From NCBI GenBank assembly GCA_021157525.1, contig JAGGWK010000049.1, positions 1 through 57,080 of the forward strand: a stretch of DNA of 57,080 nt, read 5' to 3'. This document shows positions 1 to 57,080 of the stretch, piece by piece (the stretch's first letter is position 1; each line of letters opens with the position of its first letter). The notes beneath the pieces are model-generated. The model did no database searches. It was given only the letters and a program-made list of their open reading frames with translations, and was not told the origin of the DNA. Made by a program: the position numbers and the translations under genes. Source of the DNA: Candidatus Cloacimonadota bacterium. GTDB taxonomy: Bacteria > Cloacimonadota > Cloacimonadia > Cloacimonadales > TCS61.

Positions 1-168
1 AATGCCAAACGCCTCATATACTCACCGTTGATAACGTCCAAAAAGGTATGTAAAAACAGGTCTGGTGACAGGATATTTCCCAATGAACAATCGATTATCC
101 GTTTGCTGGGGGCTATATTGATTGAGCAACATGAGAAGCGGAGTAGGGGAAAAGGTATTTTTATATGA
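1..168 (+). pseudogene. C-terminal part of an IS256 (mutator)-family transposase
   Basis: Frame 1 is open from the window edge to a TGA at 166-168. The reading FPNEQSIIRLLGAIL (about residues 28-42 of the visible part) followed by EQHEK resembles the C-terminal end of IS256-type transposases, where FPN, a hydrophobic helix and a conserved EKW close the DDE domain. Here the Trp after EK is Arg, and the residues after it continue in another frame, so the end looks degenerate. The catalytic DDE residues would lie outside the window, so it is not possible to tell whether the element is intact upstream. The assignment rests on motif memory, not on a search. Confidence 0.5.
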
Positions 169-241
169 CGGATTATCAAAGCCCATCAACAAAAATTATC
201 GACGTTAAGGACTTGGTAAAGGAGCAGTTACAATGATGCGA

Positions 242-270
242 GGGAATTTACACACAATTATGGACTTGGC
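242..270. repeat. Candidate right terminal inverted repeat of the IS256-like element
   Basis: The stretch GGGAATTTACACACAATTA followed by TGGACTTGGCTC resembles the ends of IS256-family elements, which commonly carry TTTACAC followed by a GGAC motif. It lies about 75 bases past the transposase stop, a plausible distance. The partner repeat would be left of the window, so the call cannot be confirmed here. Between 169 and 241 nothing else is recognisable. Confidence 0.35.
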
Positions 271-279
271 TCTTACATG

Positions 280-312
280 AAAAAAGCAGCCCCACCGAAG
301 CGAGGCTGCATC
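280..312 (-). terminator. Rho-independent terminator with a TTCG loop, closing the ABC operon
   Basis: Read on the minus strand, GCAGCCTCGC pairs with GTGGGGCTGC (two G-T pairs) around a TTCG tetraloop, followed by TTTTTT. The arms are 286-295 and 300-309. It lies 21 bases past the stop of the DUF4340 gene. The putative IS end sits only about ten bases further on. Confidence 0.85.
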
Positions 313-329
313 CTATAAAAAAGATGAAT

Positions 330-1253
330 CTATTTCCGGAAATCTTCCGGAGATTTATCGAACTGATTGACCATGCTCTGGTAGATAATGAAGAGAGGTG
401 TCTGTTGATCATTCAATTGAACTACCAGTTTTTTGCTGTCTTCCTCATAGGGAACGGCGCGCAGATGTATCGTCTGGTTGTCAAAAGTCTGTGCCGTAAC
501 ATCCAACAGTGGCGTCTTCATTTTCTCGATGTAATACTCTGTGTCGTTATCGATAAAGGAATTTGCCATCAATTTTGCGGCACCGCTGATCATCGTGTTC
601 ATAATGGGGTCGTTTAAAGCTATTTCAACTTTATCGAAGCCGTTATCGTACATCCACGAGGTATCGGCAATTGCCAGAGAATAGTTCTTATCTTTGTAAG
701 ACACATCCAAGCGGGTGACCAGATCAATGTCTGTATTTGTGATGAATTTATCCCGCCATCTTTCTGCATCCGGCTTTATGAGATAGTTCACACTTCGGTC
801 TATGCTGTAGATTTTCTTCGAGTTATATTTGCGTGCAGGGGTAGAAGCTGAAGCGCTTTTACCGAGAATCATATGGGAAAGTTCTTTACCGGATGCATCC
901 AGCATACGGATATGAGTGCCCACACTATCGCTGATCTGGTAGATTTTCATTCCGGCATCAGATTCGGATATAGCCGTTTTTGATGTTTCAGCGTTAAATA
1001 CTTTTTCAAAGAAGTTCTTCATTTGGTGTTCATTGGCCTTATATTCCACCGGGGCAGTCAGGCGCCATGCATCGCCATCCTTGTGTAAGGAGAGAGAATC
1101 TGCCGCATCAAAGATAGAAATAGTAGCTATCTTGAGGGAATCGACGTTAAACAAACGCATCTTTCTTTCTGTAGGGTTGTTCAATCTGGTAAGCATAAAT
1201 ACGAAGACTAATGCGACCAGAAGGAGCAACAGTGTAGTGTTTTTCTTAGTCAT
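330..1253 (-). CDS. DUF4340 family membrane-anchored protein
   Basis: A 307-residue protein with one N-terminal membrane helix (TLLLLLVALVFVFML) followed by an extracytoplasmic domain. The SIDRSVNYLIKPDAERWRDK section, with its conserved WRDK, is typical of DUF4340 proteins, which accompany GldG-type ABC auxiliary proteins in many Gram-negatives. I chose the ATG at 1253 (MTKKNTT) because it gives a membrane anchor at once and overlaps the GldG-like stop by only 8 bases; the longer frame to 1310 would run far into that gene. It is last in the ABC operon, before the terminator. The molecular function of the family is unknown; a role in exporter assembly is inference. Confidence 0.8.
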   Translation of the reverse strand: MTKKNTTLLLLLVALVFVFMLTRLNNPTERKMRLFNVDSLKIATISIFDAADSLSLHKDGDAWRLTAPVEYKANEHQMKNFFEKVFNAETSKTAISESDAGMKIYQISDSVGTHIRMLDASGKELSHMILGKSASASTPARKYNSKKIYSIDRSVNYLIKPDAERWRDKFITNTDIDLVTRLDVSYKDKNYSLAIADTSWMYDNGFDKVEIALNDPIMNTMISGAAKLMANSFIDNDTEYYIEKMKTPLLDVTAQTFDNQTIHLRAVPYEEDSKKLVVQLNDQQTPLFIIYQSMVNQFDKSPEDFRK

Positions 1254-2838
1254 AGAGCTCTCCGATATATTTTCTTCTATTGAGTTGGCCACGATACCGT
1301 ATAAAGCCAAAGATCACAAGTAAGAGAGTGGGAAGCAGGATGTTGAGCCATTTCACCACTTTCTTTGCAGCACTGGAGATTTCCTTAAGGGGAGTGAATT
1401 CGGTTTCTCTGGAGCGGAGGCTGATAAGTGCGGTTTCCCCTGCTGAATAGTCGGTAGCATTGAGTACAAAAGCGGTATTGTTTGGCACTCCTGCGCCGGC
1501 ACTATCCAGTATGAAATCTGTATCAGACACCAAAATAACCTGCCCTGATGCAGTCTCTTGTATGGCGTCTGGATGGGATGCATCCTTGGCAAAGTAACTG
1601 GAGAAATTGCCGGTGTAGATGCCAGCCACCACCTTCCCATTGTCAATGAACATACGCCGGAGGTCTTTGTTCATATACTTTTTCACTCCAATGTCTAATC
1701 TTGGAGCCAGAACCTCACCGGAATTGCTGGAAGTAAAGAGGAGTGGCTGGAAGGATGTATTGGGCAATGTCCTGCTGGAGTCTATTTCGCTGGCAAAGAC
1801 AAGCTGCATCTGATCGAGGTTTTTAACGATATCGCTTTGTGAATTGACCGTATTTATGATGGGAAAGAAGGGGTAATTCACCGGTGTATTAAAGCGCATA
1901 AAGCCCTGTTGCTGCTGAACCGTTACCTGACCACACTGGGCATCTGTCACAAGATTCTGCTTCATTACGATGCCATAATGGGACAGAAGATCAAAGAGAT
2001 TGGAAGAGATAGGCTTTGCAGTCTGTGTTTGAAGCGACACATCTATGCGGTCTTGGAACATCAATACACTCTTCCCGGTCATGATAAACTGGTCCAGATT
2101 GTACAGTTGCGTGGTAGAGAGGCTGTCTTTTATACCCGCAAAGAGCAGCACATCCATATCCGGTGCTACGGGTTCTTCCAGATTTATGTCGCTGATGGTA
2201 TAATTACCGGAGATAAGCTGCCGTATTGTTTTGTAATCATCGGCCTGCTGTGCCATGCGCGGGTCTTGCATCATGCGGGGATCCATCATACTTTCGGGAT
2301 GGAAGAAGGCGACTTTTTTCATCCCGATGGAGGAGATTTTCTTGAGAGTACTGGTGATGTCATATTCCACACCCTGGGTATTTTGCACCACCGGTATGGT
2401 CTCCGTTTTGTCCATGTAATGAAAAACCAGTCCCATATACACTTCACGAACCTCAAATTTGTCGTTCTCTACTACCCGCATCGTTACAGGATAGATCCCG
2501 TTTTTCTGTGCTTCTGTCTTCAAATCTTCTTCATCGGCAGGGTCAACAAACTCAAACCGCAGCTTACCATGGGAGTAAGCTTGGTATTCACTCAGCAAGT
2601 CACTGATGAAACGCCGGGTATCGGCCAGCTGACTCGGCAGGTTTTTGGTGAAATACGCTTTTACCACTACCCGATCTTCCAATTGCTTGACCGTGGTTTT
2701 CGATGCTTTTGAGAGAGAATAAACATGACCTTTTGTGAGGTCAAAACGGGTAAAGATCGACAGGGATATCAGGTTTATAAAGATGATGATAGCTACAATG
2801 ATGCCAACATTCACCCAGAGAGATTTAGTATTGTTCAT
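1246..2838 (-). CDS. GldG-like auxiliary component of an ABC-2 exporter
   Basis: 530 residues. There is an N-terminal membrane helix (about 10-30), a long extracytoplasmic region and a C-terminal helix (about 493-513) followed by a basic tail. This layout, and phrases such as TKGHVYSLSKASK and YDITSTLKKIS, match the GldG/ABC_transp_aux family. In Bacteroidetes GldA, GldF and GldG form an ABC complex linked to gliding. Outside that group the same set is common and its substrate is unknown. It starts 9 bases after the permease stop, and its end overlaps the DUF4340 start, so translational coupling is likely. Confidence 0.85.
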   Translation of the reverse strand: MNNTKSLWVNVGIIVAIIIFINLISLSIFTRFDLTKGHVYSLSKASKTTVKQLEDRVVVKAYFTKNLPSQLADTRRFISDLLSEYQAYSHGKLRFEFVDPADEEDLKTEAQKNGIYPVTMRVVENDKFEVREVYMGLVFHYMDKTETIPVVQNTQGVEYDITSTLKKISSIGMKKVAFFHPESMMDPRMMQDPRMAQQADDYKTIRQLISGNYTISDINLEEPVAPDMDVLLFAGIKDSLSTTQLYNLDQFIMTGKSVLMFQDRIDVSLQTQTAKPISSNLFDLLSHYGIVMKQNLVTDAQCGQVTVQQQQGFMRFNTPVNYPFFPIINTVNSQSDIVKNLDQMQLVFASEIDSSRTLPNTSFQPLLFTSSNSGEVLAPRLDIGVKKYMNKDLRRMFIDNGKVVAGIYTGNFSSYFAKDASHPDAIQETASGQVILVSDTDFILDSAGAGVPNNTAFVLNATDYSAGETALISLRSRETEFTPLKEISSAAKKVVKWLNILLPTLLLVIFGFIRYRGQLNRRKYIGELYD

Positions 2839-2847
2839 AGTTTCCCC

Positions 2848-3564
2848 CTATTTCCACTTTCTCATTTCCAGCACAACAGTAGAGAGGCGCAGGAAAATGA
2901 CAATTAAACTGACGAAATAGATTATATCCCGGGTATCGATAACACCACGAGCCAGGTTTTGAAAATGGTATCCTACACTGAGATATTGGAACAATCCGCC
3001 CAATCCTGCAGGGATAAATACCAGGGAATATTCCAGAATAAAAAAGAAAAAGATGATGAAAAAGCTCACAATGAAAGAGACGATCTGGTTGGATGAAATG
3101 CTGGAACCAAAGATTCCTATAGCACTATAGGTGGCACCTAATAACAAAAGTCCCGCATATCCACAGATGATCGACCCGAAATCGATGTTCTTCCCCAGTA
3201 CAATAATGGTGAGAAGATGCACCAAGCTAAAGAGAAGCCCCACGCCGATAAACTGAACGGACGCCCAAAACTTACCCATCACGATCTCACTATCCTTCAA
3301 AGGAAAGGTAGAAAGCAGCTCCAGGGTACCGGCATTCTTTTCACGAGCGATGAGCCCCATGGTAACTGCTGGTACAAAGAAAAGGTAGATAATGGGAACA
3401 ATGTTAAAGAAGGAACGTAAATCTGCCGAGTTATTGAGGAACAGTGGACTGGCAAAAAACCATCCTCCCAAGAGTAAAAAGACCACAAGCACTATGTATG
3501 ATGCCGGGGAATTAAAGTATCCCTTGAATTCTTTCCGGGCAATGATCCTGGTGTAATTCATCAT
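2848..3564 (-). CDS. ABC-2 type permease, GldF-like
   Basis: 238 residues with about six hydrophobic segments, the size and topology of an ABC-2 permease. The N-terminal IARKEFKGYFNSPASYIVL and the GLIAREKNAGTLELLSTFPL loop (coupling region, about residues 70-90) are characteristic of the GldF/NosY-type permeases. Its start overlaps the stop of the ATPase by four bases (ATGA). It presumably dimerises in the inner membrane with the ATPase encoded at 3561-4490. Confidence 0.88.
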   Translation of the reverse strand: MMNYTRIIARKEFKGYFNSPASYIVLVVFLLLGGWFFASPLFLNNSADLRSFFNIVPIIYLFFVPAVTMGLIAREKNAGTLELLSTFPLKDSEIVMGKFWASVQFIGVGLLFSLVHLLTIIVLGKNIDFGSIICGYAGLLLLGATYSAIGIFGSSISSNQIVSFIVSFFIIFFFFILEYSLVFIPAGLGGLFQYLSVGYHFQNLARGVIDTRDIIYFVSLIVIFLRLSTVVLEMRKWK

Positions 3565-4490
3565 TCACCTCCCTCGATAGTTAAATTACGGAAGACATGT
3601 TCCAGACTGATGTTCACTTTGTGTAGTTCCCACAACATCCATCCATGTGCTTTTATGTATTCGTAGAGGGCAGGACGTTTGTCATCGGCAGTATCATATT
3701 CCAACTCAGCCCGTACTTTTTCCCCTATTGTCTGGATGGAATTGACCTTTATTCCCCCGATTTCTTGCGCCATTACAGGGATGTCATCGGCAGAAGCGCC
3801 TATCTCCAGCTGTAATTTTGCGATGTGTTCGAAGCTGGCCTGCAGCTCTTCGGTAGAGCCGTCTGCGACTATTTTTCCTTTGTTTATTATCACGATACGG
3901 TCACAAACCGCTTGCACTTCCTGCAATATATGGCTGGATATTACCAACGTCTTCTCCCGTCCCAGCTCTTTTATCAGCTCCCGTATCTCCACAATCTGAT
4001 TTGGGTCAAGGCCGGTAGTCGGCTCATCCAGGATAAGTATATCGGGATCATGGATAATTGCCTGAGCAAGTCCTACTCTTTGCTGGTATCCTTTGGAAAG
4101 GGTGTTGATAGGTTTGTTCACAACTCCCTGTAATCCGCATTTTCCTACTGCATGTTTCATGGCAGAACGGAAGTCTGATATCTCACGAACTTCGGCAACG
4201 AACTTGAGATAGTCATACACTGTCATCTCGGTATAAAGGGGGTTTTGTTCGGGAAGATAGCCGATTTTCTTCCGAATCTCCTGCGAATTGTCGGAAACGG
4301 TATATGGCCCTACGTTTATTGAGCCGGATGTTGGGCTCAAATAGCAAGTGATCATTTTCAAAGTGGTTGATTTTCCGGCGCCATTGGGTCCGAGAAATCC
4401 CAGGATCTCACCATCATTGATAGTAAATGAGATATGATCAACTGCGCGTAAGGTTCCATAATCTTTTACCAGGTCTTGTAAATGAATCAT
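3561..4490 (-). CDS. ABC transporter ATP-binding protein, GldA-like
   Basis: 309 residues. Walker A GPNGAGKST is at 34-42, the signature appears as LSKGYQQR at 131-138 and Walker B ILILDEPT at 151-158. The YQQRVGLAQA form of the signature and a roughly 80-residue C-terminal extension ending in LEHVFRNLT are typical of ATPases paired with GldF-type permeases. It is first in its operon; the 174 bases upstream to the previous terminator hold a perfect -35-like TTGACA (minus strand, about 4556-4561), but no convincing -10 was found. The substrate is unknown. Confidence 0.9.
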   Translation of the reverse strand: MIHLQDLVKDYGTLRAVDHISFTINDGEILGFLGPNGAGKSTTLKMITCYLSPTSGSINVGPYTVSDNSQEIRKKIGYLPEQNPLYTEMTVYDYLKFVAEVREISDFRSAMKHAVGKCGLQGVVNKPINTLSKGYQQRVGLAQAIIHDPDILILDEPTTGLDPNQIVEIRELIKELGREKTLVISSHILQEVQAVCDRIVIINKGKIVADGSTEELQASFEHIAKLQLEIGASADDIPVMAQEIGGIKVNSIQTIGEKVRAELEYDTADDKRPALYEYIKAHGWMLWELHKVNISLEHVFRNLTIEGGE

Positions 4491-4663
4491 ACAATCTCCT
4501 TACCATTGTTTTTCATTCCTATAAACATCCCTGTTTTTCTCAGGATGCCCTCTGCTGTCAAGAGCTAAATGGATGATACATATTTACTAACAGTCAGCTC
4601 TATAAGCAGATACATTACATAAACGCATCATGAGCAAAAAGGTTACAAAGAAGTTTGGAATTG

Positions 4664-4700
4664 AGAAAAAGCCCGGTCTATATTGGGTGAAGAACCGGGC
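4664..4700 (-). terminator. Terminator after the periplasmic adaptor gene
   Basis: On the minus strand GCCCGGT (4694-4700) pairs with ACCGGGC (4671-4677), followed by TTTTTCTC. It lies 25 bases after the adaptor stop and separates the long adk-to-adaptor gene run from the ABC operon. The remainder of the 4501-4663 gap shows only a loose AGAGCT/AGCTCT inverted repeat at about 4560-4601. Confidence 0.75.
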
Positions 4701-4724
4701 AATCGGTGCAGATTCTCAGAGCTT

Positions 4725-5822
4725 TTAATTAAACACATTCTCGTCTATCTTCACTTCTCTGGTTGGCTCACTAAAGGATATGGTATCTCCCACCGCCAAA
4801 CCATCCACAATTTCTACTTTCTGGAAGTTGTTTATCCCGGTTTTTACCGGTTGCATCGTGCTGATGGTATCTGATTTTACCCTGTAAACCACGTCGTTTC
4901 CGTCTTCATCGGCAAAGAGACAACGGATGGGAACCACCACAATACTGTCCCTTTCTTCGCCAATGATGGTGATGTTTGCCGTCATTCCCGGCCTGAGTTT
5001 CTCATCAACTTCGTCCAAAAGTATCTCTATGGGAAAGACTTTTACATTGCTATAGGTAACGGCCATTGCAGCAATCTTCTGAATTTTTCCACGATAGCTC
5101 TCATAAGGAAAGGCATCTACCTTGATTTCTGCTCGTTGATTTTTATGAATCTTCGAGATATCCACTTCATTTATACGGGAAGTGACGATCATTTGCGTGA
5201 GATCTGCAAGCTTCAAGACCACTGTTCCTTCGGAAAAAGAACTGGTACTGGCCACAACCATCTCACCTTCATCCACCAATTTTTGTATTACCGTCCCCGA
5301 TGCTGTGGCAATCAGTTTGGATGTATTACCTTCTGTTTCTATCTCTTTTATAAGTTCATACTGTTTCAGCGCAGATTGATAGCCGATTTCCGCCTTACGA
5401 AGATTATCGCGATAGCTATCAAGTTCATCCACAGATATAAAGCCATCGGCAGCTAACTGCTCTTTATGGGCCAAATCTCTCTTGCTATTGGCCAGAGTTA
5501 TCTCTGCCAATTCCAGGTTATCTTTTACGTTACTGATGGTTTGCGCCTGATTATAATCCGGCTCGATATCGGCAATAAGATCACCTTTTTTAATGTAATC
5601 CCCTTCTTCCACATAAAATTTCTGGATCTTTCCGCTTACTTTTGATTTCACATCTATGTCGCTAATCGGCTGAATCTCCCCGGTTTCTTCCAGTTTTACC
5701 ATGATATTCCCGGTAGTTACTTCATAGGATTTTACTTTTTTGGGGCCGATTTCCGCGCCTTTCTTACCACATCCGGCAACCATAACCACTGAAGCCAGCA
5801 CCAATATCCATATCCGTTTCAT
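4725..5822 (-). CDS. Periplasmic adaptor (HlyD/RND membrane-fusion) lipoprotein
   Basis: 365 residues beginning with a lipoprotein signal peptide whose lipobox is VAGC, so the mature protein should be anchored in a membrane by Cys20. A barrel-sandwich hybrid (VKSKVSGKIQKFYVEEGDYIKKGDLI, about 55-80, and its return strand near 170-190), an alpha-hairpin and a beta-barrel follow, as in adaptors that link an inner-membrane pump to TolC. I preferred the ATG at 5822 over an upstream extension because GAGGAG lies just before it and the lipobox is then correctly placed. It follows tolC and htrA in the same run; the pump partner could be the next operon's ABC exporter, which is inference. Confidence 0.88.
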   Translation of the reverse strand: MKRIWILVLASVVMVAGCGKKGAEIGPKKVKSYEVTTGNIMVKLEETGEIQPISDIDVKSKVSGKIQKFYVEEGDYIKKGDLIADIEPDYNQAQTISNVKDNLELAEITLANSKRDLAHKEQLAADGFISVDELDSYRDNLRKAEIGYQSALKQYELIKEIETEGNTSKLIATASGTVIQKLVDEGEMVVASTSSFSEGTVVLKLADLTQMIVTSRINEVDISKIHKNQRAEIKVDAFPYESYRGKIQKIAAMAVTYSNVKVFPIEILLDEVDEKLRPGMTANITIIGEERDSIVVVPIRCLFADEDGNDVVYRVKSDTISTMQPVKTGINNFQKVEIVDGLAVGDTISFSEPTREVKIDENVFN

Positions 5823-5832
5823 TGTTAACTCC

Positions 5833-7011
5833 TCATTTATATTCAACTGCGTCGATCTGCAGTGTCTTTTCCTTACCTTTTCGCAAGATGGTAAAGCGAA
5901 TGATGTCGCCAACCTGTATATCACTTACGGCCAACTGCAACTCTTCGAAGTTCTTTATCGGAGTATTATTCACTGCAATTATCACGTCTCCCCGGGTTAG
6001 TCCCGAAGAAGCAGCGGGTGTTTTTGCACGAACCTTTACCACAAGCACTCCATCCTGAGTTTTGAGTCCATAATACCGAGCGATCATTGGACTAAGATCC
6101 TGCACATCAAAGTCGAGCCAGATAGCCCGTCGTTTACCATATTTTATCAACTCTTCACTTATTTTTTTCACCCTGTCTATAGGAATGGCAAAACCAACGC
6201 CCACACTGCCACCGGATTCACTTAAGATAAAGGTGTTTATGCCTATTACTTCCCCATAGACATTTACCAGCGGCCCCCCGGAATTCCCCGGATTAATTGC
6301 GGCATCCGTCTGTATCATGCGACGATATATCTTGTTGTCTTCATTGCGGGCAAAGTCTCTATCCACCGCAGAAATTACCCCTACCGACACGCTTGGCTTA
6401 ACATCTTTTATCAAAGAGCCATAGGGATTTCCCACCGCAACAGCCCATTCTCCGATGATAAGGTCTGAAGAAGTTCCCAACACTGCGTAGGGAAGGTTTT
6501 CCCCGTCTATCTTAATAATGGCTACATCATGCACACTATCCACACCTATCAGGGATGCATTAAACTCCCGATTATCAGGAAGTACAACTTTTATCTCGGT
6601 TGCTCCTTCGGCTACGTGGGCATTTGTGATGATATATCCATCATCACTGAAGATCACACCGGAACCGATGCCCTGAATATTGTAGGGAATCTCACCATAA
6701 AAGTCGAAAAAAAAGCCCAGACGCCGCCGCACCATTTTGGTCTTGGTTACATACACACTTACCACAGCAGACTGGATTTTCTCCACAGCCCTGGTTATCA
6801 TATTTGTGCGGGATGCAAGAAGCTCTCCCCCATCTTCTGCACGTTTTCGACTGCTTCTCTCTTGCGATATGCTACTATCCTGCATCCGTGCTTCATGCTT
6901 TGCACCCTGCAGGGTAGCAGGTACTGTTCTCCGGGGCTGATGATCGCGGTTCACAAAGAATAAAGCCGCAATGATGATAACAATGAGTATCAGGACATCG
7001 TTTCTTCTCAT
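5833..7011 (-). CDS. Membrane-anchored HtrA/DegP-like serine protease with one PDZ domain
   Basis: 392 residues. One N-terminal membrane helix (about 6-20) is followed by a polar linker and a trypsin-like domain with the full triad: His132 (TNAHVAEG), Asp162 (DSVHDVAIIK) and Ser244 (NPGNSGGP). A single PDZ domain occupies about 318-390. The anchored, one-PDZ plan resembles DegS or chlorobial/bacteroidete HtrA. It sits between tolC and the adaptor, with gaps of 4 and 10 bases, so it is expected to be co-expressed with the envelope efflux genes and may control quality of envelope proteins. Confidence 0.92.
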   Translation of the reverse strand: MRRNDVLILIVIIIAALFFVNRDHQPRRTVPATLQGAKHEARMQDSSISQERSSRKRAEDGGELLASRTNMITRAVEKIQSAVVSVYVTKTKMVRRRLGFFFDFYGEIPYNIQGIGSGVIFSDDGYIITNAHVAEGATEIKVVLPDNREFNASLIGVDSVHDVAIIKIDGENLPYAVLGTSSDLIIGEWAVAVGNPYGSLIKDVKPSVSVGVISAVDRDFARNEDNKIYRRMIQTDAAINPGNSGGPLVNVYGEVIGINTFILSESGGSVGVGFAIPIDRVKKISEELIKYGKRRAIWLDFDVQDLSPMIARYYGLKTQDGVLVVKVRAKTPAASSGLTRGDVIIAVNNTPIKNFEELQLAVSDIQVGDIIRFTILRKGKEKTLQIDAVEYK

Positions 7012-7015
7012 AGGT

Positions 7016-8281
7016 TTACCACTTCTCTAATAGTTTGTCTGAAGTTAACAGATGAAAGTTTTCTACCGCCTGAAGCAGACTATAATAGCTGTTTAATGCG
7101 GAGATTTCAGCACTTTGTTTATCGATTCTCACCTTATCATAATCCAGGAGAGAGAGAGTACCCTGCTGATATCGGGTATCTGCCATGCGGAGATTTTCCT
7201 GGGCAAGGGCGAGCTTTTGTTGATACAAATCGTTGGTTTTTTGTAGATTCTTTACATCGGCCAAAAGGGTTTTCAACTGATTATTTAAATGTTGCTGTGC
7301 ATCTTCGTACCGCATCTTTTGTAAACGTACTGCTCGTTTGGTACTTTTGTATGCTTCTCGTTTGTTCAAAAAATCAAAGATCGGGTAGGATGCATTCAGC
7401 GAAACGGTGTAGCTGTCTTCATAGTCCCCAAAATCAAACACACCAGACTGGGAAGCATTGGTATAACTGAAACCGATACTGAGACTGGGATAGAGTTCTA
7501 TATACTGTTGAATCAGGGAAAGTTTACTGTTATCCAATGCAAAGCGCTGAGCAATGAGATTGTTATTGTCGCTAATGGTCTCATCCAGGGTCCCGATGTT
7601 CAGGGCAAGGTCGGCACATTCATAACCAGCATCATCCATCTTGATATACTCAAACAGTGAAATCCTGCTTTTTACCAGAGTATTTTGCGCTTCATTCAGC
7701 GCTATCTGATAATCAATCAGTGTAACTTCTGCTTGCTGCTTATCCAGAAGGGACGTATTTCCCAACGAATGTTGCAGCTCTACCCGAGCATAAAACCGCT
7801 GTTGCAGCGTGAGATTTTCCTGAGCAATGGCCAATCTTTTCTGAGCCTGCAACACCGCAATGTATCTGGTAAATATTTCATATGCCACCTCTTTGCTCCG
7901 CTGTTCATAGTTTTTTTTATTGGATGCAAGACTGTTTTTGTTGCGCAGAAAGTTAAACACCGTCGGTTCATTTAGAGCCAATGATTTTGAGATGCTCATA
8001 GATGCGCCGGAATCCCAATCCCGTTCGTAAGAAGTGGTATTGGTTAGCACATCAAAGGTAGCCTGTTCGCTATTTGTTCTTGAAGCATTTATGCTGCCGT
8101 TGGGCAGAAAGTCATACCAGGACGTACGCATATTTGCTTCGGCATCTTGCCGCACTGCATCGTTTTCCAGCATAGCAATGCTGTGTTCCAAACCATATTC
8201 GATCAGATCATCCAGAGAATATTGAGTTGCAAAAACCATCAGGGGAAGCGCAAAGCATAGAAGCGCTAGAATTTTCTTCAT
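7016..8281 (-). CDS. TolC-family outer-membrane efflux protein
   Basis: 421 residues. The signal peptide (MKKILALLCFALPLMVFA) is followed by two long alpha-helical hairpins characteristic of outer-membrane efflux proteins; repeat-like phrases such as RLAIAQENLTLQQRFYARVELQHSLG and its counterpart QKLALAQENLRMADTRYQQG (near 355-375) mark the two internal halves. It would provide the outer-membrane duct for the adaptor encoded two genes downstream. The gap to htrA is four bases. Confidence 0.88.
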   Translation of the reverse strand: MKKILALLCFALPLMVFATQYSLDDLIEYGLEHSIAMLENDAVRQDAEANMRTSWYDFLPNGSINASRTNSEQATFDVLTNTTSYERDWDSGASMSISKSLALNEPTVFNFLRNKNSLASNKKNYEQRSKEVAYEIFTRYIAVLQAQKRLAIAQENLTLQQRFYARVELQHSLGNTSLLDKQQAEVTLIDYQIALNEAQNTLVKSRISLFEYIKMDDAGYECADLALNIGTLDETISDNNNLIAQRFALDNSKLSLIQQYIELYPSLSIGFSYTNASQSGVFDFGDYEDSYTVSLNASYPIFDFLNKREAYKSTKRAVRLQKMRYEDAQQHLNNQLKTLLADVKNLQKTNDLYQQKLALAQENLRMADTRYQQGTLSLLDYDKVRIDKQSAEISALNSYYSLLQAVENFHLLTSDKLLEKW

Positions 8282-8288
8282 GAAAACC

Positions 8289-8867
8289 TCACTGTATTAT
8301 GATGTAATAAAGCATGTTTGCCACACCGATGAGGGCAGACACTGCCAGGAAAAAGTAGAGCATATACTTATAAATATATCGACGGTAGTAGGTTTCTATG
8401 GTGGCAAGATCGAGTTTTTCATCTACCAGGTCGATATATTTTTCCACTTCGTACCGCTCCATCAAGAATGGTACAAAACTCCGGAAAAATTGTTTCACCG
8501 CTTCAAAGACAATAAGAGCCAGGCTGTGCCGCAGACCATCTTTCATGTGCTGTGTTAAAATCTGTGCTTTGTCGATAAAGGCCAGTTTGTCCCAAGCTTT
8601 GCCATAAGCTTCTTTTTCCCATTTGCTTATGCGGGATGCAGGATCTTCGCTATGACAATCGTGCAGATATTCGCTGAGAAGAGCTTCCAGTTTATCGATC
8701 AACTGCACTTTATACCGCGGTGCAAGCCCCGGCGTTAAGGGGACAGGTTTGCCAAAAAGCCACTTCTTCTCCCTTGGATGAAAGAGAAGCATCTTGAGAC
8801 CAAAGGGAATCAAAAATCCCGGAAGGGCATTAAACAGAATGAACGTAAGACCTTTTAAGAAGATCAT
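8289..8867 (-). CDS. DUF445-like membrane protein
   Basis: 192 residues with hydrophobic segments at about 5-29 and 168-189 and a mostly helical middle. The [16 protein letters not shown] motif near residues 39-54 resembles the GLIPKRK-type motif that follows the first membrane segment in DUF445 proteins. The function of the family is unknown. The start overlaps the stop of the upstream DUF6485 gene by four bases, and tolC starts 7 bases downstream. The family call is a motif judgement and would need a profile search. Confidence 0.6.
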
Positions 8868-9085
8868 TTCACTTCACCATCTTGCCACAACCGTACAAAA
8901 TTGGCAATCGATCGATCATAGGTTTTCTCTGCATCCGCAGGAAAATAACAGGCAGGCAGTTCGTTTCGCCCCCGATGATACCGAATGCAGTCACAACAAG
9001 TCCCCTTGTTATCGCAGGGATAGGTACAATTACAATCTTCTCTGTTTCGCCGTTGATTCGAACAATGCATATCTGCTCCAAACAT
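8864..9085 (-). CDS. Cysteine-rich small protein, DUF6485 family
   Basis: 73 residues with nine cysteines, including [18 protein letters not shown] and LPACYFP, and a [10 protein letters not shown] tail. This pattern matches the DUF6485 family, small cysteine-rich proteins of unknown function that probably bind a metal or Fe-S cluster. A competing 82-residue reading in another frame (8869-9117) shows no such conservation and is rejected. The start may also be the ATG at 9070, since no clear ribosome site decides. It overlaps the DUF445-like gene by ATGA. Confidence 0.8.
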
Positions 9086-9134
9086 TCATTTTTTCTGAGG
9101 ATTTTTAGTGCAGCCAATCTGTCAACCGCAAACC

Positions 9135-10106
9135 CTACTCAGTAAGAAAATTGTGCTCAAGATAGTGCAATGTTTCCACAATGTCATCGGGTAACTCGCT
9201 CTCTACTTCTATCTTTTTACCCGATATAGGATGCACAAAGCTCAGCCGCCAGGCATGCAAAGCCTGTCTGTGCAATCTGTTTGCCAGGAGATATTTCACC
9301 TTTTTCTGCAGATTATGGGGCACAAAGTTCAGAGTTCTTTTCAGGCTGTTATAGTCATTATCTCCCAAAATCGGCAAGTTTACGTGAGAGCAATGTACAC
9401 GAATCTGATGGGTTCGCCCGGTTTCCAGCTTTACATCCAGCAGAGCGAAAAAGTCGAAGTACTTTTCCACCCGGCAATGAGTTATTGCATCCCTGCCTGA
9501 GGACTGCACGCACATCTTCTTGCGATCTGTCTTGCTGCGATCGATGGGCTGATGAATGGTGAATTCGTCTTCCTGGGGAACGCCGCAAACGATTGCCTTG
9601 TAATATTTATCGATGCTGCGGGCTTGAAACATGCCCGAGAGTTTAACGTGAGTGATATCGTTCTTTGCCACTATCAGCAGTCCGGAAGTATTTTTGTCCA
9701 GCCGGTGCACAATGCCAGGACGTAACCGGTGGGTACCCTCGGATAGCTCACTGCCAAAATGATACATGAGACCATTAACCAGCGTTCCATCAAGATGTCC
9801 CGGTGCAGGATGCACGGTAATACCAGCCGGTTTGTAAACCACCACCAGGTCTTCATCTTCATAACGGATGTCTATGGGAATATCCTGTGGAACCGCCGTA
9901 ACGGGAGGTTTGGGAATAATCACTATATGGATGCGGTCGCCCTTTTGCAATTTGTAGCTTTTTTTCACCGGGGCGTTATTTACGGTTATCAGTTTTTTCT
10001 CTATCAACGAGCTGATGTAAGAGCGGGAGAGAAGCTCAGCTTCCCCCAGTTCTCCCAAAAACGTGTCGATGCGTTGCTGTGTACTTTTGGTGTATTGGAT
10101 ATCCAT
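9135..10106 (-). CDS. rluD: RluD-family ribosomal large-subunit pseudouridine synthase
   Basis: 323 residues. An N-terminal S4 RNA-binding domain (about 12-65) precedes the RluA-type catalytic domain. The catalytic motif HRLDKNTSG holds Asp137, the residue that attacks uridine. RTHQIRVH further on is also typical. The protein is expected to modify 23S rRNA in the cytoplasm. Its ATG directly follows the TAA of the PAS gene (TAAATG), so the two are probably translated together; there is no obvious functional tie to potassium transport. Confidence 0.92.
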   Translation of the reverse strand: MDIQYTKSTQQRIDTFLGELGEAELLSRSYISSLIEKKLITVNNAPVKKSYKLQKGDRIHIVIIPKPPVTAVPQDIPIDIRYEDEDLVVVYKPAGITVHPAPGHLDGTLVNGLMYHFGSELSEGTHRLRPGIVHRLDKNTSGLLIVAKNDITHVKLSGMFQARSIDKYYKAIVCGVPQEDEFTIHQPIDRSKTDRKKMCVQSSGRDAITHCRVEKYFDFFALLDVKLETGRTHQIRVHCSHVNLPILGDNDYNSLKRTLNFVPHNLQKKVKYLLANRLHRQALHAWRLSFVHPISGKKIEVESELPDDIVETLHYLEHNFLTE

Positions 10107-10892
10107 TTATTCGCTTTCTTTCGCCTTTTCGGATTTCTTTTTTTCCAGATTTGTTATGGCGATCACTGCCCCTTTGGCATTGCCGGCAGCATCCCGCACA
10201 ATAGCGCTGTTTTGTCCTACATGACGCTTGAGAGTGGGCACGAAAAATTGCACATACTGTTGTTTTGTTTTGCTTTTCAAGACGGTTTTGCAGTACTTCT
10301 TGATATTGTTTTCCACATCCGGCGGATAGTTTTGTTCAAAGATGTTTTGTCCTTCTGCTATCGCACCGAAGGTATCGGAGATGTTGTCGTTCATATATAC
10401 GATATTGCCGTTGATATCCAGGATGATAAAGCCGTCGTGGCTGAGATTCAGGATTGAAATGATGCGGTTGTGATGCTCGATGATTTTATCCTTCTTTAAG
10501 GTATCGAAGGTAAGCACCGATTCCAGCATGGCTTTTATGGAGACGATCACCCGGTAAAATTCGTTATCCACCCGATTTTGGAAGCTATCCAGATCGATAT
10601 CTATGGAATAACGACCCTGGGAGATTTCTTTGAGAATCTGATGAATCTCGGCGAAAGCTCGATGGAGAAACACCGGAAGGTAAAAGATGAGAATCATGGC
10701 CAATACAAATTGGAAGAATACGGTGATATAGATGGTATTCTGGATATCCATTTTTAACTGGGTAATATTGCCGTTCAGTACGTCTGCCGATGCTCCGTTG
10801 AGCATAGAGAGAATAATCAATCCCTCTATCAGTGAGATGATAAAGAGCAGCACGATGATCAGACGAATCTTTGCAGTAAATGACAAGTTCAT
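10107..10892 (-). CDS. Two-helix membrane protein with a PAS domain, no output domain
   Basis: 261 residues. Hydrophobic helices at about 9-30 and 52-75 enclose a short external loop. A HAMP-like coiled stretch (EIHQILKEISQGRYSIDID, 82-100) follows, and then a PAS domain (about 145-250; LSHDGFIILDINGNIVYMND is its first strands). There is no kinase, cyclase or methyl-accepting domain, so it is a sensor or adaptor rather than a full signalling enzyme. It starts 9 bases after trkA/ktrA, and a role in sensing potassium or membrane state is inference from that position. Confidence 0.75.
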   Translation of the reverse strand: MNLSFTAKIRLIIVLLFIISLIEGLIILSMLNGASADVLNGNITQLKMDIQNTIYITVFFQFVLAMILIFYLPVFLHRAFAEIHQILKEISQGRYSIDIDLDSFQNRVDNEFYRVIVSIKAMLESVLTFDTLKKDKIIEHHNRIISILNLSHDGFIILDINGNIVYMNDNISDTFGAIAEGQNIFEQNYPPDVENNIKKYCKTVLKSKTKQQYVQFFVPTLKRHVGQNSAIVRDAAGNAKGAVIAITNLEKKKSEKAKESE

Positions 10893-10901
10893 AGCAAATC
10901 C

Positions 10902-11597
10902 TTAGTGTGAGGTTTCGTTTATCAGGGCATTGACGTTGGCTTTTGAGCCGATCAAAATCATTACATCCCCCTGTTTCAATACGTCGTTAGCCCCAGGTAA
11001 ATCATTAATCTTGGTTTCGATTTTGTTTTCGCCATCGTCTGTAACCACATGGGCGGTATAACGAATGGCAACCACGTTTACGCCGTGTTCGGTAGGCAGA
11101 GCAAGCTGTTGGAGCGTGTGACCCACCCAGCTTTCGGGAACCAGAAGTTCAACCACGCTGTGACCACTGGAAAGGTCAAAATACTCTACCACGCTCTTAG
11201 AGAGCAGGGAGTTTGCCAATTGCAATCCGATCTGTTCTTCCGGGAAGATCACGTGAGGGATTCCCAGCATTTCAAGGATGCGGGCATGCACTTTGCTATC
11301 TACTTTTGCATAGATGTTATTCACTCCCAGTTTTTTCAGAATCACGCTGGTGAGCACACTCACTTCGATGTTATTACCTATGGCCAGGATCACGGCATCT
11401 ACATCCTGGATGCCGTTCATTTTCAGCGCCTTTTCGTTTGTGCTGTTCATGTTTATGGCCACCGTCACCCGGCCGCTGATATCATTTATCAATTCCTGAC
11501 TTGTGTCGATGGCAATCACTTCTGCACCATTATCGTAGAGATTTGTGGCCACAGTCATGCCAAATTTACCCAATCCTATCACTGCAAATTTCGCCAT
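10902..11597 (-). CDS. Trk/Ktr potassium uptake regulatory subunit (RCK)
   Basis: 231 residues, one RCK unit as in KtrA rather than the double unit of TrkA. The N-terminal Rossmann motif GLGKFG (about 8-13) with Asp at 32 (IAIDTS) binds nucleotide; VDAVILAIGNN and YAKVDSKVHARIL are typical RCK sequences. The RCK_C part covers about 140-225. It would form a cytoplasmic octameric ring gating the TrkH/KtrB protein encoded 11 bases upstream. Confidence 0.92.
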   Translation of the reverse strand: MAKFAVIGLGKFGMTVATNLYDNGAEVIAIDTSQELINDISGRVTVAINMNSTNEKALKMNGIQDVDAVILAIGNNIEVSVLTSVILKKLGVNNIYAKVDSKVHARILEMLGIPHVIFPEEQIGLQLANSLLSKSVVEYFDLSSGHSVVELLVPESWVGHTLQQLALPTEHGVNVVAIRYTAHVVTDDGENKIETKINDLPGANDVLKQGDVMILIGSKANVNALINETSH

Positions 11598-11608
11598 ATT
11601 TTCTCCTT

Positions 11609-13297
11609 TCAGCCTATACTGATTTTTTCTTCCACGTATTGATACGAAGCCCGTTGCCGCGTGGCTGATATGGCAAAGATCAACGTAAGCGGGCCAATAC
11701 GGCCAAGATACATCAACATGATGATGATGATTTTTCCACCAACGGACAATGCGCTGGTAATACCCATGGAAAGGCCCACCGTTCCAAAGGCGGAAATCGC
11801 TTCAAACACAACCTTCTCAAAACTATAGGGCTCACATTGAAGCAATAGAAAAATCATAATACTCAAAAATAAAACAGAACCTGTGATCAATGCCAACACC
11901 CGCTTGATGATGTCATCAGACACTTTGCGCTTGAAAAGGTTCACATCCCGATTGCCACCAAACAGTGATAACATGGCCACAACAACAATGACCAGTGTGG
12001 TGGTTTTCACACCACCCCCCGTAGAGCCGGGAGATGCTCCGATAAACATCATGATGATGGAGGTAAATACCGATTGATGGCTCATCCCTCCGTTGTCGAT
12101 GGTATTAAAACCCGCTGTACGGGTGGTCACTGACTGAAAATAGGATGAAAGAATCCTGTCCCCAAAACTCATTCCCTTCATGGTGGCATTGTATTCTCCA
12201 AAGAAGAAGATTAAGGTTCCCATCAGAAGCAGGACGATGGTGCAGACGAGAACCGCCTTGCTATGCAATGAGAGCCGGGAAATCTTGAAACGGCGGAAAA
12301 TATTTTTTTGTACATCCACCATCACAGGGAATCCGATTCCCCCCACAATGATCAGGGATGTGATCACCAGGTTGATGTTGATATTGCTACGATAACTCAT
12401 GAAGCTGTCGCTGAAGAGACTGAACCCCGCATTGCAAAAGGCCGAAACCGAGTGAAAAAGAGAGTAATACACTCCTTGCCAGGGAGAGATAAAATCATGG
12501 CGGAACGTAAGGAATAGTAACGCAGCCCCGATCAATTCGAAAATCGCCGTTACCAATACAACGCTTTTAACCAGCTGCACCATATCCACCCGGGTAGATG
12601 CTCCCACCACATTCTGCACCAGACTCTCACGCTTCAGAGTGAGCTTTTGGCCCAGCATTACGGCGATAGCACTGGATATGGTCATGATACCCAATCCTCC
12701 AACCTGAATGAGCAACAAAATCACGATCTGCCCAAACAGAGAAAAATAGGTCCCGATATCATGCACTGTCAGCCCGGTTACACAGGTTGCCGACGTTGAG
12801 GTGAATAACGCATCCAGCAACGAAATGGTGTTTCCCGGAACCACCGCGATAGGAAGCAACAGCAGCAGCGTCCCGATAAAGATAGTTATCATGAAGGTGA
12901 ACATCAGGAAGACCGGCGGATTGCTGGAAAGTTTATCAATGAAGCGCCCTTCGTAACTGTGCATCGAAAGCCAGCGGATGATGAGATAGGACTGCCGTCC
13001 CATTAGATAAAATTGAAAGACCCCATCTGCCTGATGCAGAAAAAGACCGATGGCGATGAAGGCCAGATCAGGCAAAAGATTCCTCGGTCGCAGAGCCGAA
13101 TGAGTATCGGTAATGGCGCGCAATAAGATATCTAGCAGCAGAAGGTAAATGGAGACAAGGGTATAATAACGTAGGGAGATGAAACCTAGCCCCCCAGGAT
13201 CCATGAAGATCATCAACAAATTGAGCAGACCACAGACGTGCAATAGCAGTAGCACCCAGTGTTCTATAGATTTCAGGAAACGTATTATGGGATTCAT
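11609..13297 (-). CDS. Trk/Ktr potassium channel subunit (TrkH/KtrB family)
   Basis: 562 residues, a polytopic inner-membrane protein. The four pore-loop filter segments can be read as SATCVTGLTV, SAFCNAGFSL, TRTAGFNTID and SAFGTVGLSM, each with the conserved glycine. The protein carries about 100 extra N-terminal residues with several hydrophobic helices before the canonical channel start (near PVFLMFTFMITIF), which makes it longer than KtrB. It is adjacent to the RCK gene, so the pair forms a complete uptake system. The start lies 10 bases after adk. Confidence 0.92.
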   Translation of the reverse strand: MNPIIRFLKSIEHWVLLLLHVCGLLNLLMIFMDPGGLGFISLRYYTLVSIYLLLLDILLRAITDTHSALRPRNLLPDLAFIAIGLFLHQADGVFQFYLMGRQSYLIIRWLSMHSYEGRFIDKLSSNPPVFLMFTFMITIFIGTLLLLLPIAVVPGNTISLLDALFTSTSATCVTGLTVHDIGTYFSLFGQIVILLLIQVGGLGIMTISSAIAVMLGQKLTLKRESLVQNVVGASTRVDMVQLVKSVVLVTAIFELIGAALLFLTFRHDFISPWQGVYYSLFHSVSAFCNAGFSLFSDSFMSYRSNININLVITSLIIVGGIGFPVMVDVQKNIFRRFKISRLSLHSKAVLVCTIVLLLMGTLIFFFGEYNATMKGMSFGDRILSSYFQSVTTRTAGFNTIDNGGMSHQSVFTSIIMMFIGASPGSTGGGVKTTTLVIVVVAMLSLFGGNRDVNLFKRKVSDDIIKRVLALITGSVLFLSIMIFLLLQCEPYSFEKVVFEAISAFGTVGLSMGITSALSVGGKIIIIMLMYLGRIGPLTLIFAISATRQRASYQYVEEKISIG

Positions 13298-13307
13298 CAG
13301 CGGTAGA

Positions 13308-13931
13308 TTACAAATTCAGCTGATCGAGGATTTTCTGATGCACAACCTCAACCGGCTGATCTGCTTGAATCGGGATGGCAAGACCTCGCTCCTGAAAGAG
13401 CTCAATCACTTTTTTTGTTTTGAGATGAAATTTATTCAAACGCATGCGAATTGCCTCTTCGTGATCATCGTCACGCATGACTACTTTACCACCGCAGAGA
13501 TCGCAGGTGTTTTCGACTTTGGGCGGATTTATAAGCAGGTTATAATCGGTGTGGCAAACGCTGCAATGCCGGCGAGCACTGATGCGTTTTACCGCCGTCT
13601 CGTCATCAAGATCCAGCAGCACCACACCATCGATGCGATAGTTATCCAGTAAAAATCTCTCCTGTGCCAGATTGCGGGGGAAGCCATCCAAAATGAAGCC
13701 GGAATCGGCTGCATCCAGTACGGGTTTAATCAATTTTATCACCAGATCATCAGGAACCAGACGTCCCTTATCGATGTATTCTTTGACAACAAGGCCAAGC
13801 TCGGTTTTTCGAATGATATGGTCACGAAGCAGCTTGCCAAGGTTGATATGGGGCCATCCGTACTTTTTATGAAGTAGTGCGGCTTGCGTCCCTTTTCCAC
13901 TGCCCTGAATGCCAATAATTATTATATTCAT
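13308..13931 (-). CDS. adk: Adenylate kinase with a four-cysteine lid
   Basis: 207 residues. The P-loop GIQGSGKGTQ (7-16), the AMP-site DGFPRN motif and the lid are all visible. In the lid CSVC...CDLC spaced by 17-18 residues forms the Zn site found in many bacterial adenylate kinases. It interconverts ATP, ADP and AMP in the cytoplasm. The start ATG at 13931 has GAGGTG five bases upstream, and a promoter is proposed just beyond. It is the first gene of the long minus-strand run that includes the potassium system. Confidence 0.92.
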   Translation of the reverse strand: MNIIIIGIQGSGKGTQAALLHKKYGWPHINLGKLLRDHIIRKTELGLVVKEYIDKGRLVPDDLVIKLIKPVLDAADSGFILDGFPRNLAQERFLLDNYRIDGVVLLDLDDETAVKRISARRHCSVCHTDYNLLINPPKVENTCDLCGGKVVMRDDDHEEAIRMRLNKFHLKTKKVIELFQERGLAIPIQADQPVEVVHQKILDQLNL

Positions 13932-13966
13932 TTAACACCTCATCTGAACTCTTTATCAACTTTCGC

Positions 13967-13994
13967 AAAATATTGTGCATGGGCTCTGCGTCAA
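13967..13994 (-). promoter_or_regulatory. Candidate sigma70-type promoter for adk and the downstream run
   Basis: On the minus strand TTGACG (13989-13994) and TATTTT (13967-13972) are separated by 16 bases, about 35 bases before the adk start. The -35 box matches five of six consensus positions and the -10 box four of six. It is the only good candidate in the 218-base divergent gap. Confidence 0.5.
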
Positions 13995-14085
13995 GTTTTT
14001 CGCATACTTCTGAAGGTTTTCTGCAGGTTTTTTTTAATTTACTGCAAAATAGCCACTTTGAATCTGTTCTTTTGCACCTGATGAA

Positions 14086-14104
14086 TGGAATGAAAAGGAT
14101 TCCA
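14086..14104. promoter_or_regulatory. Inverted repeat in the divergent adk/epimerase gap, possible operator
   Basis: TGGAAT (14086-14091) and ATTCCA (14099-14104) form a perfect six-base inverted repeat with a seven-base spacer, about 46 bases before the epimerase start. No regulator gene is adjacent. It could be chance; no plus-strand promoter was convincing. Confidence 0.25.
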
Positions 14105-14149
14105 AAATAAATGTTGACCAAAACCCCGTAATCAAAGGAATTCCCAGTC

Positions 14150-15124
14150 ATGAAGAAAATTATAATTACTGGAGCCAATGGTTTTTTAGGAAGTACCCTG
14201 GCTGCAAAGCTGCAGCAGGATGGGTACCACGTACGCTGTCTGGTACGTTACGGTTCAGACGCACAACTGATTACCGACCCTAATTCGATCTATTATGTCG
14301 ATTACGCCGATGACGAGGATATGAAGGCAGCTCTCGCTGGCTATCATATCATCATTCACACGGCTGCCCTTACCAAAGCGAACAATGAAGCAACCATGAA
14401 CAGCACCAATGTAGGGCTTACCAAGAAGTTGGTTTCCCTGGCCAACCACGTATCATCCATCCGGCAGTTTGTTTTCATCAGCAGTCAGGCGGCCAGCGGG
14501 CCTGCGCACTTTGGCATTGCCAAAAAGGAAGAAGACCTCTGCGAACCGGTTTCGTGGTACGGCCGTAGCAAGCTCAAAGCCGAACAGGCTATCCATGCAT
14601 CCTGCCAAAAGCCTTTCACCATCATCCGTTCCTGCTCCATCTTTGGCCCGGGAGAGAAGGATTTCCTCGAGATGTTTAAGCTCATCAAGCACCATTTAGC
14701 GCTGTTTCCCGGCTATTGCTCTCGCCGCCTCAACCTCATTTTTGTCGATGACCTGGTATCCCTCATCACCCTCACGCTGGACAATCCAAAGGCCTTTAAT
14801 CAAACATTTAACGCTTCGGACGGTATCCAGTACACCATGCAACAGTTCGCTAAAAACATGCAGCGGGCCATGGATACCTTTGCCGTTTTTGTTTATCTTC
14901 CAGTATGGATGCTGAAAGTTGGCGCCGTTGGATGTGAGTTTATTGCCCGCCTGCGCCACAAATCGGCCCTGATAAATCGTCAGAAGGTGATTGAGATGAC
15001 CCAGCCCCATTGGCTGATAGACACGCAAAAAGCTCAAAAAATCCTGGGCTTTAAACCCCAATGGGATCAAACCCGTGCTCTCAAAAAAACCTACCATTGG
15101 TACAAGGAACATTCATGGCTCTAA
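14150..15124 (+). CDS. NAD(P)-dependent epimerase/dehydratase-like protein (extended SDR)
   Basis: 324 residues. The N-terminal Rossmann motif is GANGFLGS (8-15). The catalytic YxxxK is YGRSK (near 137-141), with VFISSQAASG just before giving the Ser. RSCSIFGPGEKDFLEMF corresponds to the substrate-side RPxxxYGPG motif. The real substrate cannot be read from sequence; related proteins act on nucleotide sugars, steroids or other ketones. It is the first gene of the only plus-strand pair, and its last ten bases overlap the start of the barrel protein. Confidence 0.85.
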   Translation: MKKIIITGANGFLGSTLAAKLQQDGYHVRCLVRYGSDAQLITDPNSIYYVDYADDEDMKAALAGYHIIIHTAALTKANNEATMNSTNVGLTKKLVSLANHVSSIRQFVFISSQAASGPAHFGIAKKEEDLCEPVSWYGRSKLKAEQAIHASCQKPFTIIRSCSIFGPGEKDFLEMFKLIKHHLALFPGYCSRRLNLIFVDDLVSLITLTLDNPKAFNQTFNASDGIQYTMQQFAKNMQRAMDTFAVFVYLPVWMLKVGAVGCEFIARLRHKSALINRQKVIEMTQPHWLIDTQKAQKILGFKPQWDQTRALKKTYHWYKEHSWL

Positions 15125-16788
15125 AATCTTTTTTCACCGCTATTTTGTTGGGAATGGGAATGTTGCTTTTTCCACAGGATGCAGAGATCCCCGCCGATTC
15201 CCTGAACGCTATTTCCCCTCAGGATTCCATCCCTTCGATTTCTATCCTGCAGCCCACAGCAGCAGATTCTTTGGAAGCAACTCGCCTCCGTGCAGAAGCA
15301 GCAGCCCGCATAGAAGATACAACCATAGACACCCTTAACCTTACTCAAGGGATAAAGGATGAAATACAAAAGGTGCTGGATCTGCAACATACTTTACCAC
15401 TTCCCTATCTGGTTCATCGAGAAAACAACCACTATTTTGCACCCCTTGAAAATCAGCTTTTGCTCAGATGGAATGATTTCAGCCTTCATCCCTGGTTGGT
15501 GAGCCAAACCCATCTGTATCAATCCTACAGCCCCCTTTTTCACACCAGCAGTTCAGCCAATGGCCATCAGTACAATCAGGCAAATTACGTCCTCCCGGCA
15601 GCTCTCACCGAAACCTGGCTGGGCATTGGCGACCTGGATATGACCCATGCCGTTGTGGCATTTCACAAGGGCTTTATCATGGGACAACAAAATCTTGCTC
15701 TGGAAGTGTCTTACTCGGGCATGGCGGGAGATTGGTATTCTCAGTCTGACAAGGCCAGCAATTTTAACGGCCATCTCAGTTACAAAACCTCCGCAGGTAA
15801 TTTTCATTTTTACCACACAGCGATCAACGAAGAAACGTCAACGGCGGCCCTCATCCCTCAAATGCGATGCAACGCCATTGCAAACCTTCACACCACAAAC
15901 AATGCCGTGATGTGGGAAACACCTTTGGTGAATCTGGGTTTTCGCCACCAACACAACCGTGTGGACATTTCTACCCAACCTGATGCCGACCAGTGGATAA
16001 AATCCCTGCTGTTGCGACGGGAGTTTACTCTGTCGCATCACCAGCTTACCACCGCCTTCGAGCCCACCTGGATAGACAACCATTACCGCACCGTAGCCAC
16101 GGCAGATCACCGTTTTCATTCACATTTCATTTCCACATCTACCACACTGCATCTGGATGACGACAGGCTGGAAGCATACAGTTTTGGTACTCTGCGTTTG
16201 CATCCATGGATGGGAGCTTGTTGGGAACTTCGTGCCCGCAGTGATGCACCGAAGTATCAGAATGTGTGGTTAAATGCAATTAATCCTCAGGAAAAGATGA
16301 CTCTCGCAGGCGGGGTAACGCTCCTGCCAAATTCCCTGAATGTGTGCATCATGGGCGGAAAGACCGAAACCGATTACCTGCGGGATTTCCTGCAAATTCG
16401 CACCAATGGATCGCTGCCCTGGCGGAATTATACTCTGGACATCTCTGCCTGGAGCCGCTACCTGCCAGACCCCGGGCCATGGCTTCCAACCTGGCAGATC
16501 AATGCTGACGCTGCCATCAGGATGCATCTGGAACATGATAATTCGGTGGCCCTGGGAACCTCCCTCATCTACGCCTCAGATTACTATTCCACTTGGCGGG
16601 ATGCAGACAGCTCGTGGCTTACTCACGCCCAGAATATCGATATCTACTTCACTGCTGCGGTAAGTAAACTCTTTGAAATAGAAGGCCGCGCAGTTAATAT
16701 CCTTAACCACGCGACCCTTTTTGAAATGGTTGGAACCAATCCCGAGACCCACTATAATGTGAGCGTGAGATGGTTTTTTAAAAATTAG
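15115..16788 (+). CDS. Putative outer-membrane beta-barrel protein
   Basis: 557 residues with a signal-peptide-like start (MALKSFFTAILLGMGMLLF), then a polar low-complexity section (about 20-80), then many alternating strands. The ending NILNHATLFEMVG...YNVSVRWFFKN resembles the last two strands of TonB-receptor-like barrels, with aromatic residues at the C-terminus. No plug domain or TonB box was seen, so transport of a known ligand cannot be claimed. I preferred ATG 15115 to the frame opening at 15061 because it supplies the signal peptide and a ten-base overlap with the epimerase. The end overlaps the convergent kinase gene by four bases, with no terminator between them. Confidence 0.7.
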   Translation: MALKSFFTAILLGMGMLLFPQDAEIPADSLNAISPQDSIPSISILQPTAADSLEATRLRAEAAARIEDTTIDTLNLTQGIKDEIQKVLDLQHTLPLPYLVHRENNHYFAPLENQLLLRWNDFSLHPWLVSQTHLYQSYSPLFHTSSSANGHQYNQANYVLPAALTETWLGIGDLDMTHAVVAFHKGFIMGQQNLALEVSYSGMAGDWYSQSDKASNFNGHLSYKTSAGNFHFYHTAINEETSTAALIPQMRCNAIANLHTTNNAVMWETPLVNLGFRHQHNRVDISTQPDADQWIKSLLLRREFTLSHHQLTTAFEPTWIDNHYRTVATADHRFHSHFISTSTTLHLDDDRLEAYSFGTLRLHPWMGACWELRARSDAPKYQNVWLNAINPQEKMTLAGGVTLLPNSLNVCIMGGKTETDYLRDFLQIRTNGSLPWRNYTLDISAWSRYLPDPGPWLPTWQINADAAIRMHLEHDNSVALGTSLIYASDYYSTWRDADSSWLTHAQNIDIYFTAAVSKLFEIEGRAVNILNHATLFEMVGTNPETHYNVSVRWFFKN

Positions 16789-18437
16789 TATTCGAAAATA
16801 CTGCCACCGATAAATTCTCTGAGTATCGAATTTGATGGCACAATGCCGTCATGAATGTTTTCGAAATGTCCCAGGATGCGGAGCAATCTCTGAGCCTCGA
16901 TGTAATTTTTCTGACCTTGACGAATTCCCTCCAGCAGAGGCTGTACGTACTTCTTCGCTACTCCCAGTTCATAGGTGAGGATACTGTTGAACATAAAATC
17001 TGCCGATTCCTGATAGGGGAAAATATTGTTGTCTTCCCCTTCCCGTACAGAATCCCACATATCCAGGGTTTGTGAAGCTGTGTGTCCACGGAATTTTGCA
17101 TCCCGAATGATGCGCCGGAACTTCCGGGAATCGGTGGTTGCAATGCGATTGTGGGAATCGATGTTGAGATTGTTCAGAGCACTCACGTATATTTTCACTT
17201 TTTGATTGAATGGCACCGATTTGGTAAGCTGATCATTAAGCCCATGGATGCCTTCCATGATGATAATATCGTGCTTGTGCAACTGGAGAAATTTTCCGGA
17301 GGGCTGTGCTTTACCTCGAATGAAATTGTATTTTGGTAATTCGATTTGCTCGCCATTGAGGACTTTCTGCATGTGCGAATTCAGCATTTCCAGGTCCAGA
17401 GAGTTGATACTCTCAAAATCGAAATCGCCGTTTTCTTTGCGGGGAGTAAGGTGGCGAGAAAGGAAATAGTCATCCATGCTGATGAGGTGTGGGTAGATGC
17501 CATTTACCCGTAGCTGAATGGAAAGCCGTTTGGCAAAAGTGGTTTTTCCCGAAGATGAAGGGCCTGCGATGAGGATGAGCTTAATGTCTTTTCGGGAGGT
17601 AATATCTTCGGCGATGTGCACAATCTTCTTTTCATGGAGTGCTTCCTCAACCTGAATGAGCTCGTTGATTTTGTGTTGATGAAAGGCACGGTTGAGATGA
17701 TACACATGGTGTACACCTAAAATGGAAAGCCATTTGTCATGTTCCTGATGCGTAGCAAAGAGTTTTCGTTTCAATTCAAAATCCTTAGATAAGGTGGTTT
17801 CACCACGGTCTGGAACCCGTAAAATGAGACCAGGAGAATGGTAACGCAGCTCAAAAGCATCTATCAATCCGGTGGATTCAGCCAGTTCCCGGCAGAAGTA
17901 ATCGTAATATCCATCACATTTATTGAGAATCACATGGCGGAAGTGCATATTGTTCTGGAGATCATGACGATGATGTTGGCGGAAGATAACCTCTGCATCA
18001 TCACGGTTCATGTCTTCCTTTGTGATGGGAAGGTCTGCTTCGATGAGACGTTGCATCTCCATCTTTAAGCGATTAACATCTTCCTCAGAGAGGACATAAT
18101 CATCAAAGACTTCTGCATAGATGCCATCTCCCACGGAGTGTTCCATCTCCAGTGTATATTGTCGCTGAAACAGCGAATAAAATGCTTTCATCAAGATAAA
18201 GATCGCCGTATCCTGATAAATCCGATAGCCATAATCCGAGTCAAGGGTCAGGCAATCTATTTGCGAAGCTTCCTGAGGAATGAAGTCCAGCGTGCTGAAC
18301 TGTGCGTTGGAAATGACGGCTATCACCTTTTTCTCGATGAGCAGTTCCTGCCCTACTATTTCTCTGATACTTTGCGGCTCTTCAATTGCTTTAGTTATAA
18401 AATGCTCACCATCAAATTTGATTTCTATTTGAAACAT
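16785..18437 (-). CDS. Uridine kinase-like nucleoside kinase with N-terminal TGS/ThrRS-like domains
   Basis: 550 residues. The C-terminal half is a uridine kinase domain with P-loop GPSSSGKTT (292-300) and the SMDDYFL motif that binds the nucleoside. The N-terminal half has a TGS-like stretch and then sequence resembling the second additional domain of threonyl-tRNA synthetase (around 140-200), a fusion common in Bacteroidetes and Firmicutes. It probably phosphorylates uridine or another nucleoside for salvage. GAAGGAGG lies just upstream of the start. The 174 bases between this gene and the RRM gene hold that gene's terminator and a weak promoter (TATATA at 18491-18496). Confidence 0.85.
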   Translation of the reverse strand: MFQIEIKFDGEHFITKAIEEPQSIREIVGQELLIEKKVIAVISNAQFSTLDFIPQEASQIDCLTLDSDYGYRIYQDTAIFILMKAFYSLFQRQYTLEMEHSVGDGIYAEVFDDYVLSEEDVNRLKMEMQRLIEADLPITKEDMNRDDAEVIFRQHHRHDLQNNMHFRHVILNKCDGYYDYFCRELAESTGLIDAFELRYHSPGLILRVPDRGETTLSKDFELKRKLFATHQEHDKWLSILGVHHVYHLNRAFHQHKINELIQVEEALHEKKIVHIAEDITSRKDIKLILIAGPSSSGKTTFAKRLSIQLRVNGIYPHLISMDDYFLSRHLTPRKENGDFDFESINSLDLEMLNSHMQKVLNGEQIELPKYNFIRGKAQPSGKFLQLHKHDIIIMEGIHGLNDQLTKSVPFNQKVKIYVSALNNLNIDSHNRIATTDSRKFRRIIRDAKFRGHTASQTLDMWDSVREGEDNNIFPYQESADFMFNSILTYELGVAKKYVQPLLEGIRQGQKNYIEAQRLLRILGHFENIHDGIVPSNSILREFIGGSIFEY

Positions 18438-18556
18438 GATGCCTCCTTCAGATGTTGTTGGTTCTATCTACGAGAAAGTTGTGCGGTGGTTATATAGCGA
18501 CTTTTCTCAATTTTGACGCAATGCAAAAGATAGTATGTTTCATAATTAAAGAGAAC

Positions 18557-18593
18557 AAAAGCGGATGAGCATTTCTGCTCAACCGCTTTTTTT
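18557..18593 (-). terminator. Terminator, potentially bidirectional, after the RRM gene
   Basis: GCGG and TGAGCA (18561-18571) pair with TGCTCA and CCGC (18576-18586), with one A bulged on each side and a TTTC loop. The flanks are AAAA on the left and TTTTTTT on the right, so it could stop transcription from either side; only the minus-strand RRM gene actually ends here. Confidence 0.8.
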
Positions 18594-18611
18594 AAATTGC
18601 GGAAATTATGT

Positions 18612-18857
18612 TTAGAAGCGCCGACGTTCGCGAGCTTCACTTACACGTAGTGAACGACCTTTAAGGTCAACACCGTTTAGTTCTGCCATTGCACGTTCTG
18701 CATCTTCCATTTCAACAAATCCGAAACCACGAGATTTACCCGTTTCCCGATCAGTAATAATCCTTACGGATTCAACTTGACCATACTGGCTGAATAGCTC
18801 TTGCAGGTCTTCTTCTGAAGCTTGCCAAGAGATGTTACCAATATACAGCTTTTTCAT
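18612..18857 (-). CDS. Small RRM-type RNA-binding protein
   Basis: 81 residues, a single RNA recognition motif. RNP2 is LYIGNI (4-9) and RNP1 is RGFGFVEM (43-50), with the aromatic residues that stack on RNA present. Such single-RRM proteins are frequent in cyanobacteria, Bacteroidetes and relatives and are often cold- or stress-regulated. The start has GGAGAAAAG upstream. It has its own terminator and a 273-base upstream gap, so it is probably monocistronic. Confidence 0.92.
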   Translation of the reverse strand: MKKLYIGNISWQASEEDLQELFSQYGQVESVRIITDRETGKSRGFGFVEMEDAERAMAELNGVDLKGRSLRVSEARERRRF

Positions 18858-19067
18858 CTTTTCTCCTAAACCTATAATATGAATTTGTTGGCTTCAAACG
18901 TGTTTTAATTTGCACATCAAAGATAATTAACAAACTCGGGAGCACTTTAAACAAAGCATCAAAATCTAGTCAATGAAAAAAAAACCGAATGCCTATTTAT
19001 TTTCAAAATCAATAAATGTTTTGATTTTAATGATATACAATGTAGCAGGGTTACTCCTTAATAAAAT

Positions 19068-19097
19068 TAATGGGTGCCACGTCAGTGAAGCCCATTA
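19068..19097 (-). terminator. Probable terminator after guaA
   Basis: TAATGGG (19068-19074) and CCCATTA (19091-19097) form a seven-pair stem with a 16-base loop, followed on the minus strand by ATTTTATT. It lies 34 bases after guaA, the last gene of the nucleotide supercluster. The rest of the 18858-19130 gap is AT-rich with no recognisable feature; on the minus strand AGGAGAAAAG precedes the RRM start. Confidence 0.5.
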
Positions 19098-19130
19098 GTT
19101 GCACTACTTTAAAACACTAAATTCATTTTA

Positions 19131-20915
19131 TTATTCCCACTCGATCGTTCCCGGAGGCTTGGTGGTAACATCGTACAGGATGCAGCCGACACCGGATATT
19201 TTCTTCGCTTCTGCCACGATCTGTTTCATGACGCTAAAATCCATCTCGTAAAAATCAGCGCTCATGGCATCTTGACTGCACACTGGCCGGATAACATATA
19301 ATCGTCCTGTTTTGCCAGACAGCGGTAGTTGAACCACCGGCATCTGCCAGATTTCCGAGATGCCATCGGTAAGTCTTCGCATCACAGCATCCACTTCCCG
19401 TAAGGTTTCAAGATTTTCCTTCTCCAGATACAGTTTATCCAGAGAAAAAGATGCCGGTTGTGTATGGGCAAAACAAATGCGATTCACCGTTTTCAGGCTA
19501 TTTACCGCCAGCACGGAAGCATTGCGAATCTGCGTCCAATCCACTTCTCCTCCGCCTTTTGCCCAGATCACGGCCGGGTGGTGGTAGGTGCGAAAATCAC
19601 CCTGTACTCCCACACTTTTTATCGGCAGGATGCAGCCCTGCATTCCATAATGTTCCAGGATGTGATTCAGTTCGGAGGTTTCCACATCGTAGTCAGGAGC
19701 GGGGATTGTGGTATCACTGCAGATAATGCGGATAGCCAATCCCGGCCCGGGAAACGGATGTCGGTTGATCAGGTGTTCGGGCAAGCCAAGTTCTCGTCCC
19801 AATTCCCGCACTTCATCTTTATATAGCTCAATCAGGGGCTCTATCACTTTTCCCGCCTCAATCAACTTTTCTATCTCCCCCACCCGGTTGTGGTGGGTTT
19901 TGATTTTTGCCGATTTTTTCGAATCGCCACTTTCTATGGTATCGGGATAAATAGTACCCTGCACCAGCATCCAGTTATCGGCAAGATTCAGCTTACCGAG
20001 TTCTTCATTGGCGATGTCCACAAAGAGTTTTCCGATGATGAGCCGCTTGGTCTCAGGATCCGTCACACCGGCCAATTCCTTCAGGAATCGCGCCTCGGTA
20101 TCCAGGATGTTTATATTATCAAAACCCAACCGATCAAAATGTTCTTTCAAATCTGCCGATTCATTTTTCCGCATAAAACCGGTATTTACGTGGTATGAAT
20201 AGATATTTTCGTTACCGACTGCGGCTATGCACAATTGCAGCGCCACCATTGAATCCACGCCACCGGAAAGCAAAAGTATCAGCTTTTTCCCAGCTGCTTT
20301 TCCCCGGATGTCTCTGATCAATTGCTCTTTGAAGTGCTCAGAATTCCAGGTGCGTGGGACATGGCATTTCTTCAAGAAGTTATCGATCATCGCTATGCCG
20401 TTTTTGCTGTGAGATGCTTCCGGATGAAATTGCACACCGTTGAAGCGACCATCTGCCGATTCATAGGCGGCGATAGCTATTGAGCCCGTGTGAGCAGTTG
20501 AGCGAAATCCCGGTGGCAACGTAGCCACGTGATCCCCATGGCTCATCCACACCTGCTGCTCTGCATCCAGATCACAAAACACTACAGAGCCCGGATCGCA
20601 TGTGACTGTGGTAAAACCATACTCGGTATGATCTCCGCTTTCGATGGTGCCGCCCATCATGTGTGCCAGAAGCTGATGGCCATAGCAGATGCCCAAAATC
20701 GGCACCGGCGATGTGGCCAGATTGAAATCGATGCGATAGGCATCGGCAGCATTTACCGATTGTGGCCCGCCGGAGAAAATAATGCCCACGATTTCTGGTG
20801 TGAAATGAAAATCTTCGGGGTGAAATATCTCGCTGTAGACCCCCAGATTGCGTACCCTTCGGGCAATGAGATGGGTATATTGCCCACCAAAATCAACGAT
20901 CGCTATTTTATTCAT
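19131..20915 (-). CDS. guaA: GMP synthase, glutamine-hydrolysing, long form
   Basis: 594 residues, about 70 longer than the usual bacterial enzyme. It converts XMP to GMP in the cytoplasm. The glutaminase has Cys77 (GICYGHQ), His164 and Glu166 (FHPEA); the ATP pyrophosphatase has SGGVDS (217-222). The extra length lies in the dimerisation domain after PFPGPGLAIR. The phrases LPIKSVGVQGD, QMPVVQLPL and TKPPGTIEWE there resemble the human type of enzyme more than that of E. coli. It is the last gene of the supercluster and overlaps the purN stop by four bases. Confidence 0.92.
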   Translation of the reverse strand: MNKIAIVDFGGQYTHLIARRVRNLGVYSEIFHPEDFHFTPEIVGIIFSGGPQSVNAADAYRIDFNLATSPVPILGICYGHQLLAHMMGGTIESGDHTEYGFTTVTCDPGSVVFCDLDAEQQVWMSHGDHVATLPPGFRSTAHTGSIAIAAYESADGRFNGVQFHPEASHSKNGIAMIDNFLKKCHVPRTWNSEHFKEQLIRDIRGKAAGKKLILLLSGGVDSMVALQLCIAAVGNENIYSYHVNTGFMRKNESADLKEHFDRLGFDNINILDTEARFLKELAGVTDPETKRLIIGKLFVDIANEELGKLNLADNWMLVQGTIYPDTIESGDSKKSAKIKTHHNRVGEIEKLIEAGKVIEPLIELYKDEVRELGRELGLPEHLINRHPFPGPGLAIRIICSDTTIPAPDYDVETSELNHILEHYGMQGCILPIKSVGVQGDFRTYHHPAVIWAKGGGEVDWTQIRNASVLAVNSLKTVNRICFAHTQPASFSLDKLYLEKENLETLREVDAVMRRLTDGISEIWQMPVVQLPLSGKTGRLYVIRPVCSQDAMSADFYEMDFSVMKQIVAEAKKISGVGCILYDVTTKPPGTIEWE

Positions 20916-21514
20916 AACTCCCCTCTATCCCTCTGATGAGCCGCAAAAACTTGCTTCAGGCATATACTGTAGAAACTGTGCTCAACAGCGAGGCCACGAC
21001 TTTCTACCTCTTCCAGGCTGGATGCATCCTGCAAATCTACTGTCTTTTTTCCTATCACCTGGCCGGTATCCAGACCCTCATCCACAAAATGCACGGTTAT
21101 GCAGGTAGATGCTAATCTGTTTTCCCACGCCCACTTGTAGCCATGCAGACCCTGATGCAGAGCAGTATCGGCAGGATGGATATTGATGATTCTGTGGGGG
21201 AAGGCGCGGATAATTTCCGCAGGCAATACCCGCATGTATCCTGCCAAAACGATGAAATCAGGATTTTGTGCTGTAAGCCAATCCAATAATAATGTATCGT
21301 AGGTGCGGCGTTTTTTTCCTTTTGAGGAGATGCAGTGAGTGGCAATTCCCTGTTGCTCCGCTGCGACTAAGCCCGGGGCGTCCGCTTTATTGGAAAACAC
21401 CGCCTGAATGGTACATGCATCCTGTAAAATGCCCTGCTTCACATTGCCTGCGATGGCCAACATATTGCTGCCTCGTCCGCTTATCAGTATGATGATATTT
21501 TTCTTTTTTTTCAC
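20912..21514 (-). CDS. purN: Phosphoribosylglycinamide formyltransferase
   Basis: 200 residues. It transfers a formyl group from 10-formyl-THF to GAR, step three of purine synthesis. The N-terminal SGRGSNM phosphate loop is clear, FIVLAGYMRVLP and IINIHPA are the central motifs, and VDEGLDTGQVI carries the conserved Asp. The family's usual HPSLLPAFKG is here HPADTALHQG, so the motif is divergent but the catalytic His of HP is kept. It lies 17 bases after purD. Confidence 0.9.
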   Translation of the reverse strand: MKKKKNIIILISGRGSNMLAIAGNVKQGILQDACTIQAVFSNKADAPGLVAAEQQGIATHCISSKGKKRRTYDTLLLDWLTAQNPDFIVLAGYMRVLPAEIIRAFPHRIINIHPADTALHQGLHGYKWAWENRLASTCITVHFVDEGLDTGQVIGKKTVDLQDASSLEEVESRGLAVEHSFYSICLKQVFAAHQRDRGEL

Positions 21515-21531
21515 GTTGCTACCTGCATCAT

Positions 21532-22791
21532 TTATTTTCTATGGCCAATGTCGGTTCGGTAAAACATATTTTCGAAGGAGAATTGTTTCACTTTGTTGTA
21601 GCAGGCTTTTATCGCAGCCTCCAGATGGTCGCCATGAGCTACTACGTTCAACACGCGGCCTCCGGCAGTAACCAGTTTGCCATCCTGCAATGTCGTACCG
21701 GCATGGAACACCAGCTCTTGGGAATGTTCCAATCCGCAAATGGGCACTCCTTTTTTGTATGCTTTTGGATAGCCGCCGGAAACAAGTACGACATCCACAA
21801 AGGTTCCGGGATGAAATTCCATGGGAAAGGCATCCAGCGTGCCATCAAAACAGGCGAGAACCAATGCGGCCAAATCGCTTTTCAGAGCGGGAAGCACAAC
21901 CTCGGTTTCAGGATCTCCCAAGCGCACATTGTACTCCAGCAACTTCGGGCCGCCTGACGTGATCATCAGTCCAAAATAGATAATACCGTGAAAATTGAAT
22001 CCCTCGGCTTTTATACCCCGCATCGTCGGCTCAATCACCTCTTTCTCGATCTGCGTTTTCAAATTATCATCATAAAAAGGAACCGGGCAGAAAGCACCCA
22101 TCCCGCCGGTATTTGGTCCTTCATCACCGTCCAACAGCTGCTTATGGTCCTGAGATGGCAACAGCAGCTGATAATCATGACCATCGGTAAAGGCCAGGAT
22201 GGAAAGTTCGTCACCCTCCAAGCGTTCTTCGATGAGGAAATGGGCTTCGGAGCCATAGGTGTCAAAAAGTTCATCCAGATCGGCCAACGCCTGCTCCACG
22301 CTATTACACACAAATACACCTTTCCCCGCTGCCAAACCATCATATTTTATCACGCATCTACCCTGCAACTTCTCGATGGCTTCCCTGGGCTGGATGGGAA
22401 GTTCCATGCAACAGGATTGTTCCCTTATGCCAAATTCATAAAATTCTGCGGTTGCTACACCGTACTTCTGCATGAAGCACTTGGCAAAAATCTTGCTGCC
22501 CTCCAGTTGTGCGCCAGCTGCATCCGGCCCAAAAACCTTAATGGGAGAATCGGCAAAAAAATCGACGATGCCATCAGCCAATGGTACCTCGGGACCCACA
22601 AAGACCAATGCAACATCTTCCTTCTGGCAAAAGGCGCGAATACCAGAAAAGTCATCCACCCGGATGGGGACGTTATGGGTGGTGCCGCCATTGCCGGGCA
22701 ACACAAAAACCCGATCAACCAAGTCGCTCTGCTCCAGTTTCCAGGCGATGGCATGCTCACGTCCGCCGGAACCAATTACTGCTATTTTCAT
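21532..22791 (-). CDS. purD: Phosphoribosylamine-glycine ligase
   Basis: 419 residues, the usual length. The N-terminus GSGGREHAIAWKL is diagnostic of PurD, and the ATP-grasp core includes KYDGLAAGKGV and PNTGGMGAF. It makes GAR from phosphoribosylamine, glycine and ATP, the second step of the pathway. The reading extends cleanly to an ATG at 22791 with GAGG upstream. A 177-base gap with an inverted repeat separates it from purC-purE. Confidence 0.95.
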   Translation of the reverse strand: MKIAVIGSGGREHAIAWKLEQSDLVDRVFVLPGNGGTTHNVPIRVDDFSGIRAFCQKEDVALVFVGPEVPLADGIVDFFADSPIKVFGPDAAGAQLEGSKIFAKCFMQKYGVATAEFYEFGIREQSCCMELPIQPREAIEKLQGRCVIKYDGLAAGKGVFVCNSVEQALADLDELFDTYGSEAHFLIEERLEGDELSILAFTDGHDYQLLLPSQDHKQLLDGDEGPNTGGMGAFCPVPFYDDNLKTQIEKEVIEPTMRGIKAEGFNFHGIIYFGLMITSGGPKLLEYNVRLGDPETEVVLPALKSDLAALVLACFDGTLDAFPMEFHPGTFVDVVLVSGGYPKAYKKGVPICGLEHSQELVFHAGTTLQDGKLVTAGGRVLNVVAHGDHLEAAIKACYNKVKQFSFENMFYRTDIGHRK

Positions 22792-22820
22792 AATAAACCT
22801 CTATTTATATTTCTGATATC

Positions 22821-22933
22821 TCACCGCTAAGTGCGCGAAGGCGCTAAGAGAAATTATCTGTGTTGCAATCTCTTCCAATTTTCTCGTTTCATCAATCCCC
22901 TCTTACTTGGCGTTTTAGGGAGCTTTGCGGTGA
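22821..22933. repeat. Intergenic imperfect inverted repeat between purC-purE and purD
   Basis: TCACCGCTAAG (22821-22831) and CTTTGCGGTGA (22923-22933) are inverted copies with one mismatch. Inside the arms GTGCGCGAAGGCGCTAAG and, facing it, TTACTTGGCGTTTTAGG look like decayed copies of a short iterated unit of the TTTGCGCCTTCGCG kind. No intact gene lies between the arms. It looks like a remnant of a dispersed intergenic repeat. Confidence 0.55.
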
Positions 22934-22968
22934 ACCTCGCTCGAAAAACTCATCCTGTGATAATGCTA

Positions 22969-24357
22969 TTACTTATTCCGTATCTCGTTATCGGCCTCGA
23001 TGAGAGACAGCTTCACGGCAGCGATTTCATCACGGAACCGGGCTTTGAGCCGTTGCAGATTGAGGCTGCGAAGGGCGGCCAGTGCAGCAGAGCTCACATC
23101 CAATACCGTTGCGGCGGGGGTTTTTGATGGCATCATCAGGCTGGAATAGGCATTTACCATAATGTCGGTTTTGTCTTTAAAAGGTGGACAATTGAACATC
23201 GGCACAACAAGATTTGCTGCCAGAGCGCCACCCAATCCGTTGCTGCGTCCTGCCACTGCTATGACGGCTCCCGGCTCGATAGCGTTGTTATACACCTCTG
23301 CCAATTCAAGGATGCGTTCGCCATTTTTGTGGGCAGAGCAAACGCGCATATCCACGTAAATATCGTATTTTTTCAGATGTGCTTTTATCTTTTCACAATG
23401 AGGCAGGTCGGATGGCGAGCCCATCACGATGCTCACATAGCCATCCTTGATTAGGCCTGCTTTGAAGAGATTTGCGACCACCCGGGAATTGATATCATTC
23501 TGAGGATCCAAAGCCAGCTCTTCCCCGACTATTTTAGCATAGATGTCTTTGTAACGGCGACTGGTTTCTTCTACGATCTCAGTAGGTAAAAGCTGTTTGA
23601 ATGCGCCGTCTTCTCTGTTGGCCAATAGCCATTGGCGCACAAATTCTTTGTCGATAGAATCCACGTTAAGAGGATTGATATCGTAATCTGCTTTGCTCCA
23701 GAAACGAGAAGAATCGGGAGTGTGCATCTCATCGATGAGAATGAGCTGACCATCCAGCAGGCCAAATTCGTATTTGGTATCTACCAGAATGATACCCCGT
23801 TCAGCCAGATATTTACTTCCGAAATCAAACAATTCGAGGGCAACCTTCTCCATACGACCGTAGAGTTCTTGAGTTGTCCAGCCTTCCTTCACGATATCGG
23901 CTGGTGCGATTTCCCGATCGGATTCTTCTTTGGTTGTGGGAGTAACGATTGGCTCGGGGAAGCGTGCATTCTGGGTTAATCCATCTGGCACTGCCACACC
24001 GCTGAATTCTCGTTTGCCTTTTTTGTAGCCCCGCCACATGGAACCCGTAAGGTAGCCACGGACAATCACTTCTACCCGGATTGGCTCTGCTTCTTTCACC
24101 AGACTGATGTTGGGATCGACCGTCTTGATAAGATGATTGTCGATAATATGGCGTGTTTTCTCGAACCAGAAATTGGTAATGCCGGTGAGTACTGCACCTT
24201 TGTAAGGGATGTAGTTGTTCAGAACATTATCAAAACTTGAAATGCGGTCGGTTACCGCAATAAGACGAGTATCTTTATCTACTCGGATACTGTCGCGCAC
24301 CTTACCCTTATGGATAACTTTAAGCTGCGGACTATAAAAAGCCTTCAAACAATTCAT
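22969..24357 (-). CDS. purCE: Fused SAICAR synthetase and AIR carboxylase (PurC-PurE)
   Basis: 462 residues. Residues 1-295 are a long-type (about 300 aa, yeast Ade1-like) SAICAR synthetase: GKVRD at 18-22, ATDR-like VTDRISSFD at 35-43 and LTGSMW at 103-108. Residues 307-434 are a PurE domain: VMGSPSD (311-317), SAHK (341-344) and AGRSNGLG (369-376). GRSNGLG is the form seen in class II (animal PAICS-like) AIR carboxylases, which use CO2 directly and need no PurK. The pair catalyses consecutive steps. No purK is in the window, which agrees but proves nothing for the genome. Confidence 0.9.
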   Translation of the reverse strand: MNCLKAFYSPQLKVIHKGKVRDSIRVDKDTRLIAVTDRISSFDNVLNNYIPYKGAVLTGITNFWFEKTRHIIDNHLIKTVDPNISLVKEAEPIRVEVIVRGYLTGSMWRGYKKGKREFSGVAVPDGLTQNARFPEPIVTPTTKEESDREIAPADIVKEGWTTQELYGRMEKVALELFDFGSKYLAERGIILVDTKYEFGLLDGQLILIDEMHTPDSSRFWSKADYDINPLNVDSIDKEFVRQWLLANREDGAFKQLLPTEIVEETSRRYKDIYAKIVGEELALDPQNDINSRVVANLFKAGLIKDGYVSIVMGSPSDLPHCEKIKAHLKKYDIYVDMRVCSAHKNGERILELAEVYNNAIEPGAVIAVAGRSNGLGGALAANLVVPMFNCPPFKDKTDIMVNAYSSLMMPSKTPAATVLDVSSAALAALRSLNLQRLKARFRDEIAAVKLSLIEADNEIRNK

Positions 24358-24375
24358 GGGACTCCTCGATATTAT

Positions 24376-24768
24376 TTATTTGATCGTAACTACGGACATA
24401 CTATTGCTTAATTGCTCAACTTTTTCTTTCAAGAGCAAACTCACCAAATCACTATCTAGCGCTATTTTATTTGAGAATCTGACCACAGAGTACTTAAGTT
24501 CCTCGAGAATATGAGTTCTTAGTGAATCATAATTCCTCTGAAACTTATGAATACCACCATCGATTTCCACAATCAGGCGCAACTCATGACAATAGAAATC
24601 TGCAATAAAAAATCGTCGCCGATTATTATGCATAAAATCGATGGGATACTGACGACGAAACTTCAATCCCATAAAATTACGATTCCTGACTAAAAGCCAA
24701 AACGCTTTTTCAGCTTCTGTTTGATTTCTTCGTAATCTACGGGCAACAGAATATGCATCCTCTCCCAT
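24376..24768 (-). CDS. DUF559 endonuclease-like protein
   Basis: 130 residues. RRNQTEAEKAFWLLVRNR (about 13-30) and LKFRRQYPIDF are the family start. The core reads IADFYC (Asp57), VEIDGG (Glu68, Asp70) and His74, fitting the PD-(D/E)XK-like fold of DUF559, which is related to Vsr mismatch endonucleases. The activity is not established. A longer frame to 24960 is rejected because it translates the neighbouring repeats into PHPRPLSREERG, a typical repeat artefact; ATG 24768 has GGAGAG five bases upstream. It sits between purH and purC-purE and has no link to purine synthesis. Confidence 0.85.
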   Translation of the reverse strand: MGEDAYSVARRLRRNQTEAEKAFWLLVRNRNFMGLKFRRQYPIDFMHNNRRRFFIADFYCHELRLIVEIDGGIHKFQRNYDSLRTHILEELKYSVVRFSNKIALDSDLVSLLLKEKVEQLSNSMSVVTIK

Positions 24769-24822
24769 TGTACTCTCCACACTATATGTTCTTGCTTTCT
24801 TGTTTTTTTCTACCTCATCCGT

Positions 24823-24891
24823 CTCTGCTTCGCAGAGCCACCTTCTCCTGCAAGGAGAAGGAACATCTCCCCTCTCCTCACGGGAGAGGGG
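24823..24891. repeat. Cluster of three hairpin palindromes beside the DUF559 gene
   Basis: Three perfect stems follow each other: CTCTGC/GCAGAG (24823-24837), CCTTCTCC/GGAGAAGG (24841-24861) and CCCCTCTCC/GGAGAGGGG (24869-24891), then GCCGGGGGTGAGG up to the purH stop. This C-rich sequence resembles a dispersed repeat found beside DUF559 genes in unrelated bacteria (from memory). Its base composition is unlike the flanking genes. Confidence 0.75.
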
Positions 24892-24904
24892 CCGGGGGTG
24901 AGGT

Positions 24905-26509
24905 CTAATGCTTAAAATGCCGCAACCCGGTAAACACCATGGCCAAGCCAAGCTGATCACAGGCTTTGATCACTTTTTTATCACGAATCGAGCCGCCGGG
25001 CTGAATGATGGTTTTGATCCCCGCTGCAGCCGCAATCTCGATATTATCCGGAAATGGGAAATATGCATCCGATACCAGAATAGCCTTGGCAAAAACGGTT
25101 TTGACATAAGCTTCAAAATCGTTGCCCGTATATTCATTTTGCAGATTCTCACGGGCTTTTTCGATAGCCAGTTTGGTGGAGATCAGGCGATTGGGCTGCC
25201 CGGCTCCCATGCCAAGCAATTGGTATCCGCCATCCTGCGTCCTGCGCACGATGACAATGGAATTGGACTTCACCTGCCGCATCCCTTTGATGCCAAATTC
25301 TATCAGCGCTCTGGATGCATCCAGATCGATGGTTCTTCGGGTCTTCAGCTCCATCTTGCTAAACATGGCTACGTCGGCATCCTGCACCAAAAGCGAACCG
25401 GCCAGATATTTCAGATCGAAAGCATTGGCAGAGTTTTGTGGATCGAAGCGAATTACCCGCAGATTTTTGTGGAACATCAGGTATTGCAACGCATCTTCGC
25501 TAAAATCGGGGGCAACCACCACTTCCACAAACTTGCGGCGGCTTTTATCCTCGTTGTTCAGCTCGAAAAATGAAACGGTGTGTCGGTTCACCGGCTGATT
25601 AAAGGCAACAATAGAGCCGAAAGCCGAAACCGGGTCGCCACCCCAGGCGTTTTCCAGAGCGACCCGCTGATCATCTGCTTCTGCCAGTCCGCAAGGATTG
25701 CTGTGTTTTATCACGCTGACGCCGAAACGTCCCAGCTCTTTTACTGCATCTATGGCACCTTGGATGTCGTTAAAATTGTTGTAAGAGAGTTCTTTGCCAT
25801 GTAAAAATACGCAGTCATAGAGGGATTTTCCGGCAGCTGCATCCCGGTAAATCCACCCCTTTTGATGTGAGTTTTCGCCATAGCGCAATGCTCTGCCGCC
25901 GGTAAAATGATAGCGCAAACTCATCGCTCCAGCCTGTTCATCCATGGTTGTGGCTATCAGAGAATCATAGTCGGCAGTGTGGTTAAAGGCTTTGCGCATC
26001 AGCTTAAACCGGGTTTTTAATGAAAGGGCGCCGTCGCTGGCTTGCAGTTCGGCAATGATGGTCTGATAATCCTGCACATCGGTGAGAGTGGCCACAAATT
26101 TGTAATTCTTGGCGGATGCCCGCACCATGGTTGGTCCGCCAATATCGATGTTTTCGATAAGGGTTGCCAGGTCGGCTCCCTGCGCTTTTACCTTGTCAAA
26201 GGGATACAGATTGCAAACCACCATATCTATCGGCTGGATGCCAAGTGCGGCAGCTTCATCGGCATCCCTTTCCCTGTCGAAGAGCAACGCGCTTTCTATG
26301 GCAAAACTGATGGTCTTCATCCGGCCGCCAAAGGCTTCGGGATTGCCGGTAACAGAGGAGATATCGACGACGTCGATCCCTGCATTCTGCAAGACCTTCT
26401 TAGTGCCACCGGTGGAGATAATCTCACAATCAAAGGTTCGTAAGGTTCGGGCCAACGCCACAATTCCTCTTTTGTCGGAAACGCTGAGCAATGCTCGTTT
26501 AATTTTCAT
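24905..26509 (-). CDS. purH: Bifunctional AICAR formyltransferase / IMP cyclohydrolase
   Basis: 534 residues, the standard length. The N-terminal MGS-like cyclohydrolase domain (about 1-200) begins RALLSVSDKRGI and has STGGTKK. The formyltransferase part has KHSNPCG, with the catalytic Lys and His of that motif, and SDAYFPFPDN near the C-terminus. It performs the last two steps to IMP. It lies six bases after ridA, and its stop abuts the hairpin repeats associated with DUF559. Confidence 0.95.
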   Translation of the reverse strand: MKIKRALLSVSDKRGIVALARTLRTFDCEIISTGGTKKVLQNAGIDVVDISSVTGNPEAFGGRMKTISFAIESALLFDRERDADEAAALGIQPIDMVVCNLYPFDKVKAQGADLATLIENIDIGGPTMVRASAKNYKFVATLTDVQDYQTIIAELQASDGALSLKTRFKLMRKAFNHTADYDSLIATTMDEQAGAMSLRYHFTGGRALRYGENSHQKGWIYRDAAAGKSLYDCVFLHGKELSYNNFNDIQGAIDAVKELGRFGVSVIKHSNPCGLAEADDQRVALENAWGGDPVSAFGSIVAFNQPVNRHTVSFFELNNEDKSRRKFVEVVVAPDFSEDALQYLMFHKNLRVIRFDPQNSANAFDLKYLAGSLLVQDADVAMFSKMELKTRRTIDLDASRALIEFGIKGMRQVKSNSIVIVRRTQDGGYQLLGMGAGQPNRLISTKLAIEKARENLQNEYTGNDFEAYVKTVFAKAILVSDAYFPFPDNIEIAAAAGIKTIIQPGGSIRDKKVIKACDQLGLAMVFTGLRHFKH

Positions 26510-26515
26510 TACACC

Positions 26516-26902
26516 TCATCCTTGATTTTTATAGGCAATGGCTTCTATTTCGATCTCCGCACCCAAGGGCAACGCAGCCACTTGCACCGCTGCACGGGCC
26601 GGACATTTTGCATCAAAATAGGTTCCATAAACGCCATTCATTTTCTTAAAATTCGCTAAATTGGTAAGATACACATTCACCTTAACCACATCTGTACGCT
26701 GCAAACCGGCTGCATCCAGGATAGCGGTGATATTCTCCAACACCCGTGCCGTCTGTTCCTCGATGGTTCCATTGAGCAACTTTTTGGTTACGGGGTCTAT
26801 GGGCAACTGACCGGAAACAAAGCAAAAATTCCCAGCCATTACAGCCTGAGAATAGGGGCCAACGGCTGCGGGAGCCAATGGAGTTTCAATGATTTTTTTC
26901 AT
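26516..26902 (-). CDS. ridA: RidA-family reactive intermediate deaminase
   Basis: 128 residues of the YjgF/YER057c/UK114 family. The conserved Arg that binds the carboxylate of the substrate is in CPARAAVQV (about 103-111), and GPYSQAV and VSGQLP are present. RidA proteins hydrolyse enamine and imine intermediates from PLP enzymes. The gene overlaps the stop of the upstream PLP-enzyme gene by four bases, a context that fits protection against such intermediates. Confidence 0.93.
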   Translation of the reverse strand: MKKIIETPLAPAAVGPYSQAVMAGNFCFVSGQLPIDPVTKKLLNGTIEEQTARVLENITAILDAAGLQRTDVVKVNVYLTNLANFKKMNGVYGTYFDAKCPARAAVQVAALPLGAEIEIEAIAYKNQG

Positions 26903-28641
26903 TTTTTCACCTTGTTTATAAAGTGTAACACATAGAAAGTCATCAGACCTTCCAAAGGTTCATCAAAGTGGGCATATTCTCCGGGAATCGATAAATCGGA
27001 CACCAGTTCATTTGCTTTTTCCAGTGCCTTTGCGAAGAGCTCGGCACCATCATTCTTTTCATTATGTGTAAACACAGGCGTATTCAGCACTGCGTCGATC
27101 GTGAGATTCACCGGCATTACATTGGTGAAATCCTTGCAATGCCAATCGCCACTCTGAAAATCAAATTGGTAGCAGGAGAGAAATTTCTCCGCATGCTCAA
27201 TCACGAAATCCACAGCCTTGATGATGTAACGAAACTCATCTTCCGAGAGGCTGTAATGTAAGTTGAGACGCACCCAGCCAGGTTTCACACCGCTGTATTT
27301 ATCCACTCCAATCACGCACTGGTAATACCGGGAAATCTCCTTGGAGATGTGTAGAAGCTTGTGACCATAAGGGCCGGCACAGGAACATCCTGCACGAGTC
27401 TGGATGCCAAAGAGATCATTCAGCAACGCCGTGATAAACTTTGGATGGAAAACTCTGTCTTTGTGCTTGATGTTAAAGGGAATGATGGTGACCTTTTTGT
27501 CTGGATCCAGAGGTCCATACAGTTGCACAGCCGGATTATCTCGATAGTGATCGTAAAATTTCTGCAGATAATAATGTTCGATCTCGTCGATGGTATCCAA
27601 ACCAACCTTCTCTTTCAGTTGAAACACCAACGCTACTTTGATCGCTTGGATAATGCCCGGAGTTCCGGGCTTTTCCCGGGTTTCGATATCTTCACAATAT
27701 TTTTCCCGATCCACCGTAACAAAATCCACTGTACCTCCGGCAGCAACCGTGGGTGGCAGGTATCTTTTGTAGATATGTTCGTTAAATACCAGGATGCCAG
27801 CCGATCCCGGCCCGCCAATGAACTTGTGGGGCGAGAGGTAAATGGCATCAAAATAGCTTTCATCATCACGGTTCATATCGATCTCGACGTAGGGTGCGCA
27901 GGCAGCAAAATCAAAGCAGGCGATAGCGCCGTGCTTATGAAGAATCCGAGCAACATCATACACCGGCGTGCGCACACCGGACACATTTGATGCCGCACTG
28001 AAGGAGCCTATTTTTTCCCTGTCGGCGTATTGGGGATCGCTAATAGTCCGCTCCAATGCATCCAGATCGATATAGCCCTCTGCATCCAGAGGAATCTCGA
28101 TAACTTCGCAGAAGGTTTGTCGCCACATAATTTCGTTGGAATGATGCTCGTAGGGGCCTACAAACACCAGAGGCAATTTCTTGTCAATGCTCTTGAGAAA
28201 GGCGGTATGGCACTTTTTTTTCCGGGCATCAGCGTTAATCAGGGGCTCTTTCAGATAATCATTTATACGTTTTTTGGTCGCCGGTGGCCAATAGACACCG
28301 ATAATCTGCTGCAATTTCGTGATGCCGCCGGTAGCACCAGTGCCATTGAAAATAATTTTACCCGATGCACCGGCATTCACGCAGCGCTTGATTTCATGCT
28401 CGGCTTCGTGTAACAGCGTAGTCATGGTTTTGCCCGTGAAGTCATCCTCGGTGTGAGTATTGGCATAACATTGAAGCAACGTGGTAAGATAATTTTCGAT
28501 GCTGTACAAAGCACGTCCGCTGGCTGTGTAGTCGGCATAGACCAGTGGCTTTGATCCAAAGCACGTTTCAAATGGCATGTTACGTCCAATAATATCACGG
28601 CGCAACCACTCCAGTTCCAAGATTCGATCTTCAATTTTCAT
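26899..28641 (-). CDS. PLP-dependent class V aminotransferase, cysteine desulfurase-like
   Basis: 580 residues, longer than classical SufS or NifS (about 400). The N-terminal half has VYADYTASGRAL and FNGTGATGG; the PLP lysine is in YLSPHKFIGGPGS (Lys273). RAGCSCAGPYG, around 430, corresponds to the active-site cysteine loop of desulfurases. About 150 extra C-terminal residues have no recognised domain. I took ATG 28641, with GAGGG six bases upstream, rather than a TTG four codons earlier. Sulfur mobilisation is possible but unproved. It is coupled to ridA and lies 18 bases after purQ. Confidence 0.85.
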   Translation of the reverse strand: MKIEDRILELEWLRRDIIGRNMPFETCFGSKPLVYADYTASGRALYSIENYLTTLLQCYANTHTEDDFTGKTMTTLLHEAEHEIKRCVNAGASGKIIFNGTGATGGITKLQQIIGVYWPPATKKRINDYLKEPLINADARKKKCHTAFLKSIDKKLPLVFVGPYEHHSNEIMWRQTFCEVIEIPLDAEGYIDLDALERTISDPQYADREKIGSFSAASNVSGVRTPVYDVARILHKHGAIACFDFAACAPYVEIDMNRDDESYFDAIYLSPHKFIGGPGSAGILVFNEHIYKRYLPPTVAAGGTVDFVTVDREKYCEDIETREKPGTPGIIQAIKVALVFQLKEKVGLDTIDEIEHYYLQKFYDHYRDNPAVQLYGPLDPDKKVTIIPFNIKHKDRVFHPKFITALLNDLFGIQTRAGCSCAGPYGHKLLHISKEISRYYQCVIGVDKYSGVKPGWVRLNLHYSLSEDEFRYIIKAVDFVIEHAEKFLSCYQFDFQSGDWHCKDFTNVMPVNLTIDAVLNTPVFTHNEKNDGAELFAKALEKANELVSDLSIPGEYAHFDEPLEGLMTFYVLHFINKVKK

Positions 28642-28659
28642 GTGTTCCCTCAAATTACT

Positions 28660-29478
28660 TTATTTTTCGATATGTTCCACGATATTGGTAAACAGCTTCA
28701 GTCCCTCTCCTTCATCTGGATGGCTGGGATTTTGTCGTTTCAGTTGACCCCAGTTTGGATGGTTATAAAAGCTCAGAAATGCTTCCGGATGGGGCATCAT
28801 ACCCAATATCTGGCCAGTGGGATCGGTGAGGGCGGCGCAATTCAGATCGGCGCCATTGGGATTGGCCGGATAGTCTGATGTCACATTCCCCTCGGCATCA
28901 CAATAGCTGAGGCAATTGAGGTTTGCATCCACTATTTTTTCCTGGATGACTGCATCTTTGATAATAAGCTTGCCTTCACCATGACGCACAGGGCAGGGCA
29001 TCATGTCGATACCATCCAGGAACGGAGTGTTACTGGCAGGATTTTTCTTCAAATAAACCCAGCGATCTTCATACTTCGCCGAGTTGTTGCGGGTAAGGGT
29101 AACTTCCTGCTGGAATGTTCCACCGGTATTAGGCAGCAATCCCATCTTCACCAAAAACTGAAACCCATTGCAGATTCCCAGGATAAATTTCCCGGCATCA
29201 ATAAATTCCTGCATCTCTTCCATGAAAGGTTTGCCGCTAGTGAGCTTGCGATATTTCATTTTATTGGCCAGAACCTTGCCGGAGCCAAGGTCGTCCCCAT
29301 AGGAAAATCCTCCGGGAAAGTTGAGGATGTCAAAGTCGTGAATGGAGACTTTCTCCAGAAATATGTCGTTCAGATGAACGATGGAAGGCTCCGCTCCAGC
29401 CAATTTATAGGCTGCGGCCATCTCTTCTTCACAGTTGATGCCGAAGCCGGTGATTACAAGTGCTTTAACCGTTTTCAT
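28660..29478 (-). CDS. purQ: Phosphoribosylformylglycinamidine synthase glutaminase subunit
   Basis: 272 residues, somewhat longer than small PurQ (about 230). VITGFGINCEEE opens the domain, the nucleophile Cys is in GICNGFQ, and the His/Glu pair is in MMPHPEAF. It supplies ammonia to PurL. purL lies upstream beyond the RAYT cassette, which means the two subunit genes were separated by that insertion. No purS gene was seen; the purL N-terminus appears to carry that role. Confidence 0.93.
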   Translation of the reverse strand: MKTVKALVITGFGINCEEEMAAAYKLAGAEPSIVHLNDIFLEKVSIHDFDILNFPGGFSYGDDLGSGKVLANKMKYRKLTSGKPFMEEMQEFIDAGKFILGICNGFQFLVKMGLLPNTGGTFQQEVTLTRNNSAKYEDRWVYLKKNPASNTPFLDGIDMMPCPVRHGEGKLIIKDAVIQEKIVDANLNCLSYCDAEGNVTSDYPANPNGADLNCAALTDPTGQILGMMPHPEAFLSFYNHPNWGQLKRQNPSHPDEGEGLKLFTNIVEHIEK

Positions 29479-29498
29479 ATATGCCTCATTTCATAGGG

Positions 29499-29540
29499 AA
29501 ACATCCTTGTAGGTCTTCCCAGACCTGCAAGGTTTGTTTC
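29499..29540. repeat. REP palindrome, copy downstream of the RAYT gene
   Basis: A 42-base element whose core pairs CCTTG-AGGTCT with AGACCT-CAAGG around a TCCC loop, with outer AAACA/TGTTT arms. It is identical over all 42 bases to 30273-30314. The two copies are direct repeats as well as palindromes and bracket the RAYT gene. Confidence 0.85.
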
Positions 29541-29566
29541 CTGTCAAATTCATTTTTTCCATAATA

Positions 29567-30133
29567 TCATTCTTCAAATAATAGTTCTTTCAAAACCATT
29601 TCCTGAGGATCATCAGCATGAACAAAGTTCTTGAAGTGTCTAACAGAGTCAAAAACAGATAAAATGCTGGTGTTTTCTATGCAAGGGTCATTCTTAAGTC
29701 CAAGGAAATTGAAATATGACGAGAACATCCAATTATCTAAATCTGTTACAATCTTGTGTTTCAGGGGATTTCTATGAATATAACGTACAAGACTCTGATA
29801 ATAGCTCACATCTGCAACGTGCAGAGCTTTGGCATTTTTTTGGAATAGCGAACCTCTGCGGCCATGGGCTTTGTTAAAAGATTTTGCATAACAATTTAGA
29901 AAATTCTTGAAGCTCTGGCGAGCTTTCTTCATATCGCAATTTTTATGAATTCGTACAAACAAATGGAAGTGATTTGGAAGAAGGCAATAGCTCAAAGTAT
30001 CCCAATGAAGTACCATGTATTCATGATATTTCTTAAGAAAATAGAGATAGTTGTTCGCCGTTACAAAAAGCTTATCGTTATCCGAATTTGCCCTATTGTA
30101 AACGTGAAAGCACTTTCCCTGTTCCAGTTGCAT
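29567..30133 (-). CDS. REP-associated tyrosine transposase (RAYT, Y1_Tnp)
   Basis: 188 residues. The HUH motif is HFH at 55-57 (LLPNHFHLFV), typical of the Y1 transposase domain. LVRYIHRNPLKH (115-126) is the family's C-terminal helix region; Tyr118 or the YY pair at 111-112 could be the nucleophile. RAYTs act on flanking REP palindromes and are usually single-copy, non-self-mobile genes. Here REP-like palindromes lie on both sides. The cassette separates purL from purQ. No frameshift or stop interrupts it, so it may be active. Confidence 0.92.
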   Translation of the reverse strand: MQLEQGKCFHVYNRANSDNDKLFVTANNYLYFLKKYHEYMVLHWDTLSYCLLPNHFHLFVRIHKNCDMKKARQSFKNFLNCYAKSFNKAHGRRGSLFQKNAKALHVADVSYYQSLVRYIHRNPLKHKIVTDLDNWMFSSYFNFLGLKNDPCIENTSILSVFDSVRHFKNFVHADDPQEMVLKELLFEE

Positions 30134-30152
30134 TTTTGCTTCTCCCTTTTTT

Positions 30153-30188
30153 GTTAGCTATCGCAAGGTTTTTGAAAACCTTGCTAAC
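30153..30188. repeat. Palindrome upstream of the RAYT gene, variant 1
   Basis: GCAAGGTTT (30163-30171) pairs with AAACCTTGC (30176-30184), with GTTAG/CTAAC (30153-30157, 30184-30188) extending the symmetry. It shares CAAGGTTT with the 42-base REP element, so it may be a diverged half of it. Confidence 0.65.
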
Positions 30189-30208
30189 ATCCCCTTGTGG
30201 CTATCAAA

Positions 30209-30235
30209 CCTTCCAGGTCTGCAAGACCTGGAAGG
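30209..30235. repeat. Palindrome upstream of the RAYT gene, variant 2
   Basis: CCTTCCAGGTCT (30209-30220) and AGACCTGGAAGG (30224-30235) form a perfect 12-pair stem with a three-base GCA loop. It shares the AGGTCT/AGACCT core with the 42-base REP elements. Confidence 0.8.
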
Positions 30236-30272
30236 AAAATCACAATATCTCACTCTTTCACTATATACTCGC

Positions 30273-30314
30273 AAACATCCTTGTAGGTCTTCCCAGACCT
30301 GCAAGGTTTGTTTC
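30273..30314. repeat. REP palindrome, copy upstream of the RAYT gene
   Basis: Identical over 42 bases to 29499-29540, in the same orientation. It ends 30 bases before the purL stop (30345). Together with variants 1 and 2 it makes a three-palindrome block on this side of the RAYT gene. Confidence 0.85.
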
Positions 30315-30344
30315 GCTCCTGATTTATTTTTTTCATCATTTCTT

Positions 30345-33300
30345 CTACTCCTGAACCAAGCCATTATCCCAGGCTTTTCGAAGAGTCGCCAGAGGAGCAT
30401 CTATCACCTTTGTATTGTGATGCAAAACAATCAGCTGCTGAATAGCGGTAACTTCGCCCAGATACTTTGCCTGAGTACCAAAGAGCGCTTCAAAAACGCC
30501 TCGGTTTTCAGGTTTCACAGACGCCACAAAACGTGAATGGGATTCGCTGAACAGAGCCACTGTGGTGCTGAAATCGCCCACTGCATCCAGACTGATGTCG
30601 GCACCCAGATTGCCGCCAAAAGCACTCTCAGTGAGGGCTACAGCCAATCCGCCATCGCTGAGGTCATGGCAGGATTCCAGCAAAGATGCATCGTTGGCTT
30701 TCATGATGGTTTCGTAGAGTTTTTTAGCTGCCTCTTTGCGCACCAGCGGCACATTGGCACCAAGCTCATCAAAGAGCTGATACAGCTCCGATCCTCCCAG
30801 CTCGTCATAGGTTTCTCCCAGTTGATACACCAGATCCCCGGGAGCTTTGAAATTGGATGTTACAGTGTGACGCACATCCGCCACTTTGGCCACCATAGAA
30901 TAGAGAATGGTGGGAGGTACGGAAATCTTTACTTTCCCGGCTTTGAAATCGTTTTTCATGCTGTCTTTGCCGGATGTGAGGGGAATATTGTAAAATGTTG
31001 ACATGTCAAACAGTGCCTGATTCATCTGCACCAATTTAGCCAGTTTCAGTTTGCCATCGGGATTTGTCTGGGGATGATACAAAGAATCTGGCACGCAGAA
31101 ATTATCATTCACTGTCCAGAATCGATTGGATGCATCCATCACATCCGGGAGCTTGCCCCCCACGGCGATGATCTGCCGCATCGCTTCGTCAAAGGAACCC
31201 GCACTCATCTGGTACGCATCGATATCACCATACCGTGGCAGAATGCCGTTTGATACGGCGATGCCTTCCCAGGAATTGAAATTCAGTCGCATCACCGCCG
31301 CATCCTGAGGTGCTTTACCATCGGGCCCCATCAGCGGTTTGATGGTGGTTTTACCCTTTACTTCATGGTCATATTGCCGGATCACATTTTCCCGGGAACA
31401 GATGTTCAGACTCCCCATAAGATCATGCAAGGTCTTGGTAAAATCCAGTTTGGATGGCAATTGTGGTTCCTGCAATTGTGGCTTTTTCCACACCGCCTCC
31501 ATATATTTACGCGGCACCCCGTTGTGTAAAAATTCCATATCCAGATACGCTACTTTTTCTGCGCCATACCGCACATCCAGATACCCGTCTGCGGTAAAGT
31601 AACCGATATCGCTCAGCTCAACTTCCCGCTGGGATGCCAGCTCAAACAGGGCTTTGCGATTTTTCTCCTCCACTACCAGAGTCATGCGTTCCTGGGATTC
31701 GGAGATGAAGATTTCCCATGGCTGCAAATTGGGATATTTGAGGGGAACTTTTTCCAGGTTTACCACTGCTCCACCGCTGATAGTCGCCAGTTCTCCCACA
31801 CTGGAGGACAATCCTCCGGCGCCGTTATCGGTGGAACACTTAATTAATCCTTTCACCGCGGCTTCCTGCAAAAAGTCACCCATTATTTTTTGGGTGATGG
31901 GGCTGCCGATCTGCACTGCCGACTGTGGCGAGTGTTCATCCAGCTCGGTCGATGAAAAGGTTGCACCATGAATGCCATCTTTACCCACACGACCGCCAGC
32001 CATGATTATCAGATCTCCGTCATCGATGGGCTTTTCCCAACTGTGTACGCCGGCAAACGTGTAGGGCATCACGGCACCGGTGCCACAATATACCAGAGGT
32101 TTGCCGCTGTACCGTTCATCAAAGATTATCGACCCGTTTATGGTGGGAACACCGGATTTATTGCCGCCGTCTTCGATGCCCTTGCGCACACCGTCCATGA
32201 TGCGTTTGGGATGCAGCTGTCCAGCCAGCAATTCTTTGTCATAGTGCGGTGGACCAAAGCAAAGAACGTTGGTATTAAAGAGCAGTTTCCCGCCGCCGAT
32301 GCCGGTTCCCAGGGGATCCCGGTTGTTACCCAGGATGCCAGTGATGGCTCCGCCGTAGGGATCTATGGCAGAGGGAGAATTGTGGGTTTCTACTTTCCAC
32401 ACAAATACCGAGTTGTCGTTGATCTTCACCACTCCGGCGTTGTCGGTAAAGATTTTCAGAAGCCAGTTGTTCCCGGCATCTGTCAGCCGTTGACGGATGA
32501 TCTCCGTGGATTTGCGGATGTAGGTTTTAAAGAGGGAATCGATATCTATCTCTTCGCCGGTTTCTTTGTTAATGTAGTGAATCATGGCCGAAAATTCTTT
32601 GTGCTTGCAGTGTTCGCTCCAGGTTTGGGCAATCACTTCCAGCTCGCAATCGGTAGGATCGGCCGGCAAACCTGCATCCCGGCGTTTTTTCTGCATCTCT
32701 TCATCGGCAAAACGGGCTTTTACCGCCAGCATCTCTTCCAGGTTTAAAGACAGCACCATCTCCCTGGAGAGCTTCACCAGCTGTTGGTCTTCGATGTCCA
32801 GACTGATGGTTTTCATCTGGTGCTCACCACTGATGCTCACATGAGGCACGTAGTCCACCTGGCCGGTAAACACACCGTATTCAAAGTGCTGAATCATTTT
32901 ATTTCCCAGCACCCGTTGGGCCAGTTCCTTCAATTCATCGTCACTCAGAGAATTTTCCAAGAGATAGATGTTTTCAGTGTAAATATGTTGCGTGGTGGTA
33001 TCCAGCGGCAAATCCAGAATATCCTTCAGGGTTTTTTGGGCCGAGACTCCCTCGTCATCCGTTACTCCAGGTTTTTGGGCCACAAGCACGAAGGATTTGT
33101 AAAAATCATTTTGATAAAAGGAGTTAATATAGACATCGTGAATCACTTCATCCTGCAAACCCTTTTTGGCAAAAGTGGCTATTTGATCTTCGGTGAGATC
33201 GTACATAATAGTGAAGATTTTACCGGTTTTCACGGCGCCGGTATCGATGCCCAAAAAGTTCTTCGCCTCTCTGCGAATTCCTTCACCAGCTACGTCTCGG

Positions 33301-33350
33301 ATAAAATCTTTCAGAAGAATCTGAATTTGATTTTTCAAAATACTCTCCAT
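30345..33350 (-). CDS. purL: Phosphoribosylformylglycinamidine synthase, long PurL lacking the glutaminase
   Basis: 1001 residues. About 200 N-terminal residues look like the PurS-like and linker domains of large PurL; the AIR-synthase-like core starts near TWSEHCKHKEF. There is no C-terminal glutaminase; this is supplied by purQ. The enzyme makes FGAM from FGAR. The usual HNHPS motif reads HNSPS here (VETHNSPSAIDPYGG), which is known to me from a subgroup of roughly 1000-residue PurL proteins. The RAYT cassette follows its stop. Confidence 0.93.
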   Translation of the reverse strand: MESILKNQIQILLKDFIRDVAGEGIRREAKNFLGIDTGAVKTGKIFTIMYDLTEDQIATFAKKGLQDEVIHDVYINSFYQNDFYKSFVLVAQKPGVTDDEGVSAQKTLKDILDLPLDTTTQHIYTENIYLLENSLSDDELKELAQRVLGNKMIQHFEYGVFTGQVDYVPHVSISGEHQMKTISLDIEDQQLVKLSREMVLSLNLEEMLAVKARFADEEMQKKRRDAGLPADPTDCELEVIAQTWSEHCKHKEFSAMIHYINKETGEEIDIDSLFKTYIRKSTEIIRQRLTDAGNNWLLKIFTDNAGVVKINDNSVFVWKVETHNSPSAIDPYGGAITGILGNNRDPLGTGIGGGKLLFNTNVLCFGPPHYDKELLAGQLHPKRIMDGVRKGIEDGGNKSGVPTINGSIIFDERYSGKPLVYCGTGAVMPYTFAGVHSWEKPIDDGDLIIMAGGRVGKDGIHGATFSSTELDEHSPQSAVQIGSPITQKIMGDFLQEAAVKGLIKCSTDNGAGGLSSSVGELATISGGAVVNLEKVPLKYPNLQPWEIFISESQERMTLVVEEKNRKALFELASQREVELSDIGYFTADGYLDVRYGAEKVAYLDMEFLHNGVPRKYMEAVWKKPQLQEPQLPSKLDFTKTLHDLMGSLNICSRENVIRQYDHEVKGKTTIKPLMGPDGKAPQDAAVMRLNFNSWEGIAVSNGILPRYGDIDAYQMSAGSFDEAMRQIIAVGGKLPDVMDASNRFWTVNDNFCVPDSLYHPQTNPDGKLKLAKLVQMNQALFDMSTFYNIPLTSGKDSMKNDFKAGKVKISVPPTILYSMVAKVADVRHTVTSNFKAPGDLVYQLGETYDELGGSELYQLFDELGANVPLVRKEAAKKLYETIMKANDASLLESCHDLSDGGLAVALTESAFGGNLGADISLDAVGDFSTTVALFSESHSRFVASVKPENRGVFEALFGTQAKYLGEVTAIQQLIVLHHNTKVIDAPLATLRKAWDNGLVQE

Positions 33351-33380
33351 ATATCGTTTTTCATTTTTTATACTATTATG

Positions 33381-33414
33381 TCAGGATGCAGGCCATCTGC
33401 GGCCCGCATCCTGA
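33381..33414 (-). terminator. Hairpin after the secreted-protein gene, built from inverted GGATGC copies
   Basis: TCAGGATGC (33381-33389) and GCATCCTGA (33406-33414) pair, with GGCC/GGCC (33391-33394, 33401-33404) continuing the stem. It lies 11 bases after the stop of the 1387-residue gene and 31 bases before purL. No strong T-run follows, so termination may be partial, allowing readthrough into purL. The arms are two copies of the hexamer over-represented in this window. Confidence 0.6.
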
Positions 33415-33424
33415 AATTTCCCTT

Positions 33425-36400
33425 TTATTTCATCAGGATCATCTTGCGAACATCCTGAGAATGATCGGTTTTCAATCGATAGAAATACATACCTGATGCT
33501 ACCGATTTGCCGGCAGAATCTTCCCCATTCCAAACCACTGAGTGCTTCCCGGCGGAGCGATATCCTTCTAAAAGGGTTCGCACTTTTTGGCCACGGGTGT
33601 TATACACCGCTATCTGCACATCTGCATCCTTGGCAAGATTGTAACAGATAGTGGTTTCCGGATTGAAGGGATTGGGGTAATTCCCGGTTAAACAACTGGT
33701 TGCAGGAATCACCACGGGATTTCCGGTATTGGTAAAATGATACTGGAAGTCCAGAGTGAATGTTTCATCCTGAGGTACCGTTATCATTTCTGCCAATTCA
33801 GGATCGAAGCTGTCTTTGGTGCACCACACATAAAAATAGGTGCAGGCAGCTACGGGCAGTGAATAAAAGCCGGCAGCATCCGTGAGAGTACTGAACATCC
33901 CGGCCTGAATCGTCGCTCCTGCTACTGGTTCTTGATTTATGGCCGAAGTAACCGTGCCTTCGATAGTTCCCCAGGCGGGAGATAGCGTTGTGTAATGTGA
34001 CTGCACTTCTGTTCTACTGAGAGCACGTTCATAGATGCGAAGCTCATCAACCACACCGTCGATTGTGTTCTGGTTGTCATTACCAATCCAGAAACCGTTC
34101 CAGGCAATCGGAGCAGTCACATTTTCCCGGGCACCCAGCTGGATACCATTTTTGAAGAATCGTGCTGAGCCATTATCGTAAATATAGGTAAAGTGTTGCC
34201 ATTCGCCAACCATCATTCCCTCGCTGAGGGTTGCTGGTGTAAAACGTGTCCCCGTGTTGGTTCCCACGTAGATAGTGCTTTCGTTGGTAAGGTGGAAATT
34301 AAAACCGTCCCAACCACCAGGTGCACGCATCTGACAATTCCAGTTAGAAGCACTTTCAGCCAATAACCACCAGCTTACCGAGAAACGGGTTGCCGGTTCG
34401 GTAAAAATGCCATCAAAGCTCACATATTCGCCATCTTCATCCATGGTCACACCCTGGCCATCCACCCCGGATGCATAGGCAACATCACCAATCAATGTAC
34501 CATTAAATCCGTTAGGGCCGGCATCCAGCACGTCTCCATTGAGGGGATACCAGGCAACGATGTCGGTGAATTCCGATGATCCGTCGGTATAGGCCAAAGA
34601 AGATACCATGCTGCTTCCGGTAGTATAGGAGGCAACCACTGCCGCAGTGTGCTCACCATCACCGTATCCTGTAAGGTCAAAGCTGGATTCGGTAGAAGTG
34701 CCCACTGGGGTTGTCATGTCATCGACATAGATTTCATATTCCACGAATTGCCGATTCCCGGCGTCGGCAGGCACTGCATCCCAGCAGAAGAGATAATCGA
34801 TCACCCCGAGGCCGGTAACTCCGGTGAGTAACTCGTTGAGCTCAACCGTGAGGCTGTAAGGTTCATTGATCTCGATGTCTGTTTCTTGGTAGGATGCAAA
34901 GTTCTCCAGGTTCACGCTGATGGTATAGGTTCCTTTCCACACTGCATCAAAGGTAGCCGAACCTGATTCATCTGCGATCATTTCATAGTGGTAGATGCTA
35001 TTCACGCACTCTTGATTGGTCAAAGTAATCACCGCACCTTCGGCGCTGTCGCCGGAGTTGGTATTCACCGTAATCTGAGCGGTGGTCGTCATATCTTTTG
35101 TTAAGACGTTGGAGAAAGTTGGTGCAGCCTGCTGACCGCCAGAATATTGAGCAATCACGGCATAGCGATATTGTCCGGGAGGAACGATCGTCCAGATAAT
35201 GTCGTTGTAGGATGTCCCTGAGATATTTGGCGCAATAGTAACCCAATCCTGCCAATTTTCTTCCTCCCCGTATTCACCCCAAATAATGTTGTAGCCCAAC
35301 AATTCCCGAGATGCGGAATTCGTACTCTTTTGCAATGTTACATCGGGAGCGTTGGGCATTTCCCAGGTTATGGTAGCTGAGCCGTCTGGATTTTCTTCCG
35401 CTTCCACATCTATTGCTGCGAAGGTGTATTCCTGTAATTCCAGCGTGGTGTTGGTCACCCCCCCCTCAGTTACCGTTACTTCCTGAGTGCTGGATGCATA
35501 CCCTTCACAGGTTGCACTCATGATAAAGCTGGCCGGATGAACTTGCATGGTAAATTCACCGGAAGCATTTGTTGTGGCATTATACACACCGGCAATGACG
35601 GTGGCATCGGGCAATGGTTGCTGTGTAACCACGTCTTTTATGACACCCTCCAGGGTTCCCCAGCCGCCGATTTCATTAAATCGTAAGAGTTTTACATCTG
35701 CCAGCAAATGCTCGGCATTGCGTACCCGGGTTCTGTTATCAAAAATCATGTACCACTGCTGATCATTGATGAGATCAAATTCATGATTTCCAGCAGGTTC
35801 TGTATTATCCACATTAAAGGCACAACAGGGAATATCATCGATATAGGATTGATAATTGAGATCATTCATCATCATGAAATTTACCGTCCCAATATCCTGA
35901 GGATCATAATAACCACAATAGTAGAGGTCATCCAAAACAATGTAGCCAAAATCCAAATGCTGGGGCACGGTATAATCGACCACCAGGCGGTAGTCATCGG
36001 TTGTATCCTGAGGAGGATCGACCACGGCTATATCAAAGCTGGGCATAGATTGATTTGTATGAAATTCATATTCATACACACCGCCGTCCTCGGCATTTTC
36101 CACCAGCAGTTGATATGATGTCACATTACCGGCCAAAGATTGCAGTTTGGCGTAATAAGTGCGGGCTTCCCCAACGATAAAAGTATAACGCCCTTCGTCA
36201 TTGGTATATCCGGCATTATCAAAGACGATATTGCCATTTTCTACTCCCAGTGTGATTTTTGCGCCATCTATGGGAACATCGTTTTCATCAAAGGCATACA
36301 CGGTGATGGAGGCAGAACCTTCGGAATAACGATCAGTTACGGATGTCAGCAAACCATCACTGCGAATTTCAAAAACCGAGCCAAAAACCTTACCCCAGCC

Positions 36401-37588
36401 ATTTTCATAGAGCAGTGGATTGTTCAGCGCGCCGCCATCATAATGAATCCAGTCTTCATCCCAAAATTCGTTCCATGTATGATCTCCCGAGATACTGAGG
36501 ATGCTGGTAGCCGGGATAAGAGCAGCCCTCAGCGCTGCGGCCCGTAAATCTGCGTGCTCGCCACAACGACCGATGTGCTTCTTATATATACGCACTGGCT
36601 GATGGGGACGCTCGGCATTAGAGGTAAAAACCATTGTCTGGGAAATCCAGTGTTCTATCGCCCCCACAGCACTGGAGACATCAAAGGAAAAATGATTTGC
36701 CACCGAACAATTTTCTAAGGCATATTTCAGCTTGGGATAGCCCTCATCGTGATGATTATAGAGATAGTCCCGCCAGAAAAAACCGCCATCCGGACCTGTA
36801 ATGTTATTATTGTGAGAGGAGTTGTTTTCCACCACTTCGGGATCAATATAGGCGGGAATTTCATCGGTTATCTTGGGATCCACCAGATACATGTAGTAAA
36901 TATCCCGTGGAACTTCCACCTGAGACAGGGTACCGTTCTGATCTTTCTTCCAATATCGTGTTGTGGAATAATAATCGTCATCGGTCATTGAATTTCCATA
37001 ATCCACAATTTCCACATAGCTCAAATCCTCGTCGGTTTGATAGATAAGATGAGCATTATCAACCACCAACTGCGGTTCTGCCCACTCCGATATCAGATAG
37101 GAGGTGGGGAGCACTGCCACACAGAAAGCAATTTCATCAATGAAAGGATCCACCGCATCCAGAATAGGTTGAGCCCAGACATCCTGCTTGGTTTCAGGCA
37201 TGTTTACCAGGGTAGAGCGTAACCGATTTCGTACCCATGATGGTGCTTTGTTCAATGCTGCCTGGGCTGCATCGGTGAGAGGCCCATAGTCTTCCACGCA
37301 TGACAAACCCGGGGCATTGTTATCATAGGCAGCACCCACAAATTTGTCTGAATGGAGCCAGAGATTAAAATGAAGAGAATCGATCACCGTCCATTCATCG
37401 CGATTGATAGAGGTTCCCGACGGCTCTGGATGGCTCACGGGGGGACGCTTTACGTAGGGTTGAGCAACTCCCGCACTGGAGACAGCTTCTTCTTCCGGAA
37501 CCCAATTTGTAAGTCCACGCACATCCTGCTGTGCAAAAACAACACTTAAAGAAATGAAGAAGATTAAGCAAACAACAACTCGTTTCAT
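33425..37588 (-). CDS. Large secreted multidomain protein with transglutaminase-like and C-terminal sorting domains
   Basis: 1387 residues with a signal peptide (cleavage near residue 19-20, VFA-Q). A transglutaminase-like domain shows Cys342 (GRCGEHAD), His370 (DHTWNEFW) and Asp384 (HYDGG), the expected triad. Then come carboxypeptidase-regulatory-like and Ig-like modules (near 430-520, 660-740 and 870-960), an FnIII-like module (about 750-860), a LamG/concanavalin-like domain (about 1040-1230), another regulatory-like module and a FlgD-like C-terminal domain (NYPNPFNPETT...GMYFYRL). Such tails direct export in FCB bacteria. The role of the enzyme domain, whether crosslinking or peptide cleavage, is unknown. 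It lies between purM and purL without a clear link to either. Confidence 0.85.
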   Translation of the reverse strand: MKRVVVCLIFFISLSVVFAQQDVRGLTNWVPEEEAVSSAGVAQPYVKRPPVSHPEPSGTSINRDEWTVIDSLHFNLWLHSDKFVGAAYDNNAPGLSCVEDYGPLTDAAQAALNKAPSWVRNRLRSTLVNMPETKQDVWAQPILDAVDPFIDEIAFCVAVLPTSYLISEWAEPQLVVDNAHLIYQTDEDLSYVEIVDYGNSMTDDDYYSTTRYWKKDQNGTLSQVEVPRDIYYMYLVDPKITDEIPAYIDPEVVENNSSHNNNITGPDGGFFWRDYLYNHHDEGYPKLKYALENCSVANHFSFDVSSAVGAIEHWISQTMVFTSNAERPHQPVRIYKKHIGRCGEHADLRAAALRAALIPATSILSISGDHTWNEFWDEDWIHYDGGALNNPLLYENGWGKVFGSVFEIRSDGLLTSVTDRYSEGSASITVYAFDENDVPIDGAKITLGVENGNIVFDNAGYTNDEGRYTFIVGEARTYYAKLQSLAGNVTSYQLLVENAEDGGVYEYEFHTNQSMPSFDIAVVDPPQDTTDDYRLVVDYTVPQHLDFGYIVLDDLYYCGYYDPQDIGTVNFMMMNDLNYQSYIDDIPCCAFNVDNTEPAGNHEFDLINDQQWYMIFDNRTRVRNAEHLLADVKLLRFNEIGGWGTLEGVIKDVVTQQPLPDATVIAGVYNATTNASGEFTMQVHPASFIMSATCEGYASSTQEVTVTEGGVTNTTLELQEYTFAAIDVEAEENPDGSATITWEMPNAPDVTLQKSTNSASRELLGYNIIWGEYGEEENWQDWVTIAPNISGTSYNDIIWTIVPPGQYRYAVIAQYSGGQQAAPTFSNVLTKDMTTTAQITVNTNSGDSAEGAVITLTNQECVNSIYHYEMIADESGSATFDAVWKGTYTISVNLENFASYQETDIEINEPYSLTVELNELLTGVTGLGVIDYLFCWDAVPADAGNRQFVEYEIYVDDMTTPVGTSTESSFDLTGYGDGEHTAAVVASYTTGSSMVSSLAYTDGSSEFTDIVAWYPLNGDVLDAGPNGFNGTLIGDVAYASGVDGQGVTMDEDGEYVSFDGIFTEPATRFSVSWWLLAESASNWNCQMRAPGGWDGFNFHLTNESTIYVGTNTGTRFTPATLSEGMMVGEWQHFTYIYDNGSARFFKNGIQLGARENVTAPIAWNGFWIGNDNQNTIDGVVDELRIYERALSRTEVQSHYTTLSPAWGTIEGTVTSAINQEPVAGATIQAGMFSTLTDAAGFYSLPVAACTYFYVWCTKDSFDPELAEMITVPQDETFTLDFQYHFTNTGNPVVIPATSCLTGNYPNPFNPETTICYNLAKDADVQIAVYNTRGQKVRTLLEGYRSAGKHSVVWNGEDSAGKSVASGMYFYRLKTDHSQDVRKMILMK

Positions 37589-37606
37589 TTTCCCCCCTTT
37601 TTTTTA

Positions 37607-38701
37607 TTATTTATTTGTATCGGTATAGCGCAATGTCGTTGGATGACACCCTTTTGTTTCAATCGTTATCCCGGATTTTGGCAGGATGCATCCGGCAACC
37701 TGGGCTTCAAAGCCCATTTCACCCATGCGGGTTATCGCGCTGTCGGCATCTGCAGGGCGCACAATCACGATCATGCCATTACCCATATTCCATATACGAT
37801 AGGCCTGTTCTTCACTGATTTTCCCTCGCTCCTGGAGATTTTTTACAAAGTCCGCCGGTGCAAAGATGTTGGTAAGTTCCGCTCCCAGGCCGGATGCTTT
37901 GAGCGCACGGCCCAAGTTGTCTGCCAATCCACCGCCAGTGATGTGGGCGATGCCGGTAGGCAGGATGCCGTGTTCTACCAGGTCGGTAATCATGCGGGTG
38001 TAGATAATAGAAGGGGTGAGCAGCATTTCGCCCCAGGTTTTTTCATCATCATACTGCGTAGTATGCCAATCATTACCAAAGGCATCGGTCATCACCTGGC
38101 GCACCAGGGAAAAGCCGTTACTGCGGAAACCGCGGCTTTTGAGTGAAATGATGATGTCGCCGGCATGAACTGCGGTTCCGTCGATGGGCCCGTCCAATAC
38201 ATCAGGTAAGATGCCGATGGCAGTGGCGCACCAATTGAAATGCATCTTATCGCCATAGCCGTTCATGCGAGGGCCCAGTTCGGCGATTTCGCCGCCAGTA
38301 ACGGCGACCCCGGCCAGAGCAGCGGCTTCATGCAGGCCCTGCATCATTGCATCTATGATGTGATAATCCAGAAAATCCAGATCGATGATATTGGAAATGC
38401 TGGTAGCTTCAAAACCGTTGGCGGCCAGATCATCCACCGTCATGGCCATCAAATCGTGGCCGATAGTATGATAGATGCCAGTGCGCTCGGCCAGCTCTAT
38501 CTTGGTGCCGACACCGTCTGAGCTGATGCCGATGCGGGCATCTTTGAACTTGAGAACATTAGAGAATGCACCATCCACCCCGATGCGCGGCTCGCCAGCC
38601 TTTCCAGCCCGATTGACAAAGGTTTTCTTTGCCCAACTGTAGGCGTTTTTTGAGCAGGCATTGCCCAGATCGATATCTACGCCACTGTTTTTATTATTCA
38701 T
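37607..38701 (-). CDS. purM: Phosphoribosylformylglycinamidine cyclo-ligase
   Basis: 364 residues. SGVDIDLGN (6-14), SSDGVGTK and VTGGEIAELG are the AIR-synthetase motifs. It closes the imidazole ring, making AIR from FGAM. It lies 8 bases after guaB and 18 bases before the secreted-protein gene. Confidence 0.95.
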   Translation of the reverse strand: MNNKNSGVDIDLGNACSKNAYSWAKKTFVNRAGKAGEPRIGVDGAFSNVLKFKDARIGISSDGVGTKIELAERTGIYHTIGHDLMAMTVDDLAANGFEATSISNIIDLDFLDYHIIDAMMQGLHEAAALAGVAVTGGEIAELGPRMNGYGDKMHFNWCATAIGILPDVLDGPIDGTAVHAGDIIISLKSRGFRSNGFSLVRQVMTDAFGNDWHTTQYDDEKTWGEMLLTPSIIYTRMITDLVEHGILPTGIAHITGGGLADNLGRALKASGLGAELTNIFAPADFVKNLQERGKISEEQAYRIWNMGNGMIVIVRPADADSAITRMGEMGFEAQVAGCILPKSGITIETKGCHPTTLRYTDTNK

Positions 38702-38709
38702 GCTTCGTC

Positions 38710-40209
38710 CTAATTATCTTTTTGGTTATGTTCCTGGTTGTCGGAACTTTCGGTACCCTGATAGATATCGTGCACTTTGCCTTCCCGAATGGAAAGGGCA
38801 GAGACGAGCTCCAATTGTGCATTTTCGTGGAAATCCTTTATAGATGTAACACCACAGGTTCCCATAGATGACTTTATCTTGGAAAGAGTTTCTTCAAGAT
38901 TATCCCGCAGACGTCCTGCATACTCTACCATGCCTTCAACCCCTTCCACAAACTTGGCTTGATTGTAGCGTTTGCTTTTCCATTCCTGAGCTCGGGCAGA
39001 GCCTTCGCCCCAGTAGGGTTTCATCACCCGGTTGTTCACAACAATCTTGTCGGTGGGAGATTCTTCCATCCTGGCAAAATAGCGACCCATCATCACATAG
39101 TCGGCACCCAGAGCCAGAGCGATGGTGACATCTTTTGTGCTGGTCACGCCACCGTCTCCAATTACCGGAATGTATTTGCCGGTGCGTTGGAAATATTCGT
39201 CACGGGCCGCAACCACATCAATAATGGTAGTTGCCAGTCCTCGGCCAGTACCTTTCTGCTCCTGCGTGATGCAGATAGAACCGCCACCCATACCCACTTT
39301 GATAGCAGCAGCGCCGGCATCCACCAGATAGTAAAAGCCCTCTCTGGTAATGATGTTCCCACCGATAACCGGAATGTGCGGGTAGTGTTCCCGGGTCCAC
39401 AAAATGGTATCCCGCTGATACTCGGTAAAGCCGTCGGAAGAATCGATGGCAACCACATCCACCTCAGCATCGGCCAAAGCGGGAACCCGCTCTTTGAAAT
39501 CGTGAGTGTTTATGGCAGCAACGGCCAGAAGACGCTTATTATCATCGTGGACTTCCAGAGGATATTCTACCTGGTCATCAATATCTTTGCGGAAAATCAT
39601 AGATGAGAGTTTTCCATCGCTATCTACTATGGGCAGCACGGATTTATGACTTTCCAGAAGCACGCGGTTGGCCTCTTTCAGGTCGGTGATATTCACTCCC
39701 ACTTCCACCAATTCCCGTGGCACCATACGATCTCGAACCAAGGTGTCGGCATGACGGGAAAGATCGTAATCCCATTTGGAAATGAGACCCAGGAAATAGC
39801 CATTGTCATCCACCACAGGGAAGGTGGAGTGACCGGTTTCTTTGCGCACGGCAAACATTTCGGCTATCGTCATATCGGGGCTCATGGTTTTGGGTGTTAC
39901 AAATCCTGCTTTGTGCTGTTTTATTTTTTCTATCATCGCAGCCTGAGATTCGATGGTCTGGGAACAATAAATAAAGGCTGCACCACCCATTTTTGCCAGC
40001 TCAATGCCCATGGTTTCACCCGATACCGACTGCATGGCAGCCGACACCAGAGGTATATTGAGATAGTATTTTTTGTTATCGTCTTCTGCGTACACCAAAG
40101 GCGTGCGCAGAGAAATTTTATCGGGAGATGTATCCCGGGTACTGAGCCCCGGCAAAAGACGAAATTCCATCAGCGTCCGGGATGGTTCCCAGATGATTGA
40201 TTGAGCCAT
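38710..40209 (-). CDS. guaB: IMP dehydrogenase
   Basis: 499 residues. The TIM barrel is interrupted by a CBS pair (about 107-215). The catalytic Cys313 is in MGGGSICITQ and the flap that follows is TGRGLATTI. It oxidises IMP to XMP, which GuaA aminates. ATG 40209 (MAQSIIW) with GAGG five bases upstream is the better start; the longer frame to 40236 adds nine residues without a ribosome site. An 82-base gap separates it from pyrI and holds no clear terminator. Confidence 0.94.
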   Translation of the reverse strand: MAQSIIWEPSRTLMEFRLLPGLSTRDTSPDKISLRTPLVYAEDDNKKYYLNIPLVSAAMQSVSGETMGIELAKMGGAAFIYCSQTIESQAAMIEKIKQHKAGFVTPKTMSPDMTIAEMFAVRKETGHSTFPVVDDNGYFLGLISKWDYDLSRHADTLVRDRMVPRELVEVGVNITDLKEANRVLLESHKSVLPIVDSDGKLSSMIFRKDIDDQVEYPLEVHDDNKRLLAVAAINTHDFKERVPALADAEVDVVAIDSSDGFTEYQRDTILWTREHYPHIPVIGGNIITREGFYYLVDAGAAAIKVGMGGGSICITQEQKGTGRGLATTIIDVVAARDEYFQRTGKYIPVIGDGGVTSTKDVTIALALGADYVMMGRYFARMEESPTDKIVVNNRVMKPYWGEGSARAQEWKSKRYNQAKFVEGVEGMVEYAGRLRDNLEETLSKIKSSMGTCGVTSIKDFHENAQLELVSALSIREGKVHDIYQGTESSDNQEHNQKDN

Positions 40210-40291
40210 AAAAACCTCACTTTTTCTTTTAACCAAAATATCACTCAGACTTTTCAGCCAAGGATTTTTTTCTTCGGATCAGAGTCGCTTT

Positions 40292-40750
40292 TTAAACGAT
40301 CATCTCCACATCATCGATTTCGTATTTTTTCTCACAATAGGCACATCGTACGATTTTCTTATCCTCCGACGACAGAGTAAACCGTGATTTAATGCCCTCG
40401 ATATTGGTGATACACTTGGGGTTTGGGCAGACGATAAGACCATCAATTTCCCGGGGAATGGTGAGTTGCTGTTTGCTCACAACAGCAAAATCTTTGATGA
40501 TAATAAGCGATGCTTCAGGAGCCAGCATGGCAATCACATTTACCTCATCGGCAGAGAGCACACGGTTTTCAATTTTAATAATATCTTTTCTGCCCAGTTT
40601 TGCACTGGTGAGATTCATGCCGATCATCACAGAATTTTCCCCGGTAAGATTCACCAGATCAACCACTTTCAGAACCTTCCCCGCCGGAATGTGATCGATC
40701 ACAGTTCCATTTTTTATCGCGTTTACCTTTATCAGTTTCACCGGTTTCAT
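40292..40750 (-). CDS. pyrI: Aspartate carbamoyltransferase regulatory chain
   Basis: 152 residues, the size of E. coli PyrI. The zinc site is Cys108, Cys113, Cys136 and Cys139 (CPNPKC and CAYC), almost the same spacing as in E. coli. The N-terminal allosteric domain binds nucleotides. Together with pyrB it predicts an allosteric dodecameric enzyme. Its ATG follows the pyrB stop directly (40751/40750). Confidence 0.95.
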   Translation of the reverse strand: MKPVKLIKVNAIKNGTVIDHIPAGKVLKVVDLVNLTGENSVMIGMNLTSAKLGRKDIIKIENRVLSADEVNVIAMLAPEASLIIIKDFAVVSKQQLTIPREIDGLIVCPNPKCITNIEGIKSRFTLSSEDKKIVRCAYCEKKYEIDDVEMIV

Positions 40751-41653
40751 CTATACCTCCCCCATCAAGATGGAAATGATTGCTTGACGCGTATATACGC
40801 CATTTTTCGCCTGCTGAAAATAATAGGCATATTGGGTTACATCCACGTCGGTGTGAATCTCGTCAACCCGTGGCAGGGGATGCATCACCCGCAGATTATC
40901 CTTTACCCCATCCAACATGGATTTGCGCAGGATGTATGATCCTCTGGCCTTTTCATACTCTTCGGGATCAGCAAAGCGCTCCCGCTGCACCCGGGTTACA
41001 TAAAGAATGTCCAGGTCGTCGAGGTTTCCATCCAGCTCCGGACATTCTTCAAACTGGATGTTTTTCTCTGCCAGATCGTCCTTTATGTAGGATGGCATCT
41101 GCAAAAAAGAGGGTGAGAAGAATTTGAATTTTGCGCCAAACAGCGCCATAGCCTGCGCCAGAGAATGTACGGTGCGACCGAATCGCAGGTCTCCCGCAAG
41201 GCCGATAGTAAGATTTTCCAATGTACCCTGAGTTTTTACGATAGAGTACAAATCAAGCAGCGCCTGAGTAGGATGCTGGTTTGCACCATCACCGGCATTT
41301 ACCACCGGAATGTCCACCACTTCTGCTGCATAGCGGCTGGAGCCTTCGATGGGACTGCGCATGATGATGATGTCGGCATACTGGGCGATAGTGAGCAGAG
41401 TGTCGGCAAAGGACTCGCCCTTTTGCGCCGAGGTATTTTTGGTTCCGCTCATTATCACGGTGTTGCCATTCATCCGCTTCATGGCAGTATCAAAGGAAAA
41501 CATCGTACGGGTGGAAGGTTCAAAGAAGAGCAGTGCGGCCAGTTTACGCTGCATATCAGGCACGATGTTGCCTTTTTCTATTTCTCCGGCAATGTCCATT
41601 AAATGAAGGATTTCATCCTTCGATAAATCTCGCATTGAGATCAGATTTTTCAT
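40751..41653 (-). CDS. pyrB: Aspartate carbamoyltransferase catalytic chain
   Basis: 300 residues. The carbamoyl-phosphate site reads FEPSTRT, AGDGANQHPTQ binds both substrates and HPLPRVDEI is the C-terminal signature. It makes carbamoyl aspartate, the second step of pyrimidine synthesis. The start lies 34 bases after the pyrE-pyrF fusion, in a gap with a short ATGAGAA repeat. Confidence 0.96.
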   Translation of the reverse strand: MKNLISMRDLSKDEILHLMDIAGEIEKGNIVPDMQRKLAALLFFEPSTRTMFSFDTAMKRMNGNTVIMSGTKNTSAQKGESFADTLLTIAQYADIIIMRSPIEGSSRYAAEVVDIPVVNAGDGANQHPTQALLDLYSIVKTQGTLENLTIGLAGDLRFGRTVHSLAQAMALFGAKFKFFSPSFLQMPSYIKDDLAEKNIQFEECPELDGNLDDLDILYVTRVQRERFADPEEYEKARGSYILRKSMLDGVKDNLRVMHPLPRVDEIHTDVDVTQYAYYFQQAKNGVYTRQAIISILMGEV

Positions 41654-41684
41654 CGTTTCTCCTTATCTATCTTTCTCTCTTTTT

Positions 41685-41702
41685 TTCTCATTTCTCATTT
41701 CT
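41685..41702. repeat. ATGAGAA-type repeat at the pyrE-pyrF stop
   Basis: Read on the minus strand, AGAAATGAGAAATGAGAA spans the last codons of pyrE-pyrF and its TGA. The same sequence occurs at the end of pyrC and after pyrD. Confidence 0.6.
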
Positions 41703-43061
41703 ACCCCTGTAGGCCGTCCATGCCCGTTGGCGATAGATTTTTGCTTCGGCTTGTGGGTCTGTAGCATTCAGGATGCCGCGGCCTACGATGATACAATCTG
41801 CGCCACCGCTCACCGCATCTTCCACGCTGATATACTGTTGTCCCATGGCGTCAGACCCTCTTTCCAGCTTCACGCCGGGCATCAGCAATACCTGGTTTCC
41901 GGGGAATTTTGCCTTAAACCGCCGGATGTCTTCCACCGAGCTGCCATGGCCGATAAAACCGGCAACCCATTGAGGATTTTTCTTGGCCGCTTCAAAGCAT
42001 TTGCGGGTGTACGTTTCATTTAGCAAATTCCCTTTGCTGCTCATGCGGGCAAGTACAAACCCGGCGTGACCTTCGATGCCTTCAAAAAGTCCTTTCAAAA
42101 TCATCTCCCCGGCAACCATGTGAACGGTTACATACTCCGCCCAGTCTGCAATTTTGTACACGCCGTTACGAAATTGATGCCGCACCGTGTTTCCAATATC
42201 GGCAAATTTACGGTCTTCAAAGATCAGGAAATTCTGGCGGGATGCATACTGCTGCAGCCGGGGTACGAAGGTTTCGTCATAGTCGTCGATGATATCCACG
42301 TGGGTTTTCAGCATCACGATTTCATCACCAACTTTATCCAGCATGCCGAAGAACTCTTTCTGAGTTGTTACATCAAGCGAGAGCACAAGGTTAGATTGTT
42401 TTTCTTTCATCTTGTCCAAAAGCTTCTGTGTGAGGGGATTGGTATAGACATCCTGCTCTACCGGCTTGGCAAGACTGCTTGTAAAGGCTTCCACTTCTTT
42501 CACTTTTTCATCGGAAATAAGTCCCTTGCTTTGTAGCAATTCCACGATTTCATCCAGAGAAATAAGACTGTGCAGATTGTATCCCATTGCGCCCAATTCC
42601 TCTGCGCCATTGGCACTGCGATCGATCACTACAACAAAATCTTTTACAACTACACCTTCTTTTTCGTAAGCTTCGGCAGTTTCTACCTTGCTGGCGCCTG
42701 TGGTGATAAGATCATCGATTACCAGGCATACATCGCCTTTTTTGTATTGGCCGATCACGTTTTTTCCCGTGCCGTAAGCCTTCTCTTCCTTGCGCATGTA
42801 GATGAGGGGTTTGTTGAGTTTGGCCGATACCAGCGACGCTATAGGCAGCGCCGTGTAGGGGATGCCGGTGAGCACATCAAATTTCATGTCTTTGATTTTA
42901 TCCGCCAGTAATTGGGCCACGCCGTCCAAAATCCCGGGATAGCTGATCATATCCCGCAGATCAAAGTAAAAGGGCGATTCCAATCCGCTTTTGAGGATGA
43001 AGGAACCAAATTTCACCGCGCCGATACGTTGCAGCTCCAACACAAATTCTTCTGTTGTCAT
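41688..43061 (-). CDS. pyrEF: Fused orotate phosphoribosyltransferase and OMP decarboxylase
   Basis: 457 residues with the domain order of eukaryotic UMP synthase. The OPRT part (about 1-200) has the PRPP motif VIDDLITTG (114-122). The decarboxylase part (about 215-457) has KTHVDI (252-257) and FEDRKFADIGNT (281-292), with Asp283, Lys285 and Asp288 as the catalytic DxKxxD. FEDRKFADIGNTV is the eukaryotic/fungal form, while most bacterial PyrF proteins read DLKFHDIPNT. It catalyses the last two steps to UMP. Confidence 0.94.
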   Translation of the reverse strand: MTTEEFVLELQRIGAVKFGSFILKSGLESPFYFDLRDMISYPGILDGVAQLLADKIKDMKFDVLTGIPYTALPIASLVSAKLNKPLIYMRKEEKAYGTGKNVIGQYKKGDVCLVIDDLITTGASKVETAEAYEKEGVVVKDFVVVIDRSANGAEELGAMGYNLHSLISLDEIVELLQSKGLISDEKVKEVEAFTSSLAKPVEQDVYTNPLTQKLLDKMKEKQSNLVLSLDVTTQKEFFGMLDKVGDEIVMLKTHVDIIDDYDETFVPRLQQYASRQNFLIFEDRKFADIGNTVRHQFRNGVYKIADWAEYVTVHMVAGEMILKGLFEGIEGHAGFVLARMSSKGNLLNETYTRKCFEAAKKNPQWVAGFIGHGSSVEDIRRFKAKFPGNQVLLMPGVKLERGSDAMGQQYISVEDAVSGGADCIIVGRGILNATDPQAEAKIYRQRAWTAYRGRNEK

Positions 43062-43094
43062 ACTCTCTCCTTGCTTCGTTCACTCTTATATTTA

Positions 43095-43127
43095 TCATTC
43101 TTCATTCTTCACTTCTCATTTCTCATA
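43095..43127. repeat. ATGAGAA/GAATGAA-type repeat tract at the pyrC stop
   Basis: On the minus strand TATGAGAAATGAGAAGTGA and then two GAATGA units run through the pyrC stop codon into the gap before pyrE-pyrF. The end of pyrC (YEK-stop) is itself written in the repeat. Confidence 0.55.
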
Positions 43128-44378
43128 CACTTCCCCATCAATGATGGTATAAGCCAACGATGCGGCTATAGACATCCCATCAAAGGGAGAGTATTTTGCC
43201 TTGCTTTGGAAAAAACCACTGATCACCGGCGGAAAATTGTGAACATCGAGAATCGCCAGGTCTGCCAGATAACCGGGTTCTATTTTTCCCACGTTGCTGA
43301 TACCAAAAATTTCAGCTGCATTGCCGGCAATGAGTTTGTAGTATGCATCCAGAGAAATCTCGCCATCTGCCACTAATTGATAGGTCATGGGTATGGCTGT
43401 CTCCATTCCGGGGATACCCGATGGTGCCGTGGCATATTCCTGAAGTTTTTCGTCTAAACTGTGGGGTGCATGGTCGGAGCCAAGACAGTCGATCACACCG
43501 CGTTTCAGTGCATCAATCAGCGCAAGACGATCGGCTTTGGCCCGGAGAGGCGGATTCACCTTTCCAAAATTTCCTACCAGCTTCAGCATTGTGTCATCCA
43601 GCAAAAGGTGATGGGGCGTAACTTCGCAGTAAATGTGGTCACACTGGGCCTTGGCAGCTTCGATGAGAGACAGCTCTTCCTGAGTGGATACGTGGCAAAG
43701 ATAGAGTTTATTACCCACCTTTTGCGCCAGATCAAGCACCAGTTTTGTGCCCTCGATAGCCGCCTCGCGATGGCGGATCATGCCGTGAAATTCGATTTCC
43801 ATCTCTGGCGCCATAGCCGCCCATTTATCCAGTACCGGCTGATACTCGCTATGCACCAGCACTACTTTGTTAAATTCCTTTGCCAGTTGAAAAACAGACT
43901 CCAGCAGTGCAGGGTTGGTAACTACTTCATTGGAACTTGATCCTGCCAGAAAGACCTTTATCCCCACCACATCGGCAGGATTATCAGCCAGAATAGCCCG
44001 CAATTCATCCAAGTTATCGGTAGTAGCGCCCAGATGCAGATAGTGGCGTACATAAGCATCTTCAGCTGCTTTGCGTTTTGCATCCAGGCCGGATGCTGAT
44101 GTGGTAGCCGGGATAGTGTTTGGCATATCCATGATGGTTGTAATGCCCCCGGCGAGAGCTGCGTAGGATGCGGTTTTCCATGTCTCCTTGTAGGCAGCTT
44201 CAAGATCACGCACATGCACATGAGGATCTATCATGCCGGGAAGTACAACCAGATCGGTGCAGTCCAGCAGCTCATCGTGTTCCGGCTTCTCTGAGCCAAC
44301 GTAGGAGATAATATTGTTATCTATGAGTATGTTGCACTGGCCAGATGCCGTGGTGCAATTGGTTAATAATCGTTTCAT
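43116..44378 (-). CDS. pyrC: Dihydroorotase
   Basis: 420 residues, the long (type I) dihydroorotase. DPHVHVRD (51-58) gives the first two metal-binding histidines, His53 and His55. VGIKVFLAGS carries the lysine expected to be carboxylated, and LYLCHVS and GSDHAPHS the other ligands. It cyclises carbamoyl aspartate to dihydroorotate. The next gene upstream is the GxxExxY insert, which separates it from pyrK. Confidence 0.94.
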   Translation of the reverse strand: MKRLLTNCTTASGQCNILIDNNIISYVGSEKPEHDELLDCTDLVVLPGMIDPHVHVRDLEAAYKETWKTASYAALAGGITTIMDMPNTIPATTSASGLDAKRKAAEDAYVRHYLHLGATTDNLDELRAILADNPADVVGIKVFLAGSSSNEVVTNPALLESVFQLAKEFNKVVLVHSEYQPVLDKWAAMAPEMEIEFHGMIRHREAAIEGTKLVLDLAQKVGNKLYLCHVSTQEELSLIEAAKAQCDHIYCEVTPHHLLLDDTMLKLVGNFGKVNPPLRAKADRLALIDALKRGVIDCLGSDHAPHSLDEKLQEYATAPSGIPGMETAIPMTYQLVADGEISLDAYYKLIAGNAAEIFGISNVGKIEPGYLADLAILDVHNFPPVISGFFQSKAKYSPFDGMSIAASLAYTIIDGEVYEK

Positions 44379-44408
44379 GTTACCTCTTTTTTACCGTGGA
44401 ATATTTTT

Positions 44409-44446
44409 ACCACGAATGCTTACTAATTTAAACACTAATTTTCACA
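44409..44446. repeat. Left flanking repeat of the GxxExxY gene
   Basis: ACCACGAATG (44409-44418) is the exact inverse of CATTCGTGGT (44980-44989) on the other side of the gene. It is followed by CTAATTTAAACACTAATTTTCAC, AT-rich and similar to the inverse of the right-hand flank. The rest of the gap 44379-44480 holds two TTTTACCGT stretches and no gene. Confidence 0.55.
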
Positions 44447-44480
44447 GATCAGTTCAGTTTTTTTTTACCGTAGACGTTTA

Positions 44481-44852
44481 TCACACCACAATCCGTTCAT
44501 ACTTCAAACTACTTGTTTTGAAGTTCAAAATGATACCGAGACGTTTTCCAGTAGCCTTAAGGTAGTTTATCACTTGTGCCCGATGAATATCGGAAATTGC
44601 ATCAACGGTTTTCAATTCAAAAATCACATCATTCTCTACAAGTATGTCGCAGATATAATTACCAACGATTTGTTCTTCAAAATGGACAGAGATTGCTTGT
44701 TGCTCCTGTGCAAAAACACCTTCACGATCAAACAAAAGCATCAACGCATTTTCATATACTTTTTCTAGAAAACCGGGTCCCAGTTTGGAATGCACTTCCA
44801 TAGCTAATCCAACAATTTTGTATGACAGTTCAGGATACAGTAACTTGCTCAT
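44481..44852 (-). CDS. GxxExxY protein (PD-(D/E)XK nuclease superfamily)
   Basis: 123 residues. The name-giving motif is GFLEKVY (Gly27, Glu30, Tyr33), preceded by EVHSKLGPG. The nuclease-like core reads CDILVEN (Asp69) and FELK (Glu79, Lys81), the D...ExK pattern of the superfamily. The ending YLKATGKRLGIILNF is diagnostic. Function is unknown; these genes are scattered in many genomes next to short iterated repeats. It is inserted between pyrK and pyrC and has its own ribosome site (GGAGG). Confidence 0.92.
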   Translation of the reverse strand: MSKLLYPELSYKIVGLAMEVHSKLGPGFLEKVYENALMLLFDREGVFAQEQQAISVHFEEQIVGNYICDILVENDVIFELKTVDAISDIHRAQVINYLKATGKRLGIILNFKTSSLKYERIVV

Positions 44853-44927
44853 GCCTCCTCCTTACCTACAAAACAGGATGCCAAATACATCACACATAGC
44901 GCAAGCACTTATCCCATAATACGAATA

Positions 44928-44994
44928 AATTTGTGCTATTCGTGGTTTCACTTCCATAAACATTAATACTAATTCGTGCCATTCGTGGTTTCTC
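44928..44994. repeat. Right flanking repeats of the GxxExxY gene, two direct copies
   Basis: Two 24-base copies, 44928-44951 and 44971-44994, follow AATT[T/C]GTGC[T/C]ATTCGTGG and then TTTC[A/T]C, matching at 21 of 24 positions. The second copy includes the inverse of the left-hand arm. The gap 44853-44999 contains no gene. Confidence 0.75.
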
Positions 44995-44999
44995 TTTTC

Positions 45000-45782
45000 C
45001 TAAAACTCAATTCGTTTGCCAGTGGCATCACGATGATATCTGCCAAATTCCGTAAGCTGAACAACATACTTTTTTGGCATCACAGGCCCTTCCACGCAGA
45101 GACGAATGCCGATAGGATCGACAGTGCAATTACCGCAAATGCCGATGGCACACTTCATGTAACGCTCAAACAAAAACTCATATTCGTAATCAGCCAATTC
45201 CGACATCAGAGCTTTCATCATCATCTCAGGTCCGGCAGCATAGACGAAGTCAAAGTGCTCGGATTTAAGGAGATTACGGGCCAGATCCACCGATGTTCCC
45301 TCCTGCCCCAGGCTTCCGTCCTGAGTGATACTCTGGTACCGCACTCCCAAATGGCGAAAACGATCACAGAAGACCAGATCCTCTTTGGTTCTGGCACCGT
45401 TCACCACCGTCACGTCAGCCCCGACATCCAGCAAAGTACGCGCCAGATAATAAAGGGGAGGGGTTCCATAACCGCCACCAACCAGAAGTACTTTTTGGTT
45501 TGATATAAAAAAAGAGGAACCATAGGGCCCTCTTATAGACAGAAAATCTCCTTCCTGCTTTTCAAACAGACGGGTGGTAAACTCGCCGACTTTTTTTACC
45601 GTGATGGAAAATTCATCGGCATGGCAATCTGCAATGGAGAAGGGCTTCTCCCCCCCCTCAAAGTCGGTAAGCATGATAAACTGCCCCGGCCTGGCACCAA
45701 GATTGTGCTTGAATGTATAGGTATTTATCAGCTCGGTTTCCCGGGTGATTCTGGCAATCTTCAGAGTTACTCGTTTATCCAT
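45000..45782 (-). CDS. pyrK: Dihydroorotate dehydrogenase electron-transfer subunit
   Basis: 260 residues. A ferredoxin-reductase-type FAD domain and NAD domain (VLLVGGGYGTPPLYYLA) are followed by a C-terminal [2Fe-2S] site with CAIGICGNC and a fourth Cys in RLCVEGPV. It passes electrons from PyrD to NAD+. It lies 33 bases after pyrD, so the two form the type 1B enzyme. The GxxExxY cassette follows its stop. Confidence 0.95.
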   Translation of the reverse strand: MDKRVTLKIARITRETELINTYTFKHNLGARPGQFIMLTDFEGGEKPFSIADCHADEFSITVKKVGEFTTRLFEKQEGDFLSIRGPYGSSFFISNQKVLLVGGGYGTPPLYYLARTLLDVGADVTVVNGARTKEDLVFCDRFRHLGVRYQSITQDGSLGQEGTSVDLARNLLKSEHFDFVYAAGPEMMMKALMSELADYEYEFLFERYMKCAIGICGNCTVDPIGIRLCVEGPVMPKKYVVQLTEFGRYHRDATGKRIEF

Positions 45783-45800
45783 CTATTCTCCTTCTTCAGG

Positions 45801-45817
45801 ATTCTCATTTCTCATTT
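45801..45817. repeat. ATGAGAA-type repeat after pyrD
   Basis: On the minus strand AAATGAGAAATGAGAAT begins within the TAA of pyrD. It is the same unit as at the ends of pyrE-pyrF and pyrC. Confidence 0.55.
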
Positions 45818-46739
45818 AAAGAATCGGCTCCAGCCGCGGGATGTCATTAATGGTCTCGTATCCCATCTCGTCCAGATAGGCAAGGATTTCCTGATTGATC
45901 ATATTGAAGACTTCGATGCCACGATAGTAGATCGCCGTACCAACACCGATAATCTGCGCACCGGCCATCCACATCTCAACCGCGTCATTGCCGTAGGTTA
46001 CGCCGCCCATTCCCAGGATGGGAATATCGATCGCTGAGGAAGTTTGATAAACCAGCTTCAGTGCAATGGGTTTTATACAGGGGCCACTGAGCCCGCCAAA
46101 TTTATTGTGGAGTACGGGTTTCACCATTTTAGTATCGATGAGCATGCCAGGCCCCACGGTATTGATCATGCAAAGGCCGTCGGCACCTGCATCCTGAGCT
46201 GCACAGGCAATACTCACGATGTCATACACATTGGGTGACAGCTTTGCGATTACCGGTTTTTTTGATATCCCTTTGACCGCACCAACGATCCTGCCAACTT
46301 CCTCCGCCGATGCTGCCAGCGGAATGCCAAATTCATCAAACACGTTGGGGCAGGACAAATTGAGCTCCAGAAAATCTCCGGCAGATTCGTTTACATGATG
46401 GGTAAGTTGCAGAAAGTCATCCATATTAGTAGCAAAAACGCTCACGATAACTGGTGTATCGGAGCGTTCTTTGAAGTCATTTACTTCACGCAATCCATCC
46501 TGGATGCCGGGATTACACAATCCCATACAGTTAAGGAATCCACCCTCAAAACCCGCCATCACCGGGCCTTTGTGCCCTGTGCGTGGTTGCAAGGTGAGAG
46601 ATTTGGAGGTGATCACTCCGGCACCATGAACAGCGGAGTAGCTCATGCCGGAATACGACATGCCCATCACCCCGGCTGGCAAGACAAGCGGAGAGTCTAC
46701 CGTTACACCTGAAAATTTGGTTTGCAATCTGTTATGCAT
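45816..46739 (-). CDS. pyrD: Dihydroorotate dehydrogenase, catalytic subunit (type 1B)
   Basis: 307 residues from the chosen start. NRLQTKFSGV opens the barrel and LELNLSCPNV contains the catalytic Cys-loop context; KLSPNV and GMGGVTYG bind FMN. It oxidises dihydroorotate. The start is uncertain: ATG 46763 would add eight residues (MKKSVDGY) but has no ribosome site, while ATG 46739 has GGATGG just upstream and fits the usual family start. It is the first gene of the supercluster. The 43 bases between 46763 and the upstream terminator show no clear promoter. Confidence 0.93.
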   Translation of the reverse strand: MHNRLQTKFSGVTVDSPLVLPAGVMGMSYSGMSYSAVHGAGVITSKSLTLQPRTGHKGPVMAGFEGGFLNCMGLCNPGIQDGLREVNDFKERSDTPVIVSVFATNMDDFLQLTHHVNESAGDFLELNLSCPNVFDEFGIPLAASAEEVGRIVGAVKGISKKPVIAKLSPNVYDIVSIACAAQDAGADGLCMINTVGPGMLIDTKMVKPVLHNKFGGLSGPCIKPIALKLVYQTSSAIDIPILGMGGVTYGNDAVEMWMAGAQIIGVGTAIYYRGIEVFNMINQEILAYLDEMGYETINDIPRLEPIL

Positions 46740-46805
46740 ATACCCATCCACACTTTTTTTCATCAGTTTATTCTTTTGAATAACTCTCTTTACTGACTTG
46801 CTTTA

Positions 46806-46851
46806 CCAAAAAAAAATCCTGCTTCAACCGGTCAACGATTAAAACAGGATT
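46806..46851 (-). terminator. Terminator after wecB, closing the polysaccharide operon
   Basis: On the minus strand AATCCTG (46845-46851) pairs with CAGGATT (46815-46821), followed by nine T residues. It separates the polysaccharide operon from pyrD, whose promoter would have to lie in or just after this hairpin. The rest of the gap 46852-46914 shows nothing. Confidence 0.8.
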
Positions 46852-46914
46852 AAATCCATTTTACGTCTAAGTAAGCCTCATATCAGCATCTACGATATTC
46901 ACTTTTTTCCCGAG

Positions 46915-47994
46915 TCATTGGTTTCTGGAATCACCCAATAATCCTGCGATTATTTTCCCGGATGCATCGCCACTTCCGTAAAGTTGCTTTTTGTAGTCAG
47001 GATGCATAACTCGGGCCCTGGCGAAGTTTTGCAGGATGCGTGTTCGTGAAGCCCCGCAGAGAAGGTTAAATCCACCTTCTACCAATTCCACCCATTCTGT
47101 TTCATCCCGCATAGTCAGGCAGATTTTCTCAAAGAAGTAGGCTTCTTTCTGCAGGCCACCACTATCGGTCATTACCATCTGGCAATGCTGAAGCAGCCAG
47201 ACCATCTCCAGATAGCCAACCGGTTCTATGAGATGCAGATGAGCGTAATCGTGTTTGATGTCTGATGCTGCCAGAATCTTTCGGGTTCGTGGATGCAGCG
47301 GCAATACGATGGGTGTATCTGCACTGATGTCCCCCATGGCCCGGAATATTGCTTTCAGGCGCGTGGGGTCATCAGTATTTTCTGCCCGATGACAGGTTGC
47401 CAGGATAAATGTTTCGGGAAGCTCAACATTTGGTTTCTTGCTCAATGTTGCATAAAAAAGTGCAGCATCATACATCACATCACCACAATTTGTGATGGTA
47501 GCATTGATATTCTCATAGCCCTCTTTCCGCAGGTTCACGACCGCCGTCTGGGTGGGACAGAACAAAATATCGCTGATGCGGTCGGTAAGGATGCGGTTTA
47601 TCTCTTCCGGCATGTTCATGTTAAAGGAACGCAGTCCGGCCTCAACATGTGCTACCTTTATGTGCAGTTTCTTGGCGGCCAATGCCCCGGCAATGGTGGA
47701 ATTTGTATCGCCATACACCAGCACCCAATCAGGCTCTTCTGTTAATAATACCTTTTCAATCTCTTCCAGCATGCGTCCTGTCATAGCACCATGCCCCAGA
47801 CTGTTTATGGCCAGATTATAGTCAGGTCGGGGAATCTGCATCTGGTCGAAGAATATCTCGCTCATATTGGCATCGAAGTGTTGGCCGGTATGCACGATCA
47901 CTTCGGTGATATCGTCATGTTTTGCTACTTCGCGACTCACAGCCGCTGCTTTGATAAACTGGGGTCGTGCCCCGATAATGGTGAGGAGTTTCAT
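46915..47994 (-). CDS. wecB: UDP-N-acetylglucosamine 2-epimerase
   Basis: 359 residues. GARPQFIKAAAV (start), HVEAGLRSFN and DSGGLQKEA are the family motifs. It makes UDP-ManNAc for surface polysaccharide. I took ATG 47994, which overlaps the upstream stop by four bases; ten more residues to 48024 would lie inside the glycosyltransferase. It is last in the operon. It holds five GGATGC copies, unlike the genes upstream, so it may belong to the core genome. Confidence 0.93.
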   Translation of the reverse strand: MKLLTIIGARPQFIKAAAVSREVAKHDDITEVIVHTGQHFDANMSEIFFDQMQIPRPDYNLAINSLGHGAMTGRMLEEIEKVLLTEEPDWVLVYGDTNSTIAGALAAKKLHIKVAHVEAGLRSFNMNMPEEINRILTDRISDILFCPTQTAVVNLRKEGYENINATITNCGDVMYDAALFYATLSKKPNVELPETFILATCHRAENTDDPTRLKAIFRAMGDISADTPIVLPLHPRTRKILAASDIKHDYAHLHLIEPVGYLEMVWLLQHCQMVMTDSGGLQKEAYFFEKICLTMRDETEWVELVEGGFNLLCGASRTRILQNFARARVMHPDYKKQLYGSGDASGKIIAGLLGDSRNQ

Positions 47995-49148
47995 AGGTTT
48001 TCCTTTAGTATTTCTTGCAGGCATTGTATTGAAAAATGAGCTTTAACGTGTTCATATCCGGCTTCACCTAATGCTCTTCTCGTATCTTCTGAACCCATGA
48101 GTTTCAAAACGCTATCTACAAAATCATTTGTTTCCTTAGCAGCTATCAGTTGCTCACCAGATTCAGCCATTATCGATTTAGCAACATTCTCGGTAGTAAC
48201 GACTGGTAGCCCAACAGCCATAGCTTCGAGAACTTTATTTTGGACACCAGCAGAGAAGAACATTGGCGCTAAAAACACATCTGCATTTCTAAGCTCAGAG
48301 TAGATATCTTCCACAAAACCGTGAATTATGGTGTTGCTTTTGCCATGCAGAGCCTTCACGCTTTCAACTGGATGCGCTCCTAAAACATGAAACTCTAAAT
48401 CCATTTTTAGAAGGATTTTCGGCATAAGCTTGTTAACAACGAACTCAACAGCAGCAATATTATGCGCAATAGACATATTCCCTACAAAAATGATTTTTCC
48501 CGTGGAAGAATAATCGCTTTTGGGCTCGTAGATTTCTACAGGATTTGGAACACGCAATACTTTATGATTATCTTGCAATCCCAAATTTATAATATCTTCA
48601 TCAGAAATGAACCAACCCTGATCAAATTGATTGATGATTTGTTTTTCATATTTTCGGGTTCTTTTCATTTCCCAACCAAAGAAAAGCTTAGTGATCAAAT
48701 CCTTACGGTGTGGAAGAGAACGCTCGTATTCCATGGATATAGCGTCGGTATAATCAATAATTTTCCTAATATTGAGATCTTGAACCATGGGCGCCATTCG
48801 TATAAGATGAGTATAAATGATCTCAATATCCTTCTCTTCTACAACATCTCTTATCCTTTTTTTCAGAGATGGAAAATTGTAGTAGTTTACCTGAAAAGGT
48901 ATACGATTGAAGAAACCTTTTGCAAATTGGATTAAATGCTGTTTCTTTGATTTGTGAAACAAATAAACATCATCACAATAGTTGAGAAGTTCATCTTTAA
49001 ATTTCAGCTCTCCAGGATCTTCAATTAGACTGAGCAAGGTTACATTGTATAACTTCCCCAATTCCTTAAGAAAGAAAAATGTTCGGACTTTATCTCCTCT
49101 ATCAGGTGGATATGGAATTCGTGATGTAAGTACTAACAGATTCTTCAT
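47991..49148 (-). CDS. Glycosyltransferase, GT4-like, sugar transferase of the Stp1 type
   Basis: 385 residues. The N-terminal LTSRIPYPPDRGDKVRTFFFL resembles TIGR03087-type sugar transferases of exopolysaccharide clusters. A GT-B fold is likely: IIFVGNMSIAHNIAAVEF opens the second domain, and APMFFSAGVQNKVLEAMAVGLPVV is the donor-site motif with its Glu. It overlaps the GT2 stop and the wecB start by four bases each. Donor and acceptor are unknown. Confidence 0.88.
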   Translation of the reverse strand: MKNLLVLTSRIPYPPDRGDKVRTFFFLKELGKLYNVTLLSLIEDPGELKFKDELLNYCDDVYLFHKSKKQHLIQFAKGFFNRIPFQVNYYNFPSLKKRIRDVVEEKDIEIIYTHLIRMAPMVQDLNIRKIIDYTDAISMEYERSLPHRKDLITKLFFGWEMKRTRKYEKQIINQFDQGWFISDEDIINLGLQDNHKVLRVPNPVEIYEPKSDYSSTGKIIFVGNMSIAHNIAAVEFVVNKLMPKILLKMDLEFHVLGAHPVESVKALHGKSNTIIHGFVEDIYSELRNADVFLAPMFFSAGVQNKVLEAMAVGLPVVTTENVAKSIMAESGEQLIAAKETNDFVDSVLKLMGSEDTRRALGEAGYEHVKAHFSIQCLQEILKENL

Positions 49149-49978
49149 ATTTCACCTATATGTATTCGTTTTTTAAAATCTCGGCTTCCAAGATAAGAAA
49201 GTCGGCAAAATCTGAGAAATCCCATTTGCTTTCGATAATCCCGATATTTCTTTATTGCATATAAGATATTTGACAAATAACTCAAGTTACCAAACATCCG
49301 ATAAAATGCAGCACCTTTGCTGAACACCATGTGTTCTGAATAATTGAACCCAGAATTAATAAAGGGATGAATCACCAATGTTTTAGGATAAAAGTATCCA
49401 TTAAGGCCTAAATTAAGTGCATCTACCATAAATATGTTCTCCATATGATTTGTATAAGGATCACCCCCAAGACCAAAATGTTCATCCCATCTCAACTTTA
49501 CACGATCGATACTTTTTCGTTTATATGCAATTTCAAAAGAGCTTACTCGCATACAACTCCGTTTGGTGTGTCGTGAAATGTGATTTTTATACCTTTTATA
49601 CTGCCTCCCATCAGGAAATTCAGTCTTATAGGTAATAATATCTGAGTATGGTAGTTCTTTAAAAGACTGAAGGATAAAATCAAAGGCACCGGTTTTAAAT
49701 CGAATATCATCATCAGTAACTAAACAGATATCCCCCTTAGAGACCCGCATTGATTGATTACGATTCCGTGAGAGTCCTTTTTCAAAGAAGAAAATATAGC
49801 GAACATCCTTTCTTTTTTTAATAAAGTGATCAATTGATGATTGATACACATTATGCTCATGTTTCGTAATCTGGTGAGATATTAAGAATATCACATCTTT
49901 TTGATTTGGGAAAAAATCATTAATTAATCTCAATATGTTTTCATTCATGGTGGTAATAATCACTTCAAGAATCATCAT
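49145..49978 (-). CDS. Glycosyltransferase family 2-like protein
   Basis: 277 residues. The GT-A motif VTDDDIRFK (near 91-99, DDD) would bind metal and nucleotide sugar, and LSRNRNQSMRVSKG precedes it. The N-terminal strand MMILEVIITTMN is less conserved than usual for GT2. Two adjacent ATG codons are possible starts. It overlaps the propeller-like gene by 14 bases. The specificity is unknown. Confidence 0.8.
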   Translation of the reverse strand: MMILEVIITTMNENILRLINDFFPNQKDVIFLISHQITKHEHNVYQSSIDHFIKKRKDVRYIFFFEKGLSRNRNQSMRVSKGDICLVTDDDIRFKTGAFDFILQSFKELPYSDIITYKTEFPDGRQYKRYKNHISRHTKRSCMRVSSFEIAYKRKSIDRVKLRWDEHFGLGGDPYTNHMENIFMVDALNLGLNGYFYPKTLVIHPFINSGFNYSEHMVFSKGAAFYRMFGNLSYLSNILYAIKKYRDYRKQMGFLRFCRLSYLGSRDFKKRIHIGEI

Positions 49979-51197
49979 TTACCTCGTACAATGACAATAG
50001 TCTTTGGCCTGTATTTATAGAATCATAATGAATCCACTTACCTGATGGACTGGGATGTGGATGCAGATCACACCTCGTTTCACCAATAAATTTACATGAC
50101 TCATAAGAACGCAGAAGCTCTGTTACAGAAAGTTTATCCAAATCAATTCTGATTAGTTTTCTATGACGAGTATTATCGGGATATGTATCAGAAATCACTG
50201 TGTTATCATTGTATAGCCATGGGTGTCCATCAGTCATACCTGTTTTTAAAGAAACTGCTTTTTCAGGTATATCTGTGTTCAATCTGTAATAATCACCTAT
50301 AGAATTCACAATCCCCCAGAAGAGAATATTATCATTATCAATCCAGCAATAGTGGCTTATCATATTATCTTTCAATAGTACCTTTAAAGAAGAATTTTTA
50401 CAATCATACATCATAAGAATGTGTTGCAATTTATATTTATGAATATATCGAAATAAGAAGATGAACTTTTCACCATCAGGAGTTACCATTATATGGTTAA
50501 TCCTTGCCTTGGATTTCCGTAACTGTATATTTCCTAATCCCAGTAAGTTAAGTATATCGCTAATATCAAACAACTTCTCCGATTTACCATTTTTATAACT
50601 AACCATGAAAACCGAATTATCTGTATAGTTATTTTTCCTTACTGAATTACGATATCCATAATCTGGTCTTGTTTTATTAAGAGTGGAGTAATCGAGAGAT
50701 AAGAAAAATTTATTACTAAATGACTCTTGTAGCGGATAATCATATGTTTTTTCTTCAAGATTAAATACATTTACCCGCTTACAACGAGGAAGTTGCTTTT
50801 CTTTGTCATAGCAATTATATACAATATGTGATGAGTCGATCCAGTGTAAGCGAGCTCCTTGTTGCCAATTCCACGCTGTTGTTTTTCCTATAATTGAGTA
50901 AGAGTTTTTTCCTCGATTATGCAATAGGATATCTGTAATCGTTTTGCATGATGGCTTTTTTTGGGGATTTTGATTATTGGCATGAAAAACTAGCAGGTTC
51001 TCATCCTCTGGATTAAAGGGAGTTTTATCATAATATCCAAAAAACGTATTCCTATGGCTTGGACTCGGAATGTTAACTACTCCATTGTCAGTTTTATAGG
51101 TTGTATTTATACGCGTACCGTTAATACAGTTTTTCATTTTAATGAGTTGCATATATAATGCAGGAAGATGATATTCAACTATTTGTTTTAAAAGCAT
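49965..51197 (-). CDS. Uncharacterised, propeller-like protein of the polysaccharide locus
   Basis: 410 residues, no signal peptide and no membrane helix. Repeated blade-like strands with DG or SG turns (MVTPDGEKFIFLF, HPSPSGKWIHYDS) resemble WD40/TolB-like beta-propellers; FFGYYDKTPFNPEDENLLVFH near residue 55 is the most distinct section. I do not recognise a family with a known function. It lies between GT4 and GT2 genes and overlaps the former by one base (TAATG), so a role in polysaccharide assembly is likely but unproved. Confidence 0.6.
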   Translation of the reverse strand: MLLKQIVEYHLPALYMQLIKMKNCINGTRINTTYKTDNGVVNIPSPSHRNTFFGYYDKTPFNPEDENLLVFHANNQNPQKKPSCKTITDILLHNRGKNSYSIIGKTTAWNWQQGARLHWIDSSHIVYNCYDKEKQLPRCKRVNVFNLEEKTYDYPLQESFSNKFFLSLDYSTLNKTRPDYGYRNSVRKNNYTDNSVFMVSYKNGKSEKLFDISDILNLLGLGNIQLRKSKARINHIMVTPDGEKFIFLFRYIHKYKLQHILMMYDCKNSSLKVLLKDNMISHYCWIDNDNILFWGIVNSIGDYYRLNTDIPEKAVSLKTGMTDGHPWLYNDNTVISDTYPDNTRHRKLIRIDLDKLSVTELLRSYESCKFIGETRCDLHPHPSPSGKWIHYDSINTGQRLLSLYEVNDDS

Positions 51198-52273
51198 TAG
51201 TAAGCTACCTTTTCAAAGAAATGTATCTTCTCTTTTTCAATGATGTTAGAGTCCACAAATGGTTTCACTTCCTTAATTGGAATAACTACATCTTTCATTC
51301 GAATGCAAAATTCCACAATTTCATTACGATATTCTTCAACATTGTTTTCTGTATTGGGAATTTCAAGTATCCAGTCGGGTTTATTTCTCAAAAAAGCAGT
51401 ATCGGTATATCCAATAATAATTGGTAAACCATATGCAAGATATTCTCTAACTTTTAATGGACATGCCTCCCAGAGAGGTATCGTGTGAAAAGACAGAGAG
51501 CCAATACCAACATCACATTTCTCGATAATCTTGGTATAATCATCCTTATCAAGATAACCATACATGGTTACGTTAGGGGGAATATTATCCACTTCACAGG
51601 CACCACCAACAATATGAAAATATAGTTGATCTTTGCACATAGATGCTAATCGAATAATTTTATCTACTCCATGCCACTTTCGATTAAAATTTCCCATGAA
51701 ATACACCTGAGGAATTTTCAAATTGTTTCTTTTTTTCAACGTGCTAAACTTACTTAATACAATTGAATTAGGCACTGCAAGCATTGGTTTTTTATAACGG
51801 GAGAAGTTGGGAATTCTCGATAGCTCTTCAGTAACAGTTACCATTCCAGAACAGTTTGACAACATAAGACTTCGGGTTGCTTTATTGAACCAATAGCGTA
51901 GTTTCCAAACCAAACTGTTTTTGGCATGAAGTAGTTGTTCTTGTAAATCATCTGTGTTTATTTCTAATACAGTTTTATATTTCTTCAATATAGTATACAA
52001 AAATGGTTTGAAAGGTTCAAAACGAAGATAGATAATATCAGGACGTAACAATTCAAGAGCCTTTAATAATTCTTTATTACCTATGAATATCGACTTGCGA
52101 AGAAAAATTTCCGCATTAAGGATGTTGGTTTTCGATTGCGATTCAGTAACAATTAAATTAAATATTCTTACTGTATGCCCCATTTCTTTCCAGGCATCTA
52201 CCTGAGACATCACTTTTCGTGTTATTCCTAGATTTCTATTTTGATCGTGTGATAATAGATAAACTATATTCAT
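51197..52273 (-). CDS. Glycosyltransferase, GT4-like
   Basis: 358 residues, GT-B fold. VYFMGNFNRKWHGVDKIIRLA opens the donor domain, and later LKVREYLAYGLPIIIGYTD is the E-containing donor motif. The N-terminal YLLSHDQNRNLGITRKVMSQV resembles other GT4 starts. It overlaps the upstream GT4 stop by four bases. Specificity is unknown. Confidence 0.85.
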   Translation of the reverse strand: MNIVYLLSHDQNRNLGITRKVMSQVDAWKEMGHTVRIFNLIVTESQSKTNILNAEIFLRKSIFIGNKELLKALELLRPDIIYLRFEPFKPFLYTILKKYKTVLEINTDDLQEQLLHAKNSLVWKLRYWFNKATRSLMLSNCSGMVTVTEELSRIPNFSRYKKPMLAVPNSIVLSKFSTLKKRNNLKIPQVYFMGNFNRKWHGVDKIIRLASMCKDQLYFHIVGGACEVDNIPPNVTMYGYLDKDDYTKIIEKCDVGIGSLSFHTIPLWEACPLKVREYLAYGLPIIIGYTDTAFLRNKPDWILEIPNTENNVEEYRNEIVEFCIRMKDVVIPIKEVKPFVDSNIIEKEKIHFFEKVAY

Positions 52274-53505
52274 GTAGTAATCCTTTGTAAAACTGAATCC
52301 AATTTCTCCTGTTCTTTCTCCCAGGTATTCTCTTTAGCAGCAAGAAGCGAATTTTTCTTCATTTCTTCCATAAGCTTCTTATTATTGACTATCTTGACGA
52401 TTGCAGAGTGTGTTTCTTTTTGACTGTCTGGATTAACCACTTCTCCAATATTATATCCTTTAACTATTTTTCTAATCTCAGGGAAATCACTGGCGACAAT
52501 TGCCAGGCCAGCCGACATGTACTCAAATATTTTGTTAGAAATTGTAGAGTAATGATTCATATTAATATTCTTTAATAACTGAAGTCCAATATCAGCAGAA
52601 GAGGTATAGTCAATCAATTTCATAGGATCAACTGCATCTTTAATAAAAATGTGCTTATGCATTCCTTTTTTAATAACATACTGTTGCAGACGGTTTTTAT
52701 CTCTGCCCATTCCCATGAATACTAAGGCTACTCCATGGAGATTTGCCATGATATCTACCATGGTAAAGATTCCTCTTTCTTCTGTTAAGCCACCTTGATA
52801 TAGAAGAATGGGTACATCATCTTTAATACCAAACTCCTCACGTAATAGATTTTTTTTTGAGTATTCCATCCTGTTGTGACAATTCCGTATTACTTCGATA
52901 TTTCTTAGATTGTAGGTCTTCTGTAGTAGTTTTTTGCGGTAATCAGTCGTTACGATTACCTGATCAACTCTATTAATTGTATATTTCTCAAGAAATTTCC
53001 ACCATCTCCGTCGGAAAAACGTAGCTTTGGAATATCTAGACCCATCAAGAAAAATTTCATGACTATCATAAATAATGAGAGATGATGTCAGTTTAGCAGC
53101 AACAAATCCAACAAATAGAGTATCAAGGTCATTACAGTAGATCAGTGAAGGCTTGTATCTGAGCATAAACCACAATGCTCTATGAAAAAAAATTATAACA
53201 TTTATTGATTCGACCAAAATGAGTTTTATTTTATTATTTCTAACTACTTTTTGGTAGAATGTTAGGTCATTTGATCTGCCTTTCGCATTTGATTGATATT
53301 GAGTTTTTTTGGATCCCAGTAATGCCGAGAACAGGGAAATTCTATAAACCGAATATTCTCTTTTTTCAATAGTTGGAAGCTCTTTGATTGTTTTGGCTGC
53401 GATCACTGTAACGTCATAATCAAGATCACATAAAGAGGTGCTGATATTCATCACACGTTTATCATTTGTGAAGTTATTCCACACCAAAACCACAGCATTT
53501 TTCAT
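52270..53505 (-). CDS. Glycosyltransferase, GT4-like
   Basis: 411 residues. LLYQGGLTEERGIFTMVDIM starts the second Rossmann domain, and KIFEYMSAGLAIVASDFPEIRK is the donor-binding motif. An internal hydrophobic stretch (VESINVIIFFHRALWFML, near 98-115) may attach it to the membrane. It overlaps wzx by four bases. The sugar is unknown. Confidence 0.87.
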   Translation of the reverse strand: MKNAVVLVWNNFTNDKRVMNISTSLCDLDYDVTVIAAKTIKELPTIEKREYSVYRISLFSALLGSKKTQYQSNAKGRSNDLTFYQKVVRNNKIKLILVESINVIIFFHRALWFMLRYKPSLIYCNDLDTLFVGFVAAKLTSSLIIYDSHEIFLDGSRYSKATFFRRRWWKFLEKYTINRVDQVIVTTDYRKKLLQKTYNLRNIEVIRNCHNRMEYSKKNLLREEFGIKDDVPILLYQGGLTEERGIFTMVDIMANLHGVALVFMGMGRDKNRLQQYVIKKGMHKHIFIKDAVDPMKLIDYTSSADIGLQLLKNINMNHYSTISNKIFEYMSAGLAIVASDFPEIRKIVKGYNIGEVVNPDSQKETHSAIVKIVNNKKLMEEMKKNSLLAAKENTWEKEQEKLDSVLQRITT

Positions 53506-54959
53506 GATACCAACCTCGACTTTACTGATCTTAAAAATCTATTTATTTCACTGTATGAAACCAATGAGAACTGAGGTAAAATAAATAGAAGCAAGATAAA
53601 AATCACAACTTTTATCCAGATAATATGCACCATCATGTTAACAACAAAAATCATAACAGCAATAAAAACAAAGAAACTTACAATCCGAACTGTTTGATAG
53701 GGAATGAAGTAATCCTTTTGAGAAAAACGATACATCATAATGTTAATGAGGATGAATGATATTAAACTGGCGTATGCTGCTCCCATCATACCAAATTGTG
53801 GAATTAACAAAACATTAAGCACAATATTTGTAGCTGCCGCTGTTATGTTACTAATTGATATGTATTTTGTATGTTTCTTCAGTGTTACACCTACATTGAG
53901 CACAGAAGCAGTTCCTGAGAAAACACCAGAAAAAGCAAGCACTGGTACAACTTTCCAAGCGGGATAATATCCACTATTTGATGCTATAAAATGAATTGTT
54001 TCCCGCGAAAAGAGAGAGAAAAGCAAAATAAGTACGCCACCTGCAAAGCAGAAAATGTTCATTACTCTACTGTAAATTTTTTGTGCTTCAGGATGATTTT
54101 GATAGGCAAACATCAGCGCTCCCCAGGATAGAGAAAACGGAAAAACAAGTAAATACTTAATCAGCATCGCAAATTTGTTTCCTAAAGAATACAATCCAAC
54201 CTGATAGAGAGCTTCGCTGTCTGGTAACAAATAGCGAAGCATGTAACGATCGGTGAGTGTGATGACCCACAATCCCAATCCACCAATCGCAAGAGGAATA
54301 CCTAAGTGAAGCACTTCTTTCAGGTATTCACGGGAAATCTTGAAATGAATATTTCTAACAACAATAGGTAGAAGAAAAAGTAGTGCGACAAAAATAGATA
54401 AAAGCGTTCCCTCCCGCACTCCGATATAATTTCGCCTGTATACAACAACAAACAAAATATTGAAGCCAGCATAAAAGAGAACTCTGAGAACATTTACAAG
54501 TGAGTAATACATCGACTTCTCTTTTGCTCTCAATATCGCCAAGCCCAGATTTAGAGCCCCTTCGATGTAAACAGATATCACAACAATAAGAAAGAGATAT
54601 GAACTGTTATCAACCGTAATGAGTACACTAGAAATCTGTGTTCTTACTGAAATTAATATCGCCGATAATCCACCTGCAGCAAGCAGGTAAAAGAAAAAAA
54701 CAGAACTGAAAATGGTCTTTTTATCATCTTCTTCAGAAACATTATAATACACTTTAAAAAGAGAAGATGTCATTCCCATTTGATACACAACGAGAAGTAA
54801 CGCGCTGAGTGTATTACAGATTTGCAAAACGCCATAGTCATCTGGCGTTAAATACTTTGTATAGATAGGCAATAGTAAAAAAGCCACGAGTTTTGTGGCA
54901 ATATTACCAACGCCATAGACAACTGAGTGCTTACCCAATTTCATTATCGCCTGTTTCAC
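53502..54959 (-). CDS. wzx: Wzx-type polysaccharide flippase (MOP superfamily)
   Basis: 485 residues with about 14 hydrophobic helices. The start KLGKHSVVYGVGNIATKLVAFLLLPIYTKYLTPDDYGVL is the classic N-terminus of oligosaccharide flippases of the PST family. It would move lipid-linked repeat units across the inner membrane. The frame begins with GTG right after the TAA of the preceding gene; an ATG at 54944 is an alternative. Its presence with a Wzy-like gene indicates Wzx/Wzy-dependent assembly. Confidence 0.92.
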   Translation of the reverse strand: MKQAIMKLGKHSVVYGVGNIATKLVAFLLLPIYTKYLTPDDYGVLQICNTLSALLLVVYQMGMTSSLFKVYYNVSEEDDKKTIFSSVFFFYLLAAGGLSAILISVRTQISSVLITVDNSSYLFLIVVISVYIEGALNLGLAILRAKEKSMYYSLVNVLRVLFYAGFNILFVVVYRRNYIGVREGTLLSIFVALLFLLPIVVRNIHFKISREYLKEVLHLGIPLAIGGLGLWVITLTDRYMLRYLLPDSEALYQVGLYSLGNKFAMLIKYLLVFPFSLSWGALMFAYQNHPEAQKIYSRVMNIFCFAGGVLILLFSLFSRETIHFIASNSGYYPAWKVVPVLAFSGVFSGTASVLNVGVTLKKHTKYISISNITAAATNIVLNVLLIPQFGMMGAAYASLISFILINIMMYRFSQKDYFIPYQTVRIVSFFVFIAVMIFVVNMMVHIIWIKVVIFILLLFILPQFSLVSYSEINRFLRSVKSRLVS

Positions 54960-56198
54960 TTAGAAAAGTTCTCCTAAATGATTATTAATCTTATTAGTAA
55001 TTATTCCCCAATTTAATTGGTTCACAGCTCTATTATATCCTTGTTCTCCTATTTTTTTGCACAGTTCTTCATCATTTATCAATTTCATGATTGTCGTTCT
55101 TAAATGTTCCTCACTTAATGAATCAATCAAGAATCCAGTTTCACCATCTATTACAGCATCTACCGCACCTCCTGAATTTCCTGCGATAACAGCTTTCTTA
55201 CATGCATTGGCCTCAATAAATACTATGCCATAACCTTCGACATCACCTTCCTCGTTCCTATTCGGCATTACAAAGATATCACAAGCATTCATGTAATCAT
55301 TCAATTCTGATTGAGGAACAAATCCAGCAAAAACTACACGATTATCTACTCCCAATTGAATGGATAGTTTTCTCAATCTTTCTTCTTCAGGTCCTCTGCC
55401 AACAATGATATAATAAATATCTGGCTGTTCTTTCACAATATTCGAAAGTGCCCTAATTACTAAATCATGTCCCTTTCTCTTAACTAAATGAGATATTGTC
55501 AGAAGTATTTTTGAATCAGATGGTATTTTGTGCTTGTTTTTCATCTTGCTCTTACTGTCCAAAGGGAAAAAAGTCGTGAGGTCTGCTCCGAGATTTGCAA
55601 CTATAAATCTACTGGAATCTATGTGATATGAATCAGTTAGTCTTTTAGTATAAACACTATTAGCTATAACTTTATCAGAATTCTTCAGCACAAATTTCTG
55701 GAGCATACGAGTAGTAAACTTAGCATGGTATTTATGTAATTCCGAACCGTGAATATATGTTATGAGTGGTACTCCATAAAGTAATTTTCCGAAGAGTCCA
55801 ATAACACCGTTTCCAATAGCAGTAGACGCTTGAATTATTGCAACTTCATTATGATGTTTAAATAAGTAGTCGCATAACTGTTTAATCCGCAGAGTTGATC
55901 TACATATAAAATCACGATTTGTTATGAGTATAAACCACAAGGCAAGTTTGGTAAATGTACATCCTTTGGAGAAGAGGTGTTGTGTAACTAGTTTTACAGC
56001 ATTGGGATATGAAACTATCTTTTTTTTTACCCGTTCTATCCGAAAAGGCTCAGTCATCAATAGCGGTTCTTCATATTCTTGATTACAAAAGACAACCGAC
56101 TCACCATTATTCCAATTTTCAGCCAAGTGATACATATATGTTTGAATACCACCTTCAATCGGGTAAAAACTATTTGTGATAATTATGTTTTTTTTCAT
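54960..56198 (-). CDS. Glycosyltransferase, GT4-like
   Basis: 412 residues. NSFYPIEGGIQTYMYHLAENW is the typical GT4 N-terminus with its GG loop, LTISHLVKRKGHDLVIRAL opens the donor domain, and EGYGIVFIEANACKKAVIAG is the donor motif with both Glu residues. I took ATG 56198 rather than 56288; the longer form would overlap the Wzy-like gene by over 100 bases. The chosen start still overlaps it by 29 bases. Confidence 0.9.
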   Translation of the reverse strand: MKKNIIITNSFYPIEGGIQTYMYHLAENWNNGESVVFCNQEYEEPLLMTEPFRIERVKKKIVSYPNAVKLVTQHLFSKGCTFTKLALWFILITNRDFICRSTLRIKQLCDYLFKHHNEVAIIQASTAIGNGVIGLFGKLLYGVPLITYIHGSELHKYHAKFTTRMLQKFVLKNSDKVIANSVYTKRLTDSYHIDSSRFIVANLGADLTTFFPLDSKSKMKNKHKIPSDSKILLTISHLVKRKGHDLVIRALSNIVKEQPDIYYIIVGRGPEEERLRKLSIQLGVDNRVVFAGFVPQSELNDYMNACDIFVMPNRNEEGDVEGYGIVFIEANACKKAVIAGNSGGAVDAVIDGETGFLIDSLSEEHLRTTIMKLINDEELCKKIGEQGYNRAVNQLNWGIITNKINNHLGELF

Positions 56199-57080
56199 AT
56201 TCCATTTCTCTATAGCCAAATAGAAAATAAAACAGGTAAATCCAAAATAAATAATAAACACTAATTGAACTTGATACACTTGCTGCAATCAGAAAACAGA
56301 ATCCCATTATGATGTACATTAAGGCAGTCTCTGAATTATTTCGTCTATATTCTAAAATATACATAACTAATTGCTTGAAGAAGACATATATAAAAGCAAT
56401 CAATAACAATAAGCCATCATTTACCCCAATCTCCAGGAATAAGTTATGCGGGTCAAATATCCCACCCGTTTCTACCATCTCAGTTAAGTTCATGTAACTT
56501 GCAAAATTACCATGTCCAATTCCGATCAAACCAGAGTTAGTCAAAAATCGAAATCCAATCTTAAATAACCGTAACCTGATCTCAATAGATGATGTGAATA
56601 TACTCTCATTATCGGCAGTCAGACTTACAATTGCATCTTTTGCTAATAAAACCACTAAGTCAAAATACTCTTTAAACTCAACAATAAAAAGGCCTAACAA
56701 AATGAGTACAACCAAAATTGTAATTAATTTTGTTTTCTTGTTTGTAAAAAAACACCAATATACAAACAATATCAGAGAAGAGGCAATCAAAGCTAGCCGT
56801 GCACTTGCAACAATAAATACTATGAAAAAATACAATAACATAATTATAAGAGCAATTTTCTTTATTACGTTACTGCTTTTTTTAAGATAAAACAAGATCA
56901 TTGGTATATAGCAAACGAATGCTGAAGCGAGATCATTTTCATTTGAAAACACACCAGTTGGAATAAATGTAATCACGTTCTTTTTGATAAAACGAGACGT
57001 AGGTAAATGAATCCAATTTATCATTTCCCACAAGCTAATTATTATGAGCAATATGGTCATAAAAAAAAAGAAAAACCGAA
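56170..57080 (-). CDS. O-antigen ligase/polymerase-like membrane protein, 5' end cut by the window
   Basis: At least 296 residues, cut off at the window edge; the frame stays open to 57080, so the ATG at 57060 is not necessarily the start. There are several hydrophobic helices. GIGHGNFASYM and FDPHNLFLEIGVNDG (near 195-225) form the Wzy_C motif of O-antigen ligases and polymerases. It would polymerise or ligate the repeat units made by the downstream glycosyltransferases and flipped by Wzx. Confidence 0.85.
   Translation of the reverse strand, partial: RFFFFFMTILLIIISLWEMINWIHLPTSRFIKKNVITFIPTGVFSNENDLASAFVCYIPMILFYLKKSSNVIKKIALIIMLLYFFIVFIVASARLALIASSLILFVYWCFFTNKKTKLITILVVLILLGLFIVEFKEYFDLVVLLAKDAIVSLTADNESIFTSSIEIRLRLFKIGFRFLTNSGLIGIGHGNFASYMNLTEMVETGGIFDPHNLFLEIGVNDGLLLLIAFIYVFFKQLVMYILEYRRNNSETALMYIIMGFCFLIAASVSSSISVYYLFWIYLFYFLFGYREMEYEKKHNYHK

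Follow-up and report, generated by a model that had tools for sequence, protein, structure and literature searches.

Small predicted nucleases of the GxxExxY and DUF559 families are paired with their own flanking repeats

We found that two families of small predicted nucleases, GxxExxY and DUF559, are each associated with a repeat type of their own. We favour, with moderate confidence, the reading that they form two independent classes of nuclease-plus-repeat cassettes, in which the predicted nuclease recognises or spreads its own repeat. Both families look like tiny selfish elements whose predicted enzyme would act on the repeats around it. The window, that is, the whole stretch of DNA that was analysed, comprises 57,080 nucleotides from a Candidatus Cloacimonadota bacterium (contig JAGGWK010000049.1), and its features are listed in Table 1.

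The window contains three small nuclease genes with repeats inside a nucleotide-biosynthesis cluster, as the initial annotation had described (PF04480, PF01797/NF047646, and PF13366/TIGR04256 matches). The DUF559, Y1_Tnp, and GxxExxY genes occupy the purH/purEC, purQ/purL, and pyrC/pyrK junctions, respectively. The view that they are inserted among otherwise closely spaced genes also held, and the other adjacent gaps in the cluster range from -4 to 74 bp, except the purEC/purD gap of 177 bp. This gap holds a gene-less GxxExxY-type element, a fourth feature that had not been annotated before, and it holds a full GxxExxY cassette in the genomes G080, G093, G072, G099, G101, G095, and G098.

Table 1. 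Positions of the nuclease genes and repeats in the window
Feature	Position	Strand	Details
Gene-less GxxExxY-type element, TCACCGCTAAGTGCGCGAAGGCGCTAAG / CTTGGCGTTTTAGGGAGCTTTGCGGTGA, purEC/purD gap	22821..22933	.	Window repeat analysis
DUF559 gene, 130 aa from ATG at 24768	24376..24768	-	PF04480 E 1e-28
DUF559-associated repeat, outer stem TACCTCATCC/GGGGGTGAGGT around three hairpins	24811..24905	.	Folding z -6.2
42-bp palindrome, copy 1 (70-nt unit, 86% overall)	29499..29540	.	Identical to copy 2; folding z -7.6
RAYT/TIRYT-type HUH (Y1_Tnp) gene	29567..30133	-	PF01797, NF047646, HFH motif
Two more related hairpins, AAGGTTTTTGAAAACCTT and ACCTTCCAGGTCTGCAAGACCTGGAAGG	30165..30235	.	Window sequence
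42-bp palindrome, copy 2	30273..30314	.	Exact match to copy 1
Left terminal repeat of GxxExxY unit, ACCACGAATG...ACTAAT...ACTAAT	44409..44440	+	10-nt perfect inverted match to 44980-44989
GxxExxY gene, 123 aa	44481..44852	-	PF13366 E 1e-37, TIGR04256 E 3e-40
Right terminal repeat, two tandem copies of ACCACGAAT.GCACRAAT type	44928..44996	-	26-nt direct copies, 88%

The RAYT gene indeed lies between two identical 42-bp palindromes, and this pair is the sole direct repeat of at least 20 nt in the window. In a profile search, the gene matched PF01797 (E 5e-5) and NF047646 (E 4e-14, a match below the curated cut-off of that profile), and it carries the HFH motif and the tyrosine of HUH/REP-associated enzymes. 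The arrangement fits the TIRtron/REPtron description. GxxExxY and DUF559, which are of PD-(D/E)XK and EDxHD type, do not qualify as HUH tyrosine transposases.

Beside the DUF559 gene, a longer ORF of 194 aa (24376-24960) extends back across the repeat. The true start is most likely at 24768, which leaves the gene clear of purH, with the repeat between the two. The three hairpins reported at this gene are real, and none of 200 shuffles was equally stable when the repeat was folded with DNA parameters; however, they are present on one side only. Meanwhile, the GxxExxY gene is flanked by an inverted pair (ACCACGAATG at 44409 and CATTCGTGGT at 44980). The short inverted and iterated repeats described there exist, but they are weak at the window locus, whose left-right inverted score of 13 equals the control median and thus gives no signal above controls. 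The case for GxxExxY rests on related loci, and the window by itself is insufficient as proof.

Across genomes from about 20 phyla, an iterated word (ACCRCRRAG-n-CRCRRAG...) flanks GxxExxY genes in inverted orientation. The paired word was found on both sides in the right orientation at 51 of the 73 cross-phylum loci and in the wrong orientation at 6 of them, and about 30% of the loci have the word on one side at most. The same word occurred in 2.8% of control windows per strand, at 0/17 DUF559 loci, and at 0/28 loci of intervening-sequence proteins. Within the phylum of the window, Cloacimonadota, the median inverted-flank score of GxxExxY loci was 23 vs 13 in controls (p 1e-7). Size-matched control genes and cross-family swaps stayed at the background level. 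The top control scores came mostly from extra GxxExxY copies, intervening-sequence proteins, and one Y1_Tnp gene. These scores are thus not all noise, and their presence among the controls makes the comparison more conservative.

Furthermore, protein distance was negatively correlated with flank similarity for GxxExxY (partial Mantel with GC held, r -0.29), also when only pairs from different phyla were used (r -0.27, p 0.001). Two subfamilies with two repeat types were found within one genome, in G093 (A in gap2 and B in gap1) and in G098 (B and C), and these assignments are supported by a tree. Relatives differ at the two purine-operon junctions beside purE/C: some have no insert there, others a gene-less element, and others the complete cassette. 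Three protein subfamilies occur at these junctions, each with its own repeat type. Thus, empty orthologous sites exist in relatives, and the expectation that repeat family tracks protein family and subfamily was borne out both across phyla and inside one genome.

For DUF559, the first score, which counted inverted repeats over the whole 300-bp flanks, gave the family a modest separation (p 0.003), since DUF559 repeats are palindromic in themselves and in many cases lie on a single side; a hairpin measure took its place. Pyrimidine/purine hairpins were present on both sides at 22 of 36 DUF559 loci vs 2 of 75 GxxExxY loci, although the DUF559 controls are weaker since such hairpins are common (12-16% of windows). 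Left and right flanks of DUF559 genes were more similar to each other than mismatched pairs (21 vs 12), and protein distance was again negatively correlated with flank similarity (r -0.25, p 0.0005). The predicted enrichment of repeats over control genes was thus strong and specific to each family. In addition, the plan of an outer stem with hairpins recurs beside DUF559 genes in other phyla. In Sinorhizobium, a double-palindrome repeat with hundreds of copies in Rhizobiaceae stands at the end of a DUF559 gene (L260). This repeat seems to resemble the rhizobial RIME1, and RIME repeats are not known to have an assigned nuclease.

Both families keep complete nuclease sites and are predicted endonucleases. 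In GxxExxY, the PD-(D/E)XK site consists of E30, D69, E79-x-K81, and Q93, and the AF2 model (pLDDT 93.7) has a fold like that of Cas4 and lambda exonuclease. These enzymes and RecB-type nucleases share the model fold and catalytic residues with GxxExxY; however, GxxExxY is a stand-alone protein of 120-130 aa, the TM score is only about 0.57, and neither an iron-sulphur extension nor CRISPR linkage was seen in the loci read. The invariant residues of DUF559 are E19, D56, E67, H73, and D80, and its fold matches 3hrl and the homing endonuclease I-Bth0305I (3r3p; profile E 1e-5, fold TM 0.56-0.72), to which it is homologous. DUF559, labelled PD-(D/E)XK-like in the initial annotation, is better placed with Vsr/EDxHD nucleases than with generic PD-(D/E)XK enzymes by residues, profile, and fold. 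DUF559 shares the sequence profile and the catalytic-domain fold with EDxHD homing endonucleases, but it is free-standing, lies outside introns, and is bounded by palindromic repeats.

Gene-less copies of the GxxExxY unit are about 90-140 bp long with terminal inverted repeats. We searched R1, a GxxExxY repeat model built from other phyla, in Cloacimonadota and Acidobacteriota genomes. Gene-less copies were concentrated in genomes with the gene: 54/85 gene-bearing vs 7/40 gene-free Cloacimonadota (p 1e-6), and 35/46 vs 7/73 Acidobacteriota (p 8e-14). R1 copies reach about 60 per genome vs a few genes. R1-type repeats were absent from several Cloacimonadota genomes that have a GxxExxY gene, and a search of the window's own genome with the degenerate repeat pattern found little. 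GxxExxY occurred in 8 of 72,556 plasmid records, so spread would be mainly within chromosomes.

The initial annotation had also proposed that the nucleases create, move, or process their repeats. The association was confirmed, whereas such a role is a proposal. No target-site duplication was found at the clean gene-less copies of one genome (L343-L346, L352, and L353 in G279), and at the 40 repeat copies in G107, G116, and G118 the intergenic regions are mosaic, as are full cassettes, with ends that cannot be defined for a duplication search. No strain-level gain of a cassette was found, and a candidate for a clean empty site, Sinorhizobium dsbA-smc (96% identity), proved on alignment to have lost an internal part of DUF559. 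The one amplified case came from G271, where over 25 truncated and nearly identical copies of GxxExxY had the look of active MITEs, but they lie between the end of the transposase gene and the right end of an IS5-like element. We therefore rejected this amplification as self-mobility; the cassette spread by riding the IS5-like element.

We propose that a cassette consists of one small predicted endonuclease gene inside its own repeats, which take the form of inverted iterated words for GxxExxY and of multi-hairpin palindromes for DUF559, and that the gene-less copies would be its derivatives. The nuclease may recognise the repeat that belongs to it and cut or nick the DNA there; repair by the host would then spread or maintain the cassette, along with the gene-less derivatives, inside chromosomes, much as a RAYT acts for REPs or a homing endonuclease for its own gene. 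By analogy, the cassettes may be read as counterparts of RAYT/REP pairs in which another kind of enzyme does the work. In RAYT/REP systems (REPtrons, REPINs) and TIRtrons/TIRYTs, too, a single small endonuclease gene on the chromosome is flanked by palindromes or inverted repeats of its own, and gene-less copies occur in the genome (PMC3733652, PMC3116915, PMC8266576). However, RAYTs are HUH tyrosine enzymes that act on single strands, whereas the GxxExxY and DUF559 proteins are nucleases of the metal type with no relation to them, and the REP repeat is a hairpin with a GTAG tag while GxxExxY repeats are iterated words. MITEs and insertion sequences resemble GxxExxY units in their terminal inverted repeats and gene-less copies of similar length, but the GxxExxY unit has only a PD-(D/E)XK nuclease in place of a transposase-type enzyme, and target duplication was not found.

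The repeats might instead be independent mobile elements moved by another enzyme, with the nucleases as captured passengers. The excess of gene-less copies over genes, the IS5-like ride in G271, and the intergenic gaps, which are palimpsests of several repeat types with mosaic left and right ends, would suit this explanation. We consider it rather unlikely, because the one-to-one pairing of subfamily and repeat across phyla and within one genome would be unexpected, and the 450-bp cassette has no second conserved enzyme. Chance proximity of small ORFs to common intergenic repeats is almost certainly not the cause: these genomes are rich in such repeats, but the background-level controls and swaps and the intervening-sequence loci already disfavour it.

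Complete catalytic sites, and the link of a Caulobacter DUF559 protein to mismatch repair (PMC12907096), are compatible with a host-serving enzyme that polices repeats by removing or cutting extra copies, the flanking copies being its substrate or regulator. This is improbable given the patchy presence, the several copies per genome at many different insertion loci, and the greater number of repeats in gene-carrying than in gene-free genomes. Action on RNA, in which inverted-repeat stems are processed out of operon transcripts like 23S rRNA intervening sequences, seems less probable still. The units do lie within operons, and an antisense placement relative to co-directional neighbours is rare (27 vs 4), and the four-helix-bundle intervening-sequence proteins have a parallel architecture; however, GxxExxY and DUF559 resemble DNA nucleases, and many of the units have convergent or divergent genes on their two sides.

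More tentatively than for the two cassette classes, we suggest that minimal selfish cassettes may form a general class in bacteria and archaea, in which unrelated small proteins (GxxExxY, DUF559, four-helix-bundle intervening-sequence proteins, and RAYTs) each propagate or maintain an iterated or palindromic repeat family of their own. Such cassettes would be the hidden source of many common prokaryotic intergenic repeats. We found no published description of GxxExxY or DUF559 nuclease-repeat cassettes in the open-access papers searched. PF13366 and PF04480 are large and very common families without an agreed role, and the pairing gives them a candidate one, in which each protein serves its repeat as the enzyme. 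Sequences like ACCACAGAGACACAGAG or CCCTCACCCC..CCTCTCC, familiar as intergenic clutter, are now paired with protein families, and the long-standing question of the origin of non-REP intergenic repeats becomes directly testable. In addition, the pairing accounts for these genes inside otherwise tight operons and makes available naturally diversified pairs of protein and DNA site for reading out nuclease specificity. With regard to DUF559, the Caulobacter protein causes DNA damage in vivo, and a Vsr-like role has been proposed for one DUF559 protein (PMC12907096). The neighbours of the DUF559 gene in the window are purine genes.

All three small nuclease genes proposed by the initial annotation (DUF559, RAYT and GxxExxY) were confirmed in the window, which is one contig of a 2.2-Mb Candidatus Cloacimonadota MAG (G000:C16). 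They lie at junctions of a compact purine/pyrimidine cluster, as had been claimed, and two identical 42-bp palindromes do bracket the RAYT gene. Upstream of the DUF559 gene is a repeat formed of an outer stem and three hairpins. Around GxxExxY, inverted and iterated short repeats were also present, but their strength by itself was no higher than that of control genes. Counted over this whole genome, DUF559 is single-copy, GxxExxY has two copies and Y1_Tnp has three, and the second GxxExxY and the remaining Y1_Tnp genes were each also set within their own repeats.

Features of the window and repeat types at the purE/C junctions of relatives
Feature	Position	Strand	Repeat word
Gene-less GxxExxY-type element (fourth feature), purEC/purD gap	22821-22933		
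DUF559 gene	24376..24768	-	
RAYT (HUH, Y1_Tnp) gene	29567..30133	-	
GxxExxY gene	44481..44852	-	
Repeat type A			CACAGAG
Repeat type B			GCGGAAAG/GCAAAG
Repeat type C			AACTAAC

GxxExxY was found in 85 and DUF559 in 64 of 125 Cloacimonadota genomes, both frequently multicopy. In forty Cloacimonadota regions of 11-20 kb, the left and right flanks of GxxExxY resembled mutual inverted copies far more than did those of size-matched genes (median 23 vs 13, p 1e-7), and the effect was weaker for DUF559 (p 0.003). We then scanned GTDB genomes with a GxxExxY consensus and obtained 80 loci from ~20 bacterial and archaeal groups, most of which share the anatomy ACC-RC-RRAG-n-CRCRRAG-n-CRCRRAG, running inward from both ends. 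Under a fixed rule, the word pair stood in the right orientation on both sides at 51/73 loci and in the wrong orientation at 6/73, against a control-window rate of 2.8% per strand; the predicted repeat enrichment around GxxExxY is thus well above control windows across these groups. Since the motif was defined after inspecting the same loci, the fair out-of-sample tests are the DUF559 loci (0/17), the intervening-sequence protein genes (23S_rRNA_IVP; 0/28) and scans with R1, a terminal-repeat sequence model derived solely from phyla other than Cloacimonadota. In this search for gene-less copies, R1 matches numbered at least 54 in the highest Cloacimonadota genome, a lower bound like all R1 counts because only ~60 candidates per genome were scored. 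Matches were found in 54/85 Cloacimonadota genomes with PF13366 vs 7/40 without, and in 35/46 vs 7/73 in an independent sample of Acidobacteriota (the phylum of G125, a Bryobacteraceae genome), although Fisher p values overstate independence as the genomes are related to one another. The suggested tie between repeats and gene presence therefore holds for GxxExxY in two phyla.

DUF559 has repeats of another kind. In other phyla, pyrimidine/purine hairpins flanked it on both sides at 22/36 loci vs 2/75 GxxExxY loci (for example, CCCTCTCCC..GGGAGAGGGTTGGGGTGAGGG [gene] CCCTCACCCCAACCCTCTCCC..GGGAGAGGG), in line with the enrichment expected for this gene. A double-palindrome repeat 3′ of a Sinorhizobium DUF559 gene occurs at hundreds of sites in Rhizobiaceae records (the query region matched at 558 places in 117 records), and presumably it resembles RIME1.

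The flank similarity of GxxExxY dropped as protein distance grew, also with GC content fixed and for different-phylum pairs only, and that of DUF559 dropped likewise. The sharpest evidence that repeat type follows protein subfamily comes from the two gaps beside purE/C in 29 relatives. These junctions were empty (5-36 bp) or held a gene-less inverted-repeat element (~90-140 bp) or a GxxExxY cassette, the gene with its own repeats (450-590 bp). Three GxxExxY subfamilies, split in the protein tree, paired with three repeat types. Both gaps hold type A and both also hold type B, while genome G093 carries type A in one gap and type B in the other, and G098 carries types B and C. Thus, site and host are dissociated from repeat type, but protein subfamily is not, and the proposed tracking is upheld.

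Two gene-less elements have mixed ends (B left and C right in gap2 of G095; B left and A right in gap1 of G102), which suggests nesting of, or recombination between, element types. In the relatives G080 and G079, the purH-purEC gap holds an unrelated ~138-aa ORF without repeats (CxxAxxxLQVL..GMNGAGR..AQCGLVEG, C_GCAxxG_C_C-like).

GxxExxY keeps the E, D, E-x-K and Q of the PD-(D/E)XK site. No relative with a solved structure was found by sequence, and the folds nearest to its predicted model (pLDDT 93.7) were lambda exonuclease and Cas4 (TM ~0.57). The residues E, D, E, H and D are retained in DUF559, whose matches by both profile and fold are 3hrl, a Neisseria protein, and the homing endonuclease I-Bth0305I in its catalytic domain. 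Previously, a DUF559 gene was assigned to the EDxHD family (PMC9403480), and a Caulobacter DUF559 protein caused an SOS response (PMC12907096). The closest working analogues of both arrangements are the RAYT/REP and TIRtron systems (PMC3733652), of which the RAYT of the window is an ordinary member. However, GxxExxY and DUF559 lack the defining HUH feature and so are not RAYTs; the enzyme differs, and the kind of arrangement is the same. In the open-access literature, we found only passing mentions of GxxExxY, in two papers, and no occurrence of four iterated-word strings, and no mention of flanking repeats in DUF559 papers, part of which were represented by their titles. The novelty of the nuclease-repeat pairing is provisional, as the literature covered is open-access.

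Each nuclease probably acts on its own repeat, and repair would then copy the cassette or a gene-less derivative to other chromosomal places. GxxExxY is almost absent from plasmids (8/72,556 records), which fits spread within the chromosome, as for RAYTs, and the orientation of units among co-directional neighbours (27 sense vs 4 antisense) fits selection against operon disruption. Clean gene-less elements showed no target duplication, which does not favour ordinary DDE transposition; spread by a homing-like or replication-coupled route would be more likely. An IS5-like element can also spread GxxExxY units as its cargo: contig G271:C1 (L363-L404) has more than 25 near-identical copies of this element with an internally deleted unit bearing 54-bp terminal repeats, plus full-length versions.

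In addition, 23S_rRNA_IVP genes (four-helix-bundle, PF05635) were present in 102/125 Cloacimonadota genomes, flanked by inverted arrays of the 7-9-bp iterated words GGTGTTAGGTGTTAGG, GAGGTCGAGAGGTC and AACGGTAAACGGTA (L311-L340; L079, L096, L101; median inverted score 24 vs 13 for controls, p 7e-12). Six GxxExxY genes are clustered within ~40 kb of G001, a single-contig Cloacimonadota genome, and a Y1_Tnp gene is interspersed with them (L105, G001:C1:786001-806000). At L347 (G279:C12:27700-28500), the flanks of a GxxExxY cassette are a long duplication, two diverged ~100-bp copies of the start of the adjoining dihydropyrimidinase-like gene.
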